This document shows, in pieces, positions 1 to 64,000 of a DNA stretch of 64,000 bases. Made by a program: the position numbers and the translations under genes. Within the stretch, counting starts at the first letter, position 1. Every line of letters begins with the position of its first letter. Under the pieces are notes generated by a model. It worked only from the letters and a program-made list of their open reading frames with translations, was not told the origin of the DNA and did no database searches. The stretch comes from Simmondsia chinensis (Eukaryota; Streptophyta; Magnoliopsida; Caryophyllales; Simmondsiaceae). Location of the stretch: contig JAGTTD010000014.1 in assembly GCA_018398585.1 (NCBI GenBank), positions 16,057,387 to 16,121,386 on the forward strand, read 5' to 3'.

Positions 1-398
1 AATCTAACGGTAGCAACACACGTCTCTGATACCAATTGTTAAGCTTTAAGATCAAACTTGAAGTTAACCTTGTGGAAGAAGAGATTAAGATGAGAGAAGA
101 AGTGAAAAGAGATGAGAGATTAGAGAGAGAATAAGATGAGAGAGAAAAAAGATATCAAAAGATATTTCGTATTTGACTGAATGAGGAATACACTTGAAAT
201 ATAGCTACTTATACTCAATCTACATACATTGGATCAAAACCAATCTAACTTACTCACAACAACAGCCACCCCAATTGACTTGATCTAATCTTACCTTGAC
301 CAGCAACTGACTTTACTAACGACATTTGAACTTTGGCGCCAAATGCCTTTAAGGCCCTATGCCAAGAATTACAACAAAATGCAACATACTACATAACA
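1..398 (-). mobile_element. 5' LTR and primer site of a partial LTR retrotransposon
   Basis: The LTR runs from about 37 (TGTTAAGC) to 398 (ATAACA), so it has TG...CA ends. Immediately left of it, at about 24-34, is the reverse complement of the initiator tRNA-Met primer site (TGGTATCAGAG), separated by two bases. That order fixes the element on the minus strand with its body left of the window, so only the 5' LTR and about 36 bases of internal region are present. The LTR carries the same GAGATGAGA-rich purine tract as the LTRs of the gypsy elements further right. It truncates the L1 remnant that follows. The right boundary is by eye and no second LTR is available for comparison. Confidence 0.7.
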
Positions 399-895
399 GA
401 AGCTAACAACAAGCCTGACAGCAAGTATGAAATATGGTTCATAACAGTAATCTGACTGCCACATTTGTCACTGGGATCGAGGATAGTGTTAAAGGCTCCT
501 AGAAGTATCCAAGGCTCCTCCTAGAGGACCACACTAGTTCGTTGATTATATCTCCACAGATGCCGCGTGGCCTAGCTTGTTAAAGCCATTGACAAATGTG
601 GCTATAAAGCCCACATCCCCCTGGAGGTCAAAAACTCTGCAAGTCAAAAACTGATCTCCACCCTTCACTCTCGTGACACGATAGACACCAGGGTCCTAAT
701 GCACAATGATGCGGCATTGAGAACTCCACACCCCCTAAAAAAGAACTAGCACACCTCAGCATAACTGGCAACATTAGACTCAACATGGACAGGATTGGCT
801 TACTCAAGCGACTAGAGACGATCCAGTCACCCACTGCAAAATGGTTTTGGCGTTATTTAAACCCCTCGCATTCCAGCAACCTATCATCATAAAGA
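399..895 (-). pseudogene. L1-type LINE ORF2, start of endonuclease domain, decayed
   Basis: Read on the minus strand from about 893, the frame begins with a CWNARG-like motif, the usual start of the apurinic endonuclease domain of plant L1 elements (family form xWNxRG). Several in-frame stops follow and no later endonuclease motif is clear. The piece lies directly downstream of the ORF1 remnant at 900-2211, as expected for a LINE, and is cut at 398 by an LTR. The assignment rests mainly on one motif and on context. Confidence 0.4.
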
Positions 896-899
896 AGGG

Positions 900-2211
900 A
901 CTAGCATGACCCACGTCCTCCACGGCCTAGTCTTGCCATTGAAGAACATCTCACTCAATGATCAATGGGAGCAGGAATCTCTGAAGTAGAGGTCACACCC
1001 ATGCGCTCCTCGGCTAGAAGAGCAAACCGGTTCGGTGAGTCGACTGTCTAATCCAACTGGTCCTTAATACGTCTAACAGGCTCAATAAGCCCCATAAGAG
1101 CATCCTGACCTACCTTAATCTCATATGAAACAATGTCTCGATCCAAGTCAGCAGACAAACCAACACTCCTCTGAGCACCATCAGTATAAATGGGGCCGAA
1201 GGGAGAGGCATGCGACCTGCTAGTGACTTAGGCATGGCACGACTTGGAGCAAGACAACTTTTCAAGGGGAACCGTAGTAGCCCCCTCTCCAACCCCCAGG
1301 GCTAGGCTGGCAGCACCTACCCACCATGTTGGGCCAAGGGGATGTCCACGTGCCTTAGGTGAGAGGCCAGGCCCGGGAATGTGGGCCTGTGTAGGTGCCA
1401 CCCCGTACCCCTGGCGTGGGCCTGGCCTAAAGTTGAGCCAGGTAGCGGAGGGGCAAGAGCCCCTCCCTCTATCTCTATATGGTCCGGTTATGGGCCTAAA
1501 CGTAGCTTTGGGCCCCATGTGGGCCTCAAGGCATGGGCAAACAGCTTGTGGCCCACTGCCAGACGCTGGGGCGTCTTGAGCCCCCTACAAGTCCCCATCA
1601 ACCACCTTAACTCCTCTTACCACCATAGGTCTCAAGGCACCAGCAGCAACCACTTCCCCAGAACCACCACCGGTCACCTGAACAGCCTCCGCCCCCGAAC
1701 CACCACCAGCCAATGGCCCAGCCGCCACACTGGGCACTACCATAGGGGTTTCCACTACCTCGAAGTTCTTATTCTTGCAGTTTCTCTTCGGCTTCTTCCT
1801 CCCCAACACTTGTGCAGCCATGATGGGACCACCACAAGCACCTTGCGGCATGCAAGAGTGATCGAACACTAGACACGTAGCACAACAATTCGGTATGGCT
1901 TTGCAAGATATAGAAAGCTTGGTTTTCCTTCCATCTACATCAACATAAGTCTCCTTGAGAGCAGGAAGCTTCACATCGATCTCTACACAAACCCGTATGT
2001 AACCAAGCCTGGTGCAATTAGCAGTCACCCTATCAACGAATAGAGGGACACCTACGATACTAGCAGCAATACTGATCCTGAGAGGCTTCCAAAGAGTAAG
2101 GGGTAGGCCCAAGATGTGGACCCAAACTGGGGCCGTCAGACAATCATTCCTAAGTTGCAACCCTTCCTTCCTGTGGAGAAGGGACATGCATATGCCCTTG
2201 AAGAACCAATC
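900..2211 (-). pseudogene. L1-type LINE ORF1 (DUF4283/zinc-knuckle, gag-like), C-terminal part
   Basis: The minus-strand frame 2214-1585 has the features of plant L1 ORF1. It starts with a segment ending WFFKG, continues with PVWVHILGLPL and IGVPLFVDR-type motifs (here IVGVPLFVDR), and then RVCVEIDV. It ends with a short cysteine cluster (CCATC...C) like the zf-CCHC_4 knuckle seen after DUF4283. A low-complexity Gly/Ala/Val tail follows, and the frame decays between 1585 and 900. The ORF1 N-terminus is found 4.3 kb away at 6518-6896, because a CACTA transposon is inserted between the two halves. This protein normally binds LINE RNA; this copy cannot be functional. Confidence 0.65.
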
Positions 2212-2254
2212 CACTATAAGAAATTAGCTTATTTACGACGACTCTTCACGACCG

Positions 2255-2720
2255 ACAACAAAAGTCGTCGTAAATAGTACGTCAAATACAACGAGAAATA
2301 TTAATTCTTGAGAAATCATAAAACCATCTGTAGATTTACGACAACACTTATTGCCCGTTGTAAATTATGAGTTATCTGCCCATTGCAAATGACATTATAA
2401 ACCTCCATAAGCGCAAGAAGATGAAAAGTTTATAAAATTTTACAGATTTTTCCCGCCAAAAATTTAAGTAATAAAATTGTTAATTAAAGTATTATTTTAA
2501 TAAACAAAAATTGTTGTAAATAGTAGGGCAATTAAGATGGGAAATATTAGTTTCCTTGAAATCGTAAAATGATGTGTAAATTTACAACAATATTTACTAC
2601 CCATTGTAAATTATGAGTTTTTTTCCCCATCGCAAATGACTTTGTAAAACTCCAAAAGAGCAGGAAGATAAAATATTTACAAAATTTTATAGATTTTTTT
2701 AAACCTAAAAATTATGTAAT
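2255..2720. repeat. Two diverged tandem subterminal units of the CACTA element
   Basis: A unit of roughly 240 bases occurs twice. Both copies hold the order AAATAGTA...GAAATATTA...TTTACNACAA...GTAAATTATGAGTT...GCAAATGAC...ATAAAATTTTA. The first copy starts near 2270 and the second near 2518. They differ at many positions but keep the same layout. Subterminal repetition of this kind is where En/Spm-type transposase accessory proteins bind. Confidence 0.55.
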
Positions 2721-3009
2721 TTGAAAGCTATAATTCGTTCAGGAAGTTAAAAAACTTCAACCTTGAAAATTAGTCTACCTTGCTTCGTGTCTGATTCTTT
2801 CTATCGCGGCTGTTTGTCTCAATTGGGAGATCAACCTCGATCTACTTCACATCTCTCTCGTGCTTTGTCAGTGTTTATCTCAGTCTATCCTGTTCATCTT
2901 CAAACCTCAATCGGCTTCGACTCTTCACAGTGTTCTCACTCTATTGGTATTCTTTCTCTCTTACTCATCGATTCTTGTCCTTTTCTTTCTTTAATTGTGT
3001 GAATTTGTA

Positions 3010-3560
3010 CTTTTTTAGAGATTTAAAGTCCTAGATATCGTCTTATTTAAATTTTAATTGAATGCCCTAGATATTGTTTTTTCTTTAATTCTTTGTAAAT
3101 TTGTTCTTTTTAGTGATTTAAAGGCCTAGATATTGTCTTATTTAAGTTTAAATTTAGTGTTCATAGCCTCCAAATGCCTGGATATTGTTTATTCTTTAAT
3201 TATGCGTAAATGTGCACTTTTTTTTAGTGATTTAGAGCCCTAGATATTGTCTTAGTTGAGTTTGAATTTAGAGTTAATGGCTGCCAAATGCTTGGGAGGA
3301 GTGGAATTGACGAGGTATGCAGAGGAACAAGAGGCTTGGTTAATGTTGTGTGCGTAAATTTGTACTGTTTTTTAGTGATTTCGAGCCCTAGATATTGTCT
3401 TATTCAAGTTCAAATTTAGAGTTAATGGCTGCCAAGTGCCCTAGTTATTGTTTTTTCTTTAATTGTTTGCAAATTTGTACCCCCTTTTAGTGATTTAGAG
3501 CCCTAGATATTGTCTTGTTTAAGTTTAAATTTAGAGTTTATGCCCGTCAAGTGCCTTGTT
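3010..3560. repeat. Imperfect tandem repeat inside CACTA element
   Basis: About five copies of a unit containing GCCCTAGATATTGTCTTATT followed by a T-rich stretch and TTTAGAGTTAATGGCTGCCAA appear at roughly 3030, 3125, 3235, 3385 and 3500. Spacing varies from about 90 to 150 bases. Some copies also carry GTGGAATTGA(T/C)GAGG. No coding potential is visible. Confidence 0.6.
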
Positions 3561-4404
3561 GGAGTGGAATTGATGAGGGAAGTAGAGGCATGGTTAATGT
3601 TGACATGCTGTTGATGGTGGTTGTATTGTGTTCGTTTCCCGGCAACAAGCAGTGGAGGAGATTGGTTCTTGAAGAATTCATAGATAATAGAATCCGCCAT
3701 TGCTTTCATTGGATAGAGAGAGTAATTGCTTAAAGTTAGAAACAGAAGGGGTTTTCTTTTTGTGCATGTGCGGGAAATATAAAAGGAATGATAAATTACC
3801 CAATTTTGTTGAAATTGTTAATTTTATTAACAAGTATAAGTAATTTTACCTACTCCATGATGTGATACATAGGGTAGAGATAAATAGCATGACCACGAGA
3901 CCCAAATGAGTAATTTGATGCACGGGGTTAACTTGTTATAATATTAAAAGTATTATGAACTTTTTTTTTGAATTTCCATTTGAAAGTTATGGCTACCGTT
4001 TGTAATAGAGCTTGGCTTAAACTCTGCACTTCTGCATATCGATTGTCTAAGTAGATTGTGACATATTAAGTTTCTTCTTAGATGGTTATGCTCTTGATTT
4101 TGATGTTTTTATGGATCAATGGGAAAATGTTGATGATTACTACAAATTTATAATTTCCAGATGGCGCATATAAAGTGTTTGTTGAATTTGCCTCAATGAA
4201 TTTTGTTGTAGAGTGCATCTTGTATTTGATTCCATTTGGTTTACTTCTTGTTTGTAGTGGAGTTTGGATGTCATATCTTTATATTGAATGCAATGTATTG
4301 CATTAGCTATTCTTAGGGTTTTATGTGTGTTATATCGACTCTATTTTTTTTTTTCAAATCTTTTAGATATTTCTATCGGTGTGTTATTCTCTACTTGTAC
4401 AAAA

Positions 4405-5362
4405 ATGGCACCTAATAAGGACCGGATGGCATATGTAGATGACCGAATTGAAAATGAATCTTATAGAATAGGAGTTCAAGAGTTCCTCAATTATGCTTTC
4501 TCAAAGAATGGAGGAAGAAATGAAATTCGATGCCTTTTGTGAAGTGTGTAAATACTTGTTCAAAAAAATGAGATGAAGTAAAGATACATCTAGAGGTCTA
4601 TGAAATATTGAAGAACCACTCATTTTGGTATCATCACGGGGAAAAGCTTAATGAGGTGAAATGGATTCTGTCAATAATAGTGACCAAGAGTTTAAAGGAT
4701 ATAAAAATGACTACGAAATCGATGATCTTTTCGATGATTTGCATCCCAAATTTGCTGACATAGATGGAAGTGGTGAGGATAATGGTCATTCGTAGTGGTG
4801 GCCAACGGGCCGGGTCGGCCCGAAAACCGCCCCCGACCCGGCCCGTCTGGGGCCCGGCCCAAGACCGGTATACCTCGGGCCGGGCCACGGGCCAAAAAAT
4901 CTTGGCTGCTGGGCCCGGCTTTAAGAGCCGTTGGAGCAACCGCTCTTTTGATAGAGCCGTTGCCACGGCTCTCACAATTAAAAAAAAAAATAACTTTGTC
5001 ATTCGGGTGTTAATGTGCAAGAAGAGCTGCCAAATGATTAAGCAAAAACATTTTATCATTTATTAGAAGAATTAAAAAAGCCATTGTACTTAGGATCTAA
5101 GATTTCAAAATTGTCTATGCTAGTGAAACTGCTTCATATCAAGAGCCTTTGTTGGTGGAGTAATGAATCATATACTATGCTATTGCAGTTTCCAAAAGAA
5201 GAATTACTTCCTATTGATTCAACTTTAGCTGACTCGTACTATGATGCAAGAAAGATAATGTGGGACTTAGGCCTTACCTATAAGAAGATTGATGTTTCTA
5301 CGAACAATTCTATTTACATTGAGTTTGGGAAGTTGATTGATGATCTTATCACTTCAACCTAG
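4405..5362 (+). pseudogene. CACTA transposase (TNP2-type) remnants
   Basis: Two coding patches survive. The first (from ATG 4405) has a short basic start, then a GVQEFLNYAFS segment and an IRC motif. After a frameshift comes the VKIHLEVYEIL...WYHHGE pattern of the transposase-associated N-terminal domain found ahead of TNP2. The second patch (about 5020-5362) reads FYHLLEELKKPLYLGSK, then KLLHIKSLCWWSN and ADSYYDARK...LGLTYKKID. This matches the region between the associated domain and the TNP2 catalytic core. A 205-bp insertion separates the patches, and the catalytic core itself is missing. The family assignment is from motif order only. Confidence 0.65.
4793..4997. mobile_element. Short GC-rich insertion with 8-bp target duplication
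   Basis: This 205-bp segment begins TAGTGGTGGCCAACGGGCCG, is very G+C-rich with several internal GGCCCGGCCC palindromes, and ends in an A-rich tract. It is flanked on both sides by the same eight bases GTCATTCG (4785-4792 and 4998-5005). It interrupts the CACTA transposase remnant. Eight-base duplications are typical of hAT elements, but no clear terminal inverted repeat is seen and the A-rich end would also fit a small retroposon. The class is unresolved. Confidence 0.5.
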
Positions 5363-6505
5363 TTGCTTCCATGATGTCCTTGTCTTAGATCGTCCTGTTG
5401 AAGATATTATTGAGTATGAAGCATTTTTTTATGTTTGATCTCTCGATATCTTCATGGTGTTGATTACTTCAAGCTTCTTGTGTCTTGTTTGTGATGTGTT
5501 GATTTGACGGTACAAAAAGTTTCAAGGGGACGGGAATGGTAAAGAATTCACTAGTTGTTGTAGTAGCCAAGTCAATTCTGTCTCTTCGCTTTCTATAAAT
5601 GCATCACAATATCATTATAGCAGTGCCATTGACCTATTATGTCAATTTGGATTATTTTTATTTAAATTTTTTTTTTTGGGTGTATTGACTACGTGTTTTT
5701 TCTATTAGCAGGATAATACTACAAGGTGGATGATGCTTGTGAGACAATGGATGGTGCTTTGGAACTACACATACATTGTCGAATGATTCCAAGTGTTTTA
5801 TGACTTTGTGGACGTTACTTTGGCTATCATTTTGGCACCGGTGATCGAATATTTGTTTTTGATTGTAAAACATTATTTACAATTACTGACTTTAGTTAAT
5901 TGATGAAGAATTTTATTTTGATTGATTGGCTCATTGATGTTTTGATTTATGTTATTAACTAATTAGATTTTCGTTGTGATGAATTTGTTTGATAATAGTT
6001 TCTCTTACAATGAAGTGTTGTCATGAAAGTCGATTACGACGAGTGCTATTGCAAATATTTTTAATAATAACAACAAAGACTGCCATATGGAATTTTTTTT
6101 CCAAGCACGTGATAAGGACCTATCACAGAATAAGTATTGTATTTGCGACAGGGTTACCACCATTGTAAAAGAATTTGTGGCTGGTGTTTATTCCTATCAT
6201 AAATGTATTGATGGTGGGAATTGACTCCTATCATAAATGCATTTGCGACAGGTTACACTCCTAAAATGAACAAATTTGCGACGGTTTTTGCTCCCGTCGC
6301 AAATGCATTTGCAACAGATTTTTGCTCTTATCCGAAATGCATTTGCAATGGTTTTTGAACCATCGCATAAGAATTTAAAACAGGTTTCAAATTTTCTGTT
6401 GCAAAAAAGCATTAGCGATGAAGGATATAGCGACAGTTCCCGACGGTATAGTTTCCGGTCGCAAAATGCCTTTTACGACGAGAAATGGGCTAATAGCGAT
6501 GGTGT
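5363..6505. other. Right half of CACTA element without coding sequence; repeat-rich subterminal zone
   Basis: From 5363 to about 6020 the sequence is A+T-rich with no recognisable protein. From about 6040 to 6500 it holds many copies of GCGACGG/GCGACAG and AAATGCATTTGC motifs, mirroring the ACGACG motifs of the left end. These are the subterminal repeats of the CACTA element. Confidence 0.5.
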
Positions 6506-6517
6506 TTTCTTGTCATT

Positions 6518-6896
6518 AAAGAATAATTTTCTTGACCATCCGGCAGAACTGCTTCAGCTTGCTCCTTAGAGCGAAACCGAAACATATAGACTTCCCCGTT
6601 TGAAAGCACGCACTCAAGTCCCTTCTCACCCAAAGGTGAAGGGCAATCTCCTGCCCACGCCAGTAGGCAAGATCCCTACCAATTAAATGCCCTACCAAGC
6701 ATCACTCCAATTTCTCATTCCCCAAACTAAAGACCTCACGCAAGATAACCCCTATAGTCTTTCCATCGATACGCACAGGAGGAACATATTGAAGCGAATT
6801 ACAAGTAGTAGAACGAACACAGTCTGCCCATGATGGGGAGCCCGCGGTAGTCTCCGATGATGTCGAAGGCTCAGTGACAACGGTCACATCATGCAC
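6518..6896 (-). pseudogene. L1-type LINE ORF1, N-terminal part (DUF4283 start)
   Basis: From ATG at 6896 the minus frame reads a serine-rich start, then SPSWADCVRST, YVPPVRIDGKTIGVI, EVFSLGNEKLE and, after a frame slip near 6700, VGHLIGRDLAYW. This is the standard N-terminus of plant LINE ORF1 proteins ahead of DUF4283. It continues to about 6518, where the CACTA element begins, and resumes at 2214. The DNA to the right (6897-7500) is C/A-rich and is probably the LINE 5' untranslated region. Confidence 0.65.
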
Positions 6897-7537
6897 CTAA
6901 GCCATGGTGCATTAAATAGTACAAAATAGTAAAGTAAGAGAAAATATCTAAAGACCTTGGAGAACTAGGGTTTTGCAGCGCCTCCAATGGCATCACCCAC
7001 TGCCACCCACACGCCGGCTAAAGACCGGCCACTTGTAAGTTCTCTCTTGCTTTTGCCAGCAAAAGCACAAAATCCAGGCGGCCAAAAATGAGAAAGAACT
7101 TACAAGTGAGTGCTCCCAAATCACAAAGAAAGAGAAAAGCCCCACACCGTCACACTCACTGGACAATCACCAACAAGTCTAAAACAAGAGGAGGATCGCC
7201 AGGGATCATCACCGGTAGAAGGGACCACCGGAGAAGGATGTGCTCGTGACCAACGCACAGCCACCACCGAAAAAACCTAACACCCTCACTCTTATGTTTC
7301 ACCCACCATCGGTCAATACAAATGGCGACTAGCACCACCGCCAAGAAGTGGGGGCACCGGCGAGTGCAGCGTCGCCAGACCCGACCCTAGACCCCACTGC
7401 GCGTGCCCACATGCACGTGCCCTAGTGAATGGCAAAAATGGTCCCAAGTCGCCTTTCCATGCACGTACGCATTACTGTTCACCCTTGTCTTTTCTTTAAT
7501 GATTCATTTTCAAGCTCAAGTTCAAGTTCAAGCAATA
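6897..7537 (-). other. Probable L1 5' UTR; no gene
   Basis: The minus strand here is G+T-rich (the plus strand carries many CACC and CCGCC runs). No reading frame has a recognisable motif. It lies just upstream of LINE ORF1. A short CAAGTT repeat at about 7513-7535 precedes the LTR that begins at 7538. Confidence 0.35.
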
Positions 7538-7897
7538 TGTTATGATCCTAGATCAAACTTGGATCATAAACTTGAGATATAAGAGTATGGATGAGAAAGA
7601 AGTGAAAGAGACGAGAAATAGAGAGAAATTTACGATTGAGAGAGAGAATTAGATCAATTTCATTTGAATGGATCATCAATTACATGATTGAGGCTTATTT
7701 ATACTCAAAAAACAGACGGTTAGCAAAAATAAAGAAAAACAAGCAAAATACCAACTAAAAGCATTTTTCCCTCGAAAGCACCAAACCCAGCTAACCAATT
7801 TACCCGCTATTCCCGCCAGAAATAGAATTTGAATTCAAATGAGAAATTTACATCGAAAATCAACTAAAAATGCATAAAATTCTTCACGGTCATGACA
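7538..7897 (-). repeat. 3' LTR of element B
   Basis: It starts TGTTATGATCC and ends GGTCATGACA, with TGT/ACA ends. It carries the GAGACGAGAAATAGAGAGA purine tract common to LTRs in this window. The purine-rich tract (minus strand GAGAAGAGGGTA) abuts it at 7898-7910, which is why it is called the 3' LTR. The partner LTR is missing, so borders rest on the termini and on the adjacent tract. Confidence 0.7.
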
Positions 7898-7915
7898 ATA
7901 CCCTCTTCTCAAAAT

Positions 7916-7934
7916 CATTCTTGCCCCAAGAATG
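7916..7934 (-). promoter_or_regulatory. Pre-polypurine-tract hairpin, element B
   Basis: CATTCTTG and CAAGAATG form an 8-bp perfect inverted repeat around a 3-base loop, immediately upstream of the polypurine tract on the element's strand. The same hairpin is found at the same place in elements A, D, E and F. Its role is unknown; packaging, RNA stability or plus-strand priming are possibilities only. Confidence 0.6.
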
Positions 7935-8107
7935 AAGAAAAAGGGAATTGGCTTCGTAGAAACTTTAAATTCTCCCAGTTGTTTTGTGTTGGATCCAAAT
8001 TGATCCACTAAATCAAGACTTCCTTCTCTGCTATGCCTTGCTGTTGTACCAAACGAGAGTCCAAAACTACTGCAGGGGCTTGTATCAGAGTTCCATTATT
8101 TGTTGCT

Positions 8108-8674
8108 TCAGAAGGCTGGCTTGAACACTCTTTCCCTTCTTCCCTGTACCTTTTTAAAAGAGAGACATGAAATATAGGATGCACTAAAAGAGTTAGGCGT
8201 TAGCTCCAATCGATAAGCTATATTTCCCACTTTCTCTAACACCTTGTAAGGACCAAAGAAATGAGCCCCTAGCTTCACATTCTTGCGAATAGCAATAGGG
8301 GATTGCCTGTAGGGATGGAGCTTGAGATACACCAAGTCTCCGACTACAAAATATCTGTCAGAGTGTTTCTTATCAGCATAAAACTTAATTCTTGATTGAG
8401 TAAGTTAAAGATTGTCCCTTAATTTCTAAATCAATTGTCTTCTTTGTGAAAGAAGATCATTGACCTCAGCCACATGAGATGTTACACCTTGCAGCACCAT
8501 AGGCAAAGGAGGATCATACCCATGTAAAGCCTTAAAGGGAGTGGTCCCTATAGCTGAATGAAAGTGAGTGCTATACCATAATTCTGCCAAAGATAACCAA
8601 CGAGACCAGTGTTAGGATAGGTGAAAGTCATGCTTCGAAGGTACTCCTCTCAGTTTGCCCATCAGATAAAGGAT
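8108..8674 (-). pseudogene. Integrase C-terminus of element B
   Basis: The frame 8335-8108 contains MVYLKLHPYRQ and [20 protein letters not shown], the GPY/F module that follows the integrase core in many Ty3/gypsy elements and contacts DNA. The chain continues up-strand through 8640 with stops and frameshifts to a SDGQTE-like motif that holds the third catalytic residue. There element A is inserted. The other half resumes at 14229. Confidence 0.75.
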
Positions 8675-8679
8675 GATAG

Positions 8680-9021
8680 TGTTAGGTTCTTGATTAAATC
8701 TTGAACTTAACCTAAGAATCAATAGAATTTGGGTTGAGGAAGAAGTGCAGGAGATGAGAAAATAGAAGAGTTAAGATGAGAGAAAGAAGTTTATCTGAAA
8801 GAGATGGTTTAGTATTTTCATTGAATGATCTCAACTTTACATAAATTCAGCTCTTATAATCGAGCTTAACGCAAGGGAAAACAAAACAATCAACTAAGCT
8901 TTTCCCGCCAAAAGTGCTAACCGACTCCTAACCTTAACTAACTTTGGTGCCAGAACTTTAATTTGAAAGTTTACAATCAAAAACACCTTATTACATCAAT
9001 TCAACAATTAAGAACATAACA
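8680..9021 (-). repeat. 3' LTR of element A
   Basis: 342 bp, TGTTAGGTTC to AAGAACATAACA. It is flanked outside by GATAG (8675-8679) and inside by the purine tract at 9022-9035. It aligns end to end with 13882-14223. Confidence 0.92.
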
Positions 9022-9039
9022 ATCTCCTCCCCTTAAACA

Positions 9040-9059
9040 CATTCTTGTCCTCAAGAATG
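9040..9059 (-). promoter_or_regulatory. Pre-polypurine-tract hairpin, element A
   Basis: A perfect 8-bp inverted repeat (CATTCTTG/CAAGAATG) with a 4-base loop lies just upstream of the polypurine tract on the minus strand. It corresponds in position and sequence to the hairpins of elements B, D, E and F. Confidence 0.62.
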
Positions 9060-9128
9060 AAAAGAAGGGAATTGACTTAATAAGAAACCCTTTTCCTCCC
9101 AAGTGGTGAACGATTCATCCAAATTACT

Positions 9129-10237
9129 TTAACTCACGCGAATTTTCTGGTCCTCGGCGTCTTCTACTGGCATCTGCTCGAGCACTGCATCTGGTTGTAA
9201 GGCTAATGAACCATTGGAACCCACTTCTGGAGGACTGGAAGAGGAGTTGTGACCTTCTTTAACCTGTTTTATTAGAAGTGAAACATGGAAAACAGGGTGA
9301 ATATAAGAGTCGGGAGGTAGTTTAAGCTTGTAAGCCACCTTGCCAATCTTCTCTAAGACTTTGTAAGGCCCAAAGAACCGAGCACAAAGCTTGACCTTCC
9401 TTCTTACTGCTGTTGTGGACTGTCGGTAAGGCTGTAGTTTCATGTATACCATGTCTCCCACCTCGAAGTTTCTGTCAACCCTCTTCCTATCAGCATGCCA
9501 TTTCATTCAAGCTTGTGATTGATTAAGATTTTGTTTCAGTTGCTGTAAAATATGCTTCCTCTACTGTAAGATGTCAGCTACTTCCCCCATTTGTGTCTCA
9601 ACTCCTTGCAACCCAAAAGGAGAGGGCGGATCATACCCAAATAAGGCTTTAAATGGAGTTGTGCCTAAGGAGGTGTGAAAATGGTATTGTACCAGAATTT
9701 AGCCAAGGAAAGCCATCATCCCCACACCTTTGGATGACTAAATACCATGCTCTTGAGGTATTGTTCAATGCATTGGTTAACCCTCTCCGTTTGGCCATCG
9801 GTTTGAGGGTGATAAGATGAACTGAGAGCCAAGGTCGTTCCCAAGAGCCTAAACAACTCCTTCCAAAACCAGCTTGTGAAGAGTTTGTCTCTATCAGAAA
9901 TTATGGATTGGGGCAATCCATGTGGCTTGTAGATGTTGTCTAAGAATACACGAGCAAGTTTTTCAGCAGTTACAGGTCTTGCCAAGGCAATGAAATGCCC
10001 AGATTTGGTGAACCGATCAACAACTACCCAAAGTACCTCTTTCCCTTCTGATTTAGGCAATCCCTCGATGAAATCCATGCTTATGTGTTGCCAAACACCA
10101 TCCGGAATAGGCAAGGGCTGGAGAAACCCTTGGTATCTATGATCACCAAGTTTGGTTTGTTGGCAAACCTCACAACTTTGTACAAAGCTAGTCACTTCTT
10201 TCTTGAAGCCGGGCGAGAAAAAATTTAATTTCAGTCT
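9129..10237 (-). pseudogene. Integrase of element A
   Basis: The core lies at 10195-9716. It contains CEVCQQTK (second half of the HHCC zinc domain), the MDFIEGLP motif with the first catalytic Asp, the ISDRD motif with the second, and HPQTDGQTERVN with the catalytic Glu. A stop ends the frame near 9716. After about 200 bases and a one-base frame change, 9506-9129 carries [13 protein letters not shown] and the [12 protein letters not shown] module. The three catalytic acidic residues are all retained, but stops and a frameshift disable it. It would have inserted the cDNA into host DNA in the nucleus. Confidence 0.88.
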
Positions 10238-11920
10238 CTAATATGTCCCTTCAATGCCTGAGTGACCTCCCCGAGAAGAATCATGAGTAGCACTGATGAT
10301 TTGATGTCTAAGACCAGTAGATTTGCCCACATACAGCTTTCCTTGGATTCTGATCACTCCTCGGTTTACAGAAATATCTGTTCCAGCAATCAGATTGCAC
10401 CCCTTGCCAACACTTGCTGCAGTTATACATTCTTGTGCAAACGAGTCATTCTCATAGGACTGATGTGACTCTTCCATCCAAGTAGGAGAAATCACGGTAA
10501 TAGCCCCAAGGGAACCCTGTTCGTGCCCCTCAAACCTGCGTGACAGTGCATCTGCTGCCCAGTTTTCTCTGCCTTTTCTATATTCAATATCATAATTCAG
10601 CCCCAACATCTTCATAAGCCCTTTCCTTTGTATTCTCGTAACAATCTTCTACTCTAATAAGTGTTTAATACTTTGATGATCAGTTCTAATGATGAAGTGA
10701 TGCCCATCCAGGTAATGCCTCCACTTATCCACCGCAAGCAAGATTGCAATGTACTCTTTCTCATATGTGGAAAGAGCTTGATGTTTTGCACTCAAGTCTT
10801 GGCTAAGGTATGCTATAGGTCTTCCAGCTTGAGACAATACTGCCCCAATACCACTCCCACTTGCATCTGTCTCTAGAATAAAACTTGAAGTGAAATCCGG
10901 CATAGCTAAAACAGGAGCTTTGCACATTGCAGCTTTGCGAGCATCGAAGGCCTTTTGAGCTTCTTCTAACCATTTGAAGGAATCCTTCTTAAGTAAATCT
11001 GTTAAGGGCTTGGCTAAGGCTCCATAGTTACCCACAAACTTGCGGTAGTAGCCAGTTAACCCCAAAAACCCTCGCAATTGTTTCAAGGTGACCGGGATAG
11101 CCCATTCTCTCATGGCTTGTACCTTTGAAGGATCGGTTGCAACTCCATCACAAGAGATCACATGGCCTAAATATTCCAGATGTGTCTGAGCAAAAGAGCA
11201 CTTGGCCAACTTAGCATATAATTTATGCTTGCGCATGACCAGAAATACCTCCCTTAGATGCTTCGAATGTTCTTCAAACGATGCACTATAAATGAGGATG
11301 TCATCGAAGAAAACTAATACAAATTTCCTAAGAAATTTCATGTAGACATCATTCATTAAAGCCTAAAATGTAGCAGGTGCGTTGGTCAAGCCAAAAGGCA
11401 TAACCACAAATTCAAAATGTCCATGATGCGTCCGGAATGCAGTCTTGTACACATCATGCTCACCCACCCGGATCTGATGATAACCTTGCCGCAGATCTAG
11501 CTTGGACAAGACTCGGGCTCCATGTAATTCATCCAACAAGTCATTTATAACTGGTATGGGAAACTTGTCTTTCACAGTCATAGCATTAAGTTGCCTATAA
11601 TCAATACACATACGAGCTGTGCCATCCTAATTTTTGACAAGAATGATCGGAGAAGCAAAGGGACTATGGCTAGTTTGTATGAAATTAGTCTTAAGCAATT
11701 CATCCACTTGCCTTTCAATTTCTGTCTTCTGAGCGTGGGGATATCTATATGGTCTTATCTTTACTGGTTCAGCACCCTCTTTGAGAGGGATTTCATGATC
11801 CGAACTCCTCTTGGGAGGTAAGGATCTAGGCACTGAGAACACATCCTCAAATTCTGTCACCAACACCTGCACTTCTGGTTCGGTTATGTTGACCATTTCA
11901 GCTGTGGATATGGCAAACAA
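10238..11920 (-). pseudogene. Reverse transcriptase and RNase H of element A
   Basis: Frames 11920-11627, 11611-11363, 11356-10649 and 10615-10238 are all in one phase, divided by stop codons only. RT motifs in order are [51 protein letters not shown] (here [15 protein letters not shown]), [12 protein letters not shown] and the catalytic FFDDILIYS. RNase H follows with [29 protein letters not shown] and RTDHQSIKHLL. The last frame reaches AADALSRR and the start of the integrase zinc domain (GGHSGIEGTY). This enzyme copies element RNA to DNA in virus-like particles. At least four stops inactivate it. Confidence 0.92.
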
Positions 11921-12553
11921 CTAGCCTAACCACTGGTACGCACAGCCCTGAAGACCCTTCTTCAACTTCCTTCCTTTAATTACTTGAAGTTGGGCTTGCT
12001 CCGCAATGCCTTGCAATGTGACTTTAGAGCCTTGAATTTCAAAAGAGACCGTAAGGTTTGCATAATCAAACAGCACAGGACTATAAGTTTTCATCCAATC
12101 AACACTGAGCACCATGTCATAACCTCCTACGGGAAGGATTCTGAAATCATATTGGAACTTACGGTCTTGCATCAGCCAAACAAACCCCCTGCACTTGTTC
12201 TGAGTCATTACAGTCTTCCCATCAGCTACGGTGACAGCAAGGGGATGGGTTTTTATCACTTCGTGACCCACTTTCTTGACAACTTTGGGATCAACAAAGC
12301 TATGAGTACTCCCACTATCAAGAAGAATGACAATGGACCTCTTCCTAGCCTTCCCTTTGATCCTGATTGTGCTATGAGCCCCATTACCGGTTAAAGCTTT
12401 TATAGAAATTTCCACGGCTGCCTCATCTAGCTTCTCTTCAATTTCCTGCTTACAATCGCTATTATCCTCATCAATTTCTTCTTCATCAGAGAGTACCCCG
12501 ACCTTAGTACCTTCAGCAGACATGAGGTACTTGGGATTACACTTGTGGCCAAA
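11921..12553 (-). pseudogene. Aspartic protease of element A
   Basis: The frame 12523-11921 begins just after the gag zinc knuckle. The catalytic motif ILLDSGSTHSFVD is at about residues 66-78, followed by the VTVADG flap-like segment and the MVLSVDWM motif that usually precedes RT. It has the normal length for a gypsy protease. A stop separates it from RT. It would cleave the gag-pol polyprotein. Confidence 0.88.
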
Positions 12554-13880
12554 TTAGTAAGGCTGATTGCAACGATAACACAGTTTCTGTTGCTGCTTGC
12601 CTTCATTCCTGAATGTCCTGGTCTTCCCCTGCTGTAGCTGTGAGCTATTACCATGAGACCTAGTTACATCACTGGATGCCAAACCTGTTGCTTCATAGAG
12701 CTTGGCTTTGGCAAAAGCCATGGACAAATCAATCGGATCCACAGCCTTAACCAGATTCTTCAATTTAGGCTTTAACCCACTAATGAAAGCAGCTACATAA
12801 TAATACTCAGAAGCTTCAATTTCATTCACAATGCTAGCTCTTAGATTCTCAAATCTAGTCATGTAATCCTTCACAGTCATCTCTTGCTTAACCTTATTGA
12901 ATTTATCCACTATATCACTATCATCTTCATCACTATACCGAGCACATAAGGCTCTAGCAAAGTCATTCCAAGTAATGAAAGGTCTACTCCTCAACAAGCT
13001 ATAGAACCATACCTCACGATCCCCAAGCAAATATACAGCCGCAATTTGCACTTTTTCAGATTCATCAATATGATAAAAATGGAAATAACGTTCACACCTG
13101 CTTAGCCATGAGTGAGGTTGCTTCCCCTCAAATGCATCGATCTGCACTCGAGGTTGTCCATGGCTATGGTTCCTGGAGTTGGAAGAATCATCGTTGCTTC
13201 CTGAACGCTGCCGCAGCAACTGATCAGGAGGCCCGTCTAGTTCAGATACTCGTGGTCCAGTACCAGCATTCCAATTTGAAGATTGAGGTAGCACCTGCTC
13301 ATTGTTACCTTGCCTTTCATCAGAAATCATTACATCTGGATCCCGATCTGCGTTCTTTTCATTGACTCCAGTGTTTCCTCCTGAATTCTGGATGTTCTGC
13401 CCATCCTCATTGATGGATCTCATCTGTTGGGTTGTCTTCATGAAGCTAGCAGTTATTAATGGATCAGGAATTGTCCTTCTGTTCTGATCTCAATTCTCAT
13501 TCAATTTCAATTCGAGCTGCTGCATTTGCTGATCAATGCTCTGATTAATCTTTTCCTCCAAATTTTGAGATTGCCGAGCAACTTGATCTGCAATTTTTGC
13601 CTCTACCTGCTGTACCCGATGATCAACCCTTTCCTCAATCTGTTGAGGTAGCTTCTCAGTGACTAATTGCATGAATTAAGCAATCATTGATGCAAAACTT
13701 ACTGTCTAGCTGAGCGTTTGTCACCAAATCCTGTCCAGTTACATCGCTACTACCGATTCCAACAGCATTGACTGATCTAGTGGCAGCTCGTGCTGCTATT
13801 GATCTGGTGGTGACACCACCGATCAAGGGATTATCGCTTGAATCCATTAATTTGTAATTCGAACGAGGCTCTGATACCAA
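12554..13880 (-). pseudogene. Gag of element A
   Basis: The N-terminus (13880-13656) has the VTTRSIAARAATRS start common to gags in this window. Then follow a Gln/Glu-rich coiled coil (13672-13490) and the retrotransposon gag domain (13441-12554) with WLSRCERYFHFYHID, KVQIAAVYLLGDREVWFYSLL, TVKDYMTRFENLRASI and YYVAAFISGLKPKLKNLV. It ends at CYRCNQPY, where a stop interrupts the CCHC knuckle. There is one frameshift in the N-terminal part and a stop at 13489. Gag forms the virus-like particle. Confidence 0.88.
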
Positions 13881-13881
13881 T

Positions 13882-14223
13882 TGTTAAGTTCTTGATTAAA
13901 TCTTGAACTTAACCTAAGAATCAATAGAATTTGGGATGAGGAAGAAGTGAAGGAGATGAGAAAATAGAAGAGATAAGACGAGAGAAAGAAGTTTCTCTTA
14001 AAGAGATGGTTTAGTATTTTCATTGAATGATCTCAACATTACATAAATTCAGCTCTTATAATCGAGCTTAACGCAAGGGAAAACAAAACAATCAACTAAG
14101 CTTTTCCCGCCAAAAGTGCTAACCGACTCCTAACCTTAACTAACTTTGGCGCCATAACTTTAATTTGAAAGTTTACAATAAAAAACACCTTATCACATCA
14201 ATTCAACAATTAAGAACATAACA
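13882..14223 (-). repeat. 5' LTR of element A
   Basis: 342 bp, TGTTAAGTTC to AAGAACATAACA, with the primer site complement at 13868-13879 just left and GATAG just right (14224-14228). As the upstream LTR on the minus strand it carries the promoter. Confidence 0.92.
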
Positions 14224-14228
14224 GATAG

Positions 14229-15786
14229 GATGAACTGAGAGCAACAGTAGAGCCCAACAACAAGAACAACTCCCTCCAGAACTGGCAAGTGAACATTCTA
14301 TCCCGTTCAGACACAATGGATTGGGGCAATCCATGCAATTTGTAGATTTGATCAAGGAATACACTGGCCTTTTCAGCAGATATGGGATAACTCAAAGCAA
14401 TGAAGTGGCTGAGCTTAGTAAATCGATCCACAATGACCTAGATTACCTCCTTGCCTTCAGCCTTTGGCAACCCTTCCACGAAATCCATGCTTACGTGTTG
14501 CTAGGCCCTATTAGAAATTGGCAAAGGCTGTAGAAGACCTAGGTACTGGACATGCTCAAACTTCATCCTCTGGCAGACAACACAACTCTGCCCAAATTCT
14601 TTAACCCCCTTCTTAGCTCCAACCCAGCAAAAGTAATACTTCAATCTCTTGTAAATGCCCTCTATACTAGAGTGACCACCCCAACAAATGAGTGAAAGGG
14701 CTGAATGATCTGTCTTCTCAAATCAGTTGAGTTTCCTATATATATCTTGCCTTTAATCCTAACAATTCCATTCAAAACAATGACTTTAGCTTCGTAATCG
14801 GATGAATTACTCACACTATTGGCTGTAATGCAATCTATAGCAAACTTATCCCCTTCATGCGACCTGTGAACTTCCTTCATCTAATCAGGCAAGACACTGG
14901 AAATAGCTATACAAGGGCCAGATTCACCTTCTTCCAACCTTTGAGGGAGAGCATCAACAACAATGTTCTCTTTCCCTTTGCAATACTCAATAGAATAACT
15001 CAGTCCCAACATCCACATAAGTCCTTTTCTCTACACTCTAGTGTGGTAAGCTTCTATTCTAGAAGGTATTTCAGGCTCTGGTGGTCAGTCCTGATAATAA
15101 AATGATGTCCTTCGAGGTAATGCCTCCACTTCTATACTACTAACAATATGGCTAAATACTCCTCGTAATTCGAGAGCTGCTGATTTCTTAGACTAAGACC
15201 TTGACTGAGGAAAGCCACCGGCCTCTCCTGCTGAGAAAGCACTGCTCCAATTCCTATGATGCTGGCTTCAGTTTCTAGTACAAAGGGCTTCCCAAAATCA
15301 GGCATAACTACAACTGCCGCAGAACACATAGCCAACTTGAGACTTTCAAATGCTTCCTGAGCCACATAAGACCATAAAAATGCATCTTTCTTCAGAAGAT
15401 CGGTCAAGGGCTTGGCCAACACTCCATATCCCGCAATAAACTTTCTATAGTACCTAGACAACCCAAGAAAACCCCTTAGCTGTTTGAGGTTTTTAGGAAT
15501 AGGCCACTCCTTCATTGCCAGTATCTTGCTAGGATATGTGGCTACACCTTCCTTAGAGACTATGTGTCCCAAGTATTCCACTTAATTTTGAGCAAAGGAA
15601 CACTTGGCAAGCTTAGCATACAACTTATTCTTATGCATAGTATGAAATACTTGCCTCAAATGCTTAACATGTGTTTCAATGGAAGGGCTATAAACCAATA
15701 TATCATCAAAGAAATCCAGAACAAATTTTATCAGATAAGCTTTGAACACCTGATTCATCAATGCCTAAAAGGTTGCAGGAGCATTG
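14229..15786 (-). pseudogene. RT, RNase H and integrase N-terminal half of element B
   Basis: From 15786 down: [13 protein letters not shown] end of RT finger, FDDILVYS-like region (shifted), MEYLGHIVS (15581), [13 protein letters not shown] and the RNase H segment [18 protein letters not shown]. In that segment the catalytic Asp of ETDAS is replaced by Glu-Ala (ETEAS). Next are integrase zinc-domain remnants (14880-14662) and the integrase core (14431-14210) with MDRFTKLSHFIAL and VSERDRMF, where the usual SDRD Asp has become Glu. It is cut by element A after ALSSSY. The missing acidic residues show this copy is long dead. Confidence 0.82.
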
Positions 15787-16191
15787 TGTTGTGATTCCTT
15801 TAGTTTTGATTGTAGTCGATTCATGTAATGCTTGTATAGCTTAAGTGATGCATAGTGAGTTGAGTTCAAATGTTAGTTGGCCGGTCATTTAGGCGCCAAA
15901 AGCAGTTAGAGGTCAAATGGAGTCAATTGTGGCAGCTAGGTTCTGATTTTGGCTGCAGAGTTAGTTTGAGTCGATTATTAGAGCGATCTTGGTTCAATGT
16001 ATCAAGGTCTAGTATAAATAAATCCTAATCATGTAATATCTTCATTCAATCAATGAAAATTCAGATTTCCTTCGGATAACCTCTCTCTAATTCTCATCTC
16101 CTTCTCTAATTCTCATCCCCTTCACTTCTCTTCTCATCCTACCTCTTTCTTTCACAAGCTTAGCTCTCAATTCTTGGATTGGAAGTTAACA
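15787..16191 (+). repeat. 5' LTR of element C
   Basis: It begins TGTTGTGATTCC inside RT of element B and ends AAGTTAACA two bases before the primer site. A TATAAATAAATCC motif at about 16013 is a likely TATA box. About 405 bp. The partner LTR is absent. Confidence 0.78.
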
Positions 16192-16265
16192 ATTGGTATC
16201 AGAGCTGGTTAAAGCTGTTAATTGCTTGATTTGAGCTAGCAAAACCAAAGAAAGACAAACAAACT

Positions 16266-17699
16266 ATGGCTGATGGAGTTCGAACTCGATCGAGAGCTGG
16301 TGGTGGTAATGTAGCTTCAACAGTTAATCCTGATGTGTCATACGCTGCTGTTGCTGGTGCAAACACCTCAAAGGAAGCTCAGCATGTTACTACTGATCAG
16401 TTTAAGGAACTTTATGATCACATTCGCAAATCACAAGAACAAAGTGAAGATAGATTGTTCCAAAGACTACAGCGGTTACAGCTGGAAAATGATCAAAAAA
16501 ATGAAGATCGATTGTTGCAATTGGAGGTGAAGCTTATGAATTTACAAGATCAGTTTAAAAAGCAAGGTGAATCATCCATGAATGCAATTCTTAAACCTGC
16601 TAGTCAAATAATTCCTCCAGCTAAAGTCGTACAACCGCAAGTTCACAATGACAGAGCTAAGAATTTGGATAAGAATCGCAATAAATCTCCCTTGATGCAA
16701 ACTGAGGCTGGACCTTCAGATCATATCAGAACATTTGATGCTCGACCTCGAGAGGTTGAGGTTGCCGCAGGAAATCAAGATCAAACCACAGAACAAGCTC
16801 ATTCTCGGTTATCTGGCCAGAATTTAGGTCTGAATTCAAGACCTCCTGATTATGTTTTGCACCACAAAAATTCATTTGATGAATTTGAACATCAAGATAG
16901 ACCACTACATCAGCATTATCAGTGAAAGACAATGAGTAATTATGCTACATCTGGTAGCAGAAGCAATGCTCATAGGCAGCCACGATTGCAAATTTAGCCT
17001 TTTGATGGCAAGCAGCCTGAGTCGTGGTTGAGGAGGTGTGAACGGTGTTTCCATTTTTACAACATAAATGAAGCTAAAAAGGTTGAATTGGCGGCAGTGC
17101 ACCTTCATGGAGACCATGAAGTGTGGTTCTATAGTGTGTTGAAAAGCAATCCTAATCTTTCTTGGGGCCAATTCGTGGAAGAATTATGTGAGCAGTATGG
17201 AGAAGAGGACACAAGTGATGTTGTTGACAGTTTTAACAAGGTGTATCAAACGACTGCCGTGAGAGAATACATGATAAGATTTGAGAATCTACGAGCTAGC
17301 ATGACAGCCATTAATCCACAAGCTACAGAGGCATATTATGTCTCTAGTTTCATTAGTGGATTAAACCAACAATCAAGAACATGGTTAAGGCCATTGGGCC
17401 AAAAAACCTTGTCTAAAGCATATAAAAAAGCTAAATTGATTGAAGCCATGGTTGTATCTTCAAGTGACAAGAGTAAGCCCCAAGGCAACAACTTTAAATC
17501 TCACCACAAAGATGCATCAGGCTCTAAGACAGGTCGTGCTTTTGATAAGAGATCTGCTAGGCTATGTTACAAATATAATCAGCCTTATCAGCCGGGACAC
17601 AAATGCAACTCCAAGTTTTTGATGTCTGCAAGGGGAGCTCGAATTGAAATTAATTCAGAAAGTGAGGATACAGAAGCTGAGGAAGACAGTTCTGAGTAA
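16266..17699 (+). pseudogene. Gag of element C
   Basis: ATG 16266 opens a 220-codon frame (MADGVRTRSRAGGG start, then a long Gln/Lys/Glu coiled coil). A stop near 16923 and others before 17028 break it. The gag domain follows at 17028-17699 in the same phase, with RRCERCFHFYNI, KVELAAVHLHGDHEVWFYS, REYMIRFENLRASM and YYVSSFISGLN. The knuckle reads CYKYNQPYQPGHKC, so the second Cys of CX2C has become Tyr. This gag start is homologous to those of A, E and F. Confidence 0.87.
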
Positions 17700-19375
17700 G
17701 GTTCACAAGATGAATTGGTTGAGGATGAAATTGAGATTTCTATGAAAGCCTTAACCGCGAATGGAGCTCACAATACCATTCTCATTAGGGGAAAGGCTGG
17801 TAAGACTTCCATTACCATCCTTGTAGATAGTGGAAGCACTCACAGCTTCGTTGATCCCAAATTGATGAAGAAAGTGAGACATGAAATGATCAAGACCCAT
17901 CCATTAGCCGTGACTGTGGCTGATGACGACTCCATTCTCACTCAAAATAAGTGTCAAGCATTTCAATGGGCTATGCAAGAGCATTAATTCAATTTTTATT
18001 TTAGAGTTCTTCCCTTAGGAGGATGTGATATGGTGCTCGGGGTTAATTGGATGAGATCTTTTAACCCGGTGGTGTTTGATTTTGAAAAGATGACAGTTTC
18101 TTTTGAAGTTCATGGAACTAAGGTCACATTGCAAGGCATGGCTGAGCAAGCACAGCTGCGGTTGATCAAAGGCAAGAGTTTGCAAGGAGGACTTAAGAAG
18201 AGTGCAATTCAGTGGTTGGGGCAATTGTTTGCAATCTCTTCTGCAGAACTTCAATTAGTTACTCAGCCTGAAGTGCAAGCTTTGGTTGAATAGTTTAAAG
18301 ATATATTTGAGCTGCCTAAAGCTTGACCCCCTCAGAGGAGTGTAGATCATGCTATTCCACTTCGAGCCAACTCAAATCCAGTGAAAATAAGGCCTTACCG
18401 GTATGCACATGCTCAGAAGACAGAAATTGAGAAGCAAGTAGATGAATTACTTCAGATGAGCTTTATTAGACCAAGCCATAGTCCTTTTGCCTCTTCTGTT
18501 ATTCTGGTTAAGAAGAAGGATGGAACGGCAAGAATGTGCATTGACCACCGACAGTTGAATTCCTTGACAGTGAAAGATAAGTTCCCTATTCTTGTCATAG
18601 ATGATTTACTTGATGAGTTATATGGAGCACATTTCTTCACTAAACTTGATTTGAGGTAGGGGTACCATCAAATCAGAGTTCATGAGCCGGATATATACAA
18701 AACTGCTTTTCAGACCCATCATGGGCACTTCGAGTTTGTTGTTATGCCGTTGAGTCTAACAAATGCTTCGGCCACCTTTCAAGCTCCTATGAACGACATC
18801 TTTAAGCCTTTCTTAAGGAGATCAATGCTGGTCTTCTTTGAAGACATATGGATATACAGCTCCTCTTTTGAGGATCATCTCATCCATCTTCAAGAAGTGT
18901 TTGTTGTGATGGGCCAGCACAGGTTCTTTGCCAAATTGTCCAAATGTTCTTTAGCTCAGACCAAGCTTGAATATTTGGGCCATGTGATTTCTTATGAGGG
19001 AGTCTCCACCGATCCTTCCAAGATTCAAGCAATGCAAGACTGGCCTGCTCCGATGTCTATGAAGCAATTGAGGGGATTTTTGGGGTTGACCAGTTACTAT
19101 AGGAAGTTCATTGAGGGATATGGATCCATTGCAAAGCCTTTGACTGAACTCCTTAAATAGGATGCATTCAAGTGGACAGATAAGGCTCAAACAACCTTTG
19201 AAGCTCTCAAGACAGCCATGTGTGCAGCCCCGGTCCTAGCAATGTCTAATTTTGCTGATAACTTCATTCTTGAGACAAATGCAAGTGGATCAGGCATAGG
19301 AGCTATTCTTTCTCAGCACGGGGAGGCCTATTACTTAATTGAGTCAAGCACTTAGTCCAAAGCATCAAGTAAGGT
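17700..19375 (+). pseudogene. Protease and reverse transcriptase of element C
   Basis: Protease: 17715-17987 with ILVDSGSTHSFVD and VTVADD, then MVLGVNWM at 18030. RT: 18381-18659 with IRPYRYAHAQKTEIEKQVDELL, MCIDHRQLN, FFTKLDLR; then 18744-19160 with [13 protein letters not shown] and the active-site segment FFEDIWIYS. In the active site the first Asp of the DD pair has become Glu. The connection reaches [13 protein letters not shown] and the RNase H start at about 19265 (ETNAS for ETDAS). All pieces are in one phase, broken by stops. Element D interrupts RNase H at 19375. Confidence 0.88.
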
Positions 19376-19915
19376 TGTTAAGGTTTCAACGATTGCTCTT
19401 GAACCTCAACCTTGGTTGGGATAGAGAGAGTATGAGATGAGAAGAGAATATAGAGTTGAGATGAGATAAGAAGGGAAAGGAGATGAGAAGTAGAGAGAGA
19501 TATCAAATTCATTCATTAAAGTTGTTATGGTTTTCAAGCTAAAGCTCACTACTTATACTACTTACAATATATTAGCTAATACATTGAATCTAGCCACACA
19601 AGGACTAATCGACTCATAAGCCAGCCGCCACCTTTGACTCAACTAACCAACGGCATTGACCACCCCAGCCTAAAAACCCAAGACTTCACTTATTACATGA
19701 CTCAACAAAGCTTAAGCTACTAATTACATCAAGACTTATTCTAGTTAAATCCTCAACACGCTAATACAACTCTTCAGCTAGATTCAACCTCTTATTACAT
19801 TTTCTTAAGCAAAACAAATATCCAACAGCAGCACTCACCTGCAGCAGCTGCACAACAGCAGCAAGACAACAACCAGGCACCAACATCCCATGCTTTGGAT
19901 TCTCGGTTCATAACA
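19376..19915 (-). repeat. 3' LTR of element D
   Basis: 540 bp, TGTTAAGGTTTC to TCGGTTCATAACA. It matches the 5' LTR along its length but lacks the internal 270-bp duplication of that copy. CAGCAG repeats lie near its right end. Confidence 0.85.
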
Positions 19916-19933
19916 TTCCCTTCCCCTTGAAAA

Positions 19934-19953
19934 CATTCTTGTCCTTAAGAATA
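19934..19953 (-). promoter_or_regulatory. Pre-polypurine-tract hairpin, element D
   Basis: CATTCTTG pairs with TAAGAATA around a 4-base loop, so one end of the stem is slightly degraded compared with the perfect stems of A, B, E and F. The position, just upstream of the polypurine tract, is identical. Confidence 0.55.
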
Positions 19954-20209
19954 GAAGAGAGTTGAAACAATGAAGAACACTTATTGCATATGAAAAGATA
20001 ACTGAAGTGTTGAATTTCTTGCGGAATTTTCTGCAGCTGGAAAGACCTTTGGAACAACTAAACCTGAAATGCAGCAAATTTAGGTGTATGACTCTTGTTT
20101 CGACACAATGTTTGCATTTGAATGCATAATATTCTTCAGGAGGTCTGCACCGATCAAACCAAACATCACAACACCTCATGAAGCAGCTAACACGGCCCAA
20201 AACTCTATC

Positions 20210-21550
20210 TTACTGCTGAGAATCATGCAACGCAGCAGCACTACTGAATTTCTGCTTGTATAATGCTGCATGACAGATGTTATATGTCGTTAAACCCATA
20301 AAACTGCATGTGAAGACCTTTAACAACTCAGGAGGTCTTCCAAACTCAAACCAAGAAAACCCAACATCAAAATCTGCTTGTAAGTATTCCCAAATGCAGT
20401 TCAAACAGCCCCATTTCTTGATCATGGCAACCCAACACATTGGAATTCCATAAGGATGCAGCTGTAACTCTTCCATTTTGGCTCTTATCCAAAAGTTGTA
20501 TTGCTTAAACATCCACATACTGAACCACCTCAGACCATGCTTAACAAACTCTTGATTGCTTCCTAATTCCTCATGACTTACTGCAGAGCTCAAGAATTCA
20601 GCAGTGCTTAAGCCAGACCACTCATAGCTGCAGGTCTTATAGATTTTAGCTCGATTCTTGTCCATATTGAAGCTTCTTGATGCAAACAAGTTATGACATC
20701 TTCCCAAACTCATAATAGCACCAATCACTCTCCATTAGAGTAACTGATTCACTGCTGACAGTGAAGGAATTGTAATTCTCCCAGCCATAACTGCAACTAA
20801 CTTGAATTCTTGTTGTCCCACCTTGATCAATTGAGCACTTGTGACATTGGCTTGAAGTTTTGGACTTTTGCTCCACCAAATCAAATTCTCATGGGTCATA
20901 ATAGAATTTCCGCCATCAGACTTAAAGATGAACTTCAAATCAGGACACCAATGACACATCCGAATATCTGAGATTAATTTTAGTACAAGGGGAAATATGT
21001 CCTGACATTTACTGCTGAAATGTAAAATATTTCCAGCTAGAAATGATCTTGTTTTCTTGTTGTACTCCTTCATCCAAACATTGAGAAAGTATTGAAGCTT
21101 GTGCATATTATTTTTCCATTCGGAACAACCACAACAGGTCACCCCAAACACATTCCAACTGGTACTACTAATGCTGCCAATCACAAATTCCAACCTGTTC
21201 TCGTGACTTCCTTGGGTCCCATGCTCATCCAACCACCAAATTTGCCCCCAGTGACCAGGCTTCGCTTTATTGTCAATGAGATTGAGTATGTACACGAAGT
21301 ACACGAGCACATGGAACCAATGGAACACCTGAATAGCTGTGCAAACTTCAGCAACATGGCCTGATCCATTCAAGACTCTACTGTTGTTGCATATAATGCC
21401 TCTACCCCCTGATGTATTGAGCTACAGCAATCTTACTCTATTGATCTCAGTGCTCGAATTCAGATCACGTCTCAAATTCTCAGCAGTAGTTATGCCTCTC
21501 ACGTTTCCATGCTTAACCCATAACCCAATTGCTAGCACCTTGGCACCAAT
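20210..21550 (-). pseudogene. Element D unknown protein, downstream part of the long frame
   Basis: Frames 21373-20735 and 20728-20210 are in the same phase as the 461-codon frame upstream. I read in-frame stops at 21551-21553, 21422-21424, 20735-20737 and 20210-20212. The predicted chain is rich in Trp, Cys and His, with repeated Trp-rich segments (for example QIWWLDEHG, CCGCSEW, MCHWCPDLKF, ENLIWWSKS). It has no motif I recognise from gag, protease, RT, integrase or envelope-like proteins. It may be one protein with the upstream frame, broken by recent nonsense mutations. A further in-phase stretch (20200-19835) runs into the 3' LTR. Function unknown. Confidence 0.55.
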
Positions 21551-22936
21551 TCAACTTGAGAGATCTTGGTTGAGTGGCTCGATTTTAGCTTCCAAGTACT
21601 GCACCTCCACATTAAACTTAGGAGGCCTCACATTTGGTTGCACAATTGGAGCATGATCTTTGTCCATAGCTTGATGAATGCATAATCTGAATTTGGCGCT
21701 CCATACACTTGCCTCAATTCTGTCCCGAACAAACATTCCAGCCAAATGGCAAAGACCAGAATCATTCAACACCACAAGGGGTCTTCCAACATCAATTACA
21801 TCAGTTACAACACCTGTTGTACTGATTTTGATCTGAACAGAATTCAGCTCCAGCACATTACTGAATTTATACAACTCTAACAACTCAATTGCTTGTTCAA
21901 CCACGTTGGTTCGCCTTTGTTGAACCTTGACACGAACTCGTGCAGCTTGATTAATTCTTTTCAGTAGAAAATCACATCGTTTCAGCCTCACATAACCTTG
22001 AGTATCTTCTCCCGGATCAGGAGGCAACTCGTCATAAGAGTGTGTATTTGAATACACTTTTTCCCCACTCAAAAGCTCATCTTGTCCAGCTTCCCATGGA
22101 GTAACACTTAACAGATTTGACGACGTATCAAGTGGTATTATAGCAGTAGCATTAAATTTTCCAGCAGAATACTTCGGGTCTGCATAATTCCCTGCTTGAT
22201 TGCTTGCAAGGAATTCATAGTGACCCACTTGTAGCATCGAATCATCCTTCGGAGACCATGACACAATCCCTGAATTGTCAAGCTTCGATTTCTGCTTGAT
22301 AAACTTCTTTTTACCCCAAAAACCTTTCAACGCTTCATTTAGATGGTTCCTTTTCGTCTTACTCTTTGCTTTCTTTAACATTCCTTTGACATGAAAATCG
22401 TATTCCCATTCCGGATGTATATCATACTGTGACTCAACATTAGCAAGAAACTCTAACTCTAGCAAAGATTCTTCACAATGATCAACTTGCTCAAACTCAG
22501 GTTCCTCTATCTTGTGTTCATCAATTTCGGCATTGTCGTGGTCGAATTCATATTCATCAACAACGGATTCCACTTTCTTTTTTTGCTCAACATTGAACTT
22601 TTGTTGTCTAACGCTATCCACTAACTCCGAAAACTCATTTGCATTAAGAACACCAGCACAATCAAACTGATGAGTTGAACAATGCTGATTCACAGTTTGC
22701 TGATGCACTTGGTTGAATGCCAGCTTTATTTCCAGTCGAAACCTCTCGCCTTCCTCTCTGATTATTAGCTTCATTTTCTCCAAAAGATCACTCATTCCTA
22801 ATTGGCAAGAGCTGTCATCAACCATACCAGCCATATTTGCAATGTACAACGATGCTTCGATCTGGAACAGCTCAGTTCGCAGAATACAATTCGAAAATCG
22901 CAGAAGTGGGAAACTTGTTTTGCAACACTTAAACAA
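21551..22936 (-). CDS. Element D unknown protein, 461-codon frame
   Basis: This is the longest uninterrupted reading frame in the window outside known pol genes. A start at the internal Met about residue 35 (MAGMVDD) is more credible than 22936. From there the chain has a helical segment (MSDLLEKMKLIIREEGERF), an acidic stretch of about 60 residues with EYEFDHDN and EEPEFEQ, then a basic patch (KKAKSKTKRNHL, KKKFIKQKSK). A mixed C-terminal part contains VGRPLVVLNDSGLCHLAG. The acid-helix then basic layout could be gag-like, but no CCHC knuckle or gag domain motif is present. It lies about 940 bases downstream of the primer site. I do not recognise the family. Confidence 0.55.
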   Translation of the reverse strand: MFKCCKTSFPLLRFSNCILRTELFQIEASLYIANMAGMVDDSSCQLGMSDLLEKMKLIIREEGERFRLEIKLAFNQVHQQTVNQHCSTHQFDCAGVLNANEFSELVDSVRQQKFNVEQKKKVESVVDEYEFDHDNAEIDEHKIEEPEFEQVDHCEESLLELEFLANVESQYDIHPEWEYDFHVKGMLKKAKSKTKRNHLNEALKGFWGKKKFIKQKSKLDNSGIVSWSPKDDSMLQVGHYEFLASNQAGNYADPKYSAGKFNATAIIPLDTSSNLLSVTPWEAGQDELLSGEKVYSNTHSYDELPPDPGEDTQGYVRLKRCDFLLKRINQAARVRVKVQQRRTNVVEQAIELLELYKFSNVLELNSVQIKISTTGVVTDVIDVGRPLVVLNDSGLCHLAGMFVRDRIEASVWSAKFRLCIHQAMDKDHAPIVQPNVRPPKFNVEVQYLEAKIEPLNQDLSS

Positions 22937-23874
22937 CTGATTGCTTAATGAAGTTCTACTCCTTCATTCGCACAAACAATCCCTTGCTAATGGTTCGACA
23001 ATCGTCACTGATTACAAACCATAACTTGTAGAATTCGCGAACGAACCCTAACTTTGAACAAACCCTAACAGAGATGCTTTCTTGTATAATTCAGACTAAG
23101 AATCTGAAATAGGTTCGACTTTTGTCTCTAATGATGATTTAAACACACGATACACCACAACCTTCAAGAACGAAGTCAGATTTCAACACTTTGGCCTCAG
23201 TTCACTGTCAAATTTTTCGCCTAAGTAATTCTCCACTCACTAACATATAATTCTTGCGAATCAATGCAGATTCTGATGTATTCTCACCACTTCTATGCTT
23301 ATCAACACAATTTCATCACAATCCAGCCACAAAAGAAGATTTCGATCGAATATGAACTTGTAGTTCAGAAAGCAGTTACCTCAATCTTCAATTTCTGAAT
23401 TGTAGAAATTGAATAAACCTCAAATCAGCTTGGTCTTGATCTTCTAATGATGATCAAGTGTAACGAGGATCAAATAGCATCACTTAAACTTCTTCTGAAC
23501 AGATCAGATGATTATTTGTTCAAGATTAATTATGCTTAGCACATACTTCAGCAACTGATACCTTGCTTCAGCCTCAAATTCAGCAGCAAATGCTTGATCA
23601 ATGCAACTGAATCAATTTGAATCAGCTTTAATGTTGAATGTAGTCAACGAATACTGATCAATAGAACTTTCTTCAATATAATTCGATCAATTCATCCCAA
23701 CCGAAAGCAATTCCCAGGCCTTGCAGTTCACAAATGCAGTAACCGCCAAAATTCAATTCAAATTGCAGAATTGAATTCCTCAATGCAAAAACTGAACTAA
23801 ATCAGTACCACAACTATTTTTATTGATTAATTGCAATACAATTAATCAGCTTTTGTATTTTTTTCGGATATGAG
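22937..23874 (-). other. Element D leader; no gene
   Basis: This A+T-rich stretch lies between the primer site and the first Met of the long frame. It has no long frame and no repeat beyond scattered GAATTC/GCAGAATT motifs. A 0.9-kb untranslated leader is long for a gypsy element. Confidence 0.5.
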
Positions 23875-23888
23875 GCTCTGATACCAAT

Positions 23889-24707
23889 TGTTAAGGTTTC
23901 AACGATTGCTCTTAAACCTCAACCTTGGTTGGGATAGAGAGAGTATGAGATGAGAAGAGAATATAGAGTTGAGATGAGATAAGAAGGGAAAGGAGGTGAG
24001 AAGTAGAGAGAAATATCAAAAGATATCAAATTCATTCATTAAAGTTGTTATGGTTTTCAAGCTAAAGCTCACTACTTATACTACTTACAAGATATGAGCT
24101 AATACATTGAATCTAGCCACACAAGGACTAACCAACTCATAAGCCAACAGCCACCTTTGACTCAACTAACCAACGGCATTGACCAACCTCAACCTTGGTT
24201 GGGATAGAGAGAGTATGAGATGAGAAGAGAATATAGAGTTGAGATGAGTTAAGAAGGGAGAGGAGATGAGAAGTAAAGAGAGATATCAAAAGATATCAAA
24301 TTCATTCATTAAAGTTGTTATGGTTTTCAAGCTAAAGCTCACTACTTATACTACTTACAAGATATGAGCTAATACATTGAATCTAGCCACACAAGGACTA
24401 ACCGACTCATAAGCCAGCCACCACCTTTGACTCAACTAACCAACGGCATTGACCACCGCAGCCTACAACCCAAGGCTTCACTTATTACATGACTCAACAA
24501 AGCTTAAGCCACTAATTACATCAAGACTTATTCTAGTTAAATCCTCAACACGCTAATACAACTCTTCAGCTGGATTCAACCTCTTATTACATTTTCTTAA
24601 GCAAAACAAATATCCAACAGCAGCACACACCAGCAGCAGCAGCACAACAGCAGCAAGACAACAACCAGGCACCAACAGCCCATGCTTTGGATTCTTGGTT
24701 CATTACA
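23889..24707 (-). repeat. 5' LTR of element D with internal tandem duplication
   Basis: 819 bp against 540 bp in the partner LTR. A segment of about 270 bp beginning CCTCAACCTTGGTTGGG (23917) recurs at 24187. The two units match closely along their length. The duplication covers the purine-rich and TATACTACTT parts, so it may repeat promoter sequence. LTR ends are TGTTAAGG and CATTACA. Confidence 0.82.
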
Positions 24708-25047
24708 AATGTCTACTTATGAGAAGGAATACTGGACCATTCTTCTAGCTATTGAGAAATTGAGGCATTACTTGGATGGACACAGGTTCGTTATTAGAAC
24801 AGACCATCAGAGTCTCAAGCACCTCTTAGAGCAAGAGATCGTGACAAGAATTCAAAAGAAGGGATTAATGAAGATGATAGGCCTTGATTATGCTATTGAA
24901 TATTGAAGAGGAAAGGAAAACTTGGCTGTTGATGCACTGTCACGAAGATTTGAGGATTGTGAACAAGGTTCTTGTTGCGCAATATCCATTGTCATACCAT
25001 CATGGATGGATGAAGTTTACAAGTCTTATAGGATCACTCTAAGATTG
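24708..25047 (+). pseudogene. RNase H end of element C
   Basis: It resumes directly after element D with MSTYEKEYWTILLAIEKL, HYLDGHRFVIRTDHQSLKHLL and, after a stop at 24904-24906, the AVDALSRRFE motif that ends RNase H. The similarity to gypsy pol stops near 25047, where an unrelated sequence begins. Confidence 0.85.
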
Positions 25048-25087
25048 TTAGACCAAAAAAAATAGAAGAACTAGCTCTAATACCAAC

Positions 25088-26793
25088 TGAAGGCCCAAGG
25101 GCAACCTAAGAAGGGGATAAATTAGGTTCTTTTGTGATAAAGTGAAAAATTAAACTTTAAGAACCAAAAATTAAATTGAAAGCTTGACAAAGAATATGGA
25201 ATGCAAAAAATAAAGGCAAGACCAAATTGATGCACAAAGATTTTTATAGCGGTTCACTTTTAAACCAGAAGCTAGTGCACTCCTCAAGTGATTACTCTTC
25301 GTCACTTGTGCCTTTAACTAAGCTTGATAATCCTTTTTAAAACTAGGCACAAGATCCAATCTTTACAACCGGTCTTTTTGTACGTAGGCTCAAGACCCAA
25401 CCTTTACAACCGGCCCTTTTCTAACAGTAGGCTTAGGATCCAACCTTTACAATGAAAATGAAATAAAGTAATGGAAGAATTAAAGCAATGAGATTCTTCT
25501 CCCCTTTTAATAGTGAATTGACAATCGATCAAACTTAGCCAAAGCTAAGGATATACCAATTAAGCTCATTGATCAACAATAAAGAGAACTAGTGATGCTT
25601 AAGAAAAACTTTAAAAGAAACTCAAAACTAAAACGTTAAAGCACAAGAAAGTAAGAGATTTTAATCAAAGAGTGCTTAGAAAGAATTGGATGATTTAAAC
25701 CAACGAATTCAAGCCCTATTTATAGGAAAATGAGGGCCTAGGGGGACGTTCAAAATGTTAGGGAAAAGATTTGTAGATAATTTGAATTAAAAGTAGCTGT
25801 TTGGAGACTTTTTTAGACTGTGTGTCAACACATAGCATCTAAGTGTTGACATACAACAGCTCTGGATGGCTATTGTATGTCTGTGTGTCGACACATCCCT
25901 TCTGTGTGTTAATAATAGCATGCCCGGGTGGATTTGAACGTTTTTGACCATTTAGCTTGATTGATTGATTGATTTACCATATTAGCTAAGCAAAATTGAA
26001 TGATCGATTGATTACCATATTAGCTTAGTTATTCATTTCCATGATTTTGCTTATTCATTTGAAATACTAATTGATTCAATCAAGCTAAAATATCACTCTA
26101 TTAAAATTTGATCTGGTTATTTTTTGGCATGCCTTTCGCAATACCAAAGAGGGCACCAACACGCCATCACCGGATCCCATTAGAACTCCGAAGTTAAGCG
26201 TGCTTGGGCGAGAGTAGTACCAGGATGGGTGACCTCCTGGGAAGTCCTCACCCTTAGGTTGGGTGCGTAGGGAAACAGCCTCTCTTCAGGTTAACACCCT
26301 GAAGGGGGAAGGCTGCGTACATCAGCGGCCCCCAGACCCTGCGTAGGCGGGAGCCCTTGAGGCACTGGGTATGTTCCTTATGCCTTTCACAATACCAATT
26401 TTGAAAAATATTTTTATTGGCAAACTAGATTGTCTTGAATTTCACTTAAATATTTTTGAAATAAAATTTAGAAATTATATTTCAAAAATATTCTTAGTAG
26501 ATCATCACATATCAATAATGAGATTTGATTCAATTAATATATCTTGATCCTAAGTCCTTGAAAATAAAAATAAATGACTTAAAGCATTTGGACTTGGATC
26601 TCATTATCTTCATTTTGAATGAATCTTGTCTTCAACTTTGATCTATTTTCCTCTTGATCCATCGTCATAGAAAGCTTGGTATCAACATGATTAGTCTTGA
26701 TTTTTTGGAACTTTCTTATGAGTCACTTCCAAACAAGATTAGAATAATTTAGGCATAATGATTCAATAAATAATTGCCATCATCAAAATTACA
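25088..26793 (-). repeat. Probable LTR of another retroelement, carrying a SINE
   Basis: A primer-site-like complement (GCTCTAATACCA, 25074-25085) is followed after two bases by TGAAGGCCCAAGGGC. The stretch continues with no coding frame and contains TTTTTATAGCGGTTCAC, a motif I associate with LTRs of plant retroelements. An ATCAAAATTACA end is at 26793. This gives an LTR of about 1.45 kb once the 251-bp SINE plus duplication is removed. Orientation is from the primer-like site. No matching partner LTR is in the window, so the assignment is tentative. Confidence 0.45.
26147..26379 (+). mobile_element. 5S-rRNA-headed SINE with LINE-like 3' segment
   Basis: Bases 26150-26250 follow plant 5S rRNA closely. 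They include the internal promoter boxes (AGTTAAGCGTGC and GGGTGACCTCCTGGGAAG), with a few changes and the first bases of 5S missing. The segment then changes at about 26260 to GGAAACAGCCTCT...GGAAGGCTGCGTAC...CCCAGACCCTGCG...GGCACTGGG, the 3' type seen in Au-like plant SINEs. It is also seen in the RTE LINE at 55.4 kb here. The whole unit is flanked by an 18-bp duplication with one difference (26129-26146 and 26380-26397). It ends in a short pyrimidine run rather than poly(A). The duplication shows retroposition, so this is not a 5S array gene. Confidence 0.85.
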
Positions 26794-26803
26794 CTATAAA
26801 TAG

Positions 26804-26833
26804 CCTTTAAGGCTAATGGGATAGTTACCTGGC
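26804..26833. repeat. Left copy of 30-bp direct repeat flanking the viral locus
   Basis: The 30 bases that begin CCTTTAAGGCTAATGGGATA are repeated without a mismatch at 53456-53485. The viral block lies exactly between the two copies. The bases outside the repeats do not match each other. Confidence 0.85.
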
Positions 26834-26885
26834 TCTGATACCTCGCTCTCCAATTACTATTAAAAACACCTTAAACTTGGCTCAA

Positions 26886-27427
26886 TTATATCAAAAAAGG
26901 ACAGATGGTAAATAATTCAAATAGTTGCACAGTACTGCTCAATTATTTCAAAAGTTGCACAGTGAAGACATGTGCAAAATTCAAGGTTCTTTTATCCGGT
27001 CACTGTTCGGAATTCAAATTTTCATTTCAAGTCTGGGGTCACGGATCTCAATTCAAATCCGATTGCTGCTTCGCCTATAAATGAAGGCTTCCCAGCTTCG
27101 TTCAAGAGAGAGCGAATTGGAGGGCGAATTGGAGGGCGAATTGGAGAGCGAATTCCAAGAATTCAAAAAATAGGAAAACACTAGAAAAATTTTCCTTGTA
27201 AATTTATTTTCCAGTGTTGTACTTCCGCTACTATCTCTGTAAGTTTCATATGTATTTCAATCTTATGTCTATATTTTCAATTTCTGTTTTGTACTAAAAC
27301 TATGTTCAAATCTTGCAATCAATAAATTCCCTCTTTCTCGTCTTCTTCTATCCTTGTTCATATTTTCCAATTGTGTTGTCCACCGTCGATCCTACCTCCT
27401 TTGTGTGGTATCAAAGCCAGTTTAAGG
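26886..27427 (+). promoter_or_regulatory. Viral promoter, poly(A) signal and primer site, copy B1
   Basis: The TATA box TATAAAT is at 27076-27082. AATAAA is at 27321-27326 and the primer site TGGTATCAAAGCCA at 27406-27419, with one change from the tRNA-Met consensus. The stretch 26845-26885 just left is an inverted piece of the post-primer leader, so the left edge is rearranged. The same promoter recurs at 52.0-52.55 kb (+), 46.2-46.68 kb (-) and 52.57-52.9 kb (-). Confidence 0.75.
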
Positions 27428-27499
27428 TATTTTCAATAGTAATTTCACGGAAATACTGTTAAGCACTTATTAGGAACATATTTGCTGTTAAAGCACTTA

Positions 27500-27700
27500 T
27501 TAGGAGCGTTGGTAAGCCGGTAGTGTAGCGTTGGTAAGCCCGGATAGCGTTGGTAAGCCCGTGTGTGAGGTGTTCCCGTTGGGTGTTCCCGTTACTGTGT
27601 CGCTGGTGTTCCCATTCTAAACAGTGTCAAATTGTAAAACTGTTCTCAACAGTGTTAAATAGTAAGACTGTTAGGTGACTGTTGAACCCAAATAACTAAG
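27500..27700 (+). repeat. Short tandem motifs in the viral leader, copy B1
   Basis: Between primer site and movement protein start there are three copies of GCGTTGGTAAGCC, three of GTGTTCCCGTT (last variant CCCATT) and two of CAGTGTNAAATAGTAA-like units. The same motifs occur in the A leader (inverted, 45.96-46.16 kb) and in part in the B2 leader (46.69-46.80 kb). Confidence 0.65.
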
Positions 27701-27709
27701 GCTGTAACC

Positions 27710-28460
27710 ATGTCAGGTTTCGAAATCGCTGGACCCTTTAGGAAAATATTTACAAAAAAACCCAATACAAGTTTACATGTTAATTCAAAAGAAGTTTCAA
27801 AACAAATTACAAACCCAAAAGATTTTGTTAAATGGAGCATTCCAAATGAGGATTTAGAATCAATTCATCAAATTGGTACTTTTGATTTCAAAATGGCTTT
27901 TTCATGTAAGACACATAAACAAGCAATGAATATTGATCAAGAAGCTCAAACAGTTCAACAGCTTTCTAATTTATCTATTCAAAAGTATATTGCAAAAGGT
28001 TTTCATTATATCCACCATGGATTAGTTCAAGTTGCTGTTGTTCCATTAGCAACATCAGGACATAACCAACCAGTTATGTTAAGTCTTAGAGATTCAACAT
28101 ATTTAAAATATGAAGAATCTTTATTGGCTATTGTTCAAACCAATTTACACAATGGACCAATTTATTTCACTTGTTATCCAAACTTTTCTGTCTCTCTTTG
28201 AGACCCAAAAATTTTAAACACTTTAGTTTTTTATATTAATTTACCAAATGTTGATATTCAAGAAAATAGAAAACACTTTGTTCTTATTTATAGAATTTAA
28301 TTCAAGCTTTTAGGAAGCCATCTTAACCCAAAACGTCTCAAACAATCGCCTCCTAGAGAAACTTTAGTTCTTGGGGTTCAAGCTGAACAAGCTTCAACCT
28401 TTACTCCAAAATGTCTCAAATGGAATGAGATAACCATTCCAGAAATTTGGAGGATTGGCA
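27710..28460 (+). pseudogene. Viral movement protein region, copy B1
   Basis: ATG 27710 opens a 163-codon frame that begins MSGFEIAGPFRKIFTK. It includes the HHGLVQVAVVPLA segment, which corresponds to the core of the caulimovirid movement protein that lets virus pass through plasmodesmata. A stop at about 28199 (an Arg codon turned to TGA) and another near 28298 break it; similarity continues to about 28460. The equivalent region in copy B2 is open through both sites. It is closely similar to the A and B2 copies. Inactive. Confidence 0.78.
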
Positions 28461-29700
28461 ACCCTCAACCTCCAAGAAATATTGCAAGAAGACAAGTTCA
28501 ACAAATTACTGAAGAACCTGATGGTAAAATTACCATTAAGTTCGAATCAGGAAAACAAACAATTATTTCAAACTCTTCTCAAACGGAATCTTCAAGACAA
28601 TCAACTTCATCCTTTCCATACAATAAGGAAGAAGATTTTCAAAAGACTTCTACTGCAAGGTTTAGAGGAATACGGTATAACTCCCCTCTTACCGAACCAA
28701 TATTTCAAAATGAATCATTTCAAATCCATGTTCTCCAACTGCTTCTCAAATGAGACCTCCTTCAATAAATGTTTTAACAAAAGATTTTACAATAAACAAA
28801 GAATTCTTAAGCAATGACTTTGAATCTGATCAAAATAAGGTTAAAAGACATTGGCACTTTGAAACTTGTACAAAGGAGTCAACAATCAAAATTAGAGAAA
28901 CTTATTACAAAGAATTAAATCAATTAAAATGTAATATTCCCTTCTTCAAATGGTTAGAATCATACACTTCAAGAAATCAAATACCAAATCCTTTTATAAA
29001 AAATTTCATAAATGTCAACACAAACCCTACAACAGAATGTTTAACAACAGATGGACAAATAATTCAAACTATTCATCCACCTACAAAAAATCTAATAATT
29101 AATGTTCAAAATCAGGAAGTGCTCGTTACTCCTTTCCGTGGGGGAAGAGAGGAAAAAGATGATTCACCACCTACAATCAAAGACATAAACAAAATTTATG
29201 AACAAAACAATTTTCAAGCCTTAAATCTCAAAATAATTTCGGAACAATTAAATTCAATTCATAACAACATAGTAAGTAACAAAGATAAGAAAAATTTGGA
29301 ACAATCTCCAATAGTCCAATCATTACCTCAACCTACATATACAAATTACACAATTCCACAACCAATACCTCAAAGCTACCCTATTCAACAAAGCTTTCCA
29401 ACTCCACAATCACAGACAAACCCATTCTTCTAAGGAATTCAACAACCTTCTTTCCAACCTTTCGATTTAACCCAAAAAGTTAAAAAAAATAAAAAATAAA
29501 ACTCAGAAAACCCCAAAATTCTGACGATGATATTATTGAAAGAATCACTCAAAAGCTCAAATTAACGGATAATCCAACAACTAGTAGCCCTACAATTCAA
29601 ACTATTTCAAAAGGAGAAAATGAAGTCTCAAGTAAAGAAACTTCATCATTTTCCCAACCAAAAGAAAAATTAAAATCACTATGTGTTCAAAACAATGATT
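28461..29700 (+). pseudogene. Viral polyprotein segment after the movement protein, copy B1
   Basis: The 28750-29433 frame is rich in Asn, Gln, Lys and Pro. It contains ETYYKELNQLKCNIPFFKWL and a disordered Gln/Pro tail (YPIQQSFPTPQSQ). It is shared almost unchanged with type A (minus, 45068-44160) and copy B2 (47880-48620). It links movement protein to capsid in type A. Here the capsid core that follows in type A is missing, and the text jumps at about 29650 to the knuckle segment. Stops near 29433 and a frameshift are present. Confidence 0.7.
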
Positions 29701-30140
29701 ATAATTTCAAACGACCTATGGGAAAAAACGAAAAGAAAAAACATTCAAAACAAAAGGCAAATAGAATCCCAATTTGCCACAGGTGCAGGAAACCTGGTCA
29801 TTTCATGAGAAATTGCAAAAGAAATCAACCAATGATTCAAGATGAAACCGACCGTTCATAGATAAATTAATAAATTTATCTAACTCAACCTCAAAAACTA
29901 TAAAAAATAGTTCAAAAAATTCTGAAGCTCAAAACGATATAGAAACTCAAAACTTATCTCACACGTTAACTCAAATACAAAATAAAACCTTAACCCTTGA
30001 TTCAACTACAAAAATAAATCACCATAAAATAATACAACTCAATAATCAAAAATTCAAAGATTCTGAATCCTGTTTAACCTTACCAAATTCAGAAATGACT
30101 CTCAAAACCTCTGGTACATACCCAGAAGTAATTCTCAATA
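29700..30140 (+). pseudogene. Zinc-knuckle segment specific to type B, copy B1
   Basis: A classical CX2CX4HX4C knuckle (CHRCRKPGHFMRNC) is encoded at 29775-29816, after a Lys-rich stretch. Ser/Asn/Lys-rich chain follows. The same segment in copy B2 is at 48771-49106. The knuckle of type A (near 39.7 kb) differs in sequence and in what follows it, so this is not a simple deletion of the type A text. It probably binds nucleic acid. Confidence 0.7.
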
Positions 30141-30407
30141 CATTTGATATTAATTATGACAGATTGCAAAAACTTGGTTTTTGTCCAAAAACAAATCGTT
30201 ATGTCTTGGTTTAAAGCAAATTTTCCAAAACTTCAAAGAATTTTATATTACAAAATTCTCTTTTCAAAACTCTATTACAAGTTTACAAAGACAAATGTAT
30301 TTTCAAAACTAAAAATAGCTATATCATTCCTTCAAAATTATTTCATGCAAAATCTTTCTTTCAGGGACCATTTTCGTACAGGTATTCTGATCTTTTATTT
30401 GCAGGAA

Positions 30408-31177
30408 ATGAAGAAGGTAGATAAAGGTAAAAGGAAGATTCAATCCACAGAGGACTATGCAAAGCCTCGCAAATCCCATTCCCATTCATCTCTAGGGGAA
30501 AATACACTCAAAATCAAAGAACCTTCTCTTCAAAAAACCCTAACACAAGTCCCAGATCAACCTCCTAAACAATCACTTCCAACTAGTCAATATATTACAA
30601 AATCTCATATGGAACACATCCTAGTTACAAGAGAAAACAAACCCCTGTCTCTTGACAGCATCAAAAACTTAGTGAAAAACGATTTCCCAAAGAATTTTCA
30701 TTGGTTTCTTGATGATATTCAGAAAACCCATGAATTTTATGAACTTATTTTGATTGATACAGGATCTGTTCAAATTAAATATCACCAGAATAATAATGAA
30801 CAAATCCAATTCTCAAGCTGCAAAATCAAAAATATTTTACATCTCAAAGACTTTGATCAATGTTTTTACAGACCAAAACGATTTTCAAAACCCTTTATTC
30901 CAGAAACTTATACTTATCAGGATTACAAAACAGCTTGGTTCAAAACTTTTCTTCTTAGACCATTTAATCAAACTTGGTTCTTCCAAATTATAAACAAATC
31001 TCAAGAGTTTCCAACATGGTTTTACGAATGGTGGAACACTTTTGAAAGCACAATTGATATTTACCCTGCTACAGCAAAAAACTTGTTTGGCATTTATTCA
31101 AATCATTCACAGGACAAGTCATTAGATTCAATCTTACATTTTCATACAATTTTCCAAATTCCTTGGATCTTTTGCTC
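30408..31177 (+). pseudogene. Viral ORF2, N-terminal part, copy B1
   Basis: ATG 30408 begins a frame in the same place as ORF2 of type A (37079, minus): Lys-rich start with KGKRKIQS, then a Ser/Pro linker. A conserved block follows with FPKNFHWFLDDIQKTHEFYE, an LIDTGS segment and TYQDYKTAWFKTFLLRPF. LTR element F breaks it at 31177. Frame is open as far as the insertion. An ORF2 of unknown role after RNase H is a florendovirus feature. In this type it follows the knuckle segment with no protease or RT between. Function unknown. Confidence 0.7.
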
Positions 31178-31667
31178 TGTTACAAACCGAGAATACGAGA
31201 CTCAAATTTTAAATGAGCAAATAAGGCGGGAGAGCTGTGGCGGGAAAATCTGTTAAATTCAGTGCTGCTAGTGCGTGCTGTTCTGTTCTGCTGCGTGACC
31301 CCTGTTGCTGGTGTAGTTGCTGTTATTTCTAGATATTTGGCGCCAATAATAAAAATCTTGAGCATTAGTTTGTTAGCTTTACATTCTAGATTGTTCCTAA
31401 GAGTGTCTAGGTTCCTTTATTACTGCTTACATTAGATTGTTATAAATAAGTGTGAATGTATGTTCATTTGGGCATCGAATGAATGAAATCTGAAATATCA
31501 TCTCAAATTGAGATAAAACTCTATTTTCTCATCCCCTTCCCTTCTTTCTCTTATCTAATTCTAAATTCTAACTTCTCATCTCAATTTCCTATTCTTTCTC
31601 ATCCCAAACTCTCAATTCTATCCAATTTATATTAGTTTACGTTCGAGGTTCAAGCCCGAGCATAACA
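31178..31667 (+). repeat. 5' LTR of element F
   Basis: TGTTACAAACCGAG to CGAGCATAACA, 490 bp, with a TATAAATAAG motif at about 31442 as likely TATA box. The 3' LTR is the same length. Confidence 0.9.
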
Positions 31668-32051
31668 AGTGGTATCAGAGCCTCGATCCGATCGAGTGCG
31701 AAATCATAAAAATTAAAAAATCAGATCCAGACTAAGCTGTTACAGTAGCTACGCAACTAGGTCTCAAGTTCTGGAGCTGCTATTCAAAGTGCAGATTTCA
31801 AGTTCAATTCAGACAAAGAAATCGCGGTTCGGCACAAGTTCGAGTTCAGTGAATTTAGATTTGTTGAGGACAATTTGATCAAGTTCAGATCAGAAATCAG
31901 CAAGATCAAGATTCAGCTCAGCAACATCCTGATTGTTCAAGTCGATATTCAGCAGCAATTACCAAATTCAAATCAGGATCTTCCCGATCAGGTACCAATC
32001 CGTTCAGATTCGGTTAAACACGAAATTTTGTGCTTGCGGTTGAGGTTGTGA

Positions 32052-34070
32052 ATGGAGTTAGGTGATGTGGTGATGTCTGGTGGAGTTCTTACCCGAGCTG
32101 CAGCTGCTCGTGCAGCGACAAATCAGTCATATGCTGAAGTTGTTTGTGGAAATGTTGAGAGTGAACCTCAAACAAGCATTGGTGATGGAGTAAGTGCTCA
32201 ATTGGCAGCCTTGATGAAGCAAATGACTGAAATGAATCAATCAATGCTGGAATCGAATCAGACCGTGCGAGAAATGGAGCAAAGGAATGATATTCGAATG
32301 CGTCTCATGTTGAAAGAGCAAGAGCAGGCCTTCATTGAAAGGTTTAACTTACAGTCTCAACAAGTAGATGATAAGATTGAAGCTCAAATCAAGCAGCACC
32401 AACAGCAATTGGAGAACATGATTACTGGAAGAATAGAACAGCAGGCTTGAATGTTTGATGAGAGGATAACCGAGATTCAAAAGCAGTTCAATAGGCCAAT
32501 TCTTGGAGGAAGTAATTTAGACAATGAAAGTTTTGTGTCTCAAGGTGTTGAAGGAATGATAACCGAACAAATGAATCAGCATGTTCAGAAGTTGGAAGAA
32601 AGAATCACCAACCGTTTGAACCAACAAACTTCGAATCTTGAGGAGAGGCTTAAAGAGTTGCATAACCAGGTTGAAAATCAGAATGTGGCGTCACGTTTTG
32701 CACCACTAATGCCATCAAGCTGATTAAATAGGACATATGTGGAGTTGGAACCTCAAAGTGGTAAAGCTGCAGCTGAAGTGCAGGTCCAAATCGAGCATAA
32801 CAGGCCACAAGAGCAGGCTTAAACCGAGCATTTCAGGCCACGAAATCAGGTCCCTGAAGTTGAGGTAGCAGCTGGTATGCGTGAGCAACGATTGGATCAA
32901 GAACATATTCGATCTTTAGGCACAAATTCAGATCCGAAGGAGCATCCTCCAGATTTTTCAGATCTGCATCCAGGACTGCAGTACCGAACAGAACAGAATG
33001 CAGGATACTTTGATCCATTTTATGAGCCAACACGCACGAGACCTTTTTTTTGGAATTCCGGACACCTTGTTCAACCGTCCACATCTGTTCTGCAGCAACA
33101 ATATGGACAAAATGCCTTTGAAATGGTTCATGACCGAAGCAATGAAGTTACCTATGGGAATAGACACAATAGCTTCCGACAACCTCGAGTTCAACTCGAA
33201 AATTTTGATGGGATGCAACCTCACTAGTGGATACGAAGATGCGAGCGATATTTCCATTTCTATTCCATCCCCAATGATCAAAAGGTGGAATTGGCCGCGG
33301 TTTATCTCCAAGGGGATCACGAAGTGTGGTTCTACAGCTTGCTAAAGAGCAATCCCGTTCTTACTTGGGACAAGTTCGTGTCTGAGATATGCGAGCACTA
33401 TGATGATAAAGAAGTGGGTGATGTCGTGGAAAGCTTCAACAAATTAACGCAAGTCACTACCGTGAAGGCCTATATGACGAAATTTGAAAATCTCCGAGCT
33501 AGTATGATTACAATTGCACCTCGAGCCCCCGAGTCCTTCTATGTCTCGAGCTTCATCAGTGGGTTAAAGCCGAAAATCAAGAACTTGGTGAAGGCTCTTG
33601 AACCTGCTTCCTTGTCACAAGCCTTTGCGAAGGAAAAATTGATTGAGGCCTCCGACTTAACGATTCTCGATCGGCCCAAGCATCGGGAGACATTTCTTGA
33701 TCGGCCCAAGCATCGAGAAAAGAACTTCCAACACCCTCACAAGGGGTTAGACCACAAGAAATGGGATAAGCATAAAGACCCCCAAAACTTTGAGAAGGTG
33801 TCCCGAAACCGCTGTTTTAAATGCCATCAACCTTGTGTACACGGTCATAGGTGCGATCCTAAACTTCTCATGATGGCAAGAGGAGTTGATATTGAAGGGC
33901 AATTCGAAAGTGAAGAAGATGACGCTGAAAATGAAGGATCCGATCAGGACCATGGCAGTGAGGATGAAGTGGATCCAATAGCTCGGAGGAAAGAATTGCA
34001 CGACCTCACTATGAAGTTGTACAAGTCCAAAAAACTTCAGTTTCGGAAGGGTAATGCTTCCAATGAGTGA
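32052..34070 (+). pseudogene. Gag of element F
   Basis: One reading phase of about 673 codons runs from ATG 32052 to the stop at 34068-34070. It is broken only by in-frame stops (at 32448-32450, 32721-32723, near 32820 and at 33225-33227). The N-terminus has the LTRAAAARAATNQSYAEV start, followed by a long Gln-rich coiled coil. The gag domain (33285 onward) contains MELAAVYLQGDHEVWFYSLL, VKAYMTKFENLRASM and FYVSSFISGLKPKIKNLV. The knuckle is CFKCHQPCVHGHRC, and the C-terminus is an acidic tail. Nothing of protease or pol follows. In trans it could have formed particles with partner proteins. Confidence 0.88.
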
Positions 34071-34091
34071 TTTTCGAGTATCGTTCTCTTT

Positions 34092-34111
34092 CATTCTTGA
34101 GGACAAGAATG
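34092..34111 (+). promoter_or_regulatory. Pre-polypurine-tract hairpin, element F
   Basis: CATTCTTG-AGGA-CAAGAATG, a perfect 8-bp stem with 4-base loop, 22 bases after the gag stop and directly before the polypurine tract. Confidence 0.65.
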
Positions 34112-34129
34112 TTTTCAAGGGAAAGGGAA

Positions 34130-34619
34130 TGTTATAAATCGAGACTATGAGACTCGAATTTTAAATGAGCAAATAAGGCGGGAGAGCTGTGGTGGGAAAA
34201 TCTTTTAAATTCAATGCTGCTGGTGCGTGTTGTTCTGTTCTGCTGCGTGACCCCTGCTGCTAGTGTAGTTGCTGTTATTTCCATATATTTGGCACCAACA
34301 ATAAATATCTTGAGCATTAGTTTGATAGCTTTACATTCTAGATTGTTCCTAAGAGTGTCCAGGTTCCTTGTTTTGTGCTTACATTAGATTGTTATAAATA
34401 AGTGTGAATGTATGTTCATTTGGGCATCCAATGAATGAAATCTGAAATATCATCTCAAATTGAGATAAAACTCTATTTTCTCATCCCCTTCCCTTCTTTC
34501 TCTCATCTAATTCTAAATTCTAACTTCTCATCTCAATTTCCTATTCTTTCTCATCCCAAACTCTCAATTCTATCCAATTTATATTAGTTTACGTTCGAGT
34601 TTCAAGCCCAAGAGTAACA
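34130..34619 (+). repeat. 3' LTR of element F
   Basis: TGTTATAAATCGAG to AAGAGTAACA, 490 bp, flanked on the right by TGCTG. Confidence 0.9.
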
Positions 34620-36221
34620 TGCTGGTCCTATGCTCATACTCAATATTTAAATCAACCCTATCCTCTTTCATTGGTTAGGGAATTCAAAGTAAAATGGTGG
34701 GATAATTTTGTTTTCAAAGAACACAACACCCCTAAGACTTTTCAAAAATACCTGAAACAATATTTTCAAAAATTCAATTTGGAATTTCAAAACATTTTAG
34801 AAATTTCAATATTACTTTCTAACTTGACAATTTTAGATTCAAAATCCAATTCCCCTTCAACTCCAAATGGTGATTCTCTTGCTCTTACTCTCAAAGAAAC
34901 ATCCTCTCAACAAACTCAAGTTCCTGATATTGAATCCCTCCAAATTCAATTACAACAAAAAAATAATGAGTGTATCAACCTCAGGCATCAAATCATGTTT
35001 TACAAAAACAAATAGATTACCAAACAAAGTCTCCAAATTGGACCAACTTTTCATCGACCTATGATTTTACAAAAACAAGAATTTTCTTCTTTCCTCAAAA
35101 ATTCCTCAGCTATTTGCCTGATGATGTTACTGCTCATATTGCTCTTGTCACTCAGCGCAGTAACAATACACTTCTGATAAAAATCCAACAATTCCTCCAA
35201 GACCTGTCTATCCATTGCGTTACAATACCAAGACTTACTTAATCCTGGACCACTCACTACAATTTCCCCTCCAATTGCAAGTAAACTCAAAAATGCTTAC
35301 ACTTGCCAAATAATAGGATGGACTGCCCATGTCATCTTACTTACTCAATTGTCCGTGTTTGCCTAGATTTAGAACTCTACAAGCCTATGTCAATCATCCA
35401 TGAAAACAAAGAAATTGACCTTACCGCTCAAAAACTTTTGGATTATGGATTTCTTTTCTAGATCATCATTGCCAAACCTGAACAAGCCACTGAATTTGGT
35501 AGTAAATTAGCCGATGTAATTCAAAAACAATTCGATTACAAAGTCACTTCCATTGACACTATTGTTCAATCTAACCTCCTGAATTCAATGGTATTTACAC
35601 AAATCCTGGTCAACATCGAATGCTTCTCTACGGTTCATATGTTCGTCACACGTTATGCCCTTCAGACGATCCATGGCCATGTACCAACAATCATATTGGA
35701 AAACAACTAAGACACCGGAGGGCAAAACAAATGGCTTTTGATCTCCATCCTCAAGCATTTTCAACAAATAGTAATAGTGGGATTATAAATGCTTTCCTAG
35801 TCATGGAAGATTTTATTCAAAAAATATACTTATTCACTAGAAATTTTGATGTCCCTTTCCTCAAATTACAATTTATGAATCCCTACTCCATGATTATGAG
35901 AAACTCAAAAATCAAGAAGATGAAAGAATTCAGGAAGAAGAAAGGCTCAATCTCAACACTTTGCTTTATCCTGATTGATATTTGTCCAAAAGTAAACCCA
36001 TTCATATTTTCAGTCATGATTCTCAAGGCATCCTTAAAACCCCTTCAAAATCTCATCCTAAAAAGGCCTCACCCTCAAATTCTTCAAAGTCCAAATCCAC
36101 AACAAAAATCTCAAAGGAAGTTCTAGCTCAACTCCTTCAACAAATTCAAAATTCCTCCTCCTCTGATGACGATGATGATGATATCAGTTCCAGTCAGAGT
36201 GATCTATTCAATTTATTTTAA
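34620..36221 (+). pseudogene. Viral ORF2, C-terminal part, copy B1
   Basis: It continues viral ORF2 after element F. A VREFKVKWWDNF block opens it, a coiled stretch follows (SLQIQLQQKNNECINLRHQ), and then decayed middle parts at 35020-35900. The C-terminal tail is Ser/Asp-rich (SSSDDDDDDISSSQSD...FNLF, ending 36219-36221). The last acidic tail is shared with copy B2 (51968) and with the minus fragment at 52944. Several frameshifts. The acidic C-terminus is the best conserved part after the N-terminal block. Confidence 0.68.
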
Positions 36222-36362
36222 TAATTCAAGACAGTTCTACCATTTTTTTGAATTCTTGGAATTCGCTCTCCAATTCGCCCTCCAATTCGCTCTCAATTTT
36301 TGGACGTTTAGAGCAATTTCTTGGCCTTTATGGATAAAGGTCATTGGATGATAAGGAGCCAT
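36222..36362. other. Mosaic junction between copy B1 and type A
   Basis: Plus-strand B1 sequence ends at about 36243. It is followed by an inverted piece of the leader (GAATTCTTGGAATTCGC motif, 36250-36292). Next comes an inverted 60-base piece matching ORF2 of copy B2 at about 51121-51180, and then type A ORF2 on the minus strand. Three joins therefore lie within 120 bases. Confidence 0.6.
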
Positions 36363-37079
36363 ACAACTAGTGCTTCCGAAAAAATGCCAACATTCATAAA
36401 ATCATGCAGGAAAAGTTCTTGATTTTTTCCGAAATTGAAAGAACCACGAATGATCAAAAGGTCGGAATAGAAAAGTTCCAAACCAAGCCATTTTGAAATC
36501 TTAGTAAGTGTAACCAGTTGGAATAAAAATTTGAGAAAATTGTTTTGAAGTAAAAGCAGTGTAGCCAAAATCTTTGATATCCCAAACATTTAAAATTTTG
36601 CATTTTGAATATTGGGTTTGTCCCTTATCACACTTTTCATGTTTAATAAGGGCAGAACCTGAATCAACCAAAATGAATTCATAGAACTTTTGGGTTCTTT
36701 GAATATCATCTGGAAGCCATTGGAAATTGTCAGGAAAAGTTGCTTTGTCTAAATTTTGAGTTCCAGTTAAAGGAAGAGGTTCCTTTTGTTTGGTGAGGAA
36801 AAGATGTTCAAGTTGAGGCTTTGGAAAATATTAATTTGTTTGAGAAGGTAAAGTATTTTGGAGTCTTTGATTAAGGGATTGAGGAGGAGCAGGAGACCTA
36901 ATTGAAAGAGGATTTGGAGATTTTGAAACAGCTGCAAAGTAGGAGATTGGAGGAAAGTCGTCATTGAGAATTTCAAAAGGGTTTTGAACCGGGATATTGA
37001 TTGACGAAGATTGGGGTTTGAAGGCCATTGCATAGTCCTCAGAGGATTGAATCTTTCCTTTTCCTTTGTCTTTTGACAT
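36363..37079 (-). pseudogene. Viral ORF2 of type A, internally deleted
   Basis: ATG 37079 lies just downstream of the RNase H end (37096). The start MSKDKGKGKIQSSEDYAM is homologous to ORF2 of the B copies, and the conserved block follows with DIQRTQKFYE-like and YQDFKMAWFGTFLFRPF-like segments. By eye the block is only moderately similar to type B, much less so than the movement protein region. A stop interrupts it at about 36834. The chain ends near 36363, where the rest of ORF2 is lost by deletion. Confidence 0.7.
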
Positions 37080-37095
37080 TCTCCTGGGAAAGTAA

Positions 37096-38525
37096 TTAAA
37101 TTGAATTACAGTTTTGAAGAAACTCTCTCGAGAGGAAGTCTGGTAATGAATTATTTTCTCCTTTTATGAATTCAATTTGAAAATCCAACACAGAAAGGAT
37201 AGCTTGCCATCTTGCAAAAATTTGTTTTGAAACTATATTTTTTACATCATTTTGTAAAACTTCTTTTGCAGATTTGCAATCAATTCTTAAGAGGAAAGTT
37301 TTGTTATATAAATCATCTTGAAATTTTGAAATACATAAAACAACAGATAAAACTTCCTTTTTGATTGTTGAATAATTTTTTTGGGCTCCAAGCCAAAGTC
37401 CTGAATGAAATCTAATGATTTGCTCAGGGTTGTGATCCACCTTTTGTTTGAGTATACCACCATAACCTATATCCAACGCATCCGTTTCTACTATGAGAGA
37501 CGCTTTTCGATTTGGAAGAGCTAGGCATGGAAGGTTTTTGACTCTTTGCCTTAGGGTCTGTACTATCTTAGTATGATCCTCTGTCCATGGAAGAGGATTC
37601 TTTTGAAGTCTTTGGTATAATGATTGACACATATTGCAAAGGTTAGGGAAGAAATCAGCAATGTAATTTAAACATCCCAAAAACCTTTGTAATTGAGTTT
37701 TGTCTTTTAAATCATTTGAAAATTTGTCAGCAAACCCTATTGCTCTTGCAATAGGTTTTATGGTTCCTTGAAAAATATCATGTCCTAAAAATCTTACTTT
37801 GGTTTGAAATAATTTCATTTTTGGAGCTGAAATGACTAAACCATTTCTTTTGATAGTATTGAAAAGGATATTTAAGTGTTTGAAATGTTGGTCAACATTT
37901 TTTGAGAAAACTAAGATGTCATCAATGTAAATAATGATGAAATCCGTATATTGAGTGAAAATGTCATTCATGATATTTTGAAATTCTGATGGAGCATTTT
38001 TGAGTCTAAATGGCATTACATTCCATTTATAGTGACCAAATGGAACTGTTAATGCTGTTTTGTAACGATCCTTTTCATCAATTTGAATGTGCCAAAAGCC
38101 ACTTTTTAAATCAAATTTTGAAAATATATTTGAATCATGTAACCTGTTTAATAAGTCTCTTTTGTTTGGAATTGGATATCTTATCCATTGGAGGACTTTG
38201 TTTGGTGGTTTGTAAATGATAACTAATCTTGGGACTCATCTTTCTAGTTCTGCCTGTTTGTTAACATAGAATGCAGAACAGTTCCAAGGAGATTTCGATG
38301 GTCTTATTAATTTTTTGTCTAAAAGCATTTGAATTTCATTTTTGCAATGTTCTAATAATTCTTTGTTCATTTGAATAGGTCTAGCTTTCGCTGGAATATT
38401 GTTTTTTCATTAAAATCCCTTTCATAAGGTAATTGAATTATATGCCTTTTCCTTTCCCAAAAAGCATTAGGGAGGTCAGAGCATACTTCTTTGATTATTT
38501 TGTTATTTAATTGAGTTATTTCTTC
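37096..38525 (-). pseudogene. Viral reverse transcriptase and RNase H, type A
   Basis: The 38016-37096 frame (306 codons) begins at MPFRLKNAPSEFQ and has the catalytic YIDDILVFS, then VRFLGHDI and the RNase H block with VETDALDIGYGG and the YSTIKKEVL segment. The region 38525-38017 carries the RT N-terminus, interrupted by stops and a frameshift. There is no integrase after RNase H, which separates caulimovirids from Ty3/gypsy. This enzyme would copy pregenomic RNA in the cytoplasm. It is the only viral RT in the window. Confidence 0.9.
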
Positions 38526-38531
38526 ATTTGA

Positions 38532-39242
38532 CTAGGTTAATTGTTTTTCAATCGATTGGTATTCTATTTCTTTTTGAAGATATTGAATATGGGTTTTCTT
38601 GTTACTAATCAGGTTTATTTGTTTGAATATTGTTGACTGTATGAGATTTATATCTCTTTGCTGAATTGGATGTAGGAATTGAAATGTTATTTTTGTATCC
38701 ATGATATGTGTATGATTACCTTCCTTTGTGACCGTAAAAGGGTATATTTGACTTATGAAAGGGGTTCCTAATATAATTTGTTGTTGAAGATCTTTGACTA
38801 AAATGAATGGTGTTTTGAAGCATATACCACTATTGCAAATATAAGAATTTGAGAGTTTATATTTGATATTCATCTTATTTCCACTGGCTGTGTGGAGACT
38901 TTCTAATGTTTTTTCATAATATTTTGATGGAACAAGTCCTTCTTGGATGCAATTGAGGTCTGCACCTGAATCTAATAGGGTTTGAGTTTGAATTTTATAG
39001 TCTTTTGAAACATGGAGAGTTATATAGACATACCATTTTTGATATTCTATTCTCTCGACTATTTGAAGATATTTGTCATTTGAGATTGGTTCATCTGGTA
39101 TTTGAAGATTAATATTTTCTATTTGAGTTTCTATTGGATCAATTGTTTGAGATTCTATATATGATAACCTTGATTCTAATTGTAAGTCTTTTGACTCTAA
39201 AAGAGATAATTTTGACTTTATTTCTAAATCTTGATATTGCAT
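38532..39242 (-). pseudogene. Viral aspartic protease, type A
   Basis: A 236-codon frame. A heptad-like N-terminal stretch is followed by the catalytic LLDSGADLNCIQEG at about residue 88 onward and by IILGTPFI (flap/core), then a Lys/Gln-rich C-terminus. It matches the A3-type protease of caulimovirids in position, between zinc knuckle and RT. A stop at 38530-38532 and a phase change separate it from RT. Confidence 0.85.
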
Positions 39243-39386
39243 TGTTACTAATTCTGTTTGTAAATGTTTAATTTGTCCTTTTAATTTATTGATTTCCTTT
39301 TGTAAATCCCCTGTTGAAATTTGCTAAATATATTTCGTGTAGGATAGGTTTCAAATATTTGTTCCAAAGATTTGGGTTGTTTTGGT

Positions 39387-40333
39387 CTAGTTATTTCTTG
39401 CTCTTTGAATATAATTTCTTTTAGTTTGAGAAGATATTCTTTTCTTATTTCTTGATCTTGAATTTTTTTCCGCCATATCTAAGAGATCTTCTTTATTTGC
39501 TCTTGTTAAAACATTAATTGATTTGATTTTGCAGGGACATAAGTTTTCACTCGAATCAGATGATGTTTCTTCATTGGATGAATTTTCTTGAACTTCAAAT
39601 ATGTAGTCTTCATCATTTGAGCTTGAATCAGAAAGAAATAAATTCATTAATTTGTTTTTTAAATCTTCATCTTCTATTTGATTTTTTTTTCTTTCATTTT
39701 GCATTCATTCCGGTAATGACTAGGTTTTTTGCATTTGTAGCATATTGGAATTTTATTTAAAACTTTGTTTGTTTTTCTTTTTGAATATTTTTTTTCTATT
39801 TTTGTAATATTGAGGTGGTGGTGGTGGCTGTTCATATCTATTTCTTCTCTACTTCCTGTAGAATTTTAGGTCTTGTTGAAACAGTTTCTTTTTGTATCAT
39901 TTTGAAAGAGGTTTGAAATAATGAATACCATATTGAGCATAGAAAGAACCTAGTTCTTTTCTTGTTCGTGCTTTTTTGAGATTGTTACGAAGCTTTTGTT
40001 CTTGGCATAATTGTAATGCTTCTTTTTTGATAAAAGAAAATAATTGTTCATAGGTTATATTGTACCATGGAATTGTTTGAGTTCCGTAGACATCTTGAAT
40101 CTTTGTCATAATTCTTTCTGCAAATAATTTTGGAAGTCCAGTAACAAATCTTTCTTTCCAAAATGGTTGATTTGCATCTTCTCTTTTGAGTGCATGGGTT
40201 AAAAGCATATCTTTGTACCAGCGAAAATCTTGTAAAGAGGGACATCCTAAATTGGTTAAGAATAATTTTGTTGCTTCTTGTTCTTCAGTTATGCCACCAA
40301 GAAAGGCAATAGTTATTGACCAAATTAATTTAA
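39387..40333 (-). pseudogene. Viral capsid C-terminal part and zinc knuckle, type A
   Basis: The 40208-39897 frame contains WKERFVTGLPKLFAERIM, YEQLFSFIKKEAL and AQYGIHYFKP, a typical caulimovirid capsid C-domain. Around 39.71-39.76 kb is a CX2CX4HX4C knuckle. An acidic Ser-rich segment (39704-39387) with SDSSSNDEDYIF and CPCKIKSINVLTR follows. Element E cuts the capsid at 40334; the other half is at 43507-43857. Confidence 0.8.
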
Positions 40334-40938
40334 TGTTATAAACCGAGAATCCGAGGCATGGGTTTAAATTGGCTAAATGGTGGGAAAATCTGTTGGCGGT
40401 TAAATTCTATTTTTTTTTTATCTGTTTTGCTGCTGCTGCTGCGTGATTTGCTGCGTTGCTGCTGATATGAGCTATTTGTAAGCTAATAAATTGGCAATAG
40501 CATTAGTTAGTAAGGTTGTGTGTGTGTGGTTAGTTAGTTACATTGTAATAAGCTGTAAGTTAGTAGTTTGTCCTGCTGCTGCACGTTACTGCTACTGCTG
40601 CTGTTATTTTTTGTTTTGGCGCCAATAATAAGTTCAAATGTTAGTTAGTCACTTTCTAGATACTTCTAGATTATTCCTAAGTTGGTTACTTAAGTGTCCA
40701 GGTTCAATGTATTGCATTATGTATAAATAAGGGATCAAAGTGTAAATTTGAATTAATGAATGGAAATTACAAACCTTAATCTCATTTTGAGATCAATTCT
40801 CTCTCTCATCTAACTCTCTCTATTTTCTCATCCCCAATTCTCTATTTTTCATCTAATTTCCCTTCTTTCTCATCTTATACTCTCAACCTATCCAAATTAT
40901 TCTTAGTTTACGCTTGTGCTTCAACCCCGAGCGTAACA
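40334..40938 (+). repeat. 5' LTR of element E
   Basis: TGTTATAAACCGAG to GAGCGTAACA, 605 bp, with CTGCTG repeats near 40430 and a TATAAATAAG motif at about 40722. Confidence 0.88.
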
Positions 40939-41193
40939 ATTGGTATCAGAGCCTCGTTTCCAATCGAGTTCAAAAAAATATATATATATTTTTCAGAATT
41001 AATCAAAATCAAACTCATTACTGAATTTTAGTTCAGTATAGGCAAATCAATTCAGTTTTTATGTAAATTTCATATCTGAACTTGCAAATGCAGAACAAGC
41101 GACAGTGAGCTCAAAGTTGTGGTTCAATTCAGTGCTGCATTGTTCTCGTTTGCTGAAATTAAAGCAGGTTTTCATTAGAAAATCAGAACAGCT

Positions 41194-41976
41194 TTGAGAC
41201 AATCTGATCAAGATCAGGTGCAGTCCAATTTACTTCAATTCAGTGCCGATCATTTCATGCAGTACTCAACAATGTCAAGTGGAGTTACTACTAGATCTGG
41301 TGCTACAAAATCAGTTGTGCAACCAACATATGCAGAGGTTGCTGGTGGAAGTGCTGCTAATGATCAAAATTTTGTGACTCATGAGCATCTGAACGCACAT
41401 TTGGAGACATTGAGCACTCAGTTGCAGCAGTCACAGCTAGCTATGGAGGAACGATTGCATAAAAGATTGCAAGATCAGGATCAGAGGTTTAATGAGAGAT
41501 TTGGCCTGCAATTCGAACGTGTTGATGAGAATAATGAAGATCAATTAAATCAACAAAAACAAGGATTTGCGGAGAAGGTAACCGATCGTGTGACTCAGCA
41601 AGCTGAAGTTAGGGACTCAAATTTCAGTGAAGATAGGGACTATCAGGTACAGCCACTTGCAGAATTGCAAATTCCAGTGGAGAAATCACAAGTTCGACCG
41701 GAGAATTTGCAAAATCTAGTCACGTGGTAGTATAAGGAAGTGTTGGAACCTTCAATAGTGCAAGATCAACTTCCCAAATTGAGTGTAGTAGCTTCAGTTC
41801 AAGATCTTGTTGTTGATTTAAAACCTGCACAACTTAAATTGATACAAATGCAAGCTAGCCATTCATTTCAGTTTGGAGAGTTACACAACTCTATCAAAGA
41901 GCAAGAACAAATGAGTGAAGTGGAGGTTTATGCAGCAAAGAACACTAGCAATAGGTCCCTTGATCAAAAAGAATAG
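41194..41976 (+). pseudogene. Gag N-terminal part of element E
   Basis: It has the VTTRSGATKSVVQPTYAEVAGG start shared with gags of A, C and F, then a Gln/Glu coiled coil to about 41730. After one in-frame stop it continues in phase to 41976. The gag domain with the FYS(L)L and FENLRAS motifs, and the zinc knuckle, are absent. The coiled coil alone could still assemble with a partner's gag. The likely start is the Met at 41272 (MSSGVTTRS), not 41194. Confidence 0.72.
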
Positions 41977-42055
41977 GACAAGTTAGCATTAGAGTTAACT
42001 GTTCAGTTCAACAAAAAGGAGTTCAGCAATGACTTGGACACACTAGAAGCTTGTA

Positions 42056-42799
42056 TTGGTCAAATTAAGGGCAATGGATATCTTCTCAAAGTACAAGCTA
42101 ATGTTAGGCCTCCCGAAATATGTTGTGAAATGCAGAAAACAACAAGGAAACCGGACTGGAATTGGAGGTTTTGAGGAGGAATTGAAGTTCATGTGCAGTA
42201 ATCTGAACAATTCAATTAGCTGGGTTCTTGTAGGAGGTCAAAACTTGATTGAATTCCTTTGGAGTCTTGCTGGGACCATTGGAAGTTTTTCTTGGTTGAA
42301 TAAGGTTCACAAACTTCGAGCCTTAAGTTCAATTGCTCTAGATTATATGCCGAATTGGTGCAGACGAAAGAGAATAGCTACTGTTGAGAGTGGGAGACAT
42401 GTTCTAGATTCAAATCTTAGGATCTGTTGGGTAACCTTACTGCAGAATATTGTTTCGGATGGAACAAGTAGATGTAACAGCTCCATTGACGAAGAAAGAT
42501 TTCCAGATGGACCTCAAGTTGTTAATGTGTTGGCTAATCCTCAAGTTCAACCCCAAACAGCTGGTGTTAGTCCTCAAGATCCAATTCCACTAGCTGAAAT
42601 ACACCGTCGGCATGCCGATCAGCAGGTTCGGGTTGATCCATTTCCTCTTCTGAATGGAATTTTGATTAAGAGAGTCTCTATCATGAAGCTATGCTATTGG
42701 GAGGATATTTGCGAGTTGTTCACCAAGTTGTACTGCAGTAACAAGTGCTCATCAGCTGTAGTTCCCAGTCCAGCTACAAGTTACTGCAAAGTTCTTTAG
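42056..42799 (+). CDS. Element E unknown frame, 247 codons
   Basis: An uninterrupted frame in another phase from the gag part. It has Trp-rich text (SWVLVGGQNLIEFLWSLAG, MPNWCRRKRIATVESG) and a C-terminal Cys/Lys-rich part. No known domain is recognised. The LEF...HKL...RKR spacing is faintly like a segment of element D (21.1-21.2 kb). It could be a captured or a decayed sequence that stayed open by chance. Confidence 0.4.
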   Translation: MVKLRAMDIFSKYKLMLGLPKYVVKCRKQQGNRTGIGGFEEELKFMCSNLNNSISWVLVGGQNLIEFLWSLAGTIGSFSWLNKVHKLRALSSIALDYMPNWCRRKRIATVESGRHVLDSNLRICWVTLLQNIVSDGTSRCNSSIDEERFPDGPQVVNVLANPQVQPQTAGVSPQDPIPLAEIHRRHADQQVRVDPFPLLNGILIKRVSIMKLCYWEDICELFTKLYCSNKCSSAVVPSPATSYCKVL

Positions 42800-42878
42800 T
42801 CTCAATTCAGCTGGGAATTCGTCACCTTCAATTACAATCCCCACATCAATAAACGTTCTTCAAAGTCTCATTCTCTTT

Positions 42879-42898
42879 CATTCTTGAGGACAAGAATG
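42879..42898 (+). promoter_or_regulatory. Pre-polypurine-tract hairpin, element E
   Basis: CATTCTTG-AGGA-CAAGAATG, identical in stem and loop to that of element F, and also preceded by TTCTCTTT in both. It is placed just before TTTTCAAGGGG, the polypurine tract. Confidence 0.65.
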
Positions 42899-42909
42899 TT
42901 TTCAAGGGG

Positions 42910-43506
42910 AACCGAGAATCCCAGGCATGGGTTTAAATTGGCTAAATGGTGGAAAAATCTGTTGGTGGTTAAATTCTGTTTTTTTTAAACTGTTTTGCTA
43001 CTACTGCTGCGTGATTTGCTGCGTTGCTGCTGATATGAGCTATTTGTTAGCTAATAAATTGGTAATAGCATTAGTTAGTAAGGTTTTGTGTGTGTGGTTA
43101 GTTAGTTACATTGTAATAAGCTGTTAGTTAGTAGTCTGTCCTGCTGCTGCACGTTACTGCTACTACTGCTGTTATTTTTTGTTTTGGCGCCAATAATAAG
43201 TTCAAATGTTAGTTAGTCATTTTCTAGATACTTCTAGATTGTTCCTAAGTTGGTTACTTAGGTGTCTAGGTTCACTGTCTTGCATTGTGTATAAATAAGG
43301 GATCAAAGTGTAAATATGAATCAATGAATAGAAATTACAAACCTTAATCTCATTTTGAGATCAATTCTCTCTCTCATCTAACTCTCTCTATTTTCTCATC
43401 CCCAATTCTCTATTTCTCATCTAATTTCCCTTCTTTCTCATCTCATACTCTCAACCTATCCAAATTATACTTAGTTTACGCTTGTGCTTCAACCCCGAGC
43501 GTAACA
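42910..43506 (+). repeat. 3' LTR of element E, 5' edge lost
   Basis: 597 bp against 605 bp. It aligns with the 5' LTR from its ninth base on and ends GAGCGTAACA. Confidence 0.85.
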
Positions 43507-44426
43507 TGTTTCTACAGCGTCTTCCACCACTTCTTCAACGTAGGGTGAATTAACGTCATTTGGATCAACTCTTCTTCTTTCTATATGTATATGATCAAGT
43601 ATTGATTGTTTTTCATGGGGTTGGAGAATTCTTGACCACCATGATTGAAGTTGTCCTAAGAATCCAGAAACAAGCAACCTGGCAGATATATGATTTGTAC
43701 GTGCAGGATTAGCGGCCTCGTACGCTATTGATGCCATTGCCATTTGTTGTAGAGTATTTTTGATCTCATATTCAGATTTTCCATCTATATTCCATTCATG
43801 GATATCATTTCCATTGAATGATACAAAGGGAAATTGATTTCTTTCTTCGAATTGCATATCCGGGGGGGTTGGTCTTGGATAATAATTCTTTGTGGGTTTG
43901 TTTCTCCAATTATTTCTTATTCTGTTTATTGAAAATTCAGGGTTTTCAATTGTATTGGTGTTGAATTGTTCTTCGGTCTTTTGAATTTCTATTTCACTTA
44001 ACGATATTGATGAAGTTTCTTCACTTGAGACTTCATTTTCTCCTTTTGAAATAGTTTGAATTGTAGGGCTACTAGTTGTTGGATTATCTGATAATTTGAG
44101 CTTTTGAGTGATTCTTTCAGTAATATCATCGTTAGAATTTTGTGGTTTTCTGAGTTTTATTTGTTCTTTATCTTTTTGAGTTAAATTGAAAGGTTGGAAA
44201 GAAGGTTGTTGAATTCCTTGAAAGAATGGGTTTGTCTGTGATTGTGGAGTTGGAAAGCTTTGTTAAATAGGGTAACTTTGAGGTATTGGTTGTGGAATTA
44301 TGTAATTTGTATATGTAGGTTGAGGTAATGATTGGACTATTGGAGATTGTTCCAATTTTTGCTTATCTTTGTTACTCACTATGTTATTATGAATTGAATT
44401 CAATTATTCCGAAATTGTTTTGAGAT
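43507..44426 (-). pseudogene. Viral capsid core, N-terminal half, type A
   Basis: The 43857-43489 frame starts MQFEERNQFPFVSFNGNDIHEWNIDG in the part before the insertion and includes NHISARLLVSGFLGQLQSWW, a capsid-core pattern of caulimovirids. The region 44426-43860 continues from the shared polyprotein segment through a Ser/Glu-rich link with stops. The core has no counterpart in B1 or B2. Confidence 0.72.
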
Positions 44427-45356
44427 TTAAGGCTTGAAAATTGTTTTGGTCATAAATTTGTTTATGTCTTTGATTGTAGGTGGAGAATCGTCTTTTTCCT
44501 CTCTTCCCCCACGGAAAGGAGTAGCGACCACTTCCTGATTTTGAACATTATTGATTAGATTTTTTGTAGGTGGATGAATAGTTTGAATTACTTGTCCATT
44601 TGTTGTTAACCATTTGGTAGTAGGGTTTGTGTTGACATTTATGAAATTTTTTATAAAAAGATTTGGTATTTGATTTCTTGATGTGTATGATTCTAACCAT
44701 TTGAAGAAGGGAATATTACATTTTAATTGATTTAATTCTTTGTAATAAGTTTCTCTAATTTTGATTGTCGACTCCTTTGTACAAGTTTGAAAGTGCCAAT
44801 GTCTTTTAACCTTATTTTGATCAGATTCAAAGTCATTGCTTAAAATTTCTTTATTTATTGTAAAATCTTTTGTTAAAACGTTTATTGAAGGAGGTCTCAT
44901 TTGAGAAGCAGTTGGAGAACTTGGATTTGAAAATGATTCATTTTGAAATACTGGTTCGGCTAGAGGGGAGTTAAATCGTATTCCTCTAAACCTTGCAGTA
45001 GAAGTCTTTTGAAAATCTTCTTCCTTATTGTATGGAAAGGATGAAGTTGATTGTCTTGAAGATTCCATTTGAGAAGAGTATGAAATAATTGTTGTTTTCC
45101 TAATTCGAACTTAATGGTAATTTTACCATCAGGTTCTTCAGTAATTTGTTGAACTTGTCTTCTTGCAATATTTCTTGGAGGTTGAGGGTTGTCAATCCTC
45201 CAAATTTCTGGAATGGTTATCTCATTCCATTTGAGACATTTTGGAGTAAAGGTTGAAGCTTGTTCAGCTTGAACCTCAAGAACTAAAGTTTCTACAGGAG
45301 GAGATTGTTTGAGACATTTTGGGTTAAGATGGCTTCCTAAAAGCCTGAAATAAATT
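44427..45356 (-). pseudogene. Viral polyprotein segment after the movement protein, type A
   Basis: A 213-codon frame (45068-44427) is nearly the same as B1 28750-29433 and B2 47880-48620. It includes ETYYKELNQLKCNIPFFKWL. It connects the movement protein with the capsid in this copy. A stop separates it from the movement protein region and a frameshift lies near 44440. Confidence 0.72.
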
Positions 45357-45941
45357 CTATAAATAAGAACAAAGTTTTTTATTTTCTAGAATATCAACAT
45401 TTGGTAAATTAATATCTAAAACTAAAGTGTTTAAAAGTGTTGGGTCTCGAAGAGAGACTAAAAAGTTTGGATAACAATTGAAATAAATTGGTTCATTGTG
45501 TAAATTGGTTTGACCAATAGCCAATAAAGATTCTTCATATTTTAAATATGTTGAATCTCTATGACTTAACATAACCGGTTGGTTATATCCTGATCTTGCT
45601 AATGGAACAACAGCAACTTGAACTAATCCATGGTGGATATAATGAAAATCTTTTTCAATATACTTTTGAACAGATAAATTTGAAAGTAGTGGAAATGTTT
45701 GAGCTTCTTGATCAATATTCATTGCTTATTCATTTGTTTTATAAGAAAAAGCCATTTTGAAATCAAAAGTACCAATTTGATAAATTGATTCTAAATCCTT
45801 ATTTGGAATGCTCCAGTTAACAAAATCTTTTGGGTGTGTAATTTCTTTTGAAACATCTTTTGAATTAACAACATGTAAACTTGTACTGGGTTGTTTTGTA
45901 AATATTTTCCTAAAGGGTCCAGCGATTCTGAAACCTGACAT
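45357..45941 (-). pseudogene. Viral movement protein, type A
   Basis: ATG 45941 opens the frame (MSGFRIAGPFRKIFTK...). One stop at about 45726 separates a second part (45722-45357) in the same phase, which has HHGLVQVAVVPLARSG and LKYEESLLAIGQTNL. The type is a caulimovirid movement protein of the 30K superfamily. It is nearly identical to the copies at 27.7 and 46.8 kb. Confidence 0.8.
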
Positions 45942-46204
45942 GGTTACAGCCTTAGTTATTTGGGTTCAACAGTCACCTAATAGTCTTACTATTTAACACT
46001 GTTGAGAACAATTTTACTATTTGGCACTGTTGAGAATGGGAAAACCAGCGACACAGTAACGGGAATGCCCAACGAGAATAGCTCACACACGGGCCTACCA
46101 ACGCTACACTACCAGCTTACCAATGCTCTTAATAAGTGCTTTAACAGCAAATTTGTTCCTAATAGTGCTTAACAGTATTTTCGTGAAATTACTGTTGAAA
46201 ACAC

Positions 46205-46680
46205 CTTAAACTTGGCTCTGATACCACAAAGGGCAATGGGATCGACGGTGGACAACACAATAGAAAAATATGAACAAGGACAGAAGAAGACGAGAAAGAG
46301 GGAATTTATTGATTGCAAGATTTGAACATAGTTTTAGTACAAACTATACGTATGAAACTTACAGAGATAGTAGCGGAAGTACAACACTGGAAAATAAATT
46401 TACAAGGAAAATTTTTTCAGTGTTTTCCTATTTTTTGAATTCTTGGAATTCGCTCTGCCTTGAACGAAGCTGGGAAGTCTCCATTTATGGGTGAAGCAGC
46501 AACCGCATTTGAATTGAGATCCGCGATCGTGGACTTGAAATGAAAATTTTAATTCCGAACAGCGGCCGGATAAAAGAACCTTGAATTCTGCACGTCTTCA
46601 CTGTGCAACTTTTGAAATAATTGAGCAGTATTGTGCAACTATTTGAATTATTTGCCATTCGTCCTTTTTTGATATAATTG
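46205..46680 (-). promoter_or_regulatory. Viral promoter, poly(A) signal and primer site, type A
   Basis: On the minus strand: TATA-like CATAAAT at about 46482-46488, AATAAA at 46305-46310 and primer site TGGTATCAGAGCC at 46214-46226 (perfect). Transcription would run left into the type A movement protein. The order matches the other promoters in the locus. Confidence 0.75.
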
Positions 46681-46837
46681 AGCTTACTATGTGTGAGGTG
46701 TTCCCGTTGGGTGTTCCCGTTACTGTGTCACTGGTGTTTCCGTTCTCAATAGTGTCAAATAGTAAAACTGTTCTCAACAGTGTTAAATAGTAAGACTGTT
46801 AGGTGACTGTTGAACCCAAATAACTAAGGCTGTAACC

Positions 46838-47710
46838 GTGTCAGGTTTCAGAATTGCTGGACCCTTTAGGAAAATATTTACAAAACAACCAAGTACAAGT
46901 TTACGTGTTGTTAATTCAAAAGAAGTTTCAAAAAAAATTACAAACCCAAAAGATTTTGTTAACTGGAGCATTCTAAATGAGGATTTAGAATCAATTTATC
47001 AAATTGGTACTTTTGATTTCAAAATAGCTTTTTCATGTAAAACACATGACCAAGCAATGAATATTGATCAAGAAGCTCAAACAGTTCAACTACTTTCAAA
47101 TTTATTCATTCAAAAATATATTGCAAAAGGTTTTCATTATATCCACTATGGATTAGTTCAAGTTGCTGTTGTTCCATTAGCACGGTCAGGACATAACAAA
47201 CCAGTTATGTTAAGTCTTAGAGATTCAACATATTTAAAATATGAAGAATCTTTATTGGCTATTGTTCAAACCAATTTACACAACGGACTAATTTATTTCA
47301 ATTGTTATCCAAACTTTTCAGTCTCTCTTCGAGACCCAACAATTTTAAAGACTTTAGTTTTAGATATTAATTTACCAAATGTTGATATTCAAGAAAATAG
47401 AAAAAACTTTGTTCTTATTTATAGAATTTATTTCAGGCTTTTAGGAAGCCATCTTAACCCAAACTGTCTCAAACAATCTCCTCGTGGAGAAACTTTAGTC
47501 CTTGAGGTTCAAGCTGAACAAGCTTCAACCTTTACTCCAAAATGTCTCAAATGGAATGAGATAACCATTCCAGAAATTTGGAGGATTGACAACCCTCAAC
47601 CTCCAAGAAATATTGCAAGAAGACAGTTCAACAAATTACTGAAGAACTTGATGGTAAAATTACCATTAAGTTCGAATCAGGAAAACAAACAATTATTCAA
47701 ACTCTTCTAA
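46838..47710 (+). pseudogene. Viral movement protein, copy B2
   Basis: This is the longest surviving movement protein frame (291 codons). Its start codon has changed from ATG to GTG at 46838, compared with ATG at 27710 and 45941. It then matches the other two closely to about 47620, where a one-base loss changes the phase. It has no promoter of its own: the sequence 5' of it begins in the leader after the primer site and is joined head to head to the type A promoter. Confidence 0.8.
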
Positions 47711-47879
47711 AATGGAATCTTCAAGATAATCAACTTCATCCTTTCCATACAATAAGGAAGAAGATTTTCGAAACACTTCTACTGCAAGGTTTAGAGGAAT
47801 ACGGTTTAACTCCCCTCTAGCGGAACCAATATTTCAAAATGAATCATTTTCAAATCCAAGTTCTCCAACTGCTTCTCAA

Positions 47880-48765
47880 ATGAGACCTCCTTTAAGAAAT
47901 GTTTTAACAAAAGATTTTACAATAAACAAAGAATTTTTAAGCAATGACTTTGAATCTGATCAAAATAAGGTTAAAAGACATTGGTACGTTCAAACTTTTA
48001 CAAAGGAGTCAACAATCAAAATTAGAAAAACTTATTACAAAGAATTAAATCAATTAAAATGTAATATTTCTTTCTTCAAATGGTTAGAATCATACACATC
48101 AAGAAATCAAATACCAAATCCTTTTATAAAAAATTTCATAAATGTCAACACAAATCCTACAACCAAATGGTTAACAACAGATGGACAAGTAATTCAAACT
48201 ATTCATCCTCCTATAAAAAATCTAATAATTAATGTTCAAAATCAGGAAGTGGTCGCTACTCCTTTCAGTGGGGGAGGAGAGGAAAAAGACGATTCACCAC
48301 CTACAATCAAAGACATAAACAAAATTTATGAACAAAATAATTTTCAAGCCTTAAATCTCAAAACAATTTCGGAACGATTAAATTCAATTCATAACAACAT
48401 AGTCAGTAACAAAGATAAGCAAAAATTGGAAAAATCTCCAATAGTCCAATCATTATCTCAACCTACATATACAAATTACACAATTCCACAACCAATACCT
48501 CAAAGCTACCCTATTCAACAAAGCTTTCCAACTCCACAGTCACAGACAAACCCATTCTTTCAAGGAATTCAACAACCTTCTTTCCAACCTTTCAATTTAA
48601 CTCAAAAAGATAAAGAATAAATAAAACTAAGAAAACCACAAAATTCTGACGATGATATCATTGAAAGAATCACTCAAAAGCTCAAATTATCGGATAATCC
48701 AACAACGAGTAGCCCTATAATTCAAACTATTTCAAAAGGAGAAAATGAAGTCTCAAGTGAAGAAG
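47880..48765 (+). pseudogene. Viral polyprotein segment after the movement protein, copy B2
   Basis: A 246-codon frame matching B1 and type A, ending in the Gln/Pro-rich tail (YPIQQSFPTPQSQ) and QPFNLTQKDKE. A stop at 48618-48620 separates it from the knuckle segment. As in B1, the capsid core is absent after it. Confidence 0.72.
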
Positions 48766-48770
48766 CTTCA

Positions 48771-49106
48771 TTGATATGTCAACCAAAAGAAAAATTAAAA
48801 ACACTATGTGTTCAAAATAATGATTATAATTTCAAAATACCTATGGGAAAAAACAAAAAGAGAAAGCATTCAAAACAAAAGGCAAATAGAATCCCAATTT
48901 GCCACAGGTGCAGGAAACCTGGTCATTTCATGAGAAATTGCAAAAGAAATCAACCATTGAATCAAGATGAAAACCGACCGTTTCTAGATAAATTAATAAA
49001 TTTGTCTAACTCAACCTCAGAAACTATAAAAAATAGTTCAAAAAATTCTGAAATTCAAAAGGATATAGAAACTCAAAACTTATCTCACACTTTAACTCAA
49101 ATATAA
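48771..49106 (+). pseudogene. Zinc-knuckle segment specific to type B, copy B2
   Basis: A 111-codon frame with a Lys-rich stretch, the CHRCRKPGHFMRNC knuckle (about 48902-48943) and a Ser/Asn-rich tail, ending 49104-49106. It is homologous to B1 29700-29990 and has the same joint with the preceding segment, so the two B copies share one architecture. Confidence 0.72.
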
Positions 49107-49220
49107 AATAACACCTTAATCCTTGATTCAACTACAAAAATAAATCACCATAAAATAATACAACTCAATAATAAAAAATTCAAAGAATTTAAATCTAGTT
49201 TAACCTTACCAAATTCAGAA

Positions 49221-51968
49221 ATGACTCTCAAAACCTCTGGTACATACCCAGAAGTAATTCTCAATACATTTGATATTAATTATGACAAATTGCAAAATCT
49301 TGGTTTTTTTCCCAAACAAATCATTATGTCTTGGTTTAAAGCAAATTTTCCAAAACTTCAAGGAATTTTATATTACAAAATTCTCTTTTCAAAACTCTAT
49401 TACAAATTTACAAAGCCAAATGCAATCTCAAAACTAAAAACAGCTTTATCATCCTTTCAAAATTATTTCATGCAAAATCTTTCTTTCAGGGACCATTTTC
49501 GTACAAGTATTCTGATCTTTTATTTGCAGAAAATGAAGAAGGCAGACAAAGGTAAAAGGAAGATTCAATCCGTTGAAAACTATGCAATGACCTTCAAACC
49601 CTATCCTCAATCCTCTTCAATTAATATTCCTGCTCAAAACCTTCTTGAAATTCAAAATACAAATATTCCCTCAAATCCCTGCTCTGCAGCCGCAACAGGA
49701 TTTTCAAATCTTCTCCCATTCAAACCTCTTGACCCTTCTCAATCCTTCAATCAAAAAGTCCAAAGCACATTATTAAAACAAGCAAGCCAATACATCTCAA
49801 AACCGCAGAAAGAGCACCTGCCGGTAACGAGAAAGAAAAACCCCCTATCTAATGATGATATCAAAAATTTTGCCAAATCTATTTTCCCAAAAGATTTTCA
49901 TTGGTTTCTTGATGATATTCATAAAACTCGTGAATTTTATGAACTCATTCTGATTGATACTAGATCTGTTCAGATTAAGCATCACAAGGGTGATAACGAA
50001 CAAATCCAATCCTCAAATTGCAAAATTAAAAAAATTTTACGTTTGAAAGATTTCGGTCAAAATCATTACAGGCCAAAAAGATTTTCAAAACCTTACTCTC
50101 AAAATAGTTTTACCTATCTTGATTACAAAACAGCTTGGTTCAAAACTTTTCTTTATTAACCTCTTGATCATACTTGGGTTTTCCAAATTACAAAAAAATT
50201 TCAAACATTTCCAATATGGTTTTATGAATGGTGGCATTTCTTTGGAAGCACCATTGATATCTACCCTGCTATGATAAAAATTTTTTTTTGATATTTACTC
50301 AAATTGCTCTCAAAATGAACCACTGGACTCTATTTTACACTTCATTCAATTTTTCAAGTTCCATGGACCTTATGCTGGTCCTATGCACATAGTCAATTTT
50401 TAAGTCAACCCTATCCTCTTTCATTGGTTAGGGAATTCAAAATCAAATGGTGGGATAATTTTGTTTTTAGAGAAAATTATACCCCCAAAACCTTTTTAAA
50501 TTACCTAGAACAACATTTCCAAATGCCTGATTTAGAATCTCAAAATATTTCAAATATTTCAACATTATTTTCTAATCTAGCAACATCAGGTTCAAATGAA
50601 GCCTCTGTGATCTCAAGTCATTATTCTTCTACTACCAAGGACATACCCCTTCTACACAACCAAACCCCTGATATCATTTCCCTTCAAACTGAATTGCAAA
50701 ACCAAATTACGGAATGTGTCAACCTTAGACAACAAATACTTGTTCTACAAAAACAAATTGATTACCAAACAAAACCTCCAAATTGGGCCAAGTTTGCATC
50801 AACCAATGAATTCACAAAACTAAGGATCTTTTTCTTCCCTCAAAAATTCCTCAATAATTGACCACATGATGTTGCTACTCATATTGCTTTTATTACCCAA
50901 TATAATAATAATAGACTCCTAATTAAAATACAACAACTTCTCCAAGATTTATCCAACAATGAAATTGATATTCCTGGCCTAACTTACCAATGGTATACCT
51001 TTTACCATTTCCAAACAGAATGTAGACAAACTCAAAATTGCCTCAATCCTCCTGACTTTAGGGGAGATTGCCCTTGTCATCTCATTTATTCAATTGTACG
51101 TGTTTGCATTAACTATGAAATTTATCATCCAATGACCCTTATCCATAAAGGCTAAGAAATTGCTCTAACCGCCCAAAACTTTTTAGATTATGGATTCCTA
51201 TGCCAATTGAATTTTACAAAACCTGATCAAGTCGATCAGTTTGGCAGAAAACTCAAATACATAGTTCACAAAAATTTTCAAGAAGGAGCCATCTCTGTTG
51301 ATGTTACAATTCAATCAAAAGCTGTAGAATTCTACGATATCTTGACAATCCCTTCTCAACATAGAATGCTTGTTTACGGGTCACCTATTAGGCATTCTCT
51401 TCTCCCTTCTGATATCCCATAGCCATGCCCAAATAATTCCATAGCTGTACAAATTCAACATTGGAGAGCAAGGGAAGCTGCAGATAGTACCATTAGTCCT
51501 GATATTGCAATAGGAAAAAATCACAATGATTTTGGTAATTTCCTTGTCTCTGAAGATTTTACTTAAAAAATCATTTCTTACAACAAAAATTCTGATGTTC
51601 CCTTTCTTGTTGAAACTAAGCAAAACTTTTTATTTAAGAAGTATGAAAAACTCAAAGAATAGGATCCCATAAATTGGTATATTAATCCCTTCTAATCCCT
51701 TTTGACTACAGTTTCTTTGTCAAAATTTTTCAAAAACAAAAATAAACCCATTCAAATTTTCAGTCATGATCCTCAAGGCATCTTTAAAACCCCTTCAAAA
51801 TCTCATTCTAAAAATGTCTCACCCTCAAATTCTTCAAATTCCAAATCCACAACAAAAATCTCAAAAGAAGTTCTAGCTCAACTCCTTCAGCAAGTTCAGA
51901 ATTCCTCCTCTGATGACAATGATGATGATATCAGTTCAAGTGAGAGTGATCCATTCAATTTATTTTGA
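49221..51968 (+). pseudogene. Viral ORF2 with upstream linker, copy B2
   Basis: The 49221-50159 frame runs through a linker (FDINYDKLQNLGFFPK) into ORF2 (ATG 49533, MKKADKGKRKIQS). The conserved block FPKDFHWFLDDIHKTREFYE and YLDYKTAWFKTFL follow. After a stop at about 50157 the chain continues at 50424-50861 (VREFKIKWWDNF, coiled segment SLQTELQNQITECVNLRQQ), 51207-51422 and 51702-51968 with the acidic SSSDDNDDDISSSESD tail. This gives the full layout of ORF2, which is broken by element F in B1 and deleted in type A. Unknown function; the central coiled coil and acidic tail suggest self-association and binding to a basic partner (inference). Confidence 0.7.
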
Positions 51969-52009
51969 TAATTCAAGACAGTTCTACCATTTCAATACAA
52001 GACAAGCAC

Positions 52010-52547
52010 TACAAGACAAAAGTTGCATAGTAAGCTCAATTATATCAAAAAAGGACGGATGGCAAATAATTCAAATAGTTGCACAGTACTGCTCAATTAT
52101 TTCAAAAGTTGCACAGTGAAGACATGTGCAGAATTCAAGGTTCTTTTATCCGGTCACTGTTTGGAATTCAAATTTTCATTTCAAGTCTGAGGTCGCGGAT
52201 CTCAATTCAAATTCGGTTGCTACTTCGCCTATAAATGGAGACTTCCCAGCTTCGTTTAAGGCAAAGCGAATTGGAGAGCGAATTCCAAGAATTCAAAAAA
52301 TAGGAAAACACTAGAAAAATTTTCCTTGTAAATTTATTTTCCAGTATTGTACTTCCGCTACTATCTCTGTAAGTTTCATATGTATTTCAATCTTATGACT
52401 GTATTTTCAATTTCTGTTTTGTATTAAAACTATGTTCAAATCTTGCAATCAATAAATTCCCTCTTTCTCGTGTTCTTCTGTCCTTGTTCATATTTTCCAA
52501 TTGTGTTGTCCACCATCGATCCTGCCCCCTTTGTGGTATCAGAGCCA
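52010..52547 (+). promoter_or_regulatory. Viral promoter, poly(A) signal and primer site at the 3' end of copy B2
   Basis: TATAAAT is at 52230-52236, AATAAA at 52451-52456 and the primer site TGGTATCAGAGCCA at 52534-52547 (perfect). In a circular genome this region lies between ORF2 and the movement protein. Here it follows ORF2, so the integrated copy is linearised just after the primer site. Confidence 0.78.
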
Positions 52548-52569
52548 AGTTTAAGATGTTTTTAACAAT

Positions 52570-52930
52570 ATTTTCGTGAAATTACAAGGAAAATTTTTCT
52601 AGTGTTTTCCTATTTTTTGAATTCTTGGAATTCACTCTCCAATTCGCTCTGCCTTGAATGAAGCTGAAAAGTCTCCATTTATAGGCGAAGCAGCAACCGA
52701 ATTTGAATTTAGATCCGCGACCGTGGACTTGAAACGAAAATTTGAATTTCGAACAGTGACCGGATAAAGAACCTTGAATTCTGCACATGTCTTCACTGTG
52801 CAACTTTTGAAATAATTGAGCAGTACTGTGCAACTATTTGAATTATTTGCCATCCGTCCTTTTTTAATATAATTGAGCTTGCTATGCAACTTTTGTCTTG
52901 TAGTGCTTGTCTTGTATTGAAATGGTAGAA
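52570..52930 (-). promoter_or_regulatory. Inverted viral promoter, convergent with that of B2
   Basis: TATAAAT on the minus strand at 52677-52683. The leader part (52585-52680) is the inverted copy of 52250-52330. The promoter drives leftward, toward the B2 promoter 450 bases away. Confidence 0.72.
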
Positions 52931-52943
52931 CTGTCTTGAATTA

Positions 52944-53455
52944 TCAAAATAAATTGAATGGATCACTCTGACTGGAACTGATATCATCATCATTGTCATC
53001 AGAGGAGGAATTTTGAACTTGTTGAAGGAGTTGAGCCAGAACTTCTTTTGAGATTTTTGTTGTGGATTTGGAATTTGAAGAATTTGAAGGTGAGGCCTTT
53101 TTAGGATGAGATTTTGAAGGAGTTTTAAGGATGCCTTGAGAATCATGACTGAAAATTTGAATGGGTTTACTTTTGAACAAATATCAATCAGGATAAAGCA
53201 AAGTGTTGAGATTGAGCCTTTCTTCATCCTGAATTCTTTCATCTTCTTGATTTTTGAGTTTCTCATAATCATGGAGTAGGGATTTATAAATTGTAAATTT
53301 GAGGAAAGGGACATCAAAATTTCTAGTGAATGAGTATATTTTTTGAATAAAATCGTCCGTGACCAGGAAAGCATTTATAATCCCACTATTACTATTTGTT
53401 GAAAATGCTTCAGGATGGAGATCAAAACTATGGTTTTAGAACTTTTCCATTCCGA
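52944..53455 (-). pseudogene. Viral ORF2, C-terminal fragment
   Basis: The minus frame 53180-52944 encodes the Ser/Lys linker and the acidic SSSDDNDDDISSSQSD tail of ORF2. Upstream to about 53440 is the preceding segment, in shifted phases. It is close to B1 35750-36221 and ends at the 30-bp flanking repeat. Confidence 0.68.
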
Positions 53456-53485
53456 CCTTTAAGGCTAATGGGATAGTTACCTGGC
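53456..53485. repeat. Right copy of 30-bp direct repeat flanking the viral locus
   Basis: Identical over 30 bases to 26804-26833. Sequence to the right is unrelated to the virus. Confidence 0.85.
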
Positions 53486-54040
53486 AGAGCTTTCTTGACT
53501 AGAGTCGACTTCACGTTGACTAGTTGTATGGCTCTTGAGCTAATACCTGCAGGCTTAAGAGAAAGCGTAAAATAGTGCTTGGCGCCTCTGGCCTCCAAGG
53601 AGGACCAATAGGCTTCGAACCAAGCTGAAAAATGCAGGGTAGCATAGAAGGTATGCCTGCATGGAGTAGGACCCCCATAGGCTGACCTAATGGGTAGGTT
53701 GGTATCATGGAGCACGTTGAGTTGAGGAAGCTGCATGGAGACCCTTTTGGCCCACCAGAGATTCTTGGTCCACATGTTAGGTAAATGAACATTTTGGACC
53801 AATTCAAATTGCCTGGCAAGCAACCCAAGCCTATAAGATTCAACACTAGGATGAGTCCGGCGATAAAATGGGAAATCTTAGGGCACAAGATTAGTTTCCA
53901 GGTTTGAGAGTTGATATCTCCAGAGACATTAAGGTTTAGGTTCAATTTCCAAAACCAAAGAGGGCCAAGTTTTCTCTCCCCAAATGGAGTCCATTGGACC
54001 CCTGACCTATCCCAAGAAGCCAGTAACATCACTAAACCTA
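53486..54040 (-). pseudogene. Unrecognised coding-like remnant at the viral integration site
   Basis: The minus frames 54032-53520 and 53823-53428 are open for 170 and 131 codons and appear to continue each other after a frameshift near 53820. Text such as LPNMWTKNLWWAKRVSMQLPQ and SLEARGAKHYFTLSLKP looks protein-like rather than random, but I cannot assign a family. The 30-bp repeat lies at its downstream end. It could be an old transposon or a host pseudogene. Confidence 0.3.
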
Positions 54041-55378
54041 TTAGTTTCGTTCAACTACGGGCATGATACCCAACAAGCATATATAATGTTAATATACTAA
54101 AAAACAAAGGCCTCATGAGTTTATTTTCAGACTTTAGCATCATGGGTTTTTTAGGTTCACAAATTCTTATTTTTCTTTGTCCTTTTCATTTTTCCTTTTA
54201 CAAATAAAACTTGTAACATGTGGGTTGGACCATAGTATATATTATACACCCTACATAAAGACTTCAAGAACAACTTAGGAAAGTTCCAAGTCCATCTTTT
54301 GATTATGTGGGGCAAGGAAAATTGGAACAACAACTTAGATTATCGTACTCAAAGTTTTGAAGTATATTCTAATAACTACAAGGAATGTTGATCGAGTGGA
54401 ACAATATTGATTTGTGCTTGGTTTTGTGGCTTGAACAAGTGGAATTTTGAGCAAGGTGTAGCCAGTAAAACCGTTATAATTTCCAAGTTGAACTATGTGA
54501 AGCCCATACATTACTTCTTTAATATATTGCGGCCGTGGATATTTGGCACGACAAACAATTCATTAGCCATGACGCAACAAATGTCTAGCTCTTACTAAGG
54601 GTATAAATGGGCTGAGCTGAGCACCCTTTTATTCAAGCTCGAGTTAGATATCTTAATGAGTTGGTTCGACCCGAGCCCTTGACCTTTATTGCAACTTGCT
54701 TTTCTAGGATAACAATATGCTCAATACTTGGATAGACTCAACTTTTAGTCTAATCAAGCCGAGTCATGACCATTACCAAGTAGCTAAGCTCCTTACCAAG
54801 CCTAGTCCAGCTCTTATTCAAGTGTAGCATGCTACTGAGTCGATGTCTCTACCGAGCCGAGCTATTCAAGCAAGTATCCAGCTGCCATTTATCAACTTTC
54901 ATGTTAACAAAGCCTTTACGATCCTTTGTCAAACTGTTTGTAGATGTTAACAAATCAAGTATCTCATATCTTGAGTTTGTTTGATCTTCGCTATCAAGCC
55001 TTAAAAAAAACTTGAACAAGCCCCTCCTATGACAAGCAACTATGGGGCTGACTAGAGAGAAAATGCCCTTTCTCTCAATTTCGCAGCTGGGTCCAATACT
55101 AGGTATTGGGCCATCCTTATCCAACCCCCTTTGGTTGTTATCCTTTCTTTTTGGGGCTTAGCAAGCTCAAAACCTATAATAACAATTGCGGGTAAGGGCT
55201 CTCAGAGAGATAATTAAAAGGCTTTTTTTAGTTTAGTTACTTTTTAATTTTAAAACATTAGCTATTCTTGGTTGGACCAAAGTACCTCTGATTAATGGTT
55301 ATCTGAATATGATAATTAATGGTTATCTGAATATAATAATTAATTTTTTTCTTTCTTTCTGACATTAGCCCTTTTTTA
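54041..55378. other. Intergenic DNA, no gene seen
   Basis: Mostly A+T-rich. Between about 54600 and 54880 there are several GAGCTGAGC, CTCGAGTT and GAGCCGAGC motifs of the type found in dispersed non-autonomous plant repeats, but no boundaries can be set. Nothing else is recognised. Confidence 0.4.
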
Positions 55379-55396
55379 TAGTTTAACTATTAATCT

Positions 55397-55678
55397 ACAA
55401 CAACAACAACGACAACAACAATCCCAGTGCCTTGTGGCTCCTGCAGAACGCAAGGTCTGGGGGGGGGGGGGGGTGGTGTACGCAGCCTTACCCCTTCCGG
55501 CAGGAAAGGAGACTGTTTCCGGGGACCCCCAACCTGAAGTAGTAGTTGAGTGCCTGCAGATAAACCATCAATCAATAGCCATGCATAAAAATAAAAAAAA
55601 TAAAAAAAATAAAAATAAGAGTACTACACAAGAGGTTAAGCTTACCTAAGGGTCTTAGACTACCAGCCACTCCCCGCC
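55397..55678 (-). other. 3' UTR and TTG tail of RTE LINE 1
   Basis: On the minus strand it holds GGTAAGGCTGCGTAC, a run of about 15 C, CCAGACCTTGCG and GGCACTGGGATTGTTGTTG. This block matches the 3' part of the SINE at 26.26-26.37 kb and the fragments at 59.64 and 61.47 kb. It would be the site recognised by the LINE reverse transcriptase. Confidence 0.7.
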
Positions 55679-58624
55679 CTACTCTACTCTTACCATCTCC
55701 GCTACCCTAATACTAGCCCTCCAACGTGTCCTGTCTGAGGCCATCTCCTCTCTTAGGTTTAGGTGGGTTAGGTCTTGACGAATCGTCTCCAGCCAACTCT
55801 TCTTTGGTCTGACCCTCCCTCTTCTGCTTATCGCTGTGTTGAGCTGTTCACACCTCCTGACTGGGACTGAAGTCGGTCTTCTGCTGACATGTCCAAACCA
55901 TCTTAGGCGGTGCTCCCTCAATTTATCCTCGGTCGAGGCTACCCCCAGCTCACCTCGTATCACATCATTCCTAATCCTATCCTTTCTTGTGTGGCCACAC
56001 ATCCATCGTAGCATCCTCATCTCAGCCACCTTCATCCTTTGTGTTTGATTTTGTTTCATTAGTCGACACTCTGCCCCATATAGCACAGCCGGTCTTACTA
56101 CCGTCTTAGTGTATTTTCCCTTTAACTTTAGCGGGAACTTTCTATCACACAGCACCCCGGATGCCATCCTCCACTTCTGCCAGCCTACTTTAATCCTGTT
56201 GCTGACATCCTCATCCACTTCACCATTCTGGTGTATCATGGATCCCAGATATTTGAAGCTCCCCTTACTTGATACGGCTTCTGCTCCAATCTTAACCTCC
56301 TCGGTGCTGGTCTTGGTGGAACGGTCGAATTTGAATTCCACATACTCGGTCTTAGATCTGCTAATCCTTAGACCCCTCGATTCTAAGGCGCCTCTCCATA
56401 GCTCCAGCTTCCCGTTTATGTCCGCACGGGATTCCCCCACCAGAACTATGTCGTCTGCGAAGAGCATGCATCAAGGTACCTCCCCTTGGATATGTCTAGT
56501 AAGCTTATCCATGACTAGAATGAACAGGAAGGAACTCAAGGCAGAACCCTGGTGAACCCCTACTGTAATAGGGAAAGTGTCTGTCTCCCCTTCCCTTGTT
56601 CGCACATTAGTATGTGCCTCTTCATACATGTCCCTAATGACCCGAATATAAGGCATCGGGATGCCTCTCCTTCCCAACACTCTCCACAGTACCTCTCTTG
56701 GTACTCTATCCTATGCCTTCTCCAAATCGATGAAGACCATGTGGAGGTCCTTTTGTCTCTCCCTGTATTGCTTTATCGTCCGCCGTAAAAGATGAATGGC
56801 TTCTACTGTTGATCTCCCAGGTATGAACCCAAACTAGTTTTTGGTCACTTTCGTCTGTTGTCATATTCTCTTTTCTATTACTCTCTCCCACAACTTGAGG
56901 GTGTGACTCATCAATTTGATCCCCCGGTAATTGGCATAGCTTTGGATATCGCCCTTGTTCTTGTAGAATGGGACCAGTGTGCTCTTTCGCCATTCTTCTG
57001 GCATCTTGTTCCCCATCAAGATTTAGTTAAAGAGTTTTGCTCGCCAGCTGAAACCCCTCTGACCAAGGCATTTCCATGCCTCAATGGGTATCCCATCTGG
57101 ACCAACTGCTCTTCCCCTACCCATATGTTTTAGGGCTTCCTTGATCTCCTCTGGGGTGATTTGCTCACAATAGCATTCGTTCTGATCCTCTTCCGTAGTC
57201 TGGAGCTCCCCTAAATCTATCTCTGCACTTCCCTGGTTGTTGAATAGATCGTGGAAGTAGGCTCACCACCTAGCTTTAATTTGATGCCCTTCCACTAGTA
57301 CCTGCCCATCCTCTTCTTCAATGCATTTTACTTGCCCCAGGTCCCTCGTCTTCCTTTCTCTTGCTCTGGCTATCTTTTATATGTCCCTGGCTCCCTCCTT
57401 GGTATCCAGCCTCTTGTAGAAATCTTCATATGCTCTTGACTTTGCCTCACTAACTGCTTTCTTCCCTTCTTTCTTAGCTTGCTGGTGTTGTTGTCGCTTT
57501 TCCTCTTCTTTACTACGCTCCCACTCCTTAAACCGGTCTCGTTTCACTTTAATCTTCTGTTAGACTTCCTCTCCCCACCACCATGACTCTCTGTGGGTGA
57601 TTGTCCCACCTTTTGACTCTCCCAAAATTTCGCGTGCCAAACTCCTGATTTTCTGGGCCAATTCATTCCACTTTCGGTTAATGTCTCCCTCCTTGTCCCA
57701 ATCGAGCTCTAAATCCGCTCTTTCCTTATAGACTCTAAGTTTTTCCCCCTTCAAGTCTCTCCAACGGGTACGTCTCTGCACGGGTTTCCTGCTTCTTCTG
57801 ACCCACTTCTTGACCTTTACATCCGCGCACACCACCCGATGTTGTTTAGATAGTTCCTCTCCTTGGATGACCTTACAGTCCCTGCATTGTCTTTGTGCCC
57901 TCTTCCTTAGTAGTATGTAGTCGATCTGAGTCCTTGCCTCTCCGCTTTGATACGTGATGAGGTGCTCGTCACACTTTTTGAAAAAGGTGTTGGCAATTGT
58001 GAGCTCATAAATGGCCGCGAAGTCCCGAAGGGATTTCCCCTCTGCATTCCTAGTTCCAAAACCAAATCCTCCATGGTTTTTCGCGTATCCCTCCTCTTTC
58101 TCGCCAACGTGCCCGTTGAAGTCCCCACCAATCACCACTTTTTCCTCTTGTGGTATGATTTGCATTGTTCTGTCTAAGTCCTCCCAAAATGCGGCCTTCT
58201 CGTTCTCTGGTAGTCCAGTCTGTGGTGCATAGGTAGTGATCATGTTCGTTATCTCCCCATCTACTATCATCTTGATGCCTATGATCCTATCCCCAGTTCT
58301 TGACACTTCGACTATTTTATCCTTAAGACTGTTGTCGACTATAATTCCTACACCATTCCTCCCTGTGGTTTTCCCTGAGTACCGCAGTTTATGTCCTAGC
58401 ATCTCCCTTGCCTTCGAGCCCGCCCATTTAGTCTTCTGTAGGCAAAGGATATTGATCCTTCTTTTCATCATCATTTGGACTACCTCATTGCCCTTTTGTT
58501 TCAATGTCCCTATATTTAGTGTCCCTATTCTTAGATTTCCATCCCTTTTTGGCCTCTTTCTCCCCCTCCCCACCCCCTGAAAAGATGGCCTCATGTTTTG
58601 GGTTCCATGTCTAGTCACGTTCAT
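55679..58624 (-). pseudogene. Endonuclease-reverse transcriptase of RTE LINE 1
   Basis: One phase of about 981 codons from ATG 58624 to 55679, broken only by in-frame stops. Endonuclease (58624-57560): LRIGTLNIGTL, ILCLQKTKW, TTYAPQTG, IGGDFNGHVG, TQIDYILLRKR and KQHRVVCADV. In the second motif the catalytic Glu of LQETKW is Lys. RT: NYRGIKLMSHTLK-like block, [28 protein letters not shown] and the catalytic LFADDIVLVGES (56467 on), then the RTE C-terminal block with AEMRMLRWMCGHTRKDRIRN and RLRWFGHV. Family: RTE, which nicks target DNA and copies RNA in place. Stops at 57560-57562, 56468-56470 and elsewhere, so inactive. Confidence 0.92.
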
Positions 58625-59622
58625 ACATACACTTCTATCACTATAGATATGTACACTCTCAAGTCAAAATAAACAATGCAAAATAAAAGGGAATTTAAAG
58701 AGTCACACTATTACTAGAACTTAAAAGATGAGAGATCGAAGTAGAAGGATGAGGATTCAAACCTTGGGCCGACCGATTTTTACTTACCTGGGCCGGTCGG
58801 CTGACCGTTTGGCCTTATGGAGGTGGTGGTCGGTGGCAGCCTTGAGGACGGTACTGCGTTGGTGGTCCGGCCCTCTGTACTAGATTAGACTGTCAGAGGC
58901 GTGTGTGGTGGTGGTGGTGGGTGGGTGGTTGGGTGCAACTAGGTGTGTGGTGGCCGGTTTTTACTCACCTGGGCTCGGCTGTGTGGTGGTGGTGGTGGTG
59001 GTGGTGGTGGATGGGTGATGTTTCGATGTCTGGTGGTGGGGGAGGTTCGATGTCAGTGAGGGTGAGGTGGGTCCGGATTGGTGCGGTGCTGAGTCTTCAC
59101 TGTGGCGGTGGTGGGTGGTGGGTCGAAGTGGCGGGTCAGAGGTGGGTCGTCGATGTGGTGGGTTGGGTCGTCGGTGTGGTGGGTTGGGTCAGAGGTGGTG
59201 GTGGTGCGCTAGGATCGTGGGTCGATGTCAAGAATCGTGGGTTGTGGTTGGTTGAGAGTCGTGGGTTGTGGTGGGTTGGGCGGCTCGGCGGTGTGATGGG
59301 TTGTGGTGGGTCGAGAATCGTGGGTCCAGGTCGGGGTCGAGGTGAGGTGGGTGGTTCGGGGTGCAATGTCAGCTATGGGTAGGTGGTGGTGGGTTGTGGT
59401 TGGCTGGCCGGTGCAATGTCAGGTGGATAGGTTGAGATGGGTGGGGACGCTTGTCCGGCGGTGGGGCGTCGCCGTCACGGTAGCGTCACCGGAGGGTGGG
59501 GTCGAGCCGGCGAGGTGGCCGACGGTGTGCCGTTGGGGAGGCGGAGCGACGGGGAGGGGGTGTCAGTAGACGTTAGGGACAAACAGAGCAGAGGAGAGAG
59601 AGCAGAGGAGAGAGAACAGAGG
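58625..59622 (-). other. 5' UTR of RTE LINE 1 with GTG/CAC minisatellite-like tract
   Basis: It is very G+T-rich on the plus strand, with long GTGGTGGTGG runs (58900-58925, 58980-59015) and dispersed GGGTTGTGGT units to 59400. G+C-rich unique sequence and GAGGAGAGAGAG complete the 5' edge. Its long open frames are low-complexity artefacts. Its placement between the start codon and the right target repeat makes it part of the LINE. Confidence 0.6.
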
Positions 59623-59640
59623 TAGTTTAACTATTAATCT

Positions 59641-59805
59641 ACAACAACAACAACAGTCCCAGTGCCTTGCGGCTCCCGCATAACGCAGGGTCTGGGGGGG
59701 TGATTTACGCAACCCCCTTCGGGCAGGAAAGGAGACTGTTTCCGGGGACCCCCAACCTGAAGTGGTTGAGTTCCTGCAGATAAACCATCAATCAATAACC
59801 TTTTT
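59641..59805 (-). mobile_element. Truncated RTE LINE 3' end
   Basis: About 160 bases nearly identical in layout to the 3' end of LINE 1: TTG tail, AGTGCCTTGCGGCTCC, GGTCTGGGGGG, GAGACTGTTTCCGGGGACC. It ends at about 59801 and is therefore a 5'-truncated copy. LINE 1 inserted at its tail edge. Confidence 0.75.
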
Positions 59806-60820
59806 TTATAATAATTTTTTTTTTTTTCTTACTTTCTGACATTAGCCTCTTTTTTATAGTTCAACTATTTATGTATATTTTGCTCTCACTTCTTGCATAG
59901 CCAAATGGCGTTTCGTATGTCTAATTACCCATAAAGTTAAAAAAATTAGCGTAGTAGTATGTTCCAAAAGATCTTAATTAAAGGTTTCCTATATAAAAAA
60001 AAGTAATTAGTATTAGAAAATTAAGAATTAATTAAACCAAAAAGATGTTCTAATTGGCATCAGTTAACTAATCTCTTTCCCAAATGAGTTGCTTGAAGTG
60101 AAGCATTAATGTGTTCAAAAAAAGAAGTGCAGCATTTAATGTGATCAAGATAAAGAAGTGAAGCACAAAGACTTCAGTGCCCCAAAAATGGAGCACCTTG
60201 GGATTTTGGGGCTCTCTTGGGGTCCTAATGGGAGGCTAAAAAATAGGGCTTGACTTTAGAAGTCTAATTATTTTATTATTATTTTTAGTTTGGTATTTTT
60301 TATAATTAATAAAATATTTTAAATTTTGCCTAAAAATACATTCTAAATTCTATAAAAATTTTACACATTAAGTTTAAGTAATTTCTTTTATCTAATTATT
60401 CATACTAAGTTATTTTTTAAAAATATAAATACTAATTTTTATAATTTTAATATATTCTCTTAATATCTTTTATTTTAAAATTTAAATAGTTCTCTCAATT
60501 TATAATTTTTATCATATGCCTTTAAATAATTAAAATAATATAAATAGTATCAACTGTTACAATAATTGAAAAATATAAATGAGGTTAAGGAAATTGGGGT
60601 ACCATTTTTGATTGAAACCTTTTTTTTTTTTTTTTTAATTGATGTGACTATAATGAAGCTTCAAAAGTGGACTTGAAAAGAAAAATAAAAATAAAAATAA
60701 AAATTTCTCAAATTGCACCCTATCCTGTTTGCTTGTGCACAGTGCAGATTACGAGTTCATCCCTGTCTGTGACGACACTTCCTGGCTCAATCTTCTGCTG
60801 TTACGATTTAGCCCTGCAGA
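59806..60820. other. A+T-rich spacer and probable promoter region of the exon at 60.8 kb
   Basis: No gene or transposon is recognised. 59809-59870 is an imperfect copy of 55335-55395. An AAAATAAAAATAAAAATA microsatellite occurs at about 60679-60700 and a T run at 60610-60635. Confidence 0.4.
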
Positions 60821-60821
60821 T

Positions 60822-61176
60822 ATGCTGCTTCAATTGGTACAGACTTCAACTTTCTCTTCCCCTTTCCAATCAACCTCCACCTCCACCGCCACCGCCACCG
60901 CCACCGCCACCGCCGTTCATTTCAAGTATCCGAATGCTCAAAAGCTCCCAAAGTCCTTACTCCCTGGATTCCCATGTGGGTCCAGATTAACCTTCAATCA
61001 TTTGCTTAGTTTGGGATGTGGGGTTCGCGAGAGGAGCCTCCTGGCTCACACTTCGGTAAAGGTAATCGGAGCTTCTATGCTTGAAACTCCTGTTTTGTGG
61101 GCTGGTCGGCTCTGTCTCTTCTATGCCCTCTTGAAGGCTGGCTTGGCTGGATCTCAATCTAACCCCATTGTTTCAG
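60822..61176 (+). CDS. First exon of an unidentified host gene, probable plastid-targeted protein
   Basis: From ATG 60822 the frame encodes a Ser/Thr-rich, acid-poor N-terminus with a STSTATATATATA tract, as in chloroplast transit peptides. It continues with a conserved-looking segment (SMLETPVLWAGRLCLFYALLKAGLAGS). The frame meets a good splice donor, TTTCAG|GTTCTG, at 61176/61177, and the intron-like DNA after it is A+T-rich. The Ala/Thr tract comes from a CCACCG repeat at 60881-60914. The upstream in-frame sequence has no ATG, so 60822 is the first Met. I do not know the family. No transposon motif is present, and it is the best host gene candidate here. Later exons are beyond the window or hidden. 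Confidence 0.5.
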
Positions 61177-61289
61177 GTTCTGTTAGTTTCACAATTTGTG
61201 GGTTTTCTTTGTTATAATTATGGAATTTATTTGATGGATTTTTGGGCGTAAAAAACTTCCTGGTCTCCAAATAACTTAAACGTATTTGA

Positions 61290-61440
61290 AACAATATTAG
61301 AGCTTTGTTAACTGAATAGTCGTGAGTTTAAATTGTAGCAGCTCCCACTCCCAATATTAAATAATTTTAGCACCAGGTGTCGGGCTGGCCTTATTCATGC
61401 TTCAAAGTTCAGTGGGTAAAGTGAGAGGCATGAAAAAATT
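61290..61440 (+). repeat. Possible decayed tRNA-like SINE fragment
   Basis: AATAGTCGTGAGTTTAAATT resembles a degraded box B with the order seen in Au-type SINEs, followed by GTAGCAGCTCCCACT. No terminal duplication is seen. Weak. Confidence 0.25.
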
Positions 61441-61460
61441 CTTGTGCAATAATAACGGAC

Positions 61461-64000
61461 CCAATGCCTTAAGAGCTCCCACATATGCAGGGTCTGGGGG
61501 GTGGGATGTACGTATCCTTACCCCTTTATGGTGCTACCCTAAAAGGAGACTGTGTCCAAAAACTCCCAACCTGGGAAGCATAAAAAGCAGCAGCATATAG
61601 GAAGCAATAAGCATAAAGCAATAAACATGAAGTAGTAATAGCAATAAAGCAACATATAAATGAAGAGAGCAATAAAGCAACATAGCGACAAAACAACACC
61701 AACAAATATCAAATAGGCATACTTATAAGCCTACGAGCGCTAGTACTATCTTAGATGTGCTCATCTCTCCTAAACCACTATATCGACTACAATTATGCTA
61801 GCCCTCCACTCCGCTCTATCTAGGGCTATCTCCTAATTCAAGATGAAATGGGTGAGGTCATGTCGAATTGTCTCTCTCTAACTCTTCTTTGGCCTGCCTC
61901 TCTCTCTCTTCCCGTATGTAGTATGGAGTTGCTCACATCTCCTGACAGGGGCAGTGGTTGGTCTCCTCCTAACATTCCCAAACCACCCGAAACGTTGCCC
62001 CGTTAACTTATCCTCAATTGGGGCTATGCCCAATTTGCTTCTTATAACGTCATTTCTGATCTTATCCTTCTTTGTGTGGCCACACATCCACCGTAGCATC
62101 TTGATCTCTGCTACCTTCAACTTCTACGTATGACGCCGTTTGACTGGCCAACACTCCGCACCATATAATATGGTCGTTTTCACTGCCGTCTTGTAGTATT
62201 TTCCCTTTTAACTTTAGCTGGAACTTTCTGTTGCATAGTACCGCAGAGGCCAACCTCCATTTATGCCAGCCTAGTTTAATCCGATAGTTGACATTCTCGC
62301 CAACTTCATCGTCCTGCTGCACCATGGACCCCAGATATTTAAAACAGTCTTTTTTCGGTATGCATTCCAATCCAATCTTGATGTCTTCTATACTTGACCC
62401 GATTGAGGTGCAGAACTTGAGTTCCATATACTCGGTCTTGGATCTACTGATTCGTAAGCCTTTCGATTCCAAGATTGTTCTCCAACGTTCCAACTTCTCA
62501 TTTACCTCCTCTCTGGACTCCTCCACAAGAACTATATTATCCACGAAAAGTATGCACCAAGGATCACCCCCTTGGATATGTTTAGTGAGCTCGTCCATAA
62601 CTAGAATGAACAAAGAGGAGCTCAAGGTCGATCCTTAGTGTACCCCAACTGTAATGGGGAAAGCTTTTGTTAGCCCTTCCGCTGTACGCACATTGATTAG
62701 GGCGTCCTCATACATGTCTTTAATGGCTCGATATTGTACTGAGGAAGTCTTTTTTCTCTAAAATCCTCCGTAAGACCTCTCTTGGCACTTTATCATATGC
62801 CTGCTTCAATTCAATGAAGACCATATACAGATCCTTTTGTCTATCTCTATGGCACTCTATCGTCCGCCTCAAGATATGAATGGCTTCTATCGTCAATCTA
62901 CCAGCCATAAATCTGAATTGGTTCTCAGACACCCCTGTTTGTTGTCGTAGCCTTCTTTCTATGACCCGCTCCTATAGCTTCAAAGTATGGCTCATTAGTT
63001 TGATTCCCCTATAGTTGGCACAACTTTGGATATCGCCTTTATTCTTGTAGATCGGAATTAATGTGCTCCTCCTCCACTCATCAGGCATCTTCTTACCTTG
63101 AAGAATTTGATTGAATAATTTGGTCAACAAGTGATACCCTTCTCTCCAAGCATTTCCATGCCTTAATGCGCATTCCGTCTAAACCAACTGCTTGACCCTT
63201 GCCCATCTTTTTCAAGGCTTCCCTGACTTCCTCAGTTCTAATCCGCCTATAGTAGCAACAATTCTGATGCTCCTTGGATGTTTGCAACTCTTCTAGGGAT
63301 CTATCTCTATCCCCATGTGCATTAAACAAATCGTGGAAGTAGGCTTTCCACCTCGCTTTAATTTTTTGCTCGTCCACAAGCACCTGTCCATCATCCCCCC
63401 TTTATGCATTTTATTTGATCCAGGTCCCTTGTCCTCTTCTCTCTCGCTTTTGCGATTTTATATAGGTCCCTAACTCCCTCCTATGTGTCCAGCATTCTGT
63501 AAAAATCCTTGTATGCTTTGGACTGTGCTCTTGTACGTGCTACCTTCACTTCTTTCTTGATCGTTCTGTACTGTTGTTTCATGTCCTCATCTCCACTTCA
63601 ATCCCAATCCTTGAAACAGTCTCACTTGGTCTTAATCTTCTCTTGGACCTCCCTGCACCACCACCAAGACTCTCTTTGGTCTCGTGACCCATCCTTTGAA
63701 ACACCTTGGATTTCGCGTGCCAAAACTCTGATCTTTCGAGCCAATTGGTTCCAAATGATGTTTATATCTCCCTCCGAATCCCAGCTGGGCTCAGACTGTA
63801 CTCTTTCCTTAAAAGGTTTGATACTTGCCCCCCTTTAAGTCCCTCCAATGCGTGCGTGGCTACGCTGGTTTCCTAGTTCTCTTGGTCCTTCTCTTGGCCT
63901 TAACATCAGTACACAATACCCTGTGCTGTGTAGATAGGTCTTCCCCGGGGATAACCTTGCAATCCCTACATTCTTTTTGGGTCTTCCTTAGTAGAATGTA
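61461..64000 (-). mobile_element. RTE-type LINE 2, 5' part outside the window
   Basis: The 3' end (left) has the GGCTGCGTAC-like, CCCAGACCCTGC and GGCATTGGG block in decayed form. The coding part runs up-strand to the window end, where the endonuclease C-terminus is read (YILLRK, QHRVLCTDVK). It is diverged from LINE 1 and has frameshifts. It lies antisense in the presumed intron of the gene at 60.8 kb. Confidence 0.82.
61878..64000 (-). pseudogene. Endonuclease-reverse transcriptase of RTE LINE 2
   Basis: Pieces in order down the minus strand are: endonuclease end (64000-63850); the linker (63830-63400); 63383-63093 with QKIKARWKAYFHDLFN and AVGLDGMRIKAWKCL; 62932-62720 with NQFRFMAGRLTIEAIHILRR and the FIELKQAYDKVPREVL motif; 62625-62062 with MSSSLFILVMDELTKHIQGG and the catalytic FVDNIVLVEES, where the second Asp of FADD is Asn. 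The C-terminal 62120-61878 has AEIKMLRWMCGHTKKDKIRN. The phase changes at least three times. Inactive. Confidence 0.88.

What the first reader, a model, noticed from the sequence alone, without database searches (positions are those of the whole stretch)
26834..53455. Two structural types of one endogenous pararetrovirus at a single locus: one with RT, one repeatedly without
Type A (minus) has capsid core, protease, RT and RNase H. Type B occurs twice (plus, B1 and B2). In both B copies the same internal joint omits capsid core, protease and RT and carries its own zinc-knuckle segment and linker before ORF2. The promoter, leader, primer site and movement protein region are nearly identical between types, while the ORF2 N-terminal blocks are clearly diverged. 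A random deletion would not give the same joint twice, a different knuckle and a diverged ORF2. Florendoviruses are known to include species with a proposed bipartite genome, and this looks like a bipartite pair with shared 5' control region. The alternative is one old defective variant that was amplified together with its helper.
Basis: partly seen in the sequence, partly recalled or inferred. Interest (0 to 1): 0.87.

Follow-up and report, generated by a model that had tools for sequence, protein, structure and literature searches.

The report
Four-part plant virus fossil, one polymerase
This plant chromosome holds a block of old virus DNA in which one polymerase-bearing genome sits beside two polymerase-less genomes with nearly the same front half but different last genes, and a third polymerase-less kind lies elsewhere in the same plant genome, so the virus likely spread as at least four cooperating pieces rather than the two described before.

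Summary
The array 26834-53455 lies between exact 30-bp direct repeats. It holds one RT-bearing copy (A, minus) and two RT-less copies (B1, B2, plus) with the same joint. B1 and B2 are not one type: their ORF2 regions are only 70-76% alike. Genome-wide, the joint query matches all 40 places scored (of 396 candidates; the window's own two included). Behind it stand three ORF2 types: beta 22, gamma 11, delta 5, plus one alpha recombinant and one cut off. All 15 RT-bearing copies read (of 40 listed) carry a fourth type, alpha. ORF2 trees give four clades; trees of the movement-protein half mix the types. ORF2 between types is under purifying selection (dN/dS 0.16-0.29; neutral control 0.86-0.91). 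The RT-less types carry an extra region X of roughly 400 aa, also constrained (0.20-0.25), absent from alpha. Best reading: a florendovirus-like pararetrovirus divided into at least four components, one supplying polymerase and capsid. Two-component florendoviruses and concerted evolution of control regions are published (PMC4241990, PMC5491270); new here are three parallel RT-less types, homogenised coding halves and X. Satellite status is not excluded.

The parts
26804..26833 (.). left copy of exact 30-bp direct repeat, read as target-site duplication of the whole array
   Evidence: only two occurrences in the window
53456..53485 (.). right copy of the same 30-bp repeat
26880..36245 (+). B1: RT-less copy, ORF2 type gamma (interrupted by nested LTR element 31178-34619)
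26880..27709 (+). B1 promoter, leader and tRNA-Met type primer site (about 27406)
   Evidence: primer-site identity recalled
27710..28201 (+). B1 movement protein frame, broken
   Evidence: PF01107 1.2e-08
28750..29433 (+). B1 MID region with DUF7588
   Evidence: PF24496 7.5e-19
29648..30407 (+). B1 joint: knuckle (29766-29819) and linker
30408..31177 (+). B1 ORF2 gamma, first part
31178..34619 (+). nested LTR retrotransposon in B1 ORF2 (LTR pair 94.1%), later insertion
34620..35987 (+). B1 ORF2 gamma, second part (most of region X)
35988..36245 (+). B1 shared tail of ORF2
36246..46690 (-). A: RT-bearing copy, ORF2 type alpha (interrupted by nested LTR element 40341-43506; ORF2 cut short at about 36370)
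45100..45942 (-). A movement protein region
   Evidence: (homology to B copies)
44427..45068 (-). A DUF7588 region
   Evidence: PF24496 3.7e-19
43510..43975 (-). A capsid, first part; absent from B
   Evidence: PF24925 2.8e-21 in frame 43492-43857
40341..43506 (.). nested LTR retrotransposon in A capsid region (LTR pair 95.3%)
39900..40337 (-). A capsid, second part; absent from B
   Evidence: PF22909 1.6e-12
39698..39751 (-). A zinc knuckle
   Evidence: sequence; relation to B knuckle
38532..39242 (-). A aspartic protease frame; absent from B
   Evidence: PF00077 1.1e-07
37096..38016 (-). A RT C-part and RNase H frame, ends ORF1
   Evidence: PF00078, PF17919, PF17917
36370..37071 (-). A ORF2 alpha, N domain (other frame than ORF1)
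46690..52578 (+). B2: RT-less copy, ORF2 type beta
46838..47710 (+). B2 movement protein frame
   Evidence: PF01107 3.1e-17
47880..48620 (+). B2 MID region with DUF7588
   Evidence: PF24496 8.2e-21
48804..49532 (+). B2 joint: knuckle (48891-48944), linker, possible RNase H remnant; same frame as ORF2
49533..51730 (+). B2 ORF2 beta (N domain, then region X roughly 50480-51730), broken by stops
51731..51995 (+). shared acidic tail of ORF2
52026..52560 (+). second copy of promoter/leader/primer-site region after B2
52579..53455 (-). inverted tail/promoter fragment closing the array

Best explanation
The window carries a likely single insertion of chained genomes of one florendovirus-like pararetrovirus that was probably divided into at least four components: one RT-bearing (A, ORF2 type alpha) and three RT-less (beta, gamma, delta), with a nearly common promoter, leader, primer site and movement-protein half but different ORF2 proteins. 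Shown: domain content, one joint, four discrete ORF2 types, intermixed 5' halves, selection on ORF2 and X, co-location, and the flanking 30-bp repeat. Inferred: A supplied polymerase and capsid in trans. Inferred: the common primer site, leader and packaging region let A's machinery copy and pack the RT-less components. Inferred: template switching during reverse transcription kept the 5' halves the same. Inferred: each ORF2 type, with region X on the RT-less ones, had its own function that the virus population kept by selection.
For: One joint at all 40 places scored, typed as 22 beta, 11 gamma, 5 delta, 1 alpha recombinant, 1 cut off. RT side: 15 of 15 read are alpha, out of 40 RT places listed. 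The 40 RT places scored (of 496 candidates) are 92-100% alike, one RT type. ORF2 tree: 3 changes, the minimum, 0 of 200 shuffles as low (19 rows, 27 rows). 5' trees: MID 16 changes against shuffled mean 14.2, joint 10 against 8.8, MP 9 against 10.7 (26 of 200 as low). Type does not clearly predict 5' identity (MID +0.0014, 271/1000; joint +0.0014, 357/1000; MP +0.0057, 51/1000); locus does (MP 1/1000, joint 2/999, MID 52/1000; 5, 5 and 13 same-locus pairs). Window A, B1 and B2 are nearest kin in MID (99/96*). Beta-gamma profile: 88-98% up to the joint end, 71-87% or unmatched across ORF2, 91-98% again in tail and promoter. Within types, ORF2 and MID identity go together (rho 0.61, 20 pairs), as do ORF2 and joint (0.50, 25 pairs). 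dN/dS between types 0.16-0.29, X 0.20-0.25, neutral control 0.86-0.91. 28 of 40 RT hits lie in clusters with RT-less copies; one cluster on C11 holds all four types. 30-bp flanking repeat.
Against: A encodes the full set, so it needs no B: complementarity, the main published argument for a divided genome, is missing apart from X. Function of ORF2 and X is unknown; no relative of X was found and its fold model failed (pLDDT 34). No particle or infection is seen. An older gamma lineage (L057, L058, L059, L063, L064) forms its own clade in the joint tree, and those with MP and MID do so there too, so mixing is not complete at all depths; with it, MP and joint trees show slight clustering by type (26 and 21 of 200 shuffles as low; gamma alone 10 and 28 of 500), and the first 5' strain is no longer one clade. 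Already the MP tree leans slightly that way (26 of 200). ORF2-MP identity within types is uncorrelated (rho -0.05, 16 pairs). The joint itself is only weakly constrained (dN/dS 0.63). Lists hold the 40 best matches only, so counts are lower bounds biased to copies near the queries. Alpha and delta genome counts did not complete.
Confidence: 0.58

Rival explanations
1. The RT-less types are helper-dependent satellites (non-autonomous pararetroviruses) riding on an autonomous A; they keep A's 5' half because only that lets A's proteins copy and move them, and their ORF2/X serves themselves.
For: A has MP, capsid, protease, RT, RNase H and ORF2 and needs no partner; a commensal pair with homogenised control regions is proposed in PMC5491270.
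Against: Three RT-less types each under purifying selection with a large extra region X is more than a bare parasite needs; in the MID tree both 5' strains hold all four types.
Confidence: 0.27
2. Several separate florendoviruses infected the plant together and exchanged their 5' halves; the ORF2 types mark different virus species.
For: Type distances are large (66-79% nt identity); recombinants exist (L011, L012, L002).
Against: One RT type among the 40 best RT hits, and only alpha behind the 15 read: beta, gamma and delta have no RT of their own in what was seen. The 456 unscored RT candidates were not looked at.
Confidence: 0.1
3. Gene conversion between integrated copies in the plant chromosome, not the virus, made the 5' halves alike.
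For: Copies of different type at one locus are more alike in the 5' half than copies at different loci.
Against: Mixing holds across chromosomes. Median end branches of the 5' halves (0.029-0.039) are about half the divergence of the nested LTR pairs (K 0.047-0.062), so most differences arose after insertion and the 5' halves were already alike when inserted.
Confidence: 0.05

Closest known systems
Bipartite florendoviruses of grape, rice and sorghum (components A and B; Geering 2014, PMC4241990, passages seen)
   Same: RT-less component with MP, ORF2 fused to the end of ORF1, near-identical control region and MP, compound insertions; RT-less unit of about 6 kb, within the published 5.5-6.9 kb
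   Different: There: two components, in grape B keeps capsid and protease and A lacks capsid. Here: A is complete, B lacks capsid core and protease, there are three RT-less ORF2 types, and B has extra region X. Whether the published B components hold X was not tested
Non-autonomous pararetroviruses of grasses (eRTBVL2, ePVCVL, ePVCVL2; Chen 2017, PMC5491270, abstract, passages and section 8 seen)
   Same: RT-less genomes kept in partnership by recombination that homogenises the intergenic region
   Different: There: pairs, and homogenisation argued for the noncoding region (with MP also 95.3% alike in one pair). Here: one RT-bearing and three RT-less types, and mixing tested in about 2.7 kb of coding sequence (MP, MID, joint)
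Grape VvinDV component B (CAULIFINDER paper, PMC9719215, passages seen)
   Same: Only MP and zinc finger motif detected in it
   Different: No further ORF2 types mentioned in the passages seen; sequence not compared here
Multi-component viruses with a common region, such as nanoviruses and begomoviruses (recalled)
   Same: Components share a control region and differ in the gene carried
   Different: Single-stranded DNA viruses without reverse transcription

Membership tests
Florendovirus (Caulimoviridae) | ORF1 order MP, capsid with zinc finger, protease, RT, RNase H | tested here: met
   A copy: (frames broken; MP by homology to the B copies)
Florendovirus (Caulimoviridae) | second ORF of 45-58 kDa specific to the group, usually in another frame | tested here: met
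   ORF2 alpha in another frame than RNase H; the N domain, read in gamma copy L005, is 39% identical to a 414-aa protein P0001. That P0001 is a florendovirus ORF2 is my reading; it carries no name. Mass not measured
Florendovirus (Caulimoviridae) | tRNA-Met primer site | tested here: met
   TGGTATCAGAGCC in the leader; its match to tRNA-Met is recalled
Florendovirus (Caulimoviridae) | RT groups with florendoviruses in a tree | not tested
   no labelled reference held; best RT hits are 75% (unnamed), 66% Cajanus cajan and Solanum verrucosum, 65% Vitis vinifera
bipartite florendovirus component B | no RT; N-terminal part of RNase H missing | tested here: inconclusive
   RT absent; RNase H remnant only hinted at (hhalign E 0.089; shuffles)
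bipartite florendovirus component B | ORF2 homologue fused to the end of the polyprotein | tested here: met
   natural 369-aa open frame L004:2574-3683 runs from before the knuckle into ORF2 beta
bipartite florendovirus component B | keeps capsid and protease (as in grape) | tested here: not met
   B has only the knuckle; MID joins it directly
bipartite florendovirus component A | capsid partly or wholly deleted | tested here: not met
   capsid domains in window A; capsid pieces map in L001 and L029
non-autonomous pararetrovirus (Chen 2017) | RT-less, shares control region with a partner by recombination | tested here: met
   no formal breakpoint test was run, and the trees are of coding parts, not of the control region

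The most novel reading that the evidence does not exclude
A pararetrovirus divided into four or more genome components: one polymerase-and-capsid component and a set of RT-less components built as a constant 5' half plus an exchangeable ORF2-X cassette. The cassettes diversified under selection while the constant half was kept the same by recombination. So far as the searches here show, it would be the first reverse-transcribing virus with more than two components.
Probability: 0.48. Interest if true: 0.86.

Novelty: new variant of a known kind. Interest (0 to 1): 0.7.

Why it matters
Divided genomes are common in plant RNA viruses but nearly unknown among reverse-transcribing viruses; only two-component cases are in the papers I saw. 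A fossil set with one RT-bearing and three RT-less parts would let one test how such a virus splits its genome, whether the parts are satellites or true segments, and what ORF2, the unknown florendovirus protein, does. The constant-half and variable-cassette layout also offers a record of recombination during reverse transcription.

Tried and rejected
Random deletion derivative: rejected, since the joint is shared at all 40 places scored and X looks like a gain, not a loss. X as a copy of another viral domain: hhalign of X against MP, MID, both capsid parts, protease, RT-RNase H, an LTR-element gag and P0001 gave nothing convincing; the best was the protease end, P 0.005 over 45 columns among 8 tests. 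X in known families: none over cut-off in Pfam; PDB best 0.64; none among 532 candidates of the protein database (which considers only proteins of 0.55-1.75 times the query length, so whole fused polyproteins were not candidates); none in viral contigs or plasmids. RT in viral contigs: none. Structure of X: AF2 model failed, not searched further. RNase H remnant in the B linker: only suggestive. Host identity: not established; RT hits gave no close named plant. The PF00078 scan of the genome was not sorted or used. Genome counts of alpha and delta: asked repeatedly, never answered.

Rows dropped: searches used 13 RT-less ORF2 regions (6 beta, 5 gamma, 2 delta) and 6 alpha; left out there were L002, L006, L007, L011, L012, L016, L018, L019, L020 (chimeric, cut or, for L018, simply not taken) and alpha pieces L026 and L028. 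One search took the first 16 rows of each 5' set. The 1-kb pieces L037-L049 were typed but put in no tree. L031 and L035 held no viral match, and L021 belongs to the neighbouring gamma copy L008. Of the 40 joint hits one (in L007) is cut off and untyped; L019 was typed as beta on 120 bases; L002 and L012 are chimeric and counted as beta.
Full report
What is in the window. The array reported at 26834-53455 is real. Self-comparison gives B1 on the plus strand (26880-31177 and 34620-36245, split by an LTR retrotransposon), A on the minus strand (46690 to 36246, split by another at 40341-43506), B2 on the plus strand (46690-52578) and an inverted tail fragment to about 53455. Exact 30-bp direct repeats at 26804-26833 and 53456-53485 bound the array and occur nowhere else in the window. 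I read them as a target-site duplication: B1, A and B2 likely went in together as one chained molecule. The nested LTR pairs have diverged by K 0.062 and 0.047, so at rates of 1.3e-8 to 4e-9 (recalled) the array is at least about 2 to 8 million years old.

Domains. A carries MP homology, DUF7588, capsid domains (PF24925, PF22909), knuckle, protease, RT and RNase H, then ORF2 in another frame. In both B copies the MID region passes at the same place (A 44008/43976, B1 29648, B2 48804) straight to a knuckle segment, a linker and ORF2. In copy L004 a natural 369-aa open frame runs from before the knuckle into ORF2, so ORF2 is fused to ORF1 in the RT-less type. The B knuckle is a diverged relative of A's. 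A remnant of RNase H in the linker is hinted at but not shown (hhalign E 0.089; 4, 40, 44 and 80 of 500 shuffles as high in four copies).

Genome-wide. The unnamed host genome is 831 Mb in 35 contigs. The 841-base joint query found 396 candidates; the 40 scored all match over at least 810 bases at 85-100%, the window's own two included. On C35 several joints follow each other at about 6.03 kb, which I read as the length of one circular RT-less unit. All 40 were typed where possible: ORF2 behind the joint is beta in 22, gamma in 11 (5 of them by the coordinates), delta in 5, alpha with A's RNase H end in 1 (L011, a recombinant), and cut off in 1. Tandem units on C35 may not be independent insertions. 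The RT query found 496 candidates; the 40 scored are 92-100% alike, so one RT type among them. Of these 40 I read the RNase H to ORF2 side of 15: all 15 are alpha, two with internal deletions. A gamma query gave 40 scored of 445, at 83-100%, 39 of them starting at base 22 or earlier and so with the joint side present. A beta query gave 40 scored of 471, 36 starting at base 40 or earlier. Alpha and delta genome counts did not complete.

Discrete ORF2, mixed 5' halves. ORF2 is 86-96% alike within a type and 66-79% between types (up to 81% for the chimeric L002, and L012, part beta part alpha, is not counted). The ORF2 tree needs the minimum of 3 changes (0 of 200 shuffles as low). All four types have 100/100 support, with L060, an outlying beta, added, beta falls to 87/92 while the others stay at 100/99 or better. 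Trees of MP (22 rows), MID (28) and joint (22) mix the types: 9, 16 and 10 changes against shuffled means 10.7, 14.2 and 8.8, with 26, 194 and 200 of 200 shuffles as low. In the MID tree two well supported 5' strains (100/98* and 97/98*) each hold alpha, beta, gamma and delta rows (one alpha row of the second is the recombinant L011). Window A, B1 and B2 are nearest kin in MID (99/96*). Identity tests agree: at different loci, same type adds 0.0014 (MID), 0.0057 (MP) and 0.0014 (joint) with 271, 51 and 357 of 1000 permutations as high; same locus adds 0.0104, 0.0224 and 0.0342 with 52/1000, 1/1000 and 2/999, on 13, 5 and 5 same-locus pairs. With eight more diverged copies (L057-L064) an older gamma lineage forms its own clade, the first strain is no longer one clade, and slight clustering by type appears in MP and joint (26 and 21 of 200 shuffles as low) but not in MID (79 of 200). 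Beta against gamma, identity along the unit is 88-98% up to the joint end, then 71-87% or no match across ORF2, then 91-98% in the tail and promoter; delta already falls to 79-84% in the last 300 bases of the joint. Within types, ORF2 identity follows MID (rho 0.61, 20 pairs) and joint (0.50, 25 pairs) but not MP (-0.05, 16 pairs).

Selection and region X. On frame-consistent stretches, without gaps or stops, dN/dS between types is 0.16-0.29 and within types 0.41-0.50. The same kind of procedure on random non-viral codons mutated neutrally gives 0.86-0.91. Synonymous distances between types are large (dS 1-2), so the ratios are rough. MP and MID give 0.39, the joint 0.63. Beta, gamma and delta ORF2 regions are about 2.1-2.2 kb, alpha about 0.96 kb before the tail. 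The extra part, X, is roughly 400 aa by that difference, with a coil-like start and conserved cysteines (DCPC). X alone has dN/dS 0.20-0.25 between types. The ORF2-like proteins P0001 (414 aa) and P0002 (Glycine soja) match the N domain only, so X looks like a gain in the RT-less components. No relative of X was found and its model failed.

Co-location. Linking hits less than 40 kb apart, 28 of 40 RT hits lie in clusters with RT-less copies; the rough chance expectation is 0.8%. One 134-kb cluster on C11 holds all four types; the window and seven other clusters hold A with beta and with gamma or delta. The lists hold only the 40 best matches per query and five deltas.

Mechanism. The plainest account is a divided virus. 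A would have supplied capsid, protease and polymerase; the RT-less components have nearly the same promoter, leader, primer site and MP half, and would have brought different ORF2-X proteins. Recombination during reverse transcription would have kept the common half alike. Beyond the sequence itself this is inferred. A complete A means the RT-less parts may instead be satellites; selection on three ORF2-X types makes me prefer components that served the virus, at 0.58 against 0.27.

Literature. Geering 2014 (PMC4241990; passages) proposes two-component florendoviruses in grape, rice and sorghum. Chen 2017 (PMC5491270; abstract, passages, section 8) proposes RT-less partner viruses with concerted evolution of control regions. 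PMC10377300 (passages) adds beet, and PMC9719215 (passages) notes that only MP and zinc finger were detected in VvinDV component B. The listings showed no title or abstract start that reports more than two components; this covers only the held open library, and supplements were not read.

Noticed in passing
L011:2918-5149: Recombinant copy: B joint followed by A's RNase H end and alpha ORF2, with shared tail; shows exchange between component kinds
   Followed up: partly
L012:517-2865 and L002:2587-2757: L012 has beta N part then alpha; L002 starts ORF2 with a diverged 84-bp piece (77% to beta, as gamma copies show) and goes on as beta
   Followed up: partly
L060:2748-3556 (C4:12.86 Mb): Outlying beta ORF2 (83%), splitting from the base of the beta clade; possibly a fifth type or subtype
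   Followed up: no
L057, L058, L059, L063, L064: Older gamma lineage with its own joint clade; L057 and L059 lie beside older A pieces (88-90%)
   Followed up: partly
window 55679-58624 (-): LINE-like reverse transcriptase and endonuclease frames (named from recalled motifs)
   Followed up: no
window 24001-24195 and 24271-24464: 195-bp direct repeat, 95% alike, left of the array
   Followed up: no
G000:C24:17743-18222 and 26252-26731: RT matches in stop-free frames of 5333 and 4222 aa on one contig, unusually long
   Followed up: no
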